Shown here: positions 1-48,294 of the stretch, one piece after another | Layout: each line of letters starts with the position of its first letter | Numbering within the stretch: the first letter of the stretch is position 1 | NCBI GenBank assembly: GCA_040905865.1 | Contig: JBBDQU010000085.1 | Span: 1-48,294 of the forward strand | DNA: 48,294 bases | Source: Alphaproteobacteria bacterium | GTDB lineage: Bacteria > Pseudomonadota > Alphaproteobacteria > UBA8366 > GCA-2717185 | Direction: 5' to 3' | Notes under the pieces: generated by a model | Told to the model about the DNA's origin: nothing | The model's database searches: none | Seen by the model: only the letters and a program-made list of their open reading frames with translations | Program-made: the position numbers and the translations under genes

Positions 1-136
1 GAGAATTGAATCACGACCGCGCGACGCTGGGAAGGGTTTTTCCGCAGCCTGCTAGACCGGAGATCGCGATGGGAATCGCCCCTGGCGATCCAACCACCAC
101 TTGTCAGTTTCAGTCCCGGTGATCATACTGTTTTGT

Positions 137-718
137 ATGGATCAATTAGGTAAATTCGCCGGCGGCAATGCCAGGGGCAGCAAGGGAACGCTGGGGTGCG
201 ACCATCCGGGCTGCGCCGGCGCGGCGACGCATCGGGCGCCGAAATACCCTGGTGTCCCGGACGACCACTACTGGTTCTGCCTGGACCATGTCCGCGAATA
301 CAACAGCAAATGGAACTATTATGCCGGCATGACGGACGGGCAGGTCGAACAGGAAATCCGTAACGATACGGTGTGGCGACGCCCGACATGGCCGCTTGGC
401 GGCAGGGCCGCGAATGGCGGTTGTCATGCGCGCATGAACTTCCGAGACGATTTCAACGTCTTCGAGGCCGCGGCCGGCGCGCGGCGGCAGCAGAAGCAAT
501 CCGGCGATGCCGCCCCCGAACCGGCGGCGCATATCCGCCATGCGCTTAGAATCATGGCGATTGAGCCGCCAGTAACCTTGACCGAATTGAAGTCGCGTTA
601 TAAGGAATTGGTCAAACGGTTACATCCTGATGCAAACGGCGGCGATAGGGTGGCGGAGGACAAATTGAAGGATATCAATCAGGCCTATGCCACAATTAAG
701 AAATTCCTTGCAGCCTAG
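137..718 (+). CDS. J-domain protein with N-terminal zinc-finger-like region
   Basis: A DnaJ-type co-chaperone-like protein of 193 residues. The C-terminal 60 residues form a J domain with the HPD tripeptide (KRLHPDANGG), the motif that stimulates Hsp70 ATPase. The N-terminal half has paired cysteines (CDHPGC, then FCLDH) that look like a small metal site, followed by the tract VREYNSKWNYYAGM. This architecture is familiar from alphaproteobacteria, where the gene precedes cobS; that neighbourhood holds here, with cobS starting 39 bp downstream. The start at 137 (ATG) is preferred to a TTG at 101, because the 12 extra residues are hydrophobic and look unrelated. Its Hsp70 partner and client are unknown; assisting cobaltochelatase assembly is only an inference from position. 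Confidence 0.85.
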   Translation: MDQLGKFAGGNARGSKGTLGCDHPGCAGAATHRAPKYPGVPDDHYWFCLDHVREYNSKWNYYAGMTDGQVEQEIRNDTVWRRPTWPLGGRAANGGCHARMNFRDDFNVFEAAAGARRQQKQSGDAAPEPAAHIRHALRIMAIEPPVTLTELKSRYKELVKRLHPDANGGDRVAEDKLKDINQAYATIKKFLAA

Positions 719-757
719 CATTTCATTATCGCTACTTAAACGACTGGATTCATGTAA

Positions 758-1756
758 ATGAGCACGACTGACAGCCCGGCCCGGGCCCACGAACTTGACG
801 CGCCCGATACCAAGGTGTCCGTCCGCGAAGTATTTGGTCTGGATACCGACATGATTGTCCCGGCATTCTCGTCCGGCTCCGATTATGTCCCTGACCTGGA
901 CGATACCTACGTATTTGATTATGAAACGACGATGGCAATCCTGGCGGGGTTCAGCCACAATCGCCGTGTGATGATCCAGGGCTATCACGGCACGGGCAAG
1001 TCCACGCATATCGAACAGGTTGCCGCCCGGCTGAACTGGCCGTGCGTGCGGGTCAATCTGGACAGCCATATCAGCCGTATCGACCTGCTGGGCAAGGACG
1101 CAATCGTCCTGCGCGACGGCATGCAGGTAACCGAATTCCGCGAAGGGATCCTGCCCTGGGCGCTGCAGGGTCCCTGCGCCCTGTGTTTCGATGAATATGA
1201 CGCAGGCCGTCCGGATGTCATGTTCGTGATCCAGCGTATTCTGGAAATCGACGGCAAGCTGACGCTGCTGGATCAAAGCCGGATCATCCGGCCGCACAAG
1301 TATTTTCGCCTGTTCTCCACCGCGAACACAGTCGGTCTCGGCGATACGACCGGGCTGTATCACGGCACGCAGCAGATCAACCAGGGCCAGATGGACCGCT
1401 GGAACATCGTGACGACGCTGAACTACCTCGATCACGAGGTCGAGGAGCAAATCGTCCTCGCGAAGCTGCCGACATATAACACACCGGAAGGCCGTCAGAT
1501 GATCGAGAAAATGGTCGCTCTGGCCGACCTGACCCGGTCCGGCTTCATCGGCGGCGATATTTCAACCGTCATGTCGCCCCGGACCGTCCTCACCTGGGCC
1601 GAGAACGCGGATATCTTCGCCGATATAGGCTTTGCCTTCCGCGTCACGTTCCTCAACAAATGCGACGAAACGGAACGCTCGGTCGTCGCCGAGTATTATC
1701 AGCGGTGTTTCGGAACGGACCTGCCGGAAGCCGGCGTCATGAAAGCAGCGAGTTGA
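758..1756 (+). CDS. cobS: Cobaltochelatase AAA+ subunit CobS
   Basis: AAA+ ATPase subunit of the aerobic cobaltochelatase (CobN-CobS-CobT), which inserts cobalt into hydrogenobyrinic acid a,c-diamide in the late aerobic vitamin B12 pathway. The 332 residues match the usual CobS length. Walker A is GYHGTGKST at about residues 75-83 and Walker B is CFDE at about 143-146. The N-terminal [17 protein letters not shown] is typical of CobS. cobT follows after 10 bp, as expected for a two-gene unit. CobN is not in the window. B12 supply fits the B12-dependent methylmalonyl-CoA mutase at 9172-11325. Confidence 0.96.
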
Positions 1757-1766
1757 CGATACGCCC

Positions 1767-3650
1767 ATGAGCGAGGCCGAACCCCCAATTGAAAGTTTCA
1801 AACGCGCGGTCGCGGCCTGTTTTCGTGCCGTCGCGGATGATTCCGAAGTCGACGTTTCCTTCACGGCCGAACCGCCGGGCGTCATCGGCAAGCGCGCGCG
1901 CCTGCCGTTTCCGAGCCGGAACCTGCCGCCGGAGGAAGTCGCACAGGTTCGGGGCGAAGCCGATGCGCTGGCGCTCAAGCTGCGTCACCATGACCCCGCA
2001 ATTCATGCCAGGGCCATGCCCGGCGGCGATACGGCACCCGCCATTTTCGAAATGCTGGAACAGGCCCGGATCGAGGCAATCGGCGCCAAGCGCATGTCCG
2101 GCCTGAACGCCAATATCGCCGCGTCGCTGGAAGACCGCTATCGCCGCGCCGGCCTGCACCGGGTTACCGAACGCAATGACGCCACCATGCCGGAAGCCGT
2201 CCGGCTGATGGCGCGGCAGCTTTTTACAGGTTCCGAACCACCCCCTGCCGCCCAGGCGGTCTTCGAGCAATGGGAATCGGAACTCCGGGAAAAAATCGGG
2301 GCGGACCTGGAAGAACTGAGTCACGTCATCGACAATCAGGCGGAGTACAGCCGGGCCGCGCGCCAGCTGATCCAGGATCTCGACATCGAGATCGGCGTCG
2401 AGCAGGATTCAGAGGACAGTGAATCGGGAGACGACGAATCGGACGAGGACTCGGTACAGTCCGAATCCGAGGATGAAGGCGGCGATCCCTCGGATGCGGC
2501 GGGCGAAGCCGGCGGCGATTCCAGCGAGGCCGAAGGCGGCGACGAGGAAGACGGCGATACCAACCCGGAAGATTCCGACGGCGAAATGATGCCGGCCGAC
2601 GGCAGCGAGGAACCAGGCGATCCCGGCAAGCGCTGGCGGCCCGAACACGACCTGTCGAATGTGCCCCGCGAACCGTTCTACGGCGCCTATACCGAAACCT
2701 ATGACGAAGTCGTCTTGGCCGAAACGCTTTGCGACCCGGAAGAACTGTCGCGTCTGCGGCAGCTTCTCGACCAGCAGCTGGCCCAGTTGCAGGGGTTGAT
2801 CGGGCGGCTGGCCAACCGGCTGCAGCGCCGTCTTCTGGCGAAGCAGACCCGGTCATGGGACTTCAATCTGGAAGAAGGGCTGCTGGACACGGCGCGACTG
2901 GTGCGGGTCATCACCAATCCGATGCATCCGCTTTCCTTCAAGCTGGAGCAGGAAACCGATTTCCGGGATACCGTGGTCACCCTGCTGATCGACAATTCGG
3001 GATCGATGCGCGGCCGGCCGATCACCATCGCGGCGATGAGCGCCGACGTCCTGTCGCGGACGCTGGAGCGCTGCGGCGTGAAGGTCGAGGTCCTGGGCTT
3101 TACCACGCGCGCCTGGAAGGGCGGCCAGTCGCGTGAGCAATGGATCGCCGACGGCAAGCGGCCCAATCCCGGCCGGCTGAACGACCTGCGCCATATCATC
3201 TACAAGGCCGCGGATTCGCCCTGGCGGCGGGCGCGCAAGAATCTTGGCCTGATGCTGCGCGAAGGGCTGCTGAAGGAGAATATCGACGGCGAGGCGCTGC
3301 TCTGGGCGCATGACCGGTTGCTGGCGCGTCCCGAACAGCGCCGCATCCTGATGGTCATCTCCGATGGCGCGCCGGTGGACGATTCGACACTGTCGGTCAA
3401 TCCGGGGAATTACCTGGAACGGCACCTGCGCGACGTGATCGAATATATCGAGACCCGGTCGCCCGTCGAACTGATCGCCATCGGTATCGGGCATGACGTT
3501 ACGCGGTATTACCGGCGCGCGGTCACTATCGTCGATGTCGAGCAACTGGGCGGCACCATGATGGAAAAACTGGCCGAACTGTTCGACGAGGAATCGGCCC
3601 GCGCCCAGGAGCCCCGCGCCCGCACCCGCACCCGGTCGACGCGCCGTTAG
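1767..3650 (+). CDS. cobT: Cobaltochelatase subunit CobT
   Basis: Partner of CobS in aerobic cobaltochelatase; CobT and CobS form a ring complex that acts on CobN. The 627 residues show the CobT order: an N-terminal helical domain (1-205), a very acidic low-complexity linker (about 210-285, rich in D, E and S), and a C-terminal von Willebrand A domain with the metal-binding MIDAS motif DNSGS at about 409-413. The end is arginine-rich. The acidic linker produces long antisense reading frames at about 2326-2856 that are not genes. The start 10 bp after cobS suggests co-transcription. This cobT is not the nucleotide-loop enzyme of enteric bacteria that shares the symbol. Confidence 0.95.
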
Positions 3651-3699
3651 ATCAGATCGTGATTGCGGGCTTCAACGAAATCGGACGGAAAGCGAAGGA

Positions 3700-3990
3700 T
3701 CAGCCGGCGTTAGCCGTCGCCCGCTCGATACGCTTCTTGATGCGCTGCGCTTCGGGCGGCAGCTTGCGGTTCGATGTGCCGAGCAGGAAGGCGTCAATGC
3801 CGCCATTCTTTTCAATGGTCCGGATCGCGCCCGTGCTGAGGCGCATCTTGACGGACTGGCCCAGCGCATCGCTCAACAGGGACGTCAGCTGCAGGTTGGG
3901 CAGAAACCGCCGGCGCGTCTTGTTATGGGCATGGCTGACATTATTGCCGGCCTGAACGCCCTTACCCGTGATCGTGCAGCGTCGTGACAT
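3700..3990 (-). CDS. rpmB: 50S ribosomal protein L28
   Basis: Large-subunit ribosomal protein of 96 residues. The N-terminus [20 protein letters not shown] followed by [12 protein letters not shown] is diagnostic of L28, and the alphaproteobacterial-style C-terminal extension ([15 protein letters not shown]) is present. It is convergent with cobT, with 49 bp between the stop codons. It stands alone rather than with rpmG, as is usual in this class. Confidence 0.97.
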
Positions 3991-4088
3991 AATAAAACCC
4001 TCAATAAAATTCAGGCTCCACGCGGGTTTCCCGCGAGAGCGGCGCTTTTTACGGTACTAATTGAGCCCCGTCAAGGCAGCGCGTCAAT

Positions 4089-5087
4089 TTATCCTGTTCC
4101 CAGAAACGCTTCCAGCAGGCGGCGCGCCGCATGGGCCGGCGTGATTTCACCCCGGGCGACCCGGTCTTCCATCTGGCGCCGCAACGAATCGACGCCCGGA
4201 TGGGCGCGCAGCGCGTCCAGCAGCCGGCCGCTGACCTCCGACCACAGCCAGGCCTTCGCCTGGCTTGCCCGGCGCGCCGCGATTTCGCCGCTGGCGCCCA
4301 GGGCGGCGCGGTAGACCGCCACCAGGTCCCAGGCCCGGTCGATACCCGCGCCGGTCAGCGCGGAACAGCTTTCCACCGGCACCTGCCAGTTTGCCGAAGC
4401 CGGCCGCAGGAGATGGATGGCGTTGCGGTAATCGGATACCGTATGGCGGGCCGCCGTTTCGAACGCGCCGTCCGCCTTGTTGACCAGGACAATATCGGCA
4501 AGTTCGACAATCCCCTTTTTCATACCCTGCAATTCGTCGCCGCCCGACGGCGACAACAGCAGCAGGAACAGGTCCGTCATCTCTTTCACGGCGGTTTCGG
4601 ACTGGCCGACCCCGACCGTTTCGACGATCACGACATCATAGCCTGCCGCCTCGCACACGGAGATCGTCTCGCGGGTATAGCGCGTGACGCCGCCCAGCGT
4701 GGCGCCCGCGGGCGATGGCCGGATAAAGGCGTCGGCATGACGCCCCAGCGTTTCCATGCGGGTCTTGTCGCCGAGTATCGAGCCGCCGCTCAGGGTCGAC
4801 GACGGATCCACCGCCAGAACGGCGACCCGGCGCCCCTGCCCGATGGCGTGGATCCCGAAGGCTTCGATGAAGGTAGACTTGCCGACGCCGGGGACGCCGG
4901 AAATGCCGATCCGGATCGATTCCACCCGGTGCGGCAGCAATGCTTCAAGCAGTCGTTCCGCCAGCGGCCGGTCATCGGCGCGCTGCGATTCTATCAGCGT
5001 GATCGCCCGGCCCAGGGCACGGCGGTCACCATCGCGAACACGCCGCGCCAGATCGCCGGGCCCGTCCGCCGCCGCGTTACGTGTCAT
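4089..5087 (-). CDS. meaB: Methylmalonyl-CoA mutase-associated GTPase MeaB
   Basis: G3E-family P-loop GTPase that chaperones adenosylcobalamin loading and protects methylmalonyl-CoA mutase from inactivation (ArgK/MeaB/MMAA family). With the chosen start it has 332 residues. Walker A is GVPGVGKS at about 64-71. Further on are AVDPSS, the switch region VIVETVGVGQSE, and VNKADG as the guanine-specificity motif. The start at 5087 is preferred to an ATG at 5153, because the upstream gene stops at 5077 and an 11-bp overlap is more usual than 77 bp. The mutase lies 4 kb away on the same strand, separated by the tipN-like gene. Confidence 0.95.
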   Translation of the reverse strand: MTRNAAADGPGDLARRVRDGDRRALGRAITLIESQRADDRPLAERLLEALLPHRVESIRIGISGVPGVGKSTFIEAFGIHAIGQGRRVAVLAVDPSSTLSGGSILGDKTRMETLGRHADAFIRPSPAGATLGGVTRYTRETISVCEAAGYDVVIVETVGVGQSETAVKEMTDLFLLLLSPSGGDELQGMKKGIVELADIVLVNKADGAFETAARHTVSDYRNAIHLLRPASANWQVPVESCSALTGAGIDRAWDLVAVYRAALGASGEIAARRASQAKAWLWSEVSGRLLDALRAHPGVDSLRRQMEDRVARGEITPAHAARRLLEAFLGTG

Positions 5088-5364
5088 TGTCACCGAATGC
5101 CTTGTTTGCCGCCCTGTCGATTCTGGCGCGGACATCGTCGTCGAGCTTTTCATATTCAGCGCGGCGCCGCCGAAAAATGGTCATGGCGTTATTGATCAAC
5201 GCTTCGCGCTCCGGATCGGTCGCGGGTGTTCTTTCTGACTCCGCCTCCACGCCGCCAGCCGCCGCCCGCACGTCCGTTGCCCGCTGCTGCAGACGCCTTG
5301 CCCTCCTGCGTCCGGCGCGGCCTTTCCTGTCGATAAAGAGACGTTCCAGCAACCAGCCAATCAT
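5077..5364 (-). CDS. Small charged protein of unknown function
   Basis: A 95-residue basic and acidic protein with no recognised catalytic motif. It starts MIGWLLERLF, has a basic stretch (RKGRAGRRRARRLQQRA), and ends in a predicted helical segment (INNAMTIFRRRRAEYEKLDDDVRARI). It overlaps the meaB start by 11 bp and follows the acetyltransferase gene by 18 bp, so it probably belongs to the same transcript. The coupling to meaB supports it being real. Function unknown. Confidence 0.6.
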   Translation of the reverse strand: MIGWLLERLFIDRKGRAGRRRARRLQQRATDVRAAAGGVEAESERTPATDPEREALINNAMTIFRRRRAEYEKLDDDVRARIDRAANKAFGDNDT

Positions 5365-5382
5365 TGCGGCGAATGCTCCCGT

Positions 5383-5877
5383 TCATACAAGTATTTTCGC
5401 CATCATCACCTCGTCGACAAATCCCCCGTCGACGAACATGGAATCGCGCTTCACGCCCTCCTCGACATATCCCATGCGCCCGTAGAGCGCCCGGGCGCGC
5501 GTGTTAGACGCCATAACCGTCAGCTCCAGCCGCCGCAGCCGGCGGCGGCGCGCAAACGCTTCCATTTCCCGCATCAGTGATGCACCAAGGCCGCGGCCGG
5601 AATGCGCCTGCAGGACGCCGACGCCAAGCGTCGCGGAAAGCCTGTTGCGCTGAAAATCGCCAGCGGTGACGACCGCCTCGCCCACGGCCGTCTCACCCTG
5701 CCAGACGCCTAACAGCAGGTAATGCGGCCGCGCGCTGAAATTTTCGATGATCGCGCGCATTTCGTCCACCGAGCGCGCCCGTTCGCCGGGGGACCGAAGG
5801 AAAAAGCTGCTTTCCGCGAGGAGTTGCTCGCCAAACCGGTACAGCGCCGGCGCATCGTCCGCCACTGCGCGCCGCAT
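5383..5877 (-). CDS. GNAT-family N-acetyltransferase
   Basis: Acetyl-CoA-dependent N-acetyltransferase of 164 residues. The acetyl-CoA loop has the GNAT pattern QAHSGRGLGASLMREMEAF (Q/RxxGxG/A), followed by RRLELTVMASNTRARALYGRMGY, the typical strand-5/helix-4 segment seen in RimI-like and PhnO-like enzymes. The start at 5877 is chosen because the 27 extra residues from 5958 are cysteine-rich, atypical, and would overlap the upstream gene. The substrate cannot be told from sequence. Confidence 0.85.
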   Translation of the reverse strand: MRRAVADDAPALYRFGEQLLAESSFFLRSPGERARSVDEMRAIIENFSARPHYLLLGVWQGETAVGEAVVTAGDFQRNRLSATLGVGVLQAHSGRGLGASLMREMEAFARRRRLRRLELTVMASNTRARALYGRMGYVEEGVKRDSMFVDGGFVDEVMMAKILV

Positions 5878-5905
5878 GGCATAGCCTTCCGCGACCGCCC
5901 GGGCG

Positions 5906-8900
5906 CTATTCGTCGCGGCCCAGGGCACGGCACAACAGGATGTACAGCTTCCCCACATCGGCGGTCATGAACGTGGAGTGCAGCAGGTTTTCCGGATCCG
6001 ACCCCTGCGCCTCTCCCAGCAACCGGTCGAACTGGTCGACATAGCGCATGACGTAGTAGCGCATGTCGGGATTGGTCCGGATCTTCTCCGTGATGCCGGC
6101 GGTCACGGTTGTGGGTTTACCCCGCAGCAGCGCGCGGGTAAAGACGCCGCGGTCGCCCCGCACATAGCGCTTCCAGTCCGCTTCCGGCACCTCGCTGTGC
6201 AGCACGCGCGTCAGGTCGATGGCCGTGGAATCCAGATCCTCGACAATAAACCGCGCGGTCTTCAGAAACAGGTCGCGCCGCAGGGTCTGTTCCGCGTCGG
6301 CAAGGCTGCGCGCCTGTTCCGCCGCATCGGCCGAAGCCTGCGTCAGACGCACCGCCTGCTGGTCGAATACCTGGCCGGCGCGATCCGCCTTGCGGACCGC
6401 CTCGTCAAGCGCCGTGACAATATCGCGGCTGCCGCCCTGGACCTTTTCCGCGACGCCTTCGAAGGTCGTCCGCGCCCTGGCCGCCGCATCCACCATGACC
6501 GGTCCCTGCTTCGCCAGCGATTCCATGGCGTCGCGCAACTGCTTTTCGGCCGCTTCGCTGGTCCTGCCCAGCGTTTCCGTCTGCTGGCGGTACGTCGCCG
6601 ACAATTCTGAAAGGCGCGCCGCGACCTGATCCGACGCGCCGGTCAGATTGCCCGTCTGCTGCGCGAAGGCATCGCCGATCAGTTGCATGTTCCGCGCCGC
6701 CTCGGCGGCCGACCGGGACAGTTCCTCGGCCTGGATACGCAGGCCTTCCCGATTGTCGTCCACCTGCAGCCCCGCCTGCATGGATGCCGTCGTCAGGCGC
6801 TCGCTCTGTTCATTGAATCGCTCGCCGACATCCCGTAGCAGCCGCAGCGCCGTCTGGACCGCTTCGTTGAGGCCCCCGGATTCGCTGTGAAAGGCGCGTC
6901 CGGCCTCCATGATCCGCTTGATGACCTGATCCGCGACGGCAACCAGCTGGTCGACCTGCTGCGCCAGCGTCTGGCCGATTTCCTCCGTCCGGGCGCCGGC
7001 ATTTTCCGAGGCCCTGTTCAACAGCAGCGCCTGTTCGTCGACGGACAGTCCGATTGCCTTGACCTGGTCGTTGAGATTAGCCACCAGTTCGTGCAGCGCC
7101 TGGTTGTCCTCGCGCAGGCTTTCGCGAATACGCTGGGCTGTCTTGACGGCCTGATCGGAGGAATCCGCCAGTTCCTTGGTCTGATGGCGAATGGCGTCGC
7201 GGATTTCCCGCACCTGATGCGACGCGTGATCCGACGCCGAGCGCAGGTCATGGCTCTGTTTCTGCAGCAAATCGCCGACCGAGCGCGCCTGCCCGGCCGC
7301 CCAGTCCGCCGATTCGCGCAGGGCCTGGGCCTGGGTGCGCAACTGATCGCGGATATTCTGCGCATGGGTCGCGGCCGGTTCGAAGGCTTCGCCGACCTTC
7401 CGGCTGCCGTCGCGCAATACGGCGCGCATTTCCTCGGTCCGCGCGCCGAGCATGGTTTCGATCTGCTGGGCCTGTTCCGACGCCCGCTCCGACATCGACG
7501 TCAGGGCGCCGACCTGGCGCTCCAGCGCTTCGCGAACCGCATCCGCCCGGATGGCCGCGAGGTCGGAAGCCTTGGAAACCTCGCTGGCCTGGGCGCGCAG
7601 CGCCTCGCCCATGGCGCCGACCTTCTGCGCCGCCAGTTCGCCCGCGCGGGTCAATTGCTGGCCCTGGCGCACCGATGCGTTATCGACCGCGTTGGCCTGA
7701 CTGGCCAGGCTCGTCGCGACCTCCGCCAGTTCCGCGCCCTGCGCGGCCAGCGATTCGCGAATGCTCTCGGTATGCGTGGACGCGCGGTCCGCCGTCTGGG
7801 TGATATCGTTCACCTGCTGGTGCATGGCCGCCATCAGTTCATTGGCATCCGTCATCATGCGCTCGATCATGGTCGACAGGTCGTCGGACCGGCGCGACAA
7901 CCCCTCGTCGATGCGCGACAGGATCGTGTTCGTCGCCTCGCGCAGGCTGATGCCAAGCTTGTCGACACGCGCGGTCGACACGTTAATCATTTCGTCCACC
8001 GCCGATTCATGCTTGCCCAGCGCCGTTTGCAGGGTCGCCTGCAGGGCGCTGCCGTGGCGGCTGAGCGCATTGCCCAGCCGGTCGATTTCCTCCCCGGTGC
8101 GGGCCGCCACATTGGTGAGCGCATGGGCCTGGATATCGAAGGACTCCTTCAGGCGTTCCGTCACCCGCGCCGTCTGCTGTCGCAGTTCGACGGAAATGTC
8201 GTGCGCCCTGGCCGCAGCCAGTTCGCCCGCCGCATTGAGGTCCGAAGCGCCCTTGCCCAGCGTTTCGCCGATGGCGGTGGAGCGCGACGCCGCCGTTTCC
8301 GCGGCATGGGACATCGTCTCGGTATATTCGCGGAACAGCGCGCCCATATCCTTGACCTTGTCGGCGGCGCGGTCGGATGCGTTATCCAGCTGTCCCGCCA
8401 TGTCGCGCAGCGTCCTGGCGATCTCTTCGGACTTTTCCACCGAACGGCGATGGACGGTCGAAAGCTCCACCGTCTGCCGGTCGGTAATTTCGCGCACCGC
8501 CGTCTGCTGCGATTCGAACCGGTCGGCCAGCATCGACAGGGCGCTGGCCTGTTCCGACAGGATGCTGCGAAGCTCCGTGACCTCGCTGGCGGCATGATCC
8601 GTCGCGTCGTTCAGCGCGCCGGTGTTCCGCGCCATTACATCGGCGACCTCGCTCAACTGGATCGCCGCGCGGTCGCTGGCGCGGTTCAGCGCCTCCGTCT
8701 GCTCCCGCAGCAGGTCCGCCACGGTCCTGATGCGGGAATCCGCGTCTTCCGCCGGGTAGGTCAGCAGGGCGAGCTGCCGGCGCAGTGTTTCGGTGTGGTG
8801 CCGCAGCTCCAGGTTCGGCCGCACGAAGACCAGCACGAGCCACAGAAAGGCCAGCGGGACGGAAACCCCGGCGATCAGCGCCGCCAGCTCATGCGGCAGC

Positions 8901-9103
8901 ATCGCGCCCAGGAAGGCCCAGCCGAGATACGACTGCACATACCAGGCGGACAGGCCGAGCCAGAGCCCGGAGACCGCCGCGCCCGCGCCGAACAACCGCC
9001 GCGAATACCGCGCGGCGCGCGCCGCGACAACGGCGAAATCCTCGCCCGGAGCGGTCTGCACATGGCGCCCGGAACGGGGCAGTTCGGTGACGTTGGCCGG
9101 CAT
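5906..9103 (-). CDS. TipN-like membrane-anchored coiled-coil polarity protein
   Basis: A 1065-residue protein with two hydrophobic segments near the N-terminus (about 38-56 and 74-95), a very long alanine-rich helical region, and a small C-terminal domain (about 945-1065, containing DSTAIDLTRVLHSEVPEADW and FMTADVGKLYILLCRAL). This matches the layout of Caulobacter TipN, the birth-scar polarity factor: two membrane helices, then a large coiled coil. The helical part is built on an exact 25-residue period (about 136-310, 431-580, 592-716) with consensus L-x2-ASD-x-AA-x2-A-x2-IRE-x-L-x2-Q. The TipN call is an inference from architecture and from the TipF-like gene at 12349; alternatives are other polar scaffold or chemoreceptor-like coiled coils. 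The long plus-strand frame opposite it (6887-9250) is a by-product of the repeats. Confidence 0.65.
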   Translation of the reverse strand: MPANVTELPRSGRHVQTAPGEDFAVVAARAARYSRRLFGAGAAVSGLWLGLSAWYVQSYLGWAFLGAMLPHELAALIAGVSVPLAFLWLVLVFVRPNLELRHHTETLRRQLALLTYPAEDADSRIRTVADLLREQTEALNRASDRAAIQLSEVADVMARNTGALNDATDHAASEVTELRSILSEQASALSMLADRFESQQTAVREITDRQTVELSTVHRRSVEKSEEIARTLRDMAGQLDNASDRAADKVKDMGALFREYTETMSHAAETAASRSTAIGETLGKGASDLNAAGELAAARAHDISVELRQQTARVTERLKESFDIQAHALTNVAARTGEEIDRLGNALSRHGSALQATLQTALGKHESAVDEMINVSTARVDKLGISLREATNTILSRIDEGLSRRSDDLSTMIERMMTDANELMAAMHQQVNDITQTADRASTHTESIRESLAAQGAELAEVATSLASQANAVDNASVRQGQQLTRAGELAAQKVGAMGEALRAQASEVSKASDLAAIRADAVREALERQVGALTSMSERASEQAQQIETMLGARTEEMRAVLRDGSRKVGEAFEPAATHAQNIRDQLRTQAQALRESADWAAGQARSVGDLLQKQSHDLRSASDHASHQVREIRDAIRHQTKELADSSDQAVKTAQRIRESLREDNQALHELVANLNDQVKAIGLSVDEQALLLNRASENAGARTEEIGQTLAQQVDQLVAVADQVIKRIMEAGRAFHSESGGLNEAVQTALRLLRDVGERFNEQSERLTTASMQAGLQVDDNREGLRIQAEELSRSAAEAARNMQLIGDAFAQQTGNLTGASDQVAARLSELSATYRQQTETLGRTSEAAEKQLRDAMESLAKQGPVMVDAAARARTTFEGVAEKVQGGSRDIVTALDEAVRKADRAGQVFDQQAVRLTQASADAAEQARSLADAEQTLRRDLFLKTARFIVEDLDSTAIDLTRVLHSEVPEADWKRYVRGDRGVFTRALLRGKPTTVTAGITEKIRTNPDMRYYVMRYVDQFDRLLGEAQGSDPENLLHSTFMTADVGKLYILLCRALGRDE

Positions 9104-9171
9104 GCCGTAAACCTACGCTTATTCAGAAAAAAGATAAACGCATCTCGATACCGCCCCTGCGTCTCGCGAAT

Positions 9172-11325
9172 TCAGGCCGCTTCGCGGCGCCGGCGGATGA
9201 GCTGGATGATCTCGCGCGCGGCGACGGGGATGTTCGTGCCGGGACCGTAGATCGCGGCGACGCCCAGTGCCTTCAACTCGTCGTAGTCCTTCGGCGGGAT
9301 CACCCCGCCGCAGACCACGAGGATATCCTCCGCGCCCAGTTCCTTCAGCCCGTCAATCAGGGCCGGCACCAGCGTCCGGTGCCCCGCCGCCTGCGACGAC
9401 ACGCCGATGATATGCACGTCGTTTTCGACCGCCTGCCGCGCCGCTTCGTCGGGCGTCTGGAACAGGGGGCCGATATCCACGTCGAACCCGATATCGGCAA
9501 AGGCGGTGGCGATGATCTTCGCGCCACGGTCATGGCCGTCCTGGCCCAGCTTGACCACCAGCATGCGCGGCCGGCGGCCTTCCTCGGCGGCGAAGCCTTC
9601 GACTGCCGTCCGGATTTCGGCGAAGGCGGCATCGTGGTCGTATGCGGCGCCATACACGCCGGAAATAGCCCTGATTTCGGCGCGATGGCGGGTGAACGTT
9701 TTTTCCAGCGCATCCGATATCTCGCCGACCGTGGCGCGGGCGCGCGCCGCATCGACCGATAGCGCCAGCAGGTTGCCCGTCCCGGCGGCCGCCGCATCGC
9801 CGAGCGCCTGGAGCGTTTCCTGGCAGCGGGCCTCGTCGCGGGTTTCGCGCACCGTCTTCAGGCGGCGAATCTGCGCCTCGCGCACCGCCGTATTGTCGAT
9901 GTTCAGGATTTCGACCTCGTCCTGCGCCGCCGCCCGGTACCTGTTGACGCCGACGATGACTTCCTCGCCACGGTCGATTCGGGCCTGACGGCGCGCCGCC
10001 GATTCCTCGATCCGCAGTTTCGGGACGCCCGCGACCACAGCCTTGGTCATGCCGCCCAGTTCCTCGACCTCGTCGATGATCCGGCGGGCCTCTTCGATCA
10101 GGCTCGCGGTGAGGCTTTCCACATAGTAACTGCCGGCCAGCGGATCGATCACCTTCGTGATGCCGGTTTCCTCCTGCAGCACGAGCTGGGTATTCCGGGC
10201 GATCCGCGAGGAAAACTCGCTCGGCAGGGCCAGCGCCTCGTCGAACGCGTTGGTGTGCAGCGACTGGGTGCCGCCCAGGCCGGCCGCCATCGCCTCGACG
10301 GTGGTGCGGATGATGTTGTTGTAGGGATCCTGCGCCGTCAGCGACACGCCCGATGTCTGGCAATGGGTGCGCAGCATCAGGGATTTCTCGTCCTTCGGCT
10401 GGAACAGGTCCTGCATCAGGGTCGCCCAGAGCACGCGCGCGGCCCGTAGCTTGGCGATTTCCATGAAGAAATTCATGCCGATGCAGAAAAAGAAGGACAG
10501 CCGCGGCGCAAAGGCGTCCACGTCCAGCCCCTTCGACAGCGCGACGCGGACATATTCGATGCCGTCGGCAATGGTGTAGGCGAGTTCCTGCACGCAGGTC
10601 GCGCCTGCTTCCTGCATGTGATAGCCGGAAATCGAGATCGAATTGAAGCGCGGCATGTTCTGCGCCGTGTATTCGATAATGTCGGCGACGATCCGCATCG
10701 AGGGTTCGGGCGGGTAGATATAGGTGTTGCGGACCATGAATTCCTTCAGCACGTCGTTCTGGATGGTGCCGCTGAGTTTTTCCAGGGGGACGCCCTGTTC
10801 CTCGCCGGCGACGATAAAGCTGGCCAGCACCGGCAGCACCGCGCCGTTCATGGTCATGGAAACCGACATCCGGTCGAGCGGGATACCGTCGAACAGGATT
10901 TTCATATCCTCGACCGAATCGATGGCGACCCCGGCCTTGCCGACATCGCCGATCACGCGGGGGTGGTCGCTGTCATAGCCGCGATGGGTGGCGAGGTCGA
11001 AGGCGATGGACAGGCCTTTCTGCCCGGCCTCCAGATTTCGCCGGTAATAGGCGTTGGATTCCTCCGCCGTCGAAAACCCGGAATACTGGCGGACCGTCCA
11101 GGGCCGCGCCGCATACATCGTGGCGCGCGGACCGCGCAGGAAGGGCGCCAGCCCGGGCAGGGAATCAAGGTCTCCCAGCAATTCAAGGTCGGCGGCCGTG
11201 TAGAGCGGCTTGACCTCGATTCCCTCGAGCGTCCGCCAGGTCAGGTCGTCGGGGTTGCCGCCGCGCAACTCGCGTTCCGCCGCTGCCCGCCATTCATCCA
11301 GCGTCTTCTTCGGAAAATCAGCCAT
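9172..11325 (-). CDS. scpA: Methylmalonyl-CoA mutase, single-chain
   Basis: Adenosylcobalamin-dependent mutase interconverting (R)-methylmalonyl-CoA and succinyl-CoA in propionate, odd-chain and branched-chain catabolism and in the ethylmalonyl-CoA pathway. It has 717 residues: an N-terminal TIM barrel ([36 protein letters not shown]) and a C-terminal B12-binding domain with the DxHxxG motif DGHDRG at about 596-601, where His598 should ligate cobalt. The length is typical of the homodimeric or catalytic chain. MeaB and CobS/CobT in the same window fit its cofactor needs. Confidence 0.97.
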
Positions 11326-11482
11326 GGTTCCGCCACCAATCCATTCCGGTTTCCCGACTTATATCGGCGATACGGGTTAAGTGTCCAATAACGGTTCCGG
11401 GCGGAGAGCGTTCCGCCGCCGCCCCTTGCATTAAAAAGACCGTAGCCCGGGCAGTCAGGTACCGCACGGGCGGCGAAAAACG

Positions 11483-12352
11483 CTACCAGCAGAAGCGCGG
11501 CATGACGTAGCTGGGGGTCTGGCCTTCGAGTTCGCAGACCGCGCGGAGTTTTTCCGGATCGACCGAACCGCCGTCGACGAGTCCGAGGACCTTGCCGTGA
11601 ATGCCGCCGGCAATCAGCAGCGAATCGATGCCGGCGCGGTTGGCGCCGCCGATATCGTGATAGAGCGAATCGCCGATGGCGAGGGCCGGCCGCGCATCCG
11701 GTTCAAGGGCGAAACACCGCTGATAGACCGGCGCATAGGGCTTGCCCCGGTAATCGACCCGGCCGCCCAGTTCAAGGTAGCGGCGCGCGGTTGTCCCCGG
11801 ACAGATCGAAAAGCTGCCATCGGGAGCGACGCTGACGAAATCGGGGTTGGCGCAGACCATCGGCAGGTCGTGCGCCGCCGCTTCGATCAGATAGGGGTCG
11901 TAATCGCTCATATCCGCGGTCCCTGTCCGCGTACCCGCATTCAGGATGAAATCCGCCTCCGCGATGCTGTCCACCTCGGTCAGGCCCAGACCCTGCATGA
12001 TGTCGCGGTCGTCATCCCATGTGAAGACAACGCATTTCCGGCCGAGGTCCCGGTAAAAGGGTTCGTTGCGCGCGTTCAGCGCCTGCCAGACCTCCTCGCC
12101 GGAGGTCACGCAGTGATCGTAGCAGTCCGGGGCGATCCCCATTTCCGCCATGCGGCGCGTACTGACGGACAGGCGCTTGGCCGAATTGGACAGGATGACG
12201 ATCTTCTTGCCCCTGGCGCGCAATTCGCGCAGCGTTTCCACCGCGCCGTCATGCAGCGATTCGCCATTGTGGAGCACGCCCCACTGGTCGATCAGAAACA
12301 GGGCGTAGCGGTTCGCGACCGCCGCCAGACCTTCAAGATGTCCGATACTCAT
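11483..12352 (-). CDS. HAD-superfamily class IIA sugar-phosphatase-like hydrolase
   Basis: A 289-residue HAD hydrolase of the NagD-related class IIA type found in alphaproteobacteria (TIGR01459-like). Motif I is FLIDQWGVLHNG with the nucleophile-position aspartate at residue 22; motif II is IVILSNSAKR; motif IV is IGDSLYHDIGGANRAG. The large cap insertion between motifs II and III is present. The substrate is unknown. Its start overlaps the stop of the TipF-like gene by 4 bp (ATGA), so the two are probably co-translated. Confidence 0.88.
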   Translation of the reverse strand: MSIGHLEGLAAVANRYALFLIDQWGVLHNGESLHDGAVETLRELRARGKKIVILSNSAKRLSVSTRRMAEMGIAPDCYDHCVTSGEEVWQALNARNEPFYRDLGRKCVVFTWDDDRDIMQGLGLTEVDSIAEADFILNAGTRTGTADMSDYDPYLIEAAAHDLPMVCANPDFVSVAPDGSFSICPGTTARRYLELGGRVDYRGKPYAPVYQRCFALEPDARPALAIGDSLYHDIGGANRAGIDSLLIAGGIHGKVLGLVDGGSVDPEKLRAVCELEGQTPSYVMPRFCW

Positions 12353-13644
12353 GCGCTGATCTGTGCGTCCTCGACGAAAGCGGGTGGCGGATCCTTGCTG
12401 AGCCGCGGCTCACCAAACAGGTAGCCCTGCCCGAAATCAATACTGAATTCGAGCAATTCCACCAATTCCGGTTCGCTTTCGACTTTCTCGGCAATCAGGT
12501 CGATGCCGGCTTCGTCCATGGTCTGCTTCAGTACCCGGACGCCGCCCAGCGCCATCCGCTCCTGCGCGATGTTCAGCAGCTTCTTCCCTTCTATCTTGAT
12601 GAACTGGACGCCCTGCCGGGCAAGGCTGCCCAGGTTGAAGTCGAGTTCCGTGACCTGATCCATGGACAGGCGGTAGCCGGCGTTCGCCAGCCGCCGCAGG
12701 TCGCCGGCGGCCTCGTCCGTCAATTCGCCAATATCCCGCTGGGAAAGCTCCAGCACGAGACAGGGCGCCAGGTCCGGGCAATTCTCCAGGTATTCGATGA
12801 ATTCGGGAAAGAAGGACCGGTCGGCGATCGTGTGGGGCGACACATTGCAGAAGAACGCCGTCGAATAATTCTGCCGCTGCGTCTTGCGCAACAGCTGAAC
12901 GCAGCGGAACAGGAGCATGTTGTCGATTGCCGTTATCAGGTCGTTCTGCCTGGCGATAGCGATATACTGTTCCGGCAGGATCATCGTGCCGTCCGCCGCC
13001 CGGATGCGGCTGAAGCATTCATAATAGCGCCGCTTGCGTTGCGGCAGGCTGACAATCGGCTGCAGGTAAAGGTCGATGCGGTCCTGGCGCAGCCCGTCGC
13101 GGACGATGTCGATCACGGCGCCTTCGTCGAGGGCGTTGACGGCCCGGAATTTCTGCGCCGTGACGCTGGCGAGGTGCACCGCCGCCGCGGAGCGTTCTTC
13201 CGGCGGCGCATCGACGGAAAGGATACGTTCGCGCACCGCGGCATCCGACCCCTGGTCGGAGTAGAGCTGTTCGACCAGCGAATGCAGCACCTTCACCTCC
13301 GCCGCGACCTCGCGAATCCCGACGCCGTCGGCATCCGGCCCCATATGCCCGGCGCGCTCCAGCGCCTCGTAGATCCGGCGCACCTCGTCGCGCGCCCGCG
13401 ACAGGTCGTCCTTGTTCTGGTTATACGCCTTGCGCAGCAGGTTCAGGCGCCGCACCAGCCGCCGGTAACTGTGCCGGCGGGACATGATTTCGTGCAGCAG
13501 GCCGCAGCACACGAACACGGCGAGGCCGAAGGCCGCCGCCGTCCACGGCGCCAGCCCCGGCACGAAACGCGGCAACCCGAAGGCAACCAGCGCGGCCGCC
13601 ACCGCATATAGCACTGCTAAAACAAGATGCACCGCGATAGACAC
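12349..13644 (-). CDS. tipF: TipF-like membrane protein with degenerate EAL domain
   Basis: A 431-residue protein with two N-terminal hydrophobic segments (about 5-22 and 35-52), a coiled coil (about 60-100) and an EAL-type domain (about 175-415). The EAL domain is degenerate: the EAL triplet reads ECF (YYECFSRI) and the loop-6 DDFG site reads MDQVTE. NVS, LELSQ, IKIEGK and QGYLFGEP survive. This pattern, together with LYLQPIVSLPQRKRRYYE and LSMDQV, resembles Caulobacter TipF, a c-di-GMP-binding effector that recruits flagellar components. It is therefore more likely a c-di-GMP receptor than an active phosphodiesterase. It overlaps the HAD gene by 4 bp. The gene name rests on remembered family features. 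Confidence 0.78.
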   Translation of the reverse strand: MSIAVHLVLAVLYAVAAALVAFGLPRFVPGLAPWTAAAFGLAVFVCCGLLHEIMSRRHSYRRLVRRLNLLRKAYNQNKDDLSRARDEVRRIYEALERAGHMGPDADGVGIREVAAEVKVLHSLVEQLYSDQGSDAAVRERILSVDAPPEERSAAAVHLASVTAQKFRAVNALDEGAVIDIVRDGLRQDRIDLYLQPIVSLPQRKRRYYECFSRIRAADGTMILPEQYIAIARQNDLITAIDNMLLFRCVQLLRKTQRQNYSTAFFCNVSPHTIADRSFFPEFIEYLENCPDLAPCLVLELSQRDIGELTDEAAGDLRRLANAGYRLSMDQVTELDFNLGSLARQGVQFIKIEGKKLLNIAQERMALGGVRVLKQTMDEAGIDLIAEKVESEPELVELLEFSIDFGQGYLFGEPRLSKDPPPAFVEDAQISA

Positions 13645-13732
13645 ATATCTGCCTTTCCGTCACGCGCGTCCTGAAGAACGGCGGCACGGCAAACCTACGC
13701 CCAGATGGTGATATGAGCAAGCCTCAGGCCTA

Positions 13733-14785
13733 CTACCGGTGGTCTGCGCCAACGGCCTGCGTCACGGAATCAAAGCCGCCATCGCGCAGCAATCCGGCGA
13801 GTTCCCGCTTGATCCCGGGCAGGATGTCCGGCCCGCGAAGCGCCAGCGCGGTATAGACCTGCACGAGCGACGCCCCGGCGCGAATCTTGGCGTAGGCGCC
13901 GGCGCCATCCGCCACGCCGCCCGCGCCGATCAGGGGAATCGCGCCGCCCGTCAGCCGGTACATTTCCGCCAGCAGCGCGGTAGAGGGGGCAAACAGCGGC
14001 GCGCCGCTGAGGCCGCCCGCTTCGGCCCGGCGCCGGCTTTTCAGGGAAGCCGGGCGTTCGATGGTCGTGTTGGAAATGATCAGGCCGTCGACATGCGATT
14101 CCATCGCGACAGCGGCGATATCCCGCTTGTCGTCAGCCGTGAGGTCGGGGGCGATCTTCACCAGTAACGGCCGCGTTTCGCCGCCAGAGCCTTCGGTCGC
14201 GGCGACACGCACCATCGAAACAAGCTGCAGCAGCTGGGCGCGGTCCTGCAGGGCGCGCAGCCCGGGCGTATTGGGCGACGAAACATTGATCACCAGGTAA
14301 TCGGAAACCGGCGCCAGCCGGCAGGCCGCCGCCGCGTAATCCGCCAGCGCATCCGCGCTTTCCCTGTTGCGGCCGATATTGGCGCCGACGATCCCCGCCC
14401 CGCGCGCCGCCAGCCGTTCCGCCGCGGCGGCGATACCCTTGCTGTTGAATCCGTAGCGGTTGATGACCGCACCGTCTTTCGGCAGACGGAAAACGCGCGG
14501 CCGGTCATTGCCGGGCTGCGGCTTCGGGGTCACCGTCCCGATTTCGACGAACCCGAACCCCATGCGCAGCGCGCCGCGACAGGCTTCCGCGTCCTTGTCG
14601 AACCCGGCCGCGAGACCTATCGGGTTTGGGAATTCCAGGCCCCAGAGCCGCGTCGCCAGGATCGGGTCATCCGCACCAACCTGCCGGGGTCCGAGGCCCT
14701 GCCGCAGCGCCCAGACCGCGAGGCGATGCGCCCGCTCCGGGTCAAGGCCGCGGAGCAGCGAAAAAGCCAGTCCGGCAATACTCAT
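13733..14785 (-). CDS. pyrD: Dihydroorotate dehydrogenase (quinone), class 2
   Basis: Oxidises dihydroorotate to orotate in pyrimidine synthesis, passing electrons to membrane quinone through FMN. The 350 residues start with the amphipathic class 2 membrane helix region (LLRGLDPERAHRLAVWALRQ). Class 2 landmarks include NPIGLAAGFDKDAEA, GTVTPKPQPGNDRPR, NRYGFNSKG and NVSSPNTPGLR (the catalytic serine lies in this loop). The phosphate-binding end GAGGVADGAGAYAKIRAGA is intact. It is the last host gene before the phage cluster, whose endolysin gene ends 102 bp away. Confidence 0.97.
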   Translation of the reverse strand: MSIAGLAFSLLRGLDPERAHRLAVWALRQGLGPRQVGADDPILATRLWGLEFPNPIGLAAGFDKDAEACRGALRMGFGFVEIGTVTPKPQPGNDRPRVFRLPKDGAVINRYGFNSKGIAAAAERLAARGAGIVGANIGRNRESADALADYAAAACRLAPVSDYLVINVSSPNTPGLRALQDRAQLLQLVSMVRVAATEGSGGETRPLLVKIAPDLTADDKRDIAAVAMESHVDGLIISNTTIERPASLKSRRRAEAGGLSGAPLFAPSTALLAEMYRLTGGAIPLIGAGGVADGAGAYAKIRAGASLVQVYTALALRGPDILPGIKRELAGLLRDGGFDSVTQAVGADHR

Positions 14786-14886
14786 CCGTCAGTTGCCCCG
14801 CCCGATCGTTCGCGGCGGAGATTCGGCGATGGCACCCGCGAACGCAAGCGCCGATATGGCGCAACAGGGAAAAATCCGTCCCGATG

Positions 14887-15363
14887 TCACAGGATGTCGT
14901 TATAGAACAGGTGGCGGCCGACCCAGGCCGACGGCGCATGGCCCGCCGCCCAGCGCGGCGAAACGTGGTTGGCGTGGTAATGCGTCGCCTGCCCGGTGCA
15001 GTCGCCCAGCGATCCAGCGACCGCGCGGCGCGCGATCCGCAGGCAGCATTCGAAACCGGGATCCGGCGGCACGACGAGGAGCAGCTTCGGCCAGTTGGCG
15101 TCGGTGCTGTTCCAGCAGCTGAACTGCCGCGGTTTCAGGCATATTTCCGCGACGCTGTCGCCCCACCAGTACCCGCCCTTCGCACGGGACCGCGCAAGGC
15201 GGTTCATGACCACGGCCGCGACCGCTTCCTGTCCGCGCACGGATTCGCCCCTGGCCTCGCCCCATATGGTCCGGGCCAGAAGATCCACGGCATGGGTATG
15301 GGCATGGGAATGGGCTTGGGCCGGGGCATGGACGTCCGGCACGGCCGCTGCCGCCGCCGTCAT
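14887..15363 (-). CDS. SleB-like cell wall hydrolase (phage endolysin)
   Basis: A 158-residue peptidoglycan hydrolase of the SleB/Hydrolase_2 family, probably a lysozyme-like or transglycosylase-type amidohydrolase acting on host wall at particle release. The core is LLARTIWGEARGESVRGQEAVAAVVMNRL, with the conserved GEARGE, then FSCWN and ATHYHANHVSPRWA. The N-terminus is odd: HAPAQAHSHAHTHAV, a histidine-alanine tract encoded by a short ATGGGC-type DNA repeat (15290-15330). It is the last gene of the phage cluster and overlaps the upstream membrane-protein gene by 4 bp, consistent with a lysis module. Confidence 0.9.
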   Translation of the reverse strand: MTAAAAAVPDVHAPAQAHSHAHTHAVDLLARTIWGEARGESVRGQEAVAAVVMNRLARSRAKGGYWWGDSVAEICLKPRQFSCWNSTDANWPKLLLVVPPDPGFECCLRIARRAVAGSLGDCTGQATHYHANHVSPRWAAGHAPSAWVGRHLFYNDIL

Positions 15364-15671
15364 ACCCGTTCTCCCGGCGGGGCGGTTTGCCGGTCGAGCT
15401 TGGCTTCGATGCGCTGCAGATGGAGGGTCAGGCGGCGCTCGACATCCTTCAGGCAGTCGATCGAAGCGTAGCTCCGGGCGACGTCCAGCTTGTAGGCGGC
15501 GACATTATCCCGCAGCTGCGACACGGTCTGGTCGGTATGGTGCTGGTGCGCCGTCAGGGCTGCGTCGCTTTCGCGGCGCGTCCGCCAGAGGAACCAGAAC
15601 ATGCCGCCCAGGACGGGCAGTTCGACGGCGCTTATCCAGTTGATGAGATCGATATTCCAGGCGTTCGCCAT
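15360..15671 (-). CDS. Single-pass membrane coiled-coil protein, possible holin-class lysis protein
   Basis: A 103-residue protein with one membrane segment (about 13-29, VELPVLGGMFWFLW) followed by a charged helical region of about 70 residues (LRDNVAAYKLDVARSYASID, then VERRLTLHLQRIEAKL). The start at 15671 is chosen for the GGGAG ribosome site 10 nt upstream; an in-frame ATG at 15719 lies within the terminator hairpin. It overlaps the endolysin gene by 4 bp. Its place immediately upstream of the endolysin suggests a holin or accessory lysis role, but one membrane segment plus coiled coil is not diagnostic. Confidence 0.65.
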   Translation of the reverse strand: MANAWNIDLINWISAVELPVLGGMFWFLWRTRRESDAALTAHQHHTDQTVSQLRDNVAAYKLDVARSYASIDCLKDVERRLTLHLQRIEAKLDRQTAPPGERV

Positions 15672-15720
15672 GGATGGGTACTCCCTGTCAGGCGCGCCGG
15701 ACCGGCGCGTTGTGAACATG

Positions 15721-15741
15721 AAAAAGCCGCCCGGAGGCGGC
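15721..15741 (-). terminator. Intrinsic terminator between secreted-protein and lysis genes
   Basis: On the minus strand a GCCGCC/GGCGGC stem (plus-strand positions 15726-15731 and 15736-15741) with a 4-nt loop is followed by five T. It lies 42 bp after the stop of the 16079 gene and before the membrane-protein gene. Confidence 0.7.
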
Positions 15742-15782
15742 GTGGTGCCTTGCGAATTCGGGTTTCCGGTATCGGCTATCCG

Positions 15783-16079
15783 TCAGGCGTCCCTTCCGGG
15801 GATGCGAACCGGCTGCCACCCCGTGCCGGAAGCGACGAGGCAGGCCGGGCCGCCCGGAAGCGTCACCAGGATCGTCCAGCTTCCGGAACCGGATACGAAG
15901 ATTTCCATCAGCGCGCCGGCCGACGTCACCGCCTCGATGCTGCGGTGTTCGCCAAACTGCCGTTCCAGCCCGGCAACGAATCCGTCCCGGTCGCCGCACA
16001 ATGCCCGACCGGCCGCCGGTCCCGGCAGGGCCATGCCGGCCGCCGCGACGGCGATTGCCGCCATGATCGCGTTTCGCAT
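15783..16079 (-). CDS. Small secreted protein of unknown function
   Basis: A 98-residue protein with a clear signal peptide (MRNAIMAAIAVAAAGMALPGPAAG, cleavage near AAG-RA). The mature part has two cysteines (LCGDRD, PACLVAS), which could form a disulphide, and an end reading WTILVTLPGGPACLVASGTGW. This is a familiar small periplasmic domain in alphaproteobacteria without known function. A good ribosome site (AAGGAGA) precedes the start. It sits between the terminase and the lysis genes and may be a carried (moron) gene rather than a particle part. Confidence 0.72.
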   Translation of the reverse strand: MRNAIMAAIAVAAAGMALPGPAAGRALCGDRDGFVAGLERQFGEHRSIEAVTSAGALMEIFVSGSGSWTILVTLPGGPACLVASGTGWQPVRIPGRDA

Positions 16080-16105
16080 TCTCTGTCTCCTTGCTGTGTC
16101 GATAT

Positions 16106-17635
16106 TCAGACGTCGAAAGCCGTCTCGGCTGCGATAACGCCCGGATGGCCGCGCCAGGACGGGCGGTTCACCGCGGGCAAACGGGGCAGCCGAACCGGCT
16201 CCGACGACAGGCAGCCGCTCACCGCGTCCAGCCCGTCATCCGGTCCCCGGTATTCGCCGCCCGGCCGCCATTCGCGCATTTCAGTGATGAAGGACGTATC
16301 CCACACCGACCGGTGGGCGTGCAGGCCGCCCGCCGCCAGGACGGCATCGAATCCTTCCAGGATTCGCCGTTCCTTGGGGATGTGGTTCGTCACGGGCAGC
16401 ACCGCGCATCCGATTCCGGTCGCCGTCATTTCCTGGCGCAGCAGGCCGGGCAGGAATTTGCCGACGCCATTGGATTCAACCTGGACCGACGGCACATGGT
16501 AGCGGCCCGCGAACGCCGCGACCTGCCGGCATTGCTGGATCGCCTCATTGTCCTCCACGTCGGGATCGACGGTCAGGTACTGAACCCGGTGCAGCCAGTA
16601 TCCGCCTTCGGCATCGGTGAACACCACGGCAATCACGCTGCCGTCGCCCTTTCCCGGCGCGCCATAGGCAGGATCCCACCAGCAGCTGGCGGATACCAGG
16701 CGTCGCCCGTCCAGCGTCAGGGTCGCGATCCGGTTGCGTTCCGCGTATTCCAGATCCGCGTCATAGGGGCGGATGCGGTCGGGGTCGAGCCGCCCCGCCG
16801 CGATATTCACCGGCTGCAGCATCATCTGGCTGGCGAACTTGTTCGGCCCGTGCCGGCGCTGCAGCGCCGCGATATGGTCCGCATCGAACCGTTCGGGCCA
16901 GAGGCTGCGGCCATCGGAATCGCGGACCGGCAGCGCCAGCCGCGTGAACCCGTCCAGGAACGGCGCGGTTTCGCCCGCTTCGGCCCGCGCCGCATCGGCA
17001 TAAATCGTGTAGTAACTGTGCGGCGTGCCGGCATAGAGCTGGAATCCGCCCGGCATCAGGATATAGTCGATTTCCGACAGCCGCGCCCGCAGGTCGGCCC
17101 GCTTGGGCGCCGTGTCGCTGGTATTCGGCACCTCGACATCGTCGCAGATCACGAAATCGGCGCGGCTGCCGGTGACGTTCGCGCCGATGCCGCGCGCCAG
17201 CATGGACGGATCGCGCAGTTCCGACGGGCGGTTGACCGTAAACTGCCCGGCGCCCCACTGATCCGCCCGGGCCGGGCGCAGGTGCCACGCCAGTTCATGG
17301 CGTTCGATGATCCGCTTCACATTGCGGACCAGCTTTTTCGCCAGGTCGAGTTCCGCCCCCAGCACGAGAATGCGCAGGTCGGGCCTTACCAGCAGCAGCC
17401 AGACGCAGAACAGGCCCAGCATCGTGGACTTGCCGCTGGACCGGAACGCCAGCATCAGCAGGCGCCGGTCACCGCCGCGCCAGCGCGCCTCCAGCCAGCG
17501 GGCCATGCGGATATGCAGGGCGGGCGTATCCTCTCCCTGGGTCCGGTTCCACAGCCAGACGAATTCGGGAAACGGCGTTTCGCGCGCGGCGGCGGAATTC
17601 ACCGTCGGCGCGTTGTCACTCTTCATCGGCGGCAT
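16106..17635 (-). CDS. terL: Phage terminase large subunit
   Basis: The DNA-packaging motor and nuclease, acting at the portal vertex. It has 509 residues. Walker A is LAFRSSGKST at about 62-71; Walker B with the catalytic acidic pair is ADFVICDDVE at about 149-158. The motor coupling segment QLYAGTPHSYY follows. The C-terminal RNase H-like nuclease domain begins with the conserved aspartate in SCWWDPAYGAPGKGDGS and continues with VQVESNGVGK and DDGLDAVSG. All catalytic motifs look intact. It overlaps the upstream putative small subunit by 20 bp (or 11 bp from an alternative ATG at 17626). Confidence 0.95.
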   Translation of the reverse strand: MPPMKSDNAPTVNSAAARETPFPEFVWLWNRTQGEDTPALHIRMARWLEARWRGGDRRLLMLAFRSSGKSTMLGLFCVWLLLVRPDLRILVLGAELDLAKKLVRNVKRIIERHELAWHLRPARADQWGAGQFTVNRPSELRDPSMLARGIGANVTGSRADFVICDDVEVPNTSDTAPKRADLRARLSEIDYILMPGGFQLYAGTPHSYYTIYADAARAEAGETAPFLDGFTRLALPVRDSDGRSLWPERFDADHIAALQRRHGPNKFASQMMLQPVNIAAGRLDPDRIRPYDADLEYAERNRIATLTLDGRRLVSASCWWDPAYGAPGKGDGSVIAVVFTDAEGGYWLHRVQYLTVDPDVEDNEAIQQCRQVAAFAGRYHVPSVQVESNGVGKFLPGLLRQEMTATGIGCAVLPVTNHIPKERRILEGFDAVLAAGGLHAHRSVWDTSFITEMREWRPGGEYRGPDDGLDAVSGCLSSEPVRLPRLPAVNRPSWRGHPGVIAAETAFDV

Positions 17636-17942
17636 AGCGGGAAACGGCGTCGCGGGCAGCCGCCATCATGTCCGGCCCCGCGCCGCCGCCATCCGCCGGC
17701 GTATCCGCACCCGCCGCCGACCACCAGTGCACGAGTTTCGCCAGCGCCGCGATATGTCCGACCATCGTCTTCCCCGCCGCATGCCGGGCGGCGAGGTCCC
17801 GGGCGTCGATGGCGATGCCGGCGCCGTTATCGTCGGCCTTCGCCGGAACGGGCGTGGCGGCAAAAGCGGCATAATCCGAAACCGCCAGACGAAGCGCTTC
17901 GGACAACGATTCCTTCAGGGCGCAGTCACTGCCAAATTTCAT
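17616..17942 (-). CDS. Putative terminase small subunit
   Basis: A 108-residue, largely helical protein directly upstream of and overlapping terL, which is where the small terminase (DNA-recognition) subunit is expected. The segment ALRLAVSDYAAFAATPVPAK and the helix ARDLAARHAAGKTMVGHIAALAKLVHWWS are the only notable stretches; no helix-turn-helix can be asserted. The functional call rests on position and size. A strong terminator ends only 21 bp before its start, so its expression needs read-through. Confidence 0.55.
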   Translation of the reverse strand: MKFGSDCALKESLSEALRLAVSDYAAFAATPVPAKADDNGAGIAIDARDLAARHAAGKTMVGHIAALAKLVHWWSAAGADTPADGGGAGPDMMAAARDAVSRYAADEE

Positions 17943-17962
17943 CTTTCCCTCACGATAGACAT

Positions 17963-17986
17963 AAAAAAAACCGCCCTGAGGCGGCT
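17963..17986 (-). terminator. Strong intrinsic terminator after the tail/esterase genes
   Basis: On the minus strand the stem CCGCC/GGCGG (plus 17971-17975 and 17980-17984) with a 4-nt loop is followed by eight T, the clearest rho-independent signal in the cluster. It ends transcription from the esterase gene while lying immediately before terS-terL, with no visible promoter in between. Confidence 0.85.
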
Positions 17987-18073
17987 AACAGATCACGGTG
18001 GCAGGTTTACAATTATGGGGTCAGATGCCGACCGATCGTATTAGTTCCTGGTACCATTCCTCAAAATTGGCAA

Positions 18074-18907
18074 TCATTCCGCTTGTCTAACGGTAATTGC
18101 CTCGAACCACATCTCGGCATGACGATCCAGACCGGCCGCATTCATATGGCAGCCATCGAATCGCATATCCATGCCGATTTTATCCGTATCTGGGCCAGGG
18201 TAAATTCCTAGAAAAGGGTCGGAAACCGACATCTGGATAGCACGAATGTCTTCATTGGAAGGACCTCCACAACGGGTTGCAATTGCAACGTAAATTGGCG
18301 CGCGGAATTTTAATTGTCGCAGATTCGTAACGATTGCATGAAACTGACGCCTATATTCTTCTGGTGCAGTTCCTGCGCCCGCATCTGCCTCGCCAAGGTG
18401 AAAGAGAACATGACTAACTGATAACGCTTTCTGTCGTAGATTCTCTGCTACAACATATAACCTTTCATGTAGATTCCCTTTCGGAGCCCAATCCCTAATG
18501 TAAGATGCTCCAACACTCAATGGAACTAGAATAACGCGTTTGAATTTTCCACGTGCAACTAAACTATCACCAAGTCGTGACAGAAAACTGCCCCCAATAC
18601 CAGACGTGCCCAATAGAGGGTCGTGCGCTAAATAGCAATTCCCGTCGATATAATTAAAGTTTAATACATTACTATTAGCTTTGTATCGACCTTCTCCTTC
18701 GTTCGTTGAATTAGATTGGCCAAAAACCAAAATTACGGCGGTATTTATATCTTTTCCACAATCTACTTTTGACTTGGCTCGAGTATCATGGAAGACACGT
18801 TGTGATATTCTCTCAAGTTCAATTTCCTGATAGATAAACGGCGCGGCAACCGCCACGGCAATAAAGGGTAATAATAGGTATATTGTTAAAATTCTTAACC
18901 AAGTCAT
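18074..18907 (-). CDS. AT-rich SGNH/sialate-O-acetylesterase-like hydrolase
   Basis: A 277-residue protein with an N-terminal membrane or signal segment (about 4-24) and an SGNH-type esterase fold. Block I is ILVFGQSNSTNEG (nucleophile serine in GQSN, as in the sialate O-acetylesterase family), an intermediate block is HLGEADAG, and the catalytic Asp/His block is FDGCHMNAAG. It is markedly richer in A+T than every neighbouring gene, as is the distal part of the adjacent tail gene, suggesting recent transfer. It lies after the tail-fibre genes, so removal of acetyl groups from surface polysaccharide (as a moron altering the host, or during adsorption) is plausible. The substrate cannot be read from sequence. 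Confidence 0.75.
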   Translation of the reverse strand: MTWLRILTIYLLLPFIAVAVAAPFIYQEIELERISQRVFHDTRAKSKVDCGKDINTAVILVFGQSNSTNEGEGRYKANSNVLNFNYIDGNCYLAHDPLLGTSGIGGSFLSRLGDSLVARGKFKRVILVPLSVGASYIRDWAPKGNLHERLYVVAENLRQKALSVSHVLFHLGEADAGAGTAPEEYRRQFHAIVTNLRQLKFRAPIYVAIATRCGGPSNEDIRAIQMSVSDPFLGIYPGPDTDKIGMDMRFDGCHMNAAGLDRHAEMWFEAITVRQAE

Positions 18908-18937
18908 GACTCAAGCTCAATAAATTAGTCGCACCAC

Positions 18938-19825
18938 CTAAACTACACCCAATAACCGTACCGTACCGCTAGCAACATTTCCACTGACGAAAGATAACCG
19001 AAAACCATTTATTATTGATCCAGTATTGAACTGAGCGCCGATTTCTCCCGTCGCCATTCCGCCGTCGGCGCGGATATAAGTGCATTCTCCACGCACTACT
19101 TTATTCAGGGATGAGTTCTGGGTATTGATTATACGTACAGTAAACCATAGCCCCTCGTTTTCATCATTCCCTACCTTACCTGCTGCAGTATTGTTGCCAA
19201 TCAAAATTTGATTTACGCCACTACCGAATGTTGTCGATTGACTACCACTCTGGAATCCATAATGTCCAAAAAATTGATACCCCGTTTCGAACGTCGCGCC
19301 ACCGTCATCCGAGAATTGCAGGCCGAGTTGCACATCATCCGTCGCCGGCTGCAGGAATCCCGTCAGGATATATTCGTCATAGGTCGCATCGATACCGGTG
19401 ACGAAGTCCAGCGTGGCGTCATCTGACGCGGTTTTTTCCTCGATCAGCTCGGTTGTGCCGGCCGGCCGCCTGGTGGTGCGCGGCGATATGACGTGCCAGC
19501 CGGCGCCCGCCCGGCGCAGCAGAACCGTGTGGTTCGATGAGTCGAGGGTAATGTCGTCGCCATGGAGGGTCGTGATATTACCCGTGCCATGCCTTACGAC
19601 AACGGTCCGCGTATCATGCGCCGTGTGGATCAGCACCAGCCCGCCATCCGGAACGGATCCGGCGTGGATTGTATCCAGGTCGTCGCCGGCCGCCGCCCCT
19701 TCCGTATCGACCGCGTGGGTGTTTTCGCTCAGCGCGATCGCGCCCGATGCAATGGTCAGCACCGGGCCGGCCTGCTGCCCTGGCGCCATCGCAAGAATAT
19801 CCCTGTCCGGTTTTGTCAACGTCAT
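18938..19825 (-). CDS. Putative tail-fibre-associated protein
   Basis: A 295-residue protein with a phage-tail-like N-terminal domain (LTIASGAIALSENTHAVDTEG, then DDLDTIHAG and VVVRHGTGNITTLHGDDI). The C-terminal half looks like a beta-sandwich binding domain (LDFVTGIDATYDEYILTGF, then LGLQFSDDGGATFETGYQF). This suggests a receptor-binding or carbohydrate-binding role. The last 120 codons are AT-rich like the esterase gene, while the first half matches the cluster, pointing to a mosaic gene with an exchanged tip. It overlaps the previous gene by 4 bp (ATGA). No family name is certain. Confidence 0.68.
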   Translation of the reverse strand: MTLTKPDRDILAMAPGQQAGPVLTIASGAIALSENTHAVDTEGAAAGDDLDTIHAGSVPDGGLVLIHTAHDTRTVVVRHGTGNITTLHGDDITLDSSNHTVLLRRAGAGWHVISPRTTRRPAGTTELIEEKTASDDATLDFVTGIDATYDEYILTGFLQPATDDVQLGLQFSDDGGATFETGYQFFGHYGFQSGSQSTTFGSGVNQILIGNNTAAGKVGNDENEGLWFTVRIINTQNSSLNKVVRGECTYIRADGGMATGEIGAQFNTGSIINGFRLSFVSGNVASGTVRLLGVV

Positions 19826-20103
19826 GATCGGCTACCTCGCCTGTTGATGATGGCCGCGCGGGCGGCGGCGCGCTCGGCGGCGGAAATATTCGCCCGGTTT
19901 TCAAGCGCCTGAATCACGACCTCCCTGTCGCCCGGTTCGGGCGGCAAGGGCGGCGCGGCAACCGCCGGGATGTTACCGGCCGCGATCCAGGCCCGGACCG
20001 TTCTGAAGTGGCGGTTCGCAGGGTCCGCCGGGATCACCATTGTCCCGTTGACGATGAAGCCGCCTTCGGCGCGGTTCCGTACCGATTCAATTTTCATGTT
20101 CAT
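19822..20103 (-). CDS. Small tail accessory protein
   Basis: A 93-residue protein linked by ATGA overlaps to the tail fibre upstream and the tail-associated gene downstream. It begins MNMKIESVRNRAEGGFIVNG and has NRHFRTVRAWIAAGNIPAVA, a proline-rich linker, and an alanine-rich helical end. Similar short proteins follow tail-fibre genes in many phages, where they act as structural accessories or chaperones. Function is inferred from position. Confidence 0.62.
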   Translation of the reverse strand: MNMKIESVRNRAEGGFIVNGTMVIPADPANRHFRTVRAWIAAGNIPAVAAPPLPPEPGDREVVIQALENRANISAAERAAARAAIINRRGSRS

Positions 20104-21941
20104 AACTCCGCGTCAAAGGACCAGATCGGCGACGTCTGGTTCCACATGCCCGGCCGGGACGTCACCAGGGTGGAAAACCCGTCCAGCCGCATGATGCCGC
20201 CCTTTTCCGTGAACCCGTATATCGCCGTAACCGAACTGCCGCCGCTGGTGCCGCCGACATTGAAGTCGTTGAAGTTCGGCGTGGTATCCAGCAGGAAGAC
20301 GGTCGGTACGGCGCGCATCGGCACCGGAAACAGGACCATCGTCGCGACATCCGTCGCGGAGATAGCCCAGGCGCTGGCGGCGTTGGACAACCGGGCGTAA
20401 TACCGTTGGCACATTGCCAGTTCCACCGGCGCCGGGCGCCATTCGAAGGGCGTCGCGACGCTGCCGGGTTCGAGCTGGACCTGCGCCAGGTCGACCGTCA
20501 TTGTCGTTCCGGTGGGCAGCATCAGTTCAATTGCCAGGAAATGCCCGGCGCCAAGCGTCTTTCCGGCAATGCCGGCGGGCGCGAAGCTGCGGGTGAATTT
20601 CTGCCAGCCCGACGTCAGGTTGCAGGCCGGCAGGGTTGCCGTTACATCGCCCGAACCGCCGGATCCGAAATCCTGCCGCCAGCGTGGCGTGACTGTCCGC
20701 GGCGCATCCGCCCTCGCCCAGAAACTCAGGGTGCATGTCTGCGCCGCGAGGGTCCGGACGTCCTCGATACGTTGAAACAGGAAGAGTTCTGTTGCCGTTC
20801 CGGCCGTGGTCTGGTTCCAGCGGTAATGGAATTCCGGCTCACCCGGGACATCCGTCTGGCCGGGTGCGAAGGCTTCCCGGCTGATCGTCAGGGCGATGCC
20901 GGACGGCGACAGGTATCCTGTTCCCCAGCGGTCCAGGGTCTCGCTCGGGTCTGTCGGCGGCGTCGGAAAGCTTGTCCCGCGCTGGGCGATCCGGAAATCG
21001 CCATTCATGATCCGGTTGCGAAAACCGGCAAGGGGGCCGCCGTTCAGACCGTCGACCGAGACGCCATCCATCGTGCCGCCGCTGATCATGGCGCCGGACA
21101 ACCCGTCATCGGGAATTTCGGCAATGTCCGAGATCAGGCCGACAAACCCGATGAATGTCACTTCGATATTGCCGCTTCCCGGCGGCGGCGCCCCGGAAAA
21201 TGTCAGCGTCATGCCGGATGCCGCATAGCTGTTCGTATGCTGCTTGATGCCGTCAATCGTGACCGCGACCGATGTGCTGTCCAGCACCGACCGGTCCAGC
21301 AGGAATACGGTTGTCGCGCCGTCGCCGGAAAGCGACTGCACCGGAACAGCCGTGTTGATCGCATAGTTTACCTGCTGCTGGATCGCGGCCAGGCTGGCCA
21401 ATGCCGAATCGGCGCTGGCCGCAGCCTCGGACGCGCTGCCGGCGGCGAGACTCGCGGCCTCCGATGACGCGCTGCCGACGGTCGGCAACCCCGTTTCGTC
21501 GAAGGCCAGGACCCTGCCCGCCCGGTCCGAAGCGCTCGGCAGGGTAAGCGTGGCCTCCAGGTCGTACAGCGGCTTGTGCAGGCTGTCCGCGACGAGCATC
21601 TCCGCCTGCTGCAGCAGCATCGCCATCCGGTCCAGTTCCTCGTTGATGACGGCGGCCCGGAAATCCCCGGCTTCCTGGAAATCCGTTTCGCGGGCGAAGG
21701 CCATGTCGCGATAGATCGTCACCCTGGTATCCGCCGGCGGGGGCAGTTCGAAAATGACGTCGCCGCCGCTGCTGGCGCCGACCCCGGTGACGCTGTTCGC
21801 GCCGGCTGCTTCGTTGTCGTCGAAAACGACGACCAGATCGGCCTGGTCGATGATCGGGAACGGATAGGGAAACACCGTCTGCACCCCGTCCGCCACATAC
21901 TGCACCCGGGGACGGACATCGCTGATGATGAGTTCAGCCAT
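20100..21941 (-). CDS. T7-type tail fibre protein
   Basis: A 613-residue tail fibre. The N-terminus (VQYVADGVQTVFPYPFPI, then LVVVFDDNE, VTIYRDMAFARETDF and ELDRMAMLLQQ) is the T7 gp17-like domain that attaches the fibre to the tail. An alanine/serine-rich shaft follows (SSEAASLAAGSASEAAASAD, about 155-190). The distal part begins with RNRIMNGDFRIAQRGTSF, a common start of the C-terminal domain in phage fibres, and continues as beta-rich sequence to residue 613. It should recognise the cell surface. It starts 23 bp after the preceding gene's stop. Confidence 0.9.
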   Translation of the reverse strand: MAELIISDVRPRVQYVADGVQTVFPYPFPIIDQADLVVVFDDNEAAGANSVTGVGASSGGDVIFELPPPADTRVTIYRDMAFARETDFQEAGDFRAAVINEELDRMAMLLQQAEMLVADSLHKPLYDLEATLTLPSASDRAGRVLAFDETGLPTVGSASSEAASLAAGSASEAAASADSALASLAAIQQQVNYAINTAVPVQSLSGDGATTVFLLDRSVLDSTSVAVTIDGIKQHTNSYAASGMTLTFSGAPPPGSGNIEVTFIGFVGLISDIAEIPDDGLSGAMISGGTMDGVSVDGLNGGPLAGFRNRIMNGDFRIAQRGTSFPTPPTDPSETLDRWGTGYLSPSGIALTISREAFAPGQTDVPGEPEFHYRWNQTTAGTATELFLFQRIEDVRTLAAQTCTLSFWARADAPRTVTPRWRQDFGSGGSGDVTATLPACNLTSGWQKFTRSFAPAGIAGKTLGAGHFLAIELMLPTGTTMTVDLAQVQLEPGSVATPFEWRPAPVELAMCQRYYARLSNAASAWAISATDVATMVLFPVPMRAVPTVFLLDTTPNFNDFNVGGTSGGSSVTAIYGFTEKGGIMRLDGFSTLVTSRPGMWNQTSPIWSFDAEL

Positions 21942-21964
21942 TATCGTTGTCCTTCATGTTTGGG

Positions 21965-22408
21965 TTATTTCTTTGGTTTCTTTTCGCCGAACCATTCCGG
22001 CCCATGCTGCCCAAGACCGTACATGGCCTGGCCGAACAGATAGTCGGCCGGCGCCAGCAGGTTCTTCCGGCGTTGACTGGCCGCTGCCTGCCGCAACCCC
22101 TGCAGTTGCAGGGTGTCCAGGCGATTTCGGTCAAATCGATCGTGCGCTGAGCGTTTCGAAAGACCACGGAGAACGGCTGCGGCCGAACCGGCGCCCGATG
22201 ACGTCCCGGCAGCGCCGAACAGGGCGCGACGGGTTGCCTTGTCTTTGTGCAGTTTTTCCGCGTGCCGCCGGTCGGCGATTTCTCGCTCCGCCGCCATATT
22301 CCGTTCCTGCAGCGTCTGCTGCGCCGCCAGTTCCCTGTTCTTGGCTCGTGCTTCCTGCGCCGTGCGCAGGAAGGTCAGACCGGCGATCAACGCTTCCGTT
22401 CCGCCCAT
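21965..22408 (-). CDS. Small helical virion protein, possible gp14-like internal protein
   Basis: A 147-residue alanine/arginine-rich helical protein (LRTAQEARAKNRELAAQQTL, then RNMAAEREIADRRHAEKLHKDK), with a glycine/serine patch GAAGTSSGAGSAAAVLRGL. It lies between the tail nozzle and fibre genes. In T7-like phages that position is held by gp13-gp16, and its composition resembles small internal virion (ejection) proteins. No large gp15/gp16-like genes follow. The role is inferred from order and composition. Confidence 0.6.
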   Translation of the reverse strand: MGGTEALIAGLTFLRTAQEARAKNRELAAQQTLQERNMAAEREIADRRHAEKLHKDKATRRALFGAAGTSSGAGSAAAVLRGLSKRSAHDRFDRNRLDTLQLQGLRQAAASQRRKNLLAPADYLFGQAMYGLGQHGPEWFGEKKPKK

Positions 22409-22448
22409 GAATTAGTCTCCTTCGATGAATAGAGTTTTTCCGCCCGCA

Positions 22449-24353
22449 TCAGTCATTGACCTTGATTTCGGTGTGGACGGACAAGACGGTGCAGGGCAGT
22501 GGCGTGTCCTGAGCGATTCGCCACAAGGGCGTCGTCCCGGACCGGTTCCAGCCCAGGGCGCGCACAATCTTGTCGCCGGTATAGGGCTGGATAGGCGAGT
22601 CGAGCACACCCGTCGCGCCCAGTTGCTTGAAGGGCACATCCCGAAATCCGGAACCCGTATCGACCCGAAGGGCGCTTGTGCCTTCCAGCCGGTAAGTCAC
22701 CCGGATAAGCCGGACAGGCGTCCCCTGCGCCGGACCGAGCGGCGACGCGGCAACGACCGGAAGGGGCTCGATCTCATGCATGAAACCGAGTCCGACCTGT
22801 ACCGTCGCGGCTGGCTGATCGAGCGTTATGGCCCCGTCGGCGACCGGCCTGTCGGCGCGGACAATGCCATCGGCGACGATAGTGACCACCTCTCCGTTGA
22901 GATGGTCCATACCGCTCCATTCGGCGGTGGGTACTTCGGCGGCGCCGCGCAGGGCCGAATCCGTTTGCAGTTCCGCATCGAAGCGTTCAATGAAATGACC
23001 GTTGCCGCGCGCCACCAGCACATAGACGTCGTCCCCGACCACCGCGACGGACCGGAAGGCGCCCGCCGTTGTCTGCAGCGTCCACGCGGTTACCTGTTCG
23101 GCCCGGAAAACCGTCACCGTGCCAAGCGATCCATCGCCCATGACGACATGCATCAGCCGTTCGCGCTGGTCGTAATCCTGATCGACCGGGCTGACCAGAA
23201 GGTGGTTCGCCAGAATGGCGAGATCGTTCGACTGGTAAGCCTGCTCCACGTCGGTAAACAGGAATTCGCGCAGTTCCCGCCCGTTGCGGGACAGGAAAAG
23301 CGTCGCCCCGTCGACATCGCGGGGCGGTATGGATCGGTCGACCGGCGAGCCGACCCGCGTCTGTCGGCGCAGCTGGATGTTCGTCGGCGTCAACGGGTCG
23401 CCGGTCACCATCCATTCCGCGCCAGAGGTGAATACCTGCAGGTGACGGCCGGAGAACACGGCGCGAATGGCGTTTACCTGGTCCGACAGGATAGCGAATT
23501 CGATTGCCTCGTCGTCGTCGCCGTCGCCCAGGTCGAAATTGAACAGGTCGGCCGATTTTGACAGCCACAGCCGGTTGGGCAGATCACGGCTGCCGCCGAT
23601 CACCATCCGGTCCTGGTGGAACGCCACGGAGACCGGCCATCCGCGCACCGGAGAGAACGCCTGTTCATCCCAGTCCTTTGTCGCGGCGGTTCCCGTCAGG
23701 GTCTGTTTGACCACCGCCGTCGCCTCGGTGGCGCCGACGACCGACGCAATTTCAACTTCCTTCAACGCCAGACGAAATCGTTGGCCGACATGGCCGGGGT
23801 CGAACAGATCGGCGGACGCCGTCAGCGTCACGGTGCCGGTTGTCGCGCTTGCCGCCAGCGTCACCGCGTTATCCGAAAACTTGTGGTAGGGCTGGTGGAT
23901 GGCGTCGTCTTCCTGAAAGAAGACCCAGGGCGTCACCGTCCAGTCGGTTTCCGATGTCCGCGTGACTTTTTGCGGCGGCACGTCCGGGTGACAGACCAGC
24001 AGGGTGTCGGCGCTCTGCGTCCAGACGATTTCCGCGAGCTGCGCTTCGGTCCACGGCGTTTCAGCATCGGCGACGGCGACGCCGTCGCGATAGGCATCCA
24101 TCCGCATATCGGTAAAGACGAGCAGGTAAACCTGTTCGGAATTGAATTCGAAAGCCACCAGCCGCCCCGGACCCGCCGCCTGATCGATAAACAGCAGGCC
24201 GGATCGCCGCGTTACGCCGCCGGTCGGGTGGATGAACACATTGCGCAGGCGGCGCGCCCCGTTCGCATAGGCCGCCAGATCGCCGCGACCGAGCAGGCGC
24301 GTCGATATTTCACCAGCCGTGAAACTCGTCTTGATCGTCCGGAGCCGGGTCAT
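22449..24353 (-). CDS. Tail tubular protein B / nozzle-like protein
   Basis: A 634-residue protein with the widespread podovirus N-terminal motif SFTAGEISTRLLGRGDLAAY, then GARRLRNVFIHPTGGVTRRSG, followed by long beta-rich sequence (VAFHQDRMVIGGSRDLPNRLW, then LFLSRNGRELREFLFTD). This family includes T7 gp12-like nozzle proteins forming the tail tip below the adaptor ring. Its start overlaps the adaptor gene by 4 bp, matching the gp11-gp12 order of T7. Confidence 0.85.
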   Translation of the reverse strand: MTRLRTIKTSFTAGEISTRLLGRGDLAAYANGARRLRNVFIHPTGGVTRRSGLLFIDQAAGPGRLVAFEFNSEQVYLLVFTDMRMDAYRDGVAVADAETPWTEAQLAEIVWTQSADTLLVCHPDVPPQKVTRTSETDWTVTPWVFFQEDDAIHQPYHKFSDNAVTLAASATTGTVTLTASADLFDPGHVGQRFRLALKEVEIASVVGATEATAVVKQTLTGTAATKDWDEQAFSPVRGWPVSVAFHQDRMVIGGSRDLPNRLWLSKSADLFNFDLGDGDDDEAIEFAILSDQVNAIRAVFSGRHLQVFTSGAEWMVTGDPLTPTNIQLRRQTRVGSPVDRSIPPRDVDGATLFLSRNGRELREFLFTDVEQAYQSNDLAILANHLLVSPVDQDYDQRERLMHVVMGDGSLGTVTVFRAEQVTAWTLQTTAGAFRSVAVVGDDVYVLVARGNGHFIERFDAELQTDSALRGAAEVPTAEWSGMDHLNGEVVTIVADGIVRADRPVADGAITLDQPAATVQVGLGFMHEIEPLPVVAASPLGPAQGTPVRLIRVTYRLEGTSALRVDTGSGFRDVPFKQLGATGVLDSPIQPYTGDKIVRALGWNRSGTTPLWRIAQDTPLPCTVLSVHTEIKVND

Positions 24354-24922
24354 TCGCTGCGCACCTCTATCAGGCTGAAGTCTTCAAATCGCGGCGGCAC
24401 GTCCTGTTGCGCATCGACCAGCCGCGCCCGGCGGATCTCCTCTTCGGCCAGGCGGCTCAGAACGTCGGCGCGACTGGTGCTTTCGGTCAGGGGCAGAACG
24501 AATTCCGCCGCCAGCCGCGCGATCAGCACCTGGTCGAAATAGGGCGGGGTTTCCGATTCCTGGGGCCGGAAGACATAGGTGAGCACGACATCTTCGGCGT
24601 TGGTATGAAGGCGGCGTTCCGCAATGCGGTATATAGCGCCGCGGCCGCGACCGGATTGCCCCGCCGACAGCGCCCGCAGGAAATCGCCAGGCAGCTGATA
24701 GGCATAATCGTAATCCGCCGTCGGAGTGGCGTTCAGGCGCGCCAGGCGACGCTGCGCCGTGGCGAAGCTCCACGGATAGGCCGATAGCACTGCATCGCGT
24801 GTGGATGCATATAACGTGCCCGCGATCAGGCTTTCGGCCGTCCCTTCCTCGAAGCCGGAAATCGGGCTTGCGCCGAGCTTCAATAATGCACGGCTGCACA
24901 GGGCGATACTGCTGAGCGCCAT
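24350..24922 (-). CDS. Tail tubular protein A / head-tail adaptor
   Basis: A 190-residue gp11-like adaptor that would join the portal to the nozzle. Family landmarks are the N-terminal ALCSRALLKLGASPISGFEE, then TRDAVLSAYPWSFATAQRRL, YAYQLPGDFLRAL and YFDQVLIARLAAEFVLPLT. The length is close to T7 gp11. It follows the hairpin at 24958-24984 and is coupled to the nozzle gene by an ATGA overlap. Confidence 0.9.
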   Translation of the reverse strand: MALSSIALCSRALLKLGASPISGFEEGTAESLIAGTLYASTRDAVLSAYPWSFATAQRRLARLNATPTADYDYAYQLPGDFLRALSAGQSGRGRGAIYRIAERRLHTNAEDVVLTYVFRPQESETPPYFDQVLIARLAAEFVLPLTESTSRADVLSRLAEEEIRRARLVDAQQDVPPRFEDFSLIEVRSE

Positions 24923-24957
24923 TGGTTAAGTCTCCCGTGAAGGATTGACAAAAGGAA

Positions 24958-24984
24958 CGCCCCGCGGAGTTTGCCCGCGGGGCG
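24958..24984 (-). terminator. GC-rich hairpin after the capsid genes
   Basis: A perfect 10-bp stem (24958-24967 with 24975-24984) and a 7-nt loop lie between the capsid neighbour gene and the tail adaptor. On the minus strand it is followed by TTCCTTTTG, a weak T tract, so partial termination is likely. T7 has its partial terminator at the same place, just after the capsid gene. Confidence 0.65.
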
Positions 24985-25029
24985 CGACGGTCGAAGCCGT
25001 TTGTTGTTTGGATCAGATGGTGGTTCGCA

Positions 25030-25299
25030 CTAATCCGTGTCGACCGCGCCAAAGGCGCTAAGGTCGGCGACATCGACCACGCCGGCGTCATTCGCGTTGA
25101 CGACGAACAGGCCGTGCGCCGGCGTACCGTCGGTATCGGCATTCGCCAATACCATGTCGCCGACGCGCAGCATGCCTTCCGCCGGGTTAAAATAACCGGC
25201 GCTGTCAACGACGGCGGCGGTATCGACGGTGGTGTAATGCCACAGCGTAAAACCGTTGGCATAGGCGAGGACACTCAGATTTTTCGAGTTGAAGGCCAT
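25030..25299 (-). CDS. Small capsid-adjacent phage protein
   Basis: An 89-residue protein with LSVLAYANGFTLWHYTTVDT, then AGYFNPAEGMLRVGDMVLAN and a beta-rich end. Short proteins with this WHY-type segment and VGD motif are commonly found next to capsid genes and may decorate the head, but the function is not established. It follows the capsid gene by 15 bp. Confidence 0.72.
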   Translation of the reverse strand: MAFNSKNLSVLAYANGFTLWHYTTVDTAAVVDSAGYFNPAEGMLRVGDMVLANADTDGTPAHGLFVVNANDAGVVDVADLSAFGAVDTD

Positions 25300-25314
25300 T
25301 TTCGGGTTCTCCCT

Positions 25315-26157
25315 CTACGCTTCGCTGCAGCGCATGCGGACGATGCCCGTCGTATCGATCAGGCAGGCCCCCTGGCTCATCATGTTGCTGACGAAATGCG
25401 CCGCGCGATCGCCATGCCAGGTGATGTCCGATTCGACGTCGGCGCCGCTGGCATGGCCGATTGCGGTCTTGTGGTACCAGTAGCAGTACCGCAGGTCGCC
25501 ACTCTTGGTCAGACCGGAATGGGGCATCCAGAGCGTCCCCAGCCAGCGCTTTGCCTGGGTCCCTTTCCACGGCAGGTCCTCCTCGCCGATATAGTCGGCA
25601 TTGGAGAATTCTTCGATATCGAGCAGATCGCTCCACTGCTTCCAGCCGATGATGGCGTAGCGGTCGCCATCGTCGGTCACATCGGCATCGCCGAGCATTT
25701 CGAAGGCGAGCAGCGCCTTCTGCTTGGTCAGCCCATCGGAATCGGTGAGGCCGGTGCCGACGCCTTTTGCTTCCTGGCCGGTGCCCAGCGAATCGAGCTG
25801 GGTAATGACCAGTTCGTCGGTCTTGCGGCCCAGCGCATAGGCGCCAGCATTGGCGACGACCATGCGCTCGTCGATATCCATCTTGAGTTCGTCGAGTTTG
25901 TCCACCCAGTCGCCGGCATAGTAATCGGCGAGCTGGCATTCTATCGGCGTGTGGTCGACATTCATGACCGGCACCTTGCCGTGCCGCGCCTTGGTCGAGG
26001 CCGCGCCCTTTCCCACCTTCTGGAAGGTGGTCGAGGAGCCTTTCACGTTGTTCTTGCCGCGAATTGTGTTGCGCAGCTTCGAACCGACACGCTGATAGGC
26101 TTCGTGGACCTCGGACTGGAACATCTTGCTGAACGCCAGTTCAACGGAAGTCGACAT
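25315..26157 (-). CDS. Major capsid protein
   Basis: A 280-residue capsid protein of the podovirus type. Supporting stretches are VELAFSKMFQSEVHEAYQRV, then TIRGKNNVKGSSTTFQKVGK, HTPIECQLADYYAGDWVDK, AYALGRKTDELVITQLDSL and GDRYAIIGWKQWSDLLDIEEF. Its place after the scaffold genes and before the tail adaptor agrees. It has a strong ribosome site (AAGGAG, 9 nt before the ATG) at the end of a long leader running from the promoter at 26600-26628. Confidence 0.9.
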   Translation of the reverse strand: MSTSVELAFSKMFQSEVHEAYQRVGSKLRNTIRGKNNVKGSSTTFQKVGKGAASTKARHGKVPVMNVDHTPIECQLADYYAGDWVDKLDELKMDIDERMVVANAGAYALGRKTDELVITQLDSLGTGQEAKGVGTGLTDSDGLTKQKALLAFEMLGDADVTDDGDRYAIIGWKQWSDLLDIEEFSNADYIGEEDLPWKGTQAKRWLGTLWMPHSGLTKSGDLRYCYWYHKTAIGHASGADVESDITWHGDRAAHFVSNMMSQGACLIDTTGIVRMRCSEA

Positions 26158-26594
26158 TGTGTCCCTTCTCCTTGGATAAATATGTTGGACGGATTGCGGG
26201 GCGCCCGGTCCGGTTATCGCGGGTCAGGGCGTGACGCCCTTCGCGGCCGGACACAGGCGCGGGATCGGCATGGGCCGGATTTCCGCCATGCCCCGCGCCT
26301 GGCCTGACGGACCGTTCTGGCGATTAAAGCCGCAGGGTCGCGTGGCCAGGATCGCCGGACGGCGGCAGATCCGGTTATCCATCCGGTTCGAAATTTCAAT
26401 CGTTCGTACTGTTTTGCCGGGATCGCGTGTTGTACAGGGCGCAAACACGCGGACCGGCCGGTGGAATATGCACCGGCCGGTCCGCCAACGCCCGAATGAT
26501 CCAGCCGGGCGCCGCCATGGGGGAAATCAGCGGTTCCATGGGTCGCGCCGGCGGCCTGCACACCAACCGCGAGGCGCAATTCGGGCGTTGATAA
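26158..26594 (-). ncRNA. Candidate structured leader RNA upstream of the capsid gene
   Basis: About 435 nt with no convincing gene, in an otherwise tightly packed cluster. Read on the minus strand from the promoter, it holds a 12-bp perfect inverted repeat (26579-26590 with 26486-26497). Directly abutting is a 15-bp perfect hairpin with a 7-nt loop (26471-26485 with 26449-26463), then a 7-bp stem (26444-26450 with 26425-26431). Further on are an imperfect long hairpin (26254-26273 with 26286-26301) and a GGGCGTxACGCCC palindrome near 26228-26240. It ends at the capsid ribosome site. Whether it is a leader only or yields a separate RNA cannot be seen. A 47-codon frame (26396-26539) lies inside. 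Confidence 0.55.
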
Positions 26595-26599
26595 AAAGT

Positions 26600-26628
26600 A
26601 ATATAAGGAATAAAATCCTTTATGTCAA
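26600..26628 (-). promoter_or_regulatory. Consensus promoter with operator-like palindrome (capsid leader)
   Basis: On the minus strand: TTGACA (26628-26623), a 17-nt spacer, and TATATT (26605-26600). The spacer holds AAGGATTTTATTCCTT (26605-26620), an imperfect 16-bp palindrome like the one at 30025-30040. Downstream is TTATCAACGCC, also found after the promoter at 30030-30058. Transcription should start near 26594. Confidence 0.75.
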
Positions 26629-26670
26629 GTCAAAAACACCGGCGCGGTCATTTTCCGTTATCCGGCGCGA

Positions 26671-27006
26671 TCAGCCGCCCTCTCCGGGATAAAGCTGTCG
26701 GAAACCGCCCGCCACCCTTGCGACATGCGCGGGGTCGCGGTCGCGCCAGTAGCGGGGATCCCGCATCATGCCGCGCAGTTCGGTTTCCGCGCCGGCGGAA
26801 TCCGGCGAGGGGCCGGGAGTGCCGGCGGCCGCCTCATCGCCTTCGGTCAGCGGCGCGAGGATGTCCCACATCTGCTCGCCGAACGCCTTTGCGAACAGCG
26901 CCGCGACGCGGGGCGTAATGACGTCATCCAGTTCCTGGAGTTCGTCCGCGGTCAGGTTTTCCGTTAGCGCCGCTGCAATTTGCGGCACGACATTTTCATC
27001 ATACAT
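26671..27006 (-). CDS. Small protein sharing the scaffold protein's C-terminal module
   Basis: A 111-residue acidic protein. Its N-terminal part is helical (YDENVVPQIAAALTENLTAD, then ELDDVITPRVAALFAKAFGEQ) and a linker (GDEAAAGTPGPSPDSAG) leads to a C-terminal module LRGMMRDPRYWRDRDPAHVA, ending GGFRQLYPGEGG. The same module ends the adjacent scaffold protein, and the two DNA copies share 21 identical bases. In scaffold proteins the C-terminus contacts the capsid, so this may be a second, small scaffold or assembly factor arising by partial duplication. Function inferred. Confidence 0.7.
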   Translation of the reverse strand: MYDENVVPQIAAALTENLTADELQELDDVITPRVAALFAKAFGEQMWDILAPLTEGDEAAAGTPGPSPDSAGAETELRGMMRDPRYWRDRDPAHVARVAGGFRQLYPGEGG

Positions 27007-27058
27007 ATTTCTGTCTCCTTCGCATTTCGGGTTTCGCGGATGCCGTTCACGGGCGGTT

Positions 27059-27841
27059 TCAGGAACCGCCGGGATACAGCCGGTTGAATCCTTCGCTGAC
27101 CCGGCGAATCACCGATTCGTCGCGGTCGCGCCAGTAGCGCGGGTCACGGATCATCCGCCGCAACGACGCCTCATCGATATGTTCCGCCGCGCCGGCGCCG
27201 CGCAGCACACCGGGTTCTTCGGCGTGCATCAGGCGATGCAGCGACAACACGCCGTCATAGGTCGACGACAGCGAATCGTACACATCGGTCGGAAGGTGGC
27301 GCTTGCCCCAGACGCGCAACTGCCGGCGCATTTCTGCCCAGCGTTCATTGCCGCCGAAATGCCGGGCCAAGCGGGTTTCCTCAAATTCAGCGTCATGGTC
27401 GGTTGCGGCCGCCGACATGACCGGCGTCAGGACATGGGCCGCCAGGTCGTAGACGAGTTGCGCCTGTTCCGTGGTGAATCCGGCATCCTGCAACAGATCG
27501 TCCAGTTCCGGTGCAGGTTCGAACAGCCCGTGGCTCGTGTCGATTTCGTAAAGACCGTGGCCGGGCAATTCCGTGTCGATCGGCCCGGCAGCCAGGGCAT
27601 GGTCCGCTCCGGTTTCCGCTTCGTCCATCCGGGCGGAGAACCGGCGTTCGAGTTCAGCATAGGACTTTGCGAGCATTTCGACCCGGACGGTCCCCGTGTC
27701 GGCATCCCAGAATTTTCCGGGTACGAAATCGGGCCGCGCGTATCCGGACCCGATTGGCGGTTCAGGGGTCACGGCCTCGCTCACGGCGCCGCCCGCGCCG
27801 GGCTCATCGCCTTGGTCCGGGGATATGTCGTCTGACATCAT
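27059..27841 (-). CDS. Capsid assembly scaffolding protein
   Basis: A 260-residue acidic, largely helical protein in the T7 gp9 position (after portal, before capsid). The N-terminus is proline/glycine-rich; the segment PDFVPGKFWDADTGTVRVEM followed by LAKSYAELERRFSAR is typical of podovirus scaffolds. The C-terminus is LRRMIRDPRYWRDRDESVI, then FNRLYPGGS. The start at 27841 is set by AAGGAGG ending 5 nt upstream. That ribosome site overlaps the stop codon of the Bbp19-like gene, so an ATG at 27856 and longer extensions are unlikely. Confidence 0.85.
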   Translation of the reverse strand: MMSDDISPDQGDEPGAGGAVSEAVTPEPPIGSGYARPDFVPGKFWDADTGTVRVEMLAKSYAELERRFSARMDEAETGADHALAAGPIDTELPGHGLYEIDTSHGLFEPAPELDDLLQDAGFTTEQAQLVYDLAAHVLTPVMSAAATDHDAEFEETRLARHFGGNERWAEMRRQLRVWGKRHLPTDVYDSLSSTYDGVLSLHRLMHAEEPGVLRGAGAAEHIDEASLRRMIRDPRYWRDRDESVIRRVSEGFNRLYPGGS

Positions 27842-27852
27842 TGTGTCCTCCT

Positions 27853-28122
27853 TCATGTCAATCGGTTCCGGCCCCGCGCGATCATCGCGCCGATCTGGAT
27901 CACGAGGTGCCGTTGCCCTTCCAGGTGACGCAGTGCCGAATCGCTTGCGTCGGGGCCCAGGACCCTGTCGGTTGTCATCGCGCGAAGCTGCGCCAGAACG
28001 CTGTCGCCATCCGGGCCGGAAAAACACCGCGCGAAGCTTTTTTCGATTTCCGATGACGGGGCGTTGTCCGATGGTCCCTCCGGATTTTCGAACCACCGCC
28101 AGCCCGAACCCGGGTCAGCCAT
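27853..28122 (-). CDS. Bbp19-like phage protein
   Basis: An 89-residue protein with the pattern FARCFSGPDGDSVLAQLRAM, then LGPDASDSALRHLEGQRHLV. These are features of the Bbp19-like family named from Bordetella phage BPP-1 and common beside podovirus portal genes. The role is unknown, probably in head assembly. It overlaps the portal gene by 8 bp and ends 11 bp before the scaffold start. Confidence 0.82.
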   Translation of the reverse strand: MADPGSGWRWFENPEGPSDNAPSSEIEKSFARCFSGPDGDSVLAQLRAMTTDRVLGPDASDSALRHLEGQRHLVIQIGAMIARGRNRLT

Positions 28123-29659
28123 CGAACGGGCCTCCCGCTATCTGTTGCAAGGCGCCCGCTGGCGGGGATTCGGCTATCCGGTCCGGCGGGTTTTCAGCGA
28201 CCTCCTTCCGGATCAGCGTTTCCGGCAGGTTGAACGATCGGGCGATCCAGCGCGCGGTTTTCGGGACATCGAGAACGCCCAGGGCCTCTGGACCGAAGGC
28301 CTGGATTGCTTCCAGCCAGAGCAGCACGCCCTGCGCATCCTGCCGTTTCTGGTTCTGCGCCAGCGGTGACAGATACTGAATTTCGACGCTCCGGCCATCC
28401 ACCGTGACGTCGTCGATTTCGCCGCGGCGGCGCAGGATCGCGAGACCGCGTTCCACGACCGGCGTCAGCAGTTCCGATTGCAGCCGGCCATAGGTCGCGC
28501 CAAGAATCCGGGATATCTCGGCGGATCGTTCCAGCACTTCGGTTGCCGTCATCCGGGGACTGTCCGGCGGCGCCAGCCGGTCGGCCAGGAGGGCGTGGCG
28601 TATCCGGCCGCGCAGGTCTTCCAGAACGAGCTGCGATACGTCGAACCGGCCGGGCGCCTCCAGCGGCGTAAGACCCTTGGAACCGACAGCTTTGGGAATG
28701 ATCGTACCGGGAACCAGTTTGACCGTAGCCGGGTTCAACACGCCGTCGTCATCCGCCTGCCAAATGCCGGAAACGGCGATGGTCGCATTCTTGAGAATCA
28801 GCTCGACAACCTTGTTGGCGGTCTTGATATCCGGCAGGGCCTTCATCACCGGGGAACGCCCGTATATTTCGCCGGGCGCCTTGAGCCACCGGAAATTGAT
28901 GAAGGGCGACCGGGCAAACCGCCCCGATGAGAGCAGCACGGGAAGAACAGACGAGCCCCCGGCGCCTTCGAGCATTGCCTGGTAAAGGTAGCCGCCGTTT
29001 TCCTGCGGGGTAACGGATTCGACGATGGCGTGCCGGGCTTCGTTCCCGGTGCGATCATCTTTACCGATATCGACCGGCAGGATCGTCTTCGGGAACCGGG
29101 TCCGAAGGTCAGCGACTGTCATTTCGGTCCGCCGGAATGTTGAATCGAGTCTGCCGTCCAGCCGTTCCTCGAAGGCCAGTTCGCCCAGTGGCACGGCCAT
29201 GAAGCGGAATGCGCTCGGTTCGCCGGGCGCCGCTTCCTCGAACAGAAGGGACGCCGTCCCCACCGTAATGAGGTCGAGAAATGCCTGGTGAACTTCAACG
29301 TTGAAGTTCGAACGGTCGAAATGCGTCTGCAATACGGCGGCAACATGCTCCAGCGGCTCACCGAGAACGCTGCGATCCTCTTCGGCGAGGTCGCCGCCGC
29401 CCGCGAGGCCGAACCAGCGTGACCAGGGCGGCGTCAACTGGGCGACAAGACTGGCGGCCAGTTGATCGACCGCGTCCGCGGCTGTCGCATCGAACAGACG
29501 ATCAGCGGTTCTGGAGGACGTTTCCGCGCCGGCAAGAACGCCTTCGCGTTGCGGCAGCGCGTATTCGTAACATTGCCGCCACAGGTTTTCCCAGGTATCG
29601 CGCCGGGTTCTGGCGCGCCGGTACCGGGTGGCGATGGCGTCCGGCGAATTCTGGTCCAT
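28115..29659 (-). CDS. Portal (head-tail connector) protein
   Basis: A 514-residue T7 gp8-like portal that would form the dodecameric DNA channel. Features include the N-terminal WENLWRQCYEYALPQREG, RLFDATAADAVDQLAASLVAQLTPPWSRWF (given as two joined pieces of one segment near residue 55-85), the SPFINFRWLKAPGEIYGRSP loop region, and MTATEVLERSAEISRILGA with YGRLQSELLTPVVERGLAIL near the end. The start at 29659 is chosen because the preceding gene stops at 29664; an upstream ATG at 29800 would add arginine-rich sequence antisense in character. Confidence 0.92.
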   Translation of the reverse strand: MDQNSPDAIATRYRRARTRRDTWENLWRQCYEYALPQREGVLAGAETSSRTADRLFDATAADAVDQLAASLVAQLTPPWSRWFGLAGGGDLAEEDRSVLGEPLEHVAAVLQTHFDRSNFNVEVHQAFLDLITVGTASLLFEEAAPGEPSAFRFMAVPLGELAFEERLDGRLDSTFRRTEMTVADLRTRFPKTILPVDIGKDDRTGNEARHAIVESVTPQENGGYLYQAMLEGAGGSSVLPVLLSSGRFARSPFINFRWLKAPGEIYGRSPVMKALPDIKTANKVVELILKNATIAVSGIWQADDDGVLNPATVKLVPGTIIPKAVGSKGLTPLEAPGRFDVSQLVLEDLRGRIRHALLADRLAPPDSPRMTATEVLERSAEISRILGATYGRLQSELLTPVVERGLAILRRRGEIDDVTVDGRSVEIQYLSPLAQNQKRQDAQGVLLWLEAIQAFGPEALGVLDVPKTARWIARSFNLPETLIRKEVAENPPDRIAESPPAGALQQIAGGPFDG

Positions 29660-29663
29660 CCGG

Positions 29664-29870
29664 TTATTCTCCCAGCAAGGATTTCTGACGGCCCGCATTC
29701 GCATGCGGCTGCAGAACGCCGCGGAACGAGGTCGCGATCGTGCCCAGGCGACCCCGGCGCTGGCGTTCCAGCTGTTCCTTTCGGTCCTTCGCCGCCTCAC
29801 CCTCCAGGTCTGGAGGCGGCGGGGGTGGTGGGGGTGGCGGTGGTGACGGTGCGCTGAATAGTCCGCCCAT
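29664..29870 (-). CDS. Small proline-rich phage protein
   Basis: A 68-residue protein: MGGLFSAPS, then a run of eleven prolines, a charged helix (AAKDRKEQLERQRRGRLGTI) and a short end. It lies immediately upstream of the portal gene (2-bp spacing region before the portal ATG). Similar short proteins precede portal genes in alphaproteobacterial prophages. The proline codons form a G/T-rich plus-strand repeat (29813-29850) that could slip. Function unknown. Confidence 0.68.
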   Translation of the reverse strand: MGGLFSAPSPPPPPPPPPPPDLEGEAAKDRKEQLERQRRGRLGTIATSFRGVLQPHANAGRQKSLLGE

Positions 29871-29968
29871 GACGGATTCTCCCTTCGTTACGGATTGCCT
29901 GATTCACATCGGTGTTGGTTGGATCGCCGGAGGCGATTCTCACCAAACACGATCTGATCGAATGAAAA

Positions 29969-29995
29969 CGCCCCGCACGTGATACGCGCGGGGCG
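29969..29995 (-). terminator. Intrinsic terminator / possible attenuator
   Basis: An 8-bp perfect stem (29969-29976 with 29988-29995), 11-nt loop, followed on the minus strand by TTTTCATT. It lies after the 30024-30461 gene and also about 30 nt after the predicted start of transcripts from the promoter at 30030-30058, so that promoter's RNA would meet it at once. Confidence 0.7.
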
Positions 29996-30023
29996 GCGAC
30001 AAGCGGTTCTGTGGCGTTGATAA

Positions 30024-30461
30024 CTAGGATGTATATCCTATTTCACCGCCCATGTCAATTATTTTCATGTTTTGTTCTCGTAAAAAACGACACAGATGCC
30101 ATGGCGTGAGGATCGAGCGCCGATGGATGCCCAGAACGCGCTTTACCGCCTCCACACAGGTAAACGGCCCCCACGGGGCAGGCCTGCGTTGTTCCCGCGA
30201 TACAACCGCCGGCAACACGGTAAATCCCATCTGCCGCATCCATCCGGCAATGTCCTGGCCGTCATTTGCCGGGGTAATGGATATCTCCGTCCTGTCCGAA
30301 AGCGGCTCGTAAAGGATCCAGCAACCGTTGCGCCGCATTGCGAGAAAGCAGTGACGGAAGCCCGGCTTCAGGACCCTCAGCCAAGGCAGGTCGGCGCGAC
30401 CGCTGAAAATGACATAGGCGCGCTCCGGTTCGGCAGGTCCGGCATCAATCGTCTGTTTCAT
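30024..30461 (-). CDS. Conserved phage-cluster protein of unknown function
   Basis: A 145-residue protein with YVIFSGRADLPWLRVLKPGF followed by RHCFLAM, then PWGPFTCVEAVKRVLGI and ILTPWHLCRFLRE. The spacing of a conserved histidine-cysteine pair (RHCF) and a later PFTCVEAVK cysteine suggests a cysteine-protease-like or transglutaminase-like fold, but this is a guess. Start at 30461 by the ATGA overlap with the upstream gene; a start at 30518 would overlap by 60 bp. It belongs to the first transcript of the cluster. Its 3' end carries the promoter at 30030-30058. Confidence 0.78.
   Translation of the reverse strand: MKQTIDAGPAEPERAYVIFSGRADLPWLRVLKPGFRHCFLAMRRNGCWILYEPLSDRTEISITPANDGQDIAGWMRQMGFTVLPAVVSREQRRPAPWGPFTCVEAVKRVLGIHRRSILTPWHLCRFLREQNMKIIDMGGEIGYTS
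30030..30058 (-). promoter_or_regulatory. Promoter with overlapping operator-like palindrome (portal operon)
   Basis: On the minus strand: TTGACA (30058-30053), a 17-nt spacer and TATACA (30035-30030). The palindrome TAGGATGTATATCCTA (plus 30025-30040) covers the -10 box. TTATCAACGCC follows, as at the capsid-leader promoter. The promoter lies inside the end of the preceding gene. Confidence 0.7.
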
Positions 30462-30823
30462 ATCACGATTCCCCGTTCCCGCAAGGGCGCCGTCATGGAA
30501 TCGAGCGCCTCGTCCCATAGTCTGGCGTCCTGAAATTCGCGCTGCCGCCTTGAATCCGGCGCTGCGCAGCGCCGGCCATAGCGAACCAGAACGGATACAT
30601 GTCGATTGCTGAGGCGCCGTTCCCGGTTCATGCGGGATACCACGCTCATGACATCGACCGGTTCGCAGGGACGCGGTGTTTCACCCTGACCGGCGACGAT
30701 TTTGGCGCCGTCATATCGCGCGACCGTTGCCTGAACCGACCACAACCACGCATCTTCAACTGAGTCAAATGGCGTACCATCCAGCGTCGACACGGGCCTG
30801 GGACAGTATCTTTCATGCCGCAT
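30458..30823 (-). CDS. Conserved phage-cluster protein, first gene of the operon
   Basis: A 121-residue basic protein. The stretch DSVEDAWLWSVQATVARYDG followed by AKIVAGQGETPRPCEPVDV, and later RLWDEALDSMTAPLRERGIV, recalls a conserved alphaproteobacterial family of unknown function often found in prophage-like clusters. It is the first minus-strand gene after the divergent regulator; the ribosome site AAAGGAA lies just upstream of the ATG and the promoter at 30883-30910 faces it. It is coupled to the next gene by ATGA. Confidence 0.75.
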   Translation of the reverse strand: MRHERYCPRPVSTLDGTPFDSVEDAWLWSVQATVARYDGAKIVAGQGETPRPCEPVDVMSVVSRMNRERRLSNRHVSVLVRYGRRCAAPDSRRQREFQDARLWDEALDSMTAPLRERGIVI

Positions 30824-30882
30824 TACACATTCCTTTCCGTGTTTAAGAATAGCATTTTCCCTTTTAGGAGGATTATCGCTTG

Positions 30883-30910
30883 AATATATGGTACTTTTAT
30901 CCTATGTCAA
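30883..30910 (-). promoter_or_regulatory. Leading promoter of the phage cluster, with operator half-site
   Basis: On the minus strand: TTGACA (30910-30905), 16-nt spacer, TATATT (30888-30883). The spacer begins TAGGAT, an operator half-site. A fuller imperfect palindrome TAGATTTATTATCCTA lies just upstream at 30918-30933. The intergenic segment is strongly AT-rich and separates the cluster from the divergent S24 regulator. Confidence 0.7.
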
Positions 30911-30917
30911 CATATAT

Positions 30918-30933
30918 TAGATTTATTATCCTA
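30918..30933. promoter_or_regulatory. Operator-like palindrome between regulator and cluster
   Basis: TAGATTTATTATCCTA matches the TAGGAT-N4-ATCCTA pattern at 30025-30040 with one left-arm mismatch. It lies between the divergent promoters and is a candidate binding site of the adjacent HTH/S24 regulator. Confidence 0.5.
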
Positions 30934-30971
30934 GTGCGCTCCTTCAATTTTCCATGTAAGAAGGTGTTCCC

Positions 30972-31604
30972 ATGCTAAGACATCAAGATGTATGGCGAGC
31001 CATAGACAGGCTTGCCGCCGAATACGGATACTCGGCTTCCGGTCTGGCGCGTCGCGCCGGTCTTGACCCAACGACGTTCAATAAAAGCAAACGGATCGCC
31101 CGCGACGGCAAGCCCCGCTGGCCGACCACGGAAAGCATCTCGAAGATTCTGGCCGCGACGAACAGCACGATGGGACAATTCGTCACATTGCTGTCCGACG
31201 GGGTCGAGGGCGGTGTCGTGCATCGTATCCCGGTCATCGGTTATGCGCAGACCGGGCGGCAGGGCTATTTCGACGACGCGGGATATCCGATCGGCAATGG
31301 CTGGGATGAAGTCGATTTTCCGAATATCGGCGACAGTCACGCTTATGCACTGGAAATCAGCGGCGACAGCATGCAGCCCGTCTACCGCGACGGCGACACG
31401 ATCGTCGTCTCGCCGCAGGCGAACGTGCGGCGCGGCGACCGTGTCGTGGTACGGACGAAGGCCGGCGAAATTCTCGCCAAACAACTGGTTCGGCAAACCG
31501 CGAACCGCATTGAGCTGCATTCGATCAACAAGGCGCATGACGACATTACCGTCGCGGCCGAGGATATCGACTGGATGGCCAGAATCGTCTGGGCCAGCCA
31601 GTAG
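30972..31604 (+). CDS. HTH/S24-family transcriptional regulator (LexA/CI-like)
   Basis: A 210-residue regulator with an N-terminal helix-turn-helix domain (WRAIDRLAAEYGYSASGLAR, RAGLDPTTFNKSKR) and a C-terminal S24 peptidase domain. The serine-lysine dyad is visible: Ser133 in EISGDSMQPVYRDGD and Lys170 in GEILAKQLVR. The usual Ala-Gly or Cys-Gly self-cleavage site is not obvious near IPVIGYAQTGRQG. Closely similar proteins occur on many alphaproteobacterial chromosomes, so it may be a host gene rather than a phage repressor. It is divergent from the cluster and the best candidate to control it. Ribosome site AAGAAGG is 7 nt before the ATG. Confidence 0.88.
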   Translation: MLRHQDVWRAIDRLAAEYGYSASGLARRAGLDPTTFNKSKRIARDGKPRWPTTESISKILAATNSTMGQFVTLLSDGVEGGVVHRIPVIGYAQTGRQGYFDDAGYPIGNGWDEVDFPNIGDSHAYALEISGDSMQPVYRDGDTIVVSPQANVRRGDRVVVRTKAGEILAKQLVRQTANRIELHSINKAHDDITVAAEDIDWMARIVWASQ

Positions 31605-31683
31605 GCGCACGGCCCTGCCGGCCGGCGTCACTGGCCTCCGCCACGCCGGAAACACGATCTTCCCGTTTTCCCAGGACTTCGCC

Positions 31684-31998
31684 ATGACCTGTCCGGATTA
31701 TCTTGCGCGGCTTTGTGCAATTGACGCGCGCTACGACGCCGCGCCACCCCGCAATGCCGAATATCTCGCCGCCACGGGCGACACGGCGCATTTCCGCGCA
31801 CAGCGTGCGGCAGCGCAATCCCGCTATTTCGACCAGATGGCCCGCAATGCGCAGCGGGCGATTCAGGCGCAATGCCGGTATCGGACCAGCCACCGGTTCG
31901 GCGCGCGGTTGAGCGCGCTTTCCACCGACCTGCGCAGCGCACGGCGCCAGGGCCTTTGGTGGCACGACCGGAAAACCCAGGCATCGCGTTCCGCCTGA
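31684..31998 (+). CDS. Small hypothetical protein
   Basis: A 104-residue basic protein (CPDYLARLCAIDARYDAAPP, then FDQMARNAQRAIQAQCRYRT). It contains four cysteines. It starts 79 bp after the S24 gene, with AGGA 8 nt before the ATG. Its composition is protein-like rather than frame-shadow-like, but no family is recognised. It could be co-transcribed with the regulator. Confidence 0.45.
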   Translation: MTCPDYLARLCAIDARYDAAPPRNAEYLAATGDTAHFRAQRAAAQSRYFDQMARNAQRAIQAQCRYRTSHRFGARLSALSTDLRSARRQGLWWHDRKTQASRSA

Positions 31999-32162
31999 CA
32001 TCCGCTACGAGGATCGCGAGATGCAGGCCGGACCGGTCACCGCGCGCCAGGGATCTATACTGGCAATTCGCCGGGGAACAGGGAGGCCTCGCGCGTTAAC
32101 CGTTGATTAAGCCGCCTGCTGCAGTTTTGGACGCTCTGTTCGGAAAAAAATGGAGCGCACAC

Positions 32163-32522
32163 ATGGCCAAACTGGATATGGACGGGCCATTCGAGCTGAG
32201 CAACAGGGTGATCGATACCAAAGTCAGCGCCAACCTGATCGGGAACTACGCGCTCGGATACATGAACAGCAACGGCAAGTTTGTCGTCAAGGTGGTCGGC
32301 CGCGCGGATTCCGACCTAAGACGCGAATTGAAGGCCGCACGTAAAAAATATCGCGGCGGGTTCCTGTCCAGGATATTTGGCGGCGAGACCCTGGACAGGT
32401 TCAAATTCTCTTACGCCGATTCGGTGGACGCCGCATATCAGGCCGAATGCCGCGCGTTTGAAGCGTTTGGCGGAACGGCAAAACTGCGTAACAATGTGAA
32501 ACCGGTGCCGCCTACCGCATAG
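32163..32522 (+). CDS. Conserved small protein of unknown function
   Basis: A 119-residue protein: MAKLDMDGPFELSNRVIDTK, then GNYALGYMNSNGKFVVKVVG RSD-like pattern and FKFSYADSVDAAYQAECRAFE. Proteins with this FELSNRVID and YALGY pattern occur in diverse bacteria and resemble a GIY-YIG-like or nuclease-like small fold, but that assignment is unproven. The start at 32163 is preferred (GGAGC 7 nt upstream) to a TTG at 32103. Convergent with lysS, 11 bp apart. Confidence 0.65.
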   Translation: MAKLDMDGPFELSNRVIDTKVSANLIGNYALGYMNSNGKFVVKVVGRADSDLRRELKAARKKYRGGFLSRIFGGETLDRFKFSYADSVDAAYQAECRAFEAFGGTAKLRNNVKPVPPTA

Positions 32523-32533
32523 CGTTTTTTCCG

Positions 32534-34123
32534 TTACGCCACGCTGAGGTCTTCGCCCGCGAGCGCCTTGCGGATCAGCGAGATTGTCTCCGGCACGCCG
32601 TACAGCGCGATGAACGACCCCAGCCGCGGCCCCTGTTCCTGACCGAACAGGATTTCGTACAACGCACCGAACCAGGCACGCAGCGGTTCATATTCATGGC
32701 GCTTGCCGACTTCATAAACCTGGTGCTGGATTTCCTCCGCGGTCGCACCTGCCGGCAGGGCCTGCAGCGTTTCCATCAGGTCATGCAGCGCCGCGTTTTC
32801 ACGCGCATCGGGCGCCCTGTACTTCTTCTGCGGCTTCACGAAGTCCTGGTAATAGCGAATCGCATACCCCACGAGGTCGTCGAGGATACGGTTCTTTTCC
32901 GGCGACGCATCGGGCGCATAACGGGCAATGAATCCCCACAGGACCGCCTTGTCCTCGGTATTGCAGACATTCGCCAGGTTCAGAAGAATTGCGAAGGAAA
33001 GCGGCACGGTTTCCGCCGGCGGCGCCCCGTTATGGATATGCCAGACGGCATTCTGCAGCCTCGCCTCATCCGGTTCCGTCGCGAATTTCGCCACTTGCGA
33101 CAGGTATTCATCGACGTTCCTGGGTATGACGTCGAAATACAACCGCTTCGCCGTATTCGGCTTGCCATACATGAAATAGGCCAGCGAATCGCGGGGCGCG
33201 TATTGCAGCCATTCGTCGATCGTCAGCCCGTTGCCGCGGGACTTGGAAATCTTTTCGCCGTTTTCGTCCAGGAACAGTTCATAGGTGAAGCTTTCCGGCG
33301 GGACGCCGCCCAGCGCACGCACGATCCGGCCCGACAGGCGCACCGAATCGATCAGGTCCTTGCCGGACATCTCGTAATCGACCGACAGCGCATGCCAGCG
33401 CATCGCCCAGTCCGGCTTCCACTGCAGCTTGCAGCGACCGCCCGTCACCGGCGTTTCGATCAACGCGCCATCTTCCCGCTGATAGACGATCGTGCCGGCC
33501 GTGGCATCGGTCTTCACCACGGGCACGGGCAATACCCGGCCGGTATCCTCGCAGACCGGCATGAAGGGGCTGTAAGACTTACGTCGCTCCTCGCGCAGCG
33601 AGGGCAGCATGATCGCCTGCACCGCCTCATAACACTCCAGAACCTTCAGCAGCGACGCATCGAAACGTCCCGCCCTGTAACATTCGGTGGCGCTCAGGAA
33701 TTCGTACTCAAAGCCGTATTCGTCGAGAAACGCGCGAAGACGGGCGTTGTTGTGGGCGCCGAAACTGTCATGCGTTCCGAAGGGGTCGGGCACCGAGGTC
33801 AGGGGCTGGCCTATGAATTCCGCGAGTTTTTCGCCATTGGGAATATTCGTCGGCACGCTGCGCAATCCGTCCATATCGTCGGAAAACGCGAACAGCCGTG
33901 TCGGAATATCCGACAGGCATTCGAACGCCCGCCGCACCATCGTGGTCCGCAGCACCTCACCGAAGGTGCCGATATGCGGCAGCCCGGAAGGACCGTACCC
34001 GGTTTCGAAAAGGACGTATCCTTTCTCGGGCACGGCGCCGCCGACGCGCTTGAGGACACGTCGCGCCTCGACAAATGGCCACGCCTTGGCCTTTTCCGCC
34101 AGTTCCCGCATCGTAATATCCAC
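32534..34123 (-). CDS. lysS: Lysyl-tRNA synthetase, class I
   Basis: Class I lysyl-tRNA synthetase, the archaeal-type enzyme that replaces the class II form in most alphaproteobacteria and in spirochaetes. It has 529 residues. The class I signatures are [13 protein letters not shown] (HIGH motif) near residue 45 and KISKSRGNG (KMSKS motif) near 296. The C-terminal anticodon-binding domain ([20 protein letters not shown]) is complete. Some databases use lysK for this form. A 115-bp gap separates it from the divergent helicase gene. Confidence 0.95.
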
Positions 34124-34238
34124 CGTTTTGAAGGTGCCGGAAACTAGTCTCGGGCTGTTCGGGCGTCAACCGGCCTTCACGTCCGGCAATGTATCGCATC
34201 GTCGCCAAGGCGGTCGGGCAGGGGTATGATAGCCGGTA

Positions 34239-36986
34239 ATGACCCGTCCTTCGCGAATCCTGCTGCCCGAATCTCCAATCCTTGTTGCCGGGCTTTCCAG
34301 AGCTGTCTGGCTGACCGCCGACGGGGAGCTGGAGGAAATTTCGCTGGCGGCGGCGTCGAAACGTCTGGGGAAAAGCCAGCGGCCGATCCTGTGCCATGCG
34401 CCGGCGACGGCGCGCCGCCTCAATATCGACGTGTTCCCCTGTTTTGACATTCTGGAGCTGTTCGCATTTGTCCGTCCCGCCACGTTCTGCGTCCCGACGC
34501 CAACGGGTATTGCCGGGGCGCTGGACATGGCCGTGCCGGACGACGCCCTGACGCAGGCAATGACGGTTCGCAATGCCGCGACCCTCCTGTTGCGGCAGGC
34601 GTCGGAAAGCCTGACCGAACGGCATGACATCGCGACCGCCCGCGCAATGACCCGTGGCGGCTGGAGTTGGGGCCCCGCCATCCTGGCGGCGCTCGGTCAG
34701 GACGAGGACGATAGTTCGGGTGCTCCCGGCGCCGGCCTCGATGCCTGGCGCCGATTGCCCGAATGGCAGGATCGGGCGCCCCCGCCGCCGCCCGGGGAAT
34801 TACCCGTTTCACCGGCGGAGAGCCGGGCCCGGCTGGCGGAATTGTTGGGCGACGGATCGGAGGCGCGCCCGAGCCAGTCCGACTACGCGTCATCCGTCGC
34901 CCCCGCCTTCATACCCCGCAACGACGCGGATGCACCGAATGTGGTGCTTGCGGAGGCGGGTACGGGCGTCGGCAAGACAATGGGCTATATCGCGCCCGCC
35001 AGCCTCTGGGCGGCGCGCAACGAGGCGCCTGTCTGGATTTCGACCTATACCCGTAACCTGCAGCAGCAGATCGACCAGGAAACCGACCGGCTGTTTCCGG
35101 ATCCCGCCGTCAAGCGGAACCGGGTGGTTATCCGGAAGGGTCGGGAGAACTATCTCTGTCTGTTGAATTTCGAGGAAGCAGTCAGGGGCGTCGGCGTCCG
35201 CGGCGGCGACGCAGTCGCGCTCGGACTCATGGCCCGCTGGGCGTCGCGGACCCGCGACGGCGACACCAGCGGCGGCGATTTTCCGGCCTGGCTGCCGGAT
35301 ATCGCCGGACGGCGCGCAACTGTCGGGCTGACCGATCGCCGCGGGGAGTGCATCTATTCGGCCTGCACGCATTACACAAAGTGTTTTATCGAACGCAATA
35401 TCCGCAAGGCGCGGTTCGCGGATCTGGTCATCGCCAACCATGCCCTGGTCATGATCCAGGCGGCGCGCGGCATGCCGGAACAGGGAAACCGCCCGACGCG
35501 GTTTATTTTCGACGAAGGGCACCATGTGTTCGATGCCGCCGACAGCGCGTTTTCAGCCCATCTTACCGGCCTTGAGGGCGCCGAACTGCGGCGCTGGCTG
35601 CGCGGGGCGGAGACACGCCGCAACAGCCGTTCCCGCGGCCTCAAGAGCAGGGTCGAGGGGTTGCTGGGAAATGACGATACCGGCGAACGGCTGCTGGCGG
35701 AGATTATCCACGCCGCCGCCGCATTACCGTCGGAAGGCTGGCGGAACCGGTGTGCGGACGGGCAGCCATCGGGTCCGGCGGAAGACTTTCTGTGCGCCAC
35801 GAGAGCGGCCGTCTATGCCCGGGTACAGCACCCGGACAGCCCGTTCGATCTGGAGGCGAGCGTCGAAGAACCGCCCGACGCGTTGCTGGCGGCCGCCGAG
35901 GCGCTGAACGAGGCGCTGGCGCGGCTGGCGCGGCCGCTGCGGCGGTTGCGCGAGCAGCTCATGCTGCGGCTCGATGACGACGCGGATAAACTGGATAGCG
36001 CAACCCGGAACCGGATCGAAGCGGTTGCGCGGTCCCTGAAACACCGCTGCGAGGACGTGGTGGAAGCGTGGCGTTTCATGCTGGCGTCGCTGGTGACAGG
36101 CGCGCAGCCGGATTTCGTCGACTGGTTTTCCGTCCAGCGGATCGACGGACGGGATATCGATGTTGGCATGCACCGGCACTGGGCCGACCCTTCCATACCC
36201 TTCGCGGAAGCCGTGCTGCGGCCGGCGCATGGCGCGTTGATCACGTCGGCGACCCTGACGGACGGTTCGGGCGATATCGATGCGGACTGGCATTCGGCGG
36301 AATCGCGCACCGGTGCGGTTCACCTCGCCAGTCCCGCCATTCGCGCGACTGTTCCATCGCCGTTCGATTACCCGACCCGGACGCGTGTTTTTGTCGTTAC
36401 CGATGTCAGAAAGGATGACATGGCGCAGGTCGCGGCGGCATACCGGGTGCTGTTCATGGCGGCGGGCGGCGGCGCGCTGGGCCTGTTTACCGCAATCGGT
36501 CGGCTTCGCGCCGTTCACCGGCACATTGCCGGGCCGCTCGACGCGACCGGCATATCGCTCTACGCGCAGCATATCGACGCGCTGAACCTGCCGACGCTGA
36601 TCGATATCTTCCGGGCGGAGGAGAACTCCTGCCTGCTGGGGACCGATGCCGTGCGCGACGGCGTCGATGTCCCCGGACAGGCGCTGCGCCTCATCGTTTT
36701 CGACCGGGTCCCCTGGCCGCGCCCGTCGATTGTGCATCGCGCCCGGCGGAAACTTTTCGGCGCCCGCTCCTACGACGACAGCATCACCCGGTTACGCCTG
36801 AAGCAGGCTTATGGCCGGCTGATTCGCCGCAACAACGATAGCGGTGTTTTTGTGCTGCTGGATTCGATGATGCCGTCGCGGCTGAGCGGCGCCTTCCCGG
36901 CCGGGGTTGAAATTTCACGCGTCGGTCTGGCCGAAGCCGTGACGGAAACCCGGCGATTCCTGACCGGCAGTGCGGCTGAAGTATAG
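34239..36986 (+). CDS. DinG/RAD3-like ATP-dependent DNA helicase
   Basis: A 915-residue superfamily 2 helicase of the XPD/DinG type. The first 200 residues are an extra domain. Walker A is EAGTGVGKT at 239-247, the DEAH box reads DEGH at 425-428. Between them cysteines occur in the iron-sulphur positions (CLLNFE, then CIYSACTHYTKC). Motif V/VI sequence appears as LGTDAVRDGVDVPGQALRLI and KQAYGRLIRRNNDSG. It should unwind DNA (R-loops, replication conflicts) 5' to 3'. The large N-terminal domain is typical of the alphaproteobacterial version. Divergent from lysS. Confidence 0.92.
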   Translation: MTRPSRILLPESPILVAGLSRAVWLTADGELEEISLAAASKRLGKSQRPILCHAPATARRLNIDVFPCFDILELFAFVRPATFCVPTPTGIAGALDMAVPDDALTQAMTVRNAATLLLRQASESLTERHDIATARAMTRGGWSWGPAILAALGQDEDDSSGAPGAGLDAWRRLPEWQDRAPPPPPGELPVSPAESRARLAELLGDGSEARPSQSDYASSVAPAFIPRNDADAPNVVLAEAGTGVGKTMGYIAPASLWAARNEAPVWISTYTRNLQQQIDQETDRLFPDPAVKRNRVVIRKGRENYLCLLNFEEAVRGVGVRGGDAVALGLMARWASRTRDGDTSGGDFPAWLPDIAGRRATVGLTDRRGECIYSACTHYTKCFIERNIRKARFADLVIANHALVMIQAARGMPEQGNRPTRFIFDEGHHVFDAADSAFSAHLTGLEGAELRRWLRGAETRRNSRSRGLKSRVEGLLGNDDTGERLLAEIIHAAAALPSEGWRNRCADGQPSGPAEDFLCATRAAVYARVQHPDSPFDLEASVEEPPDALLAAAEALNEALARLARPLRRLREQLMLRLDDDADKLDSATRNRIEAVARSLKHRCEDVVEAWRFMLASLVTGAQPDFVDWFSVQRIDGRDIDVGMHRHWADPSIPFAEAVLRPAHGALITSATLTDGSGDIDADWHSAESRTGAVHLASPAIRATVPSPFDYPTRTRVFVVTDVRKDDMAQVAAAYRVLFMAAGGGALGLFTAIGRLRAVHRHIAGPLDATGISLYAQHIDALNLPTLIDIFRAEENSCLLGTDAVRDGVDVPGQALRLIVFDRVPWPRPSIVHRARRKLFGARSYDDSITRLRLKQAYGRLIRRNNDSGVFVLLDSMMPSRLSGAFPAGVEISRVGLAEAVTETRRFLTGSAAEV

Positions 36987-37098
36987 AACGGGCGCGTGGC
37001 GCCGCGGCAATTTGCACCTTGACGCGGCAGGCAGAGAATCGGATTTAAGCGATCATGAGCCTGCCGGGCAGTTTCCTGACCATAGATCAGATTCACGT

Positions 37099-37132
37099 GA
37101 TTGAATAGAACCTGTTTTGGTTCTATTCAATC
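37099..37132. repeat. Perfect 14-bp inverted repeat upstream of the TerB-like gene
   Basis: GATTGAATAGAACC and its exact complement GGTTCTATTCAATC flank TGTTTT. No T run follows on either strand, so it is not a standard terminator. The preceding ATTCACGTGATT is echoed in the palindrome at 38848-38910. Confidence 0.8.
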
Positions 37133-37165
37133 CTGATGTGCTCAAGGGAAAGTGGAATCTGCCCC

Positions 37166-37570
37166 ATGATCAGCTGTGAAGCCGCGCTAATTTATACAAT
37201 GGTCATCGTGTCGGCAGCCGACAGGAATATGACAGACAGGGAAATGTCGGCAATCGGCGAAATCGTCCGGCATTTGCCGGCGTTTCGGGAATACGACGTC
37301 AGCCTGCTGCCCGAGACGGCGCGGTCCTGCGCCGAAATGTTGAATGCCGAGAGCGGCATGGAAGCGGTCCTCGACATCATCCTGCGATCCGTCCCGACGG
37401 AACTGCGGGAAACCGCCTATGCGCTGGCAATCGAAATCGCCGCCGCCGATGGCTCGGCGAGCCAGGAGGAATTGCGGCTGCTCGAGATGCTGCGCCACCA
37501 GCTGAATATCGACCGGCTAATCGCCGCCGGCATCGAAAGAGGCGCCCGCGCCCGCTACGCCCGCCTCTGA
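37166..37570 (+). CDS. TerB-like tellurite-resistance-family protein
   Basis: A 134-residue all-helical TerB-domain protein. Family features are the repeated acidic helices IYTMVIVSAADRNMTDREMS and AYALAIEIAAADGSASQEEL, whose aspartates form the presumed metal site, and the end LRLLEMLRHQLNIDRLIAAGI. The start at 37166 is chosen because the family begins close to ISCEAALIYTM; the ATG at 37136 lies next to the hairpin. TerB-like proteins have been linked to stress and phage defence but the role here is unknown. Confidence 0.82.
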   Translation: MISCEAALIYTMVIVSAADRNMTDREMSAIGEIVRHLPAFREYDVSLLPETARSCAEMLNAESGMEAVLDIILRSVPTELRETAYALAIEIAAADGSASQEELRLLEMLRHQLNIDRLIAAGIERGARARYARL

Positions 37571-37609
37571 AGCGGGGAACGGCCGGCCATTTGCGCGCCG
37601 CTGCGACGT

Positions 37610-38074
37610 TCAGCCGGATTGGGCTCTGACGCGGCGTTTGGGTTTTACGCCGCACAACATTTGCAATGCGTCGCCGAATGCATCGCCATGTGCGGCGAGC
37701 GGCGCATGAAACCGGGCGTCCGCGTCACGTACCCCGGCCATGGCGCGGCGGACCAGCGACGCGCCAGACGCGGTGATTGCAACGGCGACGGCCCGCCTGT
37801 CTTGGGCGTCGATCGAGCGGCGAAGCAGCCCCGCCGTTTCCAGAATGCGCAACACCTGCGATGTCATCATCGGGTCCGTGCCGCAGTGCCGCGCGAGCGC
37901 CACCTGATTGACTGCCGTTCCCGCCGCATCGTCCAGTTCATGAAGCCCGCAAAGAAGCAGAAACTGCGCCGGGGTCACGCCGTGCGGCGCCAGGACCTCC
38001 CGCATACGGCGCTGCCAGTAATTTGCAGCCTGCCACAGCAAATAGCCATTCAGGCTGCCGACGCTATCCGCCAT
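37610..38074 (-). CDS. MarR-family transcriptional regulator
   Basis: A 154-residue winged-helix regulator. The DNA-binding core is visible as HGVTPAQFLLLCGLHELDDA, VNQVALARHCGTDPMMTSQV, then LRILETAGLLRRSIDAQDRR, the DxRxx wing of MarR proteins. The start at 38074 removes 33 unlikely residues. Divergent from the small frame at 38161 and the unknown gene at 38361, which are possible targets. Confidence 0.85.
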   Translation of the reverse strand: MADSVGSLNGYLLWQAANYWQRRMREVLAPHGVTPAQFLLLCGLHELDDAAGTAVNQVALARHCGTDPMMTSQVLRILETAGLLRRSIDAQDRRAVAVAITASGASLVRRAMAGVRDADARFHAPLAAHGDAFGDALQMLCGVKPKRRVRAQSG

Positions 38075-38160
38075 CCCGCATCTCCCGATTTCGTCGCAGT
38101 TTGCGCCGCCACAAAATATTATGCGCACATATTGATTTGTTCCGCCAACGGCGGAGATTA

Positions 38161-38316
38161 ATGAATCCGACACGCCGGGACAATATTCGCGATATCAAGG
38201 CTCGCATGGCCGTTATTGCCGCCCCGGACCGGAAAGAATTGCAGTTTGTAGCGTCAGCGCGTCTTTTCGCGATTGATTTTAAACAGTTTTCTGGTGGCAT
38301 GATTGCTGCTTGGTAA
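38161..38316 (+). CDS. Possible 51-residue protein
   Basis: A short frame (MNPTRRDNIRDIKARMAVIA, then RKELQFVASARLFAIDFKQF) with GGAG 7 nt before the ATG, divergent from the MarR gene. There is no homology I can name. It may be chance. Confidence 0.28.
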   Translation: MNPTRRDNIRDIKARMAVIAAPDRKELQFVASARLFAIDFKQFSGGMIAAW

Positions 38317-38360
38317 CGGCATCACGTCACTGTGGCGTACATCGATTCGAGTCCGGCACC

Positions 38361-38843
38361 ATGAATATTTCAGAATTGTTCACGACGTTCCAAAAGTCTT
38401 TCGGCTCGCAGGAGCGCGCGGCGGCGACTGAACCGCCCCCCGCACAAGCCGGAATCACGGCGCCGGCCGCCGCAGCGGAAAGCAGCGCGGCGGCGACAGA
38501 CGATATCGTCACCGTCAGCCCGCAGGCCGTCTTTCTGTTCGCCGCGTCGCAGTTTGATCCGCGCAGTATTACGAGGGACGGTATAACGGAACTCGCCGAT
38601 ACCCTGCGGGACGGCGGCGCCATCTCGAACCGGGATCACGCCATCCTGACCTCCCGGCCCGATCCCCGTAATCCGACCACAACTTTCCGGGCCGATTTCC
38701 GCGAGCCGCTCAACCTCATCGCCGAGTTCCAGGGCAGGCTGTCGCAGGACCTGGCGCAGTCGAATGTCGCGGCGGTCGAAGCCGATACGCGGGCGCTGGC
38801 CATCCTGGGACGCCTGTCCGGCATTCGCGACGAACTGCTCTGA
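38361..38843 (+). CDS. Hypothetical protein with alanine-rich linker
   Basis: A 160-residue protein. The first 20 residues (NISELFTTFQKSFGSQERAA) are followed by an alanine/proline-rich linker (about 21-50) and a folded-looking C-terminal part (VSPQAVFLFAASQFDPRSIT, then AILGRLSGIRDELL). Nothing catalytic is visible. The start at 38361 avoids upstream sequence with no matching composition. It is followed by a long palindrome and the groL terminator. Unknown function. Confidence 0.6.
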   Translation: MNISELFTTFQKSFGSQERAAATEPPPAQAGITAPAAAAESSAAATDDIVTVSPQAVFLFAASQFDPRSITRDGITELADTLRDGGAISNRDHAILTSRPDPRNPTTTFRADFREPLNLIAEFQGRLSQDLAQSNVAAVEADTRALAILGRLSGIRDELL

Positions 38844-38847
38844 ACCT

Positions 38848-38910
38848 AAAGCAAATCGTGATTAATCGGAATCACGCAGGTGATTCCAATTAACACGTGA
38901 ATTTGCTTTT
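38848..38910. repeat. Long imperfect palindrome
   Basis: AAAGCAAAT begins and ATTTGCTTT ends a palindrome of about 60 bp with GGAATCAC / GTGATTCC at its centre around GCAG. Mismatches interrupt the arms. It contains ATTCACGTG in reverse orientation, as seen upstream of 37099. It lies between the hypothetical gene and the groL terminator and may also end plus-strand transcripts. Confidence 0.65.
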
Positions 38911-38970
38911 AATTTAAAGTGTTAGAGCCGCGGCTTCCGGTGGGCCCGATGGCGGGCGGCGCCGGCAGGA

Positions 38971-39002
38971 GAAAAGCCGCGGCTCTGTCGGGACGCGGCT
39001 TT
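38971..39002 (-). terminator. groL terminator
   Basis: On the minus strand a 9-bp stem (AAAGCCGCG, 38994-39002, pairing with 38973-38981) with a 12-nt loop is followed by TTTTC. It lies 27 bp beyond the groL stop. The 38974-38986 arm is also repeated inverted at 38924-38936, giving an alternative 13-bp pairing. Confidence 0.7.
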
Positions 39003-39029
39003 CCGGTAACCAGATATAGCGGAGAGTGG

Positions 39030-40697
<1,668 letters not shown>

Positions 40698-41021
40698 TTA
40701 AGCGGCTTTCTTTTTCGAGCTTTTCCCGGCGTCTCCTTCGAAGACGCACATGATGTCCGATTCCTTCATGATCAGAAGATCCTCGCCGTCCAGCTTCACT
40801 TCCGAGCCGGACCACTTGCCGAAAAGAACCCGGTCACCGGGTTTAACGTCCATTGGAATCACCTTGCCGTCTTCGCCCCGAAACCCGGCGCCGACAGCGA
40901 CAATTTTACCTTCGCTGGGTTTTTCCTGGGCTGTGTCCGGGATGATGATGCCGCCGGCGCTTCGGGCATCGCTGTCCAACCGTTTGACAACAACGCGGTC
41001 GTGCAATGGCCTGAACTTCAT
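40698..41021 (-). CDS. groS: Co-chaperonin GroES
   Basis: Cap of the GroEL chamber. The 107 residues contain the standard GroES fold ([20 protein letters not shown], the mobile loop [20 protein letters not shown], and [20 protein letters not shown]). The usual length is about 95-97; here a lysine/serine tail [12 protein letters not shown] is added. The ribosome site GGAGGA lies just before the ATG. Confidence 0.97.
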
Positions 41022-41052
41022 ACAAATTCCTCCAGTTTACCGTTCAACAGAC

Positions 41053-41068
41053 ATATTCGACCGAATAT
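41053..41068. promoter_or_regulatory. 16-bp palindrome in the groES leader
   Basis: ATATTCGACCGAATAT has perfect 7-bp arms around AC, between the CIRCE element and the groES start. In RNA it would form a small hairpin; in DNA it could bind a dimeric factor. Role unknown. Confidence 0.5.
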
Positions 41069-41087
41069 CGTGAAATACTGGTCCGGT

Positions 41088-41114
41088 TTGGCACTCTATG
41101 GCAATGAGTGCTAC
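41088..41114. promoter_or_regulatory. CIRCE operator (HrcA-binding site) of groESL
   Basis: TTGGCACTC, nine bases, GAGTGCTAC: the 9-9-9 inverted repeat matches the CIRCE consensus TTAGCACTC-N9-GAGTGCTAA with one mismatch per arm. HrcA should repress groESL here and release it on heat shock. Confidence 0.93.
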
Positions 41115-41117
41115 GGC

Positions 41118-41145
41118 ACTTAAGGTTTCTGCCGCCGGGTGTCAA
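41118..41145 (-). promoter_or_regulatory. groESL promoter
   Basis: On the minus strand CTTGACA (-35, 41145-41140 for TTGACA) and TTAAGT (-10, 41123-41118) are 16 nt apart, directly upstream of CIRCE, so the start site falls at the operator. The -35 also resembles the heat-shock sigma-32 box. Confidence 0.55.
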
Positions 41146-41350
41146 GGAAAACGGGGCGCTGCCGGCGAAAAAAGGCCCGGTTTCCGCCAGGGCGGCATCC
41201 CGTCACGCCGCAACGACTGCTTGGGACAATCAAGACGGCACACGCGGCGGCGGGCATTGCCTGCGACTTTTTTACGCAGCTCAGCTTGACGGAACGGGTG
41301 TTTTTCAGGCGTATTCGCTGGCGGCGTGATGCACAGGGGAGACAGAGTCA

Positions 41351-42655
41351 ATGCCGATCAGCGTTGCCATCGTCGGATCGGGGCCGAGCGGCTTTTATGT
41401 CGCCGAGGCGCTGATAAAATCCGGAGCCGATGTGGAGATCGACATCATCGAACGGCTGCCGACGCCGTTCGGGCTGATCCGGGGCGGCGTCGCGCCGGAT
41501 CACCAGAGCACCAAACGGGTAACGCGCGCCTATGAGCGCTCGGCCCTGACGGACTGCGTGCGTTACTATGGCAATGTCGAACTCAACCGGGATATCTCCA
41601 TCGACGAGCTGAGAAATACCCATGACGCAATTGTCCTGGCGACGGGCATGCCGGGCGACGCGACGCTGGGCATACCGGGCGACGACAAGAAGGGCGTTAT
41701 CGGGTCGGCGACCTTTGTCGGCTGGTATAACGGGCATCCCGATTTCAAGGATCTCGATCCCTGCCTCGAAACCAGAAACGTCGTCGTGATCGGCAACGGA
41801 AATGTCGCCATCGACATCGCGCGCGTGCTGGTGAAAACGCGCGAAGAGATGGTGGAAGCCGATTTGCCGAAAGGAGTTGCGGACACCATACAGAACGCGC
41901 CGGTGACCGACGTCTATATGGTGGGGCGCCGCGGCCCGGTAGAAGCCAAGTTCACCAATGTCGAATTGCGCGAAATGGGCCATCTCAAAAATGCCCGCGC
42001 CGTGATCGACCCGTCGGACCTTCCGGATACGGTAACGGGTGACTGGTCGGACCGCGACCGGCGCCTGCGCGAACGCAACCTGGAAACGCTGAAGGAGTTT
42101 GTCGCGGCGCCGCAACCCGAAAAGCCGAAAGCCGTTCATTTTACGTTTTTCGCCAGGCCCGTTGAAATCCTGGGCGGCGAAAGCGTCGAAGGGATCCGGC
42201 TGGAAAAAACCAGGGTCGCGAACGGCCGCGCCGAAGGGACCGGTGAATTCTTCGACATTGCGTGCGGGCTGGTCATCCCGGCGATTGGATATTCGCTTCA
42301 GCCCCTCGCGGGAGTACCCGTGGATGAGGAAAGCGGCACGATCCGCAACAAGGACGGCCGCATTGCCGAAGGCCTGTACACGGCCGGCTGGGCCAAACGG
42401 GGACCGACCGGCGTGATCGGCACGAACAAGCCCGACGGCGTTGCCGCCGCCGAAGCGATTTTGCACGATTTCCGAGAAGGTGTTAAACCGGGGCGTACCG
42501 TATTCGAGGCCCTGCTGAAGAGCCGCAATATCCGTTGGGTTTCCTTTGAGGACTGGCAACTGATAAATGAGGCCGAGGTTGCCAATGCTGCGCCAGGGGC
42601 GCCGCGCGAGAAATTCGTAACGACGGAGGATATGCTGAACTTGCTTGCCAACTAA
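41351..42655 (+). CDS. Ferredoxin-NADP+ reductase, adrenodoxin-reductase type (FprA-like)
   Basis: FAD enzyme of 434 residues that moves electrons between NADP(H) and ferredoxin. The FAD-binding start is AIVGSGPSGFYVAEALIKSG; VEIDIIERLPTPFGLIRGGV AP-type sequence follows, the NADP-binding segment is VVVIGNGNVAIDIARVLVKT, and the end GWAKRGPTGVIGTNKPDG is typical of the adrenodoxin reductase/FprA family. It precedes korAB by 219 bp in the same direction, suggesting electron exchange with the oxidoreductase through a ferredoxin encoded elsewhere. Confidence 0.93.
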   Translation: MPISVAIVGSGPSGFYVAEALIKSGADVEIDIIERLPTPFGLIRGGVAPDHQSTKRVTRAYERSALTDCVRYYGNVELNRDISIDELRNTHDAIVLATGMPGDATLGIPGDDKKGVIGSATFVGWYNGHPDFKDLDPCLETRNVVVIGNGNVAIDIARVLVKTREEMVEADLPKGVADTIQNAPVTDVYMVGRRGPVEAKFTNVELREMGHLKNARAVIDPSDLPDTVTGDWSDRDRRLRERNLETLKEFVAAPQPEKPKAVHFTFFARPVEILGGESVEGIRLEKTRVANGRAEGTGEFFDIACGLVIPAIGYSLQPLAGVPVDEESGTIRNKDGRIAEGLYTAGWAKRGPTGVIGTNKPDGVAAAEAILHDFREGVKPGRTVFEALLKSRNIRWVSFEDWQLINEAEVANAAPGAPREKFVTTEDMLNLLAN

Positions 42656-42874
42656 TCCTGGAAATTCCCCCGCAATTTATTGCGGGCGCGCCGGTTTCGA
42701 GCGGGGTATTTCAGAAGGATTATTGCGTCCCGCGCAAGCCTGCGATACGTATTGCGGCCTTGTCCGGGCAGTAAACAGTTCACACGTATATTGCGATAAT
42801 TCGGATCGCTAGTTTCAGGGGCAATGGCCGGCAAGGACCGGCACGAGCTCACAGAAGACAAAGGACTAAAACGA

Positions 42875-44749
42875 ATGGCAGTAACGGCAGAAGAATTCGC
42901 GGAAGAAGCCTCGCGATCTGTCCTGGAGTCCGTTGTTATCCGGTTCGCCGGCGATTCTGGCGACGGCATGCAACTGACGGGCAACCAGTTCACTCTGGCG
43001 ACCGCGCTTGCGGGCAATGATCTGGCGACGTTCCCGGATTTTCCCGCAGAAATTCGCGCGCCTGTCGGGACGACATTCGGCGTTTCCGCGTTCCAGATCA
43101 ATTTCGGCGCCGGCGGCATCAGCACATCGGGCGATACGCTGGATGTGCTGGTCGCCATGAATCCGGCCGCGCTGAAAGTGAATGTCGCGGATGTCCATGC
43201 TGGCGGCCTGATAATTGTCGACACCGGGTCCTTTTCGCAACGGAACCTCGACAAGGCAGGATACAGCGCAAATCCGCTGACCGACGGCAGCCTGGCGAAA
43301 TACAAGATTCTTGAAGTCGATATGTCCCGCCTGACCCGCGAGTCGGTCAAGGACCTGGGAATTTCCGCCAAGGAAGCGTTGCGCTGCAAGAATATGTGGG
43401 CGCTCGGCCTGATCTACTGGATGTACGGACGCAAGCGCAAGCCGACCGTTGACTGGCTGACGACGAAATTCCGGAAGCTGCCGACAATTGCGGAAGCGAA
43501 CATCGCGGCGCTCAACGCCGGCCACGCCTTTGGCGAAACGGCCGAAATGCCGGCGGAAGTAACCGCCTATACAATCCCGCCGGCGAATATTGCGCCGGGA
43601 CTGTACCGTACGGTAACGGGCGCGGAATCCATCGCCTGGGGCCTGACCGCCGGTGCGCATCTGGCGAATCTGGAAATGGTGTTCTGCTCCTATCCGATCA
43701 CGCCGGCCTCGTCGGTCCTGCATAATCTCGCGAACATGAAACAGTACGGTGTCGTGACGTTCCAGGCGGAGGACGAAATCGCCGCCGCCTGTTCGGCCAT
43801 CGGCGCCTCCTATGGCGGCTCGCTTGGCGTCACGTCGAGTTCGGGCCCCGGCGTCGCCCTGAAGACGGAAGCCATCGGCCTCGCCATCAGCGTCGAGCTG
43901 CCGCTTGTCGTCGTCAACTCGCAACGCGCCGGTCCGTCAACCGGATTGCCGACGAAAACCGAACAATCCGACCTTTACCAGGCCGTTTACGGTCGCAATG
44001 CGGACAGCCCTGTCGCCGTGCTGGCATGCCGTTCGCCGGGCGACTGTTTCGATACGGCCATCGAAGCGGTAAGGCTGGCGACCAAATACATGACGCCGGT
44101 CATCCTGCTGACGGACGGGTATCTCGCCAATGCGTCGGAGCCGTGGCGGATTCCGGATTTCGACAGCTACACGCCCTTCCCGGCGAAGTTCCGCGAAGAT
44201 CCGGAAGGATTCCATCCATATCTGCGGGATCCCGAAACGCTGGGCCGTGTATGGGTCAAGCCGGGAACGCCGGGGCTGGAACACCGGGTCGGCGGCATCG
44301 AGAAAAGCTATGACAGCGGCCATATTTCGTACGATGCGCCCAATCATCAGAAGATGACCGATGTCCGCGCCGCGAAGATTGCCGGCATTGCCAACGACAT
44401 TCCGCTTCAGGCCCCGGAACAGGGTGACGAAACCGGCAGGATCGCGGTTGTCGGATGGGGGTCCACATTCGGCCCCATCAGCCGCGCCGTCAGCAACCTG
44501 CGCGCCGAAGGCGAAAGCGTTTCCCATATCCATCTTCGCCATATCTGCCCGTTCGCCCGGAATCTCGGCGATCTGTTGAAGGGTTTCGACATGATCCTCG
44601 TGCCGGAAATGAACAACGGACAACTGGTAACGATTCTGCGCAGTGAGTTTCTGGTTCCGGCGGAAGGTCTGAACAAGGTCACCGGTCAGCCCTTCAAGAT
44701 TGCTGAAATAGAAGAAGCCATTCGCGCCCGACTGGAGAACCGATCATGA
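42875..44749 (+). CDS. korA: 2-oxoglutarate:ferredoxin oxidoreductase, gamma-alpha fusion subunit
   Basis: CoA-dependent, ferredoxin-linked oxidative decarboxylation of 2-oxoglutarate (reversible in some organisms). The 624 residues fuse an N-terminal gamma domain (VIRFAGDSGDGMQLTGNQFT, then LATFPDFPAEIRAPVGT) to the alpha domain (MVFCSYPITPASSVLHNLAN, then EDEIAAACSAIGASYGGSLG and SSGPGVALKTEAIGLAI). This fusion is typical of KorA. The start at 42875 is chosen for AAGGAC 8 nt upstream; 42824 would add an unlikely charged tail. It overlaps korB by 4 bp. Confidence 0.95.
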   Translation: MAVTAEEFAEEASRSVLESVVIRFAGDSGDGMQLTGNQFTLATALAGNDLATFPDFPAEIRAPVGTTFGVSAFQINFGAGGISTSGDTLDVLVAMNPAALKVNVADVHAGGLIIVDTGSFSQRNLDKAGYSANPLTDGSLAKYKILEVDMSRLTRESVKDLGISAKEALRCKNMWALGLIYWMYGRKRKPTVDWLTTKFRKLPTIAEANIAALNAGHAFGETAEMPAEVTAYTIPPANIAPGLYRTVTGAESIAWGLTAGAHLANLEMVFCSYPITPASSVLHNLANMKQYGVVTFQAEDEIAAACSAIGASYGGSLGVTSSSGPGVALKTEAIGLAISVELPLVVVNSQRAGPSTGLPTKTEQSDLYQAVYGRNADSPVAVLACRSPGDCFDTAIEAVRLATKYMTPVILLTDGYLANASEPWRIPDFDSYTPFPAKFREDPEGFHPYLRDPETLGRVWVKPGTPGLEHRVGGIEKSYDSGHISYDAPNHQKMTDVRAAKIAGIANDIPLQAPEQGDETGRIAVVGWGSTFGPISRAVSNLRAEGESVSHIHLRHICPFARNLGDLLKGFDMILVPEMNNGQLVTILRSEFLVPAEGLNKVTGQPFKIAEIEEAIRARLENRS

Positions 44750-45774
44750 ATGTCGTAACACCACCGGCAGCCCTGACGCCGAAGGATTTCACATCCGACC
44801 AGGAAGTTCGCTGGTGCCCGGGATGCGGCGATTACGCGATTTTGAAATCCGTCCGCGCGACACTGGCGGAACTGGGCGTTGAGCCGCGCAATACCGTCTT
44901 CGTCTCCGGTATCGGCTGTGCCGCGCGGTTCCCGTACTACATGGAAACATACGGCTTCCATACCATTCACGGGCGCGCGCCCGCCATTGCGACCGGCCTG
45001 AAGATCGCCAATCCCGAACTGGACATCTGGGTTGTCTCCGGCGACGGCGACTCGTTGTCAATCGGCGGCAATCACCTGCTGCATGTGCTGCGCCGCGATG
45101 TCGACCTACAGTTCCTGCTTTTCAACAACGAAATTTATGGCCTGACAAAGGGCCAGTATTCGCCAACGTCAAAGCGGGGAACGCGGTCGCCGTCGACCCC
45201 GGCCGGGTCCATCGACAATCCGGTTTCTGCGGCGTCATTCGCGCTCGGTTGCGGCAGCCGCTTCGTCGCGCGCTCGATCGATACGCTGCAGAAACACATG
45301 CCGACGGTGCTGAAACGCGCGCACCAGCACAGGGGCGCCTCTTTCGTCGAAATTTTCCAGAACTGCATTGTCTACAATGACGGCACATTCAACCGGTTTA
45401 CCGAGCGCGATATCGCCGCGGACAATCAGATTGACGTCGTGCATGGCGAACCCCTGATCTTCGGCGCGGACAGGAACAAGGGCCTCCGGGTCCGACCCGG
45501 TTCCCTCGCGCTCGAGGTTGTCACGCTCGGCGAGAACGGCATCGGCATGGACGATATACTCGTCCACGACGAAACCGACCGGATACTTGCGACAATGCTC
45601 GTCGCGATGGATCCGCCCGAATTCCCGGTCGCGATCGGCGTCATTTACTGCAACCCGGCGGAATCCTCTTATATCGACCATATGAGAACCGTGCCGGCGG
45701 CGCGGGATTCCTCGCAGGGCAAAGGCGATATCAACGCGCTGTTGCGGAAGGGACATACCTGGACTGTCGGTTAG
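44746..45774 (+). CDS. korB: 2-oxoglutarate:ferredoxin oxidoreductase, beta subunit
   Basis: Thiamine-diphosphate-binding subunit, 342 residues. The cofactor segment is VVSGDGDSLSIGGNHLLHVL then NNEIYGLTKGQ; cysteines for a 4Fe-4S cluster appear in WCPGCGDY and SGIGCAARFPYY, with the later cysteine in EIFQNCIVYND. It is coupled to korA by ATGA. No separate delta/ferredoxin subunit follows, as in the two-subunit aerobic-type enzymes. Confidence 0.95.
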   Translation: MNVVTPPAALTPKDFTSDQEVRWCPGCGDYAILKSVRATLAELGVEPRNTVFVSGIGCAARFPYYMETYGFHTIHGRAPAIATGLKIANPELDIWVVSGDGDSLSIGGNHLLHVLRRDVDLQFLLFNNEIYGLTKGQYSPTSKRGTRSPSTPAGSIDNPVSAASFALGCGSRFVARSIDTLQKHMPTVLKRAHQHRGASFVEIFQNCIVYNDGTFNRFTERDIAADNQIDVVHGEPLIFGADRNKGLRVRPGSLALEVVTLGENGIGMDDILVHDETDRILATMLVAMDPPEFPVAIGVIYCNPAESSYIDHMRTVPAARDSSQGKGDINALLRKGHTWTVG

Positions 45775-45801
45775 GAAGGACCCGGGTTCTTTCTCTCTGA
45801 C

Positions 45802-45922
45802 TGTCGGAATTTCTTACAAGATCGGACCTTCCTCCGTCCGCATTTGACACTGTCTTGAAAATTCGACATTTTTTCTGTTCTGACGGCCCGCCGCCAAAGG
45901 GGTAGTGTCGAAATTCTTTACA
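45802..45922. promoter_or_regulatory. Three related upstream motifs (enhancer-like repeats)
   Basis: TGTCGGAATTTCTTACA (45802-45818) and TGTCGAAATTCTTTACA (45906-45922) match at 14 of 17 bases. TGTCTTGAAAATTCGACA (45851-45868) carries the same TGTCGAAWTT core in reverse orientation. They lie 65-185 bp before the sigma-54-type promoter, the usual range for activator binding. Confidence 0.65.
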
Positions 45923-45985
45923 GTTCGCGTTTGTTTATATCGCAGCGATCGGGTTAATTGACTGTAACGACTGTTACTTTTTTCA

Positions 45986-46001
45986 TGGCATAAATTTTGC
46001 T
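45986..46001 (+). promoter_or_regulatory. Sigma-54 (RpoN) type promoter
   Basis: TGGCATAAATTTTGCT fits the -24/-12 consensus TGGCAC-N5-TTGCT with a single change, with GG and GC at the obligatory spacing. The gene at 46158 is the first plausible frame downstream, after a leader of about 145 nt. An activator bound at the three upstream motifs would be required. Confidence 0.75.
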
Positions 46002-46157
46002 GTTAATCCGGTGTATGCCGCGCAGATGAAAAACAGCGGCAGCACAGCCCATAGTGTCGGGACCGCAACGTTTAGTCGCGTGGGAAAAAAGCGATGCGTT
46101 TGATCTTTTAGGGATTGATCCGCGGACACCAGGGTCGGAGTAAGGGAAGGGGCAGAG

Positions 46158-46313
46158 ATGCAGTTCTTGAAGTCAGACGACAGTCTTGCGCGTTCCAAGC
46201 GGCCCAGCATTACCAAGCGGCTGGCCTTCCTGTTCTGTATTATCGCTTCCGGCGTCGGCTGGGCGGCAATAATCGGGTTGATCCTGCTCCTGGAGTCCGA
46301 TCTGCCGTTTTAA
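46158..46313 (+). CDS. 51-residue single-pass membrane protein
   Basis: MQFLKSDDSLARSKRPSITK, then a hydrophobic helix (about 22-46, RLAFLFCIIASGVGW and AIIGLILLLE) and a short end. A purine-rich ribosome site (GGGAAGGGGCAGAG) precedes the ATG. The basic residues before the helix predict the N-terminus in the cytoplasm. It lies alone behind a sigma-54-type promoter with three upstream repeats. No family is recognised; its size is that of small regulatory or stress membrane proteins. Confidence 0.65.
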   Translation: MQFLKSDDSLARSKRPSITKRLAFLFCIIASGVGWAAIIGLILLLESDLPF

Positions 46314-46640
46314 CGCAAATCGCCTGGCAAGACCTGTCGGCGCCTTCTTCGTCCTTAAAACCTTCATACCTTTCAGCGATGTGCGCCATAACCTGCGCGC
46401 CCTGTCCGTGTTTTATCCCGGTGACCGGGTTTTGGCGCCATTGCTGTATGGATTTTCCCGCTGTTATCCGGCATACCGGTTACAATGTCGTTTCGCCTCC
46501 GGGCCGTGTTTGCCGGCAGGCGATAGAAACATCGCAATATCGGGCTGCCCCGACTCGCGCGGAACCGGCGCGTAACACCTGTTCCGCATTCTCATAGGAG
46601 GCGGGCCGACAGCCCGAATCACCCTGTCGCTGAAAGCCGG
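46314..46640. other. 327-bp gap without recognised gene
   Basis: No convincing frame with a ribosome site is present. There is a short CGGGC/GCCCG hairpin near 46603-46616 without a T run, just before the transporter gene, and AGGAGG at 46599-46604 lies too far from its ATG to be its ribosome site. The transporter promoter must lie here or upstream but is not clear. Confidence 0.5.
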
Positions 46641-48158
46641 ATGACGACCGTCGAGGATACTGCAAAGATACCGAGCGCATTCCGGCGCTGGATGCTTCTC
46701 GTCTCCGTCGTGCTGGCGACGACGCTCTATTCCATGACCGTGCTGATCGTCAGTGTTGTCCTGCCGCAAATGCAGGGCACGCTGTCGGCCACGCCGGACC
46801 AGATCAGCTGGGTCATGACATTCAACATCCTGGCGACGGCAACGGTAACCCCCCTCACAGGCTGGCTGACGGCCCGGTTCGGCTGGCGGAACGTCATGCT
46901 GAACAGTGTGCTCGGATTCGTCGTCGCCTCGATTCTGTGCGGTCAGGCGGATTCGCTCGAAAGCCTGGTCGCCTACCGGATATTGCAGGGCGGGTTTGGC
47001 GCACCGCTCGTCCCGCTGGCGCAGGCCGTGCTGCTGGACACGTTTTCGCGGCGCCAGCACGGGCTGGTCACGTCGATATACGGGATGGGCGTCGTCGTCG
47101 GACCCATCATCGGACCGTTTCTGGGCGGCTATCTGAGTGAATTGTATAACTGGCGCTATGCGTTCTACATGCTGGCCCCGGTGGGCATCCTGGCCTATGT
47201 CGGCCTGTGGATATTTATCAATGACGGCGGCAGAAACGAGCGCACCCGATTCGACTGGACCGGTTTCCTCGCCCTGGCGACCGCCATCATATGCCTGCAG
47301 CTGATCCTGGATCGCGCCGAACGGCTCGACTGGTACGAATCGAAGGAAATCATAATCGAGACGGCGGTTGGCGCCTTCGCATTTTACGTGTTTGTTTTCT
47401 ACAGTCTCATCGCCCGGAATCCGCTGCTCAATCCGCGGCACCTTCTGGACCGGAACTACTCCCTGGGGCTGGTGATCGTGTTCCTTTACGGGATGCTCAA
47501 TTTCACGCCGATGGTCATGCTGCCACCGATGCTGAAAGAGGTCGCCGGTTATCCCGAATCGGTCATCGGCACCCTGCTTGCCGGCCGCGGCGCCGGCGCC
47601 GTTATCGGATTTTTCCTGGCGATGTGGATCGGCAAACTGGATCCCCGGATCGGACTGTCCGTCGGATTTTCCATGCTCGCCTGGGCTGGCTGGTACATGA
47701 TGGGTTTCGACATGAATGTCACGGCATTCGATGTCGCCCTGGCGAGCACGGTTCAGGGCCTCGCCGTCGGGATCTTATGGGTGCCCCTGACCGTCGCCAC
47801 CTTCGCGACGATCGATCCGCGATACCTGGCGGAAACCATGTCGGTGTTCCACCTGTTGCGCAATATTGGCAGCAGTATTTTCATTTCGCTCAGCGTCACG
47901 ATCCTGATCCGGACCTCCAGCATGAACTATGCGCGCTTTACGGAGTTCATTTCGCACTTCAACCCGCTGCTGGACTACCCGCAGAATATCGTTAAATTCG
48001 ACATCGGCAGCATTTCCGGACTGGCCGCGATCAGCGTGGAACTGGACAGGCAGGCCGACATGATCGGTTTCCTGAATGCCTTCGGAGCGTTTACACTCGC
48101 CAGTATTATTGCCGTACCGCTTGTCCTTCTGGTACGGAGGCCCCCTAAATCCGAGTGA
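46641..48158 (+). CDS. MFS multidrug exporter, EmrB/QacA (DHA2) type
   Basis: Proton-driven inner-membrane exporter of 505 residues with about 14 hydrophobic segments. The first helix region (LATTLYSMTVLIVSVVLPQM), WVMTFNILATATVTPLTGWL and GVVVGPIIGPFLGGYLSELYN (motif C, antiporter signature region) match the DHA2 family. The start is by agreement with family N-termini; its ribosome site is weak. EmrB-type pumps usually pair with an EmrA membrane-fusion protein; none is adjacent here. The substrate is unknown. Confidence 0.9.
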   Translation: MTTVEDTAKIPSAFRRWMLLVSVVLATTLYSMTVLIVSVVLPQMQGTLSATPDQISWVMTFNILATATVTPLTGWLTARFGWRNVMLNSVLGFVVASILCGQADSLESLVAYRILQGGFGAPLVPLAQAVLLDTFSRRQHGLVTSIYGMGVVVGPIIGPFLGGYLSELYNWRYAFYMLAPVGILAYVGLWIFINDGGRNERTRFDWTGFLALATAIICLQLILDRAERLDWYESKEIIIETAVGAFAFYVFVFYSLIARNPLLNPRHLLDRNYSLGLVIVFLYGMLNFTPMVMLPPMLKEVAGYPESVIGTLLAGRGAGAVIGFFLAMWIGKLDPRIGLSVGFSMLAWAGWYMMGFDMNVTAFDVALASTVQGLAVGILWVPLTVATFATIDPRYLAETMSVFHLLRNIGSSIFISLSVTILIRTSSMNYARFTEFISHFNPLLDYPQNIVKFDIGSISGLAAISVELDRQADMIGFLNAFGAFTLASIIAVPLVLLVRRPPKSE

Positions 48159-48196
48159 CGGCGATCTGCTTTGGAACAACCCGGGATTTCCGCCTG

Positions 48197-48294
48197 ATGA
48201 TTACAGTTTTCGGCATCAAAAACTGCGATACCTGCCGCGCGGCGCGCAAATGGCTGGATGAAGAAGGTATGGACCACCGGTTCCACGACTTCCG
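48197..48294 (+). CDS. ArsC/Spx-like thioredoxin-fold protein, cut by window end
   Basis: The first 32 codons read MITVFGIKNCDTCRAARKWL, then DEEGMDHRFHDF. GIKNCDTCRAARKWL with its CxxC is characteristic of the ArsC/Spx/YffB family. The window ends within the gene, so the full length and the later arginine motif that separates arsenate reductases from YffB-like proteins cannot be seen. Confidence 0.85.
   Translation, partial: MITVFGIKNCDTCRAARKWLDEEGMDHRFHDF

Follow-up and report, generated by a model that had tools for sequence, protein, structure and literature searches.

The window analysed here is a 48,294-nucleotide stretch of alphaproteobacterial DNA (contig JBBDQU010000085.1), which at positions 14887-30823 contains a cluster of 20 genes, all on the minus strand, all with open frames, and with intergenic gaps of -20 to 513 nt. 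The cluster covers T7-type head, short tail, packaging and lysis in full, and its head, tail and terminase genes are recognizable by homology as those of T7-like podophages. A reading of the DNA made from its letters alone (the sequence-only reading) had described the region as about 16 kb of intact frames on a single strand in T7 gene order, and the profile matches fit this description. The 5′ part, in the direction of transcription, holds g121, g164, a gene for a 68-residue protein, portal, scaffold A, scaffold B, capsid and g89; the middle holds adaptor, nozzle, a gene in the gp14 position, fibre and three variable genes; and the 3′ part holds a TerS-like gene, the gene for the terminase large subunit (TerL), g98, a holin-like gene and a SleB-type hydrolase gene. 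As had also been noted earlier, the cluster is flanked by pyrD on the lysis side (13733-14785, minus strand), which lies near the cluster in other loci too, and by a host-type regulator of the S24 family on the other.

The head genes include portal, the head-tail connector (28115-29665; PF12236, E 3e-136), and capsid (25315-26157; PF19821, E 4e-78; phrog_3437). Scaffold A (27059-27838), the capsid assembly protein, matches PF05396 with E 9e-9, and scaffold B (26671-27006), a second scaffold-like protein, matches the same family under the cut-off (E 6e-4). Scaffold B is present as a separate copy in all seven loci read in f3, the sister family, and the regular expression used for the scaffold motif is too strict to prove a shared scaffold duplication. 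The small g89 (25030-25299, 89 aa; phrog_18004, E 4e-21) adjoins the capsid gene. The 68-residue protein encoded directly before the portal (29664-29870; phrog_831, E 6e-8) is found in 25 of the 37 loci searched, two of them phages; the sequence-only reading had not named it. Upstream of it lies g164 (30024-30461), a conserved 145-residue protein of phage origin whose profile is found in 37 of 40 loci; its fold resembles uncharacterised phage proteins, and no match with E < 0.001 or Z ≥ 5 was obtained against the PDB. Members of the g164 and g121 families gave no Pfam match above the cut-off.

The tail is composed of a gp11-type adaptor (24350-24922; phrog_394, E 2e-46), a gp12-type nozzle (22449-24353; phrog_376, E 3e-153) and a fibre (20100-21941; phrog_4492, E 1e-67; PF03906 slightly under the cut-off), with a 147-residue protein (21965-22408) in the gp14 position after the nozzle, the profile of which matches in 24 of 40 loci. 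The variable interval between fibre and terL encodes a 93-residue protein (19822-20103; phrog_20370, a weak match with E 0.0035), a 295-residue protein (18938-19825; phrog_14820, E 4e-18) and an acetylesterase-type protein (18074-18907; PF03629, E 1e-13) whose gene has a GC content of 43.6%. TerL itself (16106-17635) is of the T7 type (NF033889, termin_lrg_T7 of NCBIfam, E 9e-131; phrog_38), and its GKST and CDD motifs are invariant in 14 aligned relatives. It is overlapped by a putative TerS gene (17616-17942), assigned from its position, whose profile matches in 16 of 40 loci. The set ends with g98 (15783-16079, 98 aa; phrog_25396, E 3e-18), a small protein that is holin-like by position (15360-15719; phrog_29007, E 6e-29) and, beside it in a conserved arrangement, the SleB-type cell-wall hydrolase, an endolysin (14887-15363; PF07486, E 2e-19; phrog_938).

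Neither an integrase nor terminal attachment repeats, the marks of a functional prophage, were found at the window. PHROGs scans of the cluster proteins gave no match for integrase, phage-coded replication and transcription genes (polymerase and RNA polymerase included) or internal virion proteins of the gp15/gp16 type, and the longest word common to both flanks is 10 bases, as compared with 10-13 in shuffled sequences. Both absences had been claimed before and held up.

The S24-family regulator (30972-31604, plus strand; PF00717, E 1e-24) is LexA/CI-like and divergent from g121. It was rejected as a part of the element, since it is also present in genomes without the cluster: of 59 relatives, 28 carry it with a strong match, including 12 that lack a strong TerL. 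The divergent control region (30824-30971) contains TTATCCTA repeats and, by sequence scan, a candidate g121 promoter (TTGACA-16-TATATT, 30910-30883, minus strand). TAGGAA occurs in 26 of 45 homologous control regions, a set that includes cluster-less genomes and from which two near-duplicates were dropped, against 4.3 expected from mononucleotide shuffles; this count, like the other motif and hairpin counts, takes related genomes as independent. GTTC boxes are not confined to genomes with an intact cluster and may thus serve S24 alone. A candidate capsid promoter (TTGACA-17-TATATT, 26600-26628, minus strand, 11 of 12 consensus matches) contains AAGGATTTTATTCCTT. Half-sites near TTGAC were found in 4 of 42 capsid-promoter regions (0.4 expected, at most 3 in shuffles); the window's own region gave no match under this rule.

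The first gene of the operon, g121 (30458-30823), whose profile is found in 25 of 40 loci, may encode a Q-like antiterminator. Its AlphaFold2 model (pLDDT 88.5) has Q21 in all four best structure rows, with Z 5.8-6.6 over 90-96 residues and 2.8 for the next, in a range (Z under 8) that can reflect a common fold arrangement. Foldseek alone returned no significant E for the model, and comparison with Q21-type antiterminators at the sequence level gave no match. Two terminator-like hairpins on the minus strand, each with a 12-bp stem including 10 G-C pairs, lie downstream: one between g164 and portal (29969-29995, with TTTT), with counterparts in 4 of 31 homologous gaps (0.45 expected), and one after capsid and g89 (24957-24985), with counterparts in 10 of 38 (0.7 expected). 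CtrA-type sites are not enriched (4 in total, 2.8 expected); the sole exact one (32096-32110) lies outside the cluster, and one with a single mismatch lies inside the esterase gene.

Strong capsid relatives (at least 54% identity) were found in 59 of 385 sampled alphaproteobacterial genomes, and a further 31 gave matches at 34% identity or less, a bimodal distribution with a clear gap to these prophage-level matches. The capsid gene is uninterrupted and near full length in 56 of the 59 carriers, and is broken in G057. Across the phylum, 12 of 398 sampled genomes matched, of which the seven strong ones are all Alphaproteobacteria and four of the five weak ones belong to other classes; the plasmids searched with the capsid gave no match. 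The pyrD-to-lysS interval, proposed earlier for comparison across relatives, recurs in other families in the order lysS, S24 regulator, cluster, pyrD, EAL. In a set of 38 loci, made up of 37 of the 59 carriers and G008, the S24 gene is divergent and no more than 1.5 kb away in 16 (that end is visible in 22), pyrD is no more than 5 kb away in 11 (its end is visible in 24), and five loci have both nearby. Of 80 named loci, kept from 527 genome loci reported, 15 have pyrD within 5 kb (67 with that end in view), and in most loci pyrD is not adjacent any longer. None of the 36 genomes positive for the RcGTA marker PF13547 carries the cluster (Fisher p 0.0018 without kinship correction, with the 59/31 capsid split entered by hand).

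The locus is undergoing loss in the window's own genus. There, one genome (G001) is without the capsid-to-fibre stretch and the initial 192 TerL residues, another (G002) has a contig that stops inside g121, and a third (G003) has a deletion scar. In the wider family, G004 also bears a scar, and G006 is missing capsid through most of the nozzle. These deletions and scars make the locus dispensable, with the caveat that many of the genomes are drafts (540 contigs in G001, 650 in G006), so that deletions can be assembly artefacts. In the cluster-less G043, G045 and G051, S24 and pyrD are about 0.5 kb apart. The sequence-only reading had named patchy presence with empty sites in close relatives as evidence against a GTA-like system; presence in the family is patchy through loss, and the two near relatives in which the whole interval is readable, on which this outcome rests, show scars where a cleanly empty site might have been expected. 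All seven genomes read in the sister family have the set divided between two loci. In G017 and G020, the distance between the parts is about 0.24 and 1.23 Mb, respectively, so that no phage-sized particle could hold that whole set. A head of T7 size would have room for all 16 kb, so that the window's own set would not be too big for packaging.

Purifying selection on the cluster is as strong as on its host flanks, as far as can be judged from 16 pairs, some of them not close (NG86; pieces under 50 residues dropped, medians from dS < 2). Median dN/dS is 0.04 for capsid and 0.09 for TerL, in line with the selection sought by the sequence-only reading, and 0.14 for pyrD; the host controls comprise six comparisons for pyrD and three for lysS. 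Constraint on fibre and lysin is weaker than on the head genes (0.15 and 0.25). Distances of capsid and TerL correlate with those of RpoB (Mantel r 0.59 and 0.53, p 0.0005, 27 genomes), which is partial co-divergence: of 24 splits, only 6 in the capsid tree and 9 in the TerL tree are common to the RpoB tree, and family f55 does not form one clade in either. The trees hold 27 of the 30 chosen genomes, as G316, G088 and G124 are without one protein.

The possibility that ejection proteins are encoded elsewhere in the genome was rejected. Although phrog_342 matches occur in all 28 carrier genomes searched, outside G036 they are confined to the first 359 of 1235 profile positions, and 7 of 14 control genomes, E. 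coli and B. subtilis among them, also match; these short matches are attributed to a widespread transglycosylase domain. Only in G036 was a long internal virion protein found, encoded within a few kb of a separate, prophage-type terL, and a long match is absent from G000. The large post-nozzle proteins of Vibrio phage K411 had no match among 156 sequences, a set that includes overlapping stretches of some genomes, and seven proteins of Pelagibacter phage Hodr gave a single marginal fibre-like match in it.

With its recurring chromosomal place and its purifying selection, the locus looks like a phage tamed by its host, and such domestication is well supported by the comparative sequence data. 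The cluster is probably a domesticated podovirus that most likely serves as a gene transfer agent (GTA), a candidacy already put forward in the sequence-only reading and strengthened by the conservation of the site across families, the selection and the absence of integrase and attachment sites. A more specific reading is favoured slightly: an independent, ancient lineage of T7-type, short-tailed GTAs across much of the Alphaproteobacteria, in lineages without RcGTA, controlled by a LexA-like host regulator together with a Q-type antiterminator, and having shed its ejection proteins because recipients would use their own competence machinery. The T7-type locus would have entered an alphaproteobacterial ancestor between the host S24 regulator and pyrD, and would then have been inherited mostly vertically and kept by purifying selection. 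Until stress, S24 would repress the g121 promoter via TTCCTA/GTTC-type sites and, in some lineages, also the capsid promoter; g121 would then allow RNA polymerase to read through the long operon. Proheads would assemble, TerL would pack chromosomal DNA without preference for the locus, and the holin-like protein and the lysin would open the cell. The short tail would bring the DNA as far as the recipient's periplasm, and uptake from there would need the recipient's own competence proteins, since the trans-envelope ejection proteins are missing. The absence of these proteins leaves DNA delivery unexplained.

That same absence, next to a conserved capsid, portal and tail, would suit a domesticated short-tailed particle with another use, such as killing, controlled altruistic lysis, obstruction of infecting phages or the supply of capsids to satellites, and the weaker constraint on fibre and lysin and the low-GC esterase gene between fibre and terL point in the same direction. 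A DNA-free particle needs neither the TerL motifs nor the low dN/dS of TerL, however, and the absence of the cluster where RcGTA is present fits a shared job, which makes these other uses rather unlikely. A prophage lineage, ordinary or in decay, that integrated again and again at one site or persists as a remnant would account for the deletions in the window's genus and family and is in keeping with viral databases, in which relatives are classed as viral: 246 IMG/VR stretches are related to the window's TerL, and five of ten longer records contain an integrase, in one case directly adjoining the capsid gene. A family member (G005) also carries a prophage-like set with a capsid at 51%. Against this stand the lack of integrase and attachment sites in the window, the wide separation of the split set in the sister family and selection as strong as on the host flanks; decay would not leave intact capsid genes across families, and the recombinases from two of the four IMG/VR integrase loci, those that yielded a query, matched 0 of the 156 sequences. 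An ordinary or remnant prophage is improbable.

If the cluster is indeed a short-tailed GTA, phages would have become domesticated DNA carriers on at least three occasions in the Alphaproteobacteria (RcGTA, BaGTA and the window's type), starting from different phage types. Given at least three tamings and no genome of the 385 with both this set and the RcGTA marker, the purpose of GTAs could be tested by comparison, which is feasible in culturable relatives. Some viral-database entries, such as the IMG/VR stretches above, may then be host-owned loci, and short-tailed delivery without ejection proteins would become a direct question. Culturable carriers include Magnetospirillum fulvum and M. 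molischianum, Telmatospirillum sp. J64-1, Caenispirillum and Skermanella; Magnetospirillum belongs to Rhodospirillales and Skermanella to Azospirillales. The available text of a survey of 1,423 alphaproteobacterial genomes lists no RcGTA-like cluster in any of the genomes of Rhodospirillales (24), Azospirillales (13), Kiloniellales (5), Oceanibaculales (2) or Thalassobaculales (1) (PMC6821227).

Among free phages, Hodr and K411 share the order portal, scaffold, capsid, adaptor, nozzle with the window, and K411 also has a relative of g164, between terL and portal. Their capsids are 46% and 31% identical to that of the window, and they differ in having free genomes, 34.2 and 32.5 kb long, in which large proteins are encoded after the nozzle, whereas the window's set is chromosomal, 16 kb long and without such proteins. 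A free phage as close source was rejected, Hodr being the best named full phage; a 5-kb unannotated faecal record reaches 60% capsid identity. RcGTA is siphovirus-like, in contrast to the T7-type TerL, portal, capsid and tail of the window. Membership of the RcGTA group was rejected, as neither its marker GTA_TIM (PF13547) nor a regulator of the GafA/GafZ family (DUF6456, PF20057) was matched in G000; DUF6456 was matched in 3 of 39 relatives, none of which carries a strong TerL. The likeness to RcGTA and CcGTA lies in a compact, phage-derived particle locus, mostly single copy and probably mostly vertical, without integration or replication genes. By the definition in the available portion of PMC9662315, GTAs are particles of caudoviricete-derived proteins with mostly random host DNA inside, fully endogenized, often over several loci, with a genome of their own that is not fully packageable, mostly vertically inherited, co-diversifying with their hosts and delivering DNA to other cells. 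The first of these traits corresponds to the predicted T7-type portal, capsid, scaffold, adaptor, nozzle and TerL, and endogenization to the absence of integrase and attachment sites, the recurring site and the split in the sister family. FpGTA of Faecalibacterium, compared by description alone, has its genes in two operons, as far as its source is available (PMC12946183), and differs in its host, a Gram-positive gut bacterium. CcGTA is controlled by activation and antitermination, according to the accessible part of PMC11150451, to which the resemblance of the g121 model to Q21 offers a parallel. BaGTA, again compared by description, is in the accessible part of its source another, independent GTA of the Alphaproteobacteria, of type II and in that scheme restricted to Bartonella (PMC9662315).

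The region 14887-30823 on the minus strand was identified by profile and domain comparison as the particle module of a short-tailed phage, with all frames open and tightly packed. It is transcribed in the order g121, g164, a 68-aa gene, portal, scaffold A, scaffold B, capsid and g89, followed by adaptor, nozzle, a 147-aa gene, fibre and three variable genes, and finally by a TerS-like gene, a T7-type TerL, g98, a holin-like gene and a SleB-type hydrolase. As the sequence-only reading had described, this is a T7-type set on one strand: PHROGs scans of all 20 cluster proteins matched no integrase, polymerase, primase or large gp15/gp16-type protein, and the two flanks have no common repeat above chance, in line with its report of no attachment-site repeat. 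An acetylesterase-type gene between fibre and TerL (18074-18907; 43.6% GC vs. ~64% for the cluster) is likely a recent insert.

The Vibrio phage K411, a free T7-like relative, has the same module, and carries between TerL and portal a gene with g164 matches in 32 of 156 sequences from cluster loci. Past the nozzle, however, it encodes three further large proteins, one of them phrog_342 (internal virion protein), which have no match among the same 156 sequences. Long phrog_342 matches occur genome-wide in only one of 28 carriers, G036, near a separate prophage-type terL. At that place (G036:C11:347372-355559), the T7-type terL and the long internal-virion-protein match are a few kb apart, a contrast inside one genome. 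A preprint describes the internal core of Peru-2 and T7-like phages as essential if they are to deliver their DNA (PMC13320782). For the cluster, DNA might be taken up via the recipient's own competence system.

The chromosomal site recurs. The order lysS, S24 (a LexA/CI-like regulator gene, 30972-31604, plus strand), g121, g164, portal through TerL, holin, lysin, pyrD (13733-14785, minus strand) and EAL was found, whole or mostly, in families f101, f55, f32, f97 and f131 as well as the window's f1; L103, L109 and L114 are examples among the named loci. The 38 class-sample loci come from G008 and from 37 of the 59 carriers (class genomes with a strong capsid relative). Of these loci, 22 show the S24 end, and in 16 S24 is divergent and no more than 1.5 kb from the cluster; 24 show the pyrD end, and in 11 pyrD is no more than 5 kb away. 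Both genes are this close in five. With the same distances, the 80 named loci gave 15 for pyrD (67 in view), 10 for S24 and four for both. The pyrD-to-lysS synteny that had been proposed for comparison thus recurs in several families, with the S24 end kept in a majority, and the pyrD end in a minority, of the loci showing them. S24 is a host gene, as the flanking regulator had been read: its match is strong in 28 of 59 relatives, and 12 of these have no strong TerL.

TerL was matched in 18 of 59 relatives in the genome search, strongly in 16, the window's own genome included. The capsid search of 385 class genomes returned 90 matches, 59 at ≥54% identity and 31 at ≤34%, with nothing in between. 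The capsid gene is near full length and uninterrupted in 56 of the 59 strong genomes, the others having stops (G242, G057) or a partial gene (G383); in G057, a decayed copy with two in-frame stops is spread over two contigs (C9:264897-265559, C14:10963-11175). The TerL profile found at least 527 loci in named genomes, and the 80 kept for comparison include Magnetospirillum, Paramagnetospirillum, Telmatospirillum, Skermanella, Caenispirillum, Terasakiella, Roseospirillum, Rhodospira, Rhodovibrio, Marivibrio and Pacificispira. In the phylum sample, 12 of 398 genomes matched, and all seven strong matches were from Alphaproteobacteria. Three near-complete 0.9-Mb genomes of f72 (G110, G229, G399; L322, L323, L324) keep the cluster in rearranged form, which is surprising at such reduction.

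Median dN/dS over 16 genome pairs (comparisons per gene in brackets) was 0.043 for capsid (12), 0.057 for adaptor (12), 0.065 for portal (8), 0.093 for nozzle (12), 0.094 for TerL (14), 0.145 for fibre (11) and 0.25 for lysin (9), and 0.138 for pyrD (6) and 0.08 for lysS (3) among host genes; the highest single value was 0.52, in fibre. The suggested check for purifying selection on terL, portal and capsid therefore came out positive. Distances track RpoB (Mantel r 0.59 for capsid, 0.53 for TerL; p 0.0005, 27 genomes) and the f97, f101 and f133 pairs are present in all three trees, but only 6/24 (capsid) and 9/24 (TerL) splits are common to the RpoB tree and f55 does not form a single clade in the capsid or the TerL tree, two of its TerLs lying far from their kin, so that descent, judged by these data, appears mostly, not wholly, vertical. 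These TerLs (G311, G216; L299, L300) are 48% identical to the window's and group away from other f55, and may have been exchanged.

A human faecal record titled "Bacteriophage sp." (L294, MT838907.1; 5 kb) has portal, scaffold, capsid, g89, adaptor and nozzle in the window's order, at 51-60% identity (scaffold ~35%). A locus in the window's family (L334, G005:C8:212000-231900; capsid ~50%, other genes near 30%) is probably a prophage of the related phage group. In IMG/VR records, a tyrosine recombinase match directly adjoins the capsid gene (G785 of L228, 46263-46715) or lies ~20 kb away (G784 of L227). Sites without the cluster are also found: S24 and pyrD are 0.5-0.6 kb apart in cluster-less G043, G045 and G051 of other families, and ~5 kb apart in the f2 genomes G019 and G028, where no cluster gene was matched. 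Close to the window, G003 (same genus) retains a piece of g121 on one side and, on the other, the holin end with lysin and pyrD. G004 (same family) has a decayed g121 before pyrD, G001 (same genus) lacks capsid to fibre and 192 TerL residues, and G006 (same family) lacks capsid through most of nozzle. These remnants look like scars of loss; apparent deletions can also arise from draft assembly. In f3, a sister family with a strong TerL in 10/14 genomes, S24, g164, portal and two scaffolds stand together without capsid in all seven genomes read there, and capsid to lysin is at another place in six (the G023 contig ends after TerL), with pyrD within the capsid-side 20-kb stretch in 5/7. The two parts are ~0.24 Mb (G017) or 1.23 Mb (G020) apart and therefore cannot travel as one phage genome. 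The domesticated half of the earlier proposal, a domesticated podovirus or GTA-like system, is very probably right for 14887-30823; gene transfer is the likely function.

As for control, the predicted structure of g121, the first operon gene (pLDDT 88.5), had phage Q21 antiterminator in its four best comparison rows (Z 5.8-6.6; next row 2.8). Z values of this size may stem from a common arrangement, and Foldseek on its own gave no significant match, so that g121 is a candidate Q21-like antiterminator and the likeness a lead. Strong hairpins lie downstream of g164 (29969-29995) and of g89 (24957-24985) in the window; the latter is enriched in relatives (10/38 vs. 0.7 expected), the former modestly (4/31 vs. 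0.45). Upstream of S24, TAGGAA occurs in 26/45 regions (4.3 expected). GTTC-N7-GTTC, the SOS box of Alphaproteobacteria, has an exact copy in 7/36 carrier regions (0.24 expected) and is present with at most one mismatch in 24/36 (5.7 expected); since it also occurs in genomes without an intact cluster (exact 1/9, near-exact 4/9), it may be S24's own site. It is exact upstream of capsid in 3/8 f3 genomes (0.19 expected). The window has no exact box, and carries TTATCCTA repeats beside the predicted g121 promoter and AAGGATTTTATTCCTT within the predicted capsid promoter. Among 21 aligned S24 proteins, 17 keep the Ser/Lys pair and 13 the A-G site, which is T-G in the window and three kin; the four without the pair (L330, L354, L366, L369, two f3 members among them) may no longer be self-cleaving. 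DNA damage is a plausible trigger for the group and an uncertain one in the window. An exact TTAA-N7-TTAA site (CtrA type) is at 32096-32110, just before the 139-aa gene adjoining lysS.

Among markers of known GTAs, PF13547 of RcGTA is present in 36/385 genomes, of which none is a carrier, against 5.5 expected among the 59 (Fisher p 0.0018, kinship ignored), and the GafA family DUF6456 was not matched in the window's genome and is present in 3/39 relatives. In a published survey, the count of RcGTA-like clusters is zero for each of Rhodospirillales, Azospirillales, Kiloniellales, Oceanibaculales and Thalassobaculales (PMC6821227). A literature search, with most subscription papers outside its reach, gave no podovirus-type GTA in Alphaproteobacteria among the entries listed. 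In Azospirillum lipoferum, 10-kb particles were suspected to be GTAs, with a different gene region proposed in the available text (PMC3899980), and CcGTA is activated and antiterminated via GafZ, reported in the sections available as unlike known antiterminators (PMC11150451). The nearest claim among the listed papers is FpGTA of Faecalibacterium (PMC12946183).
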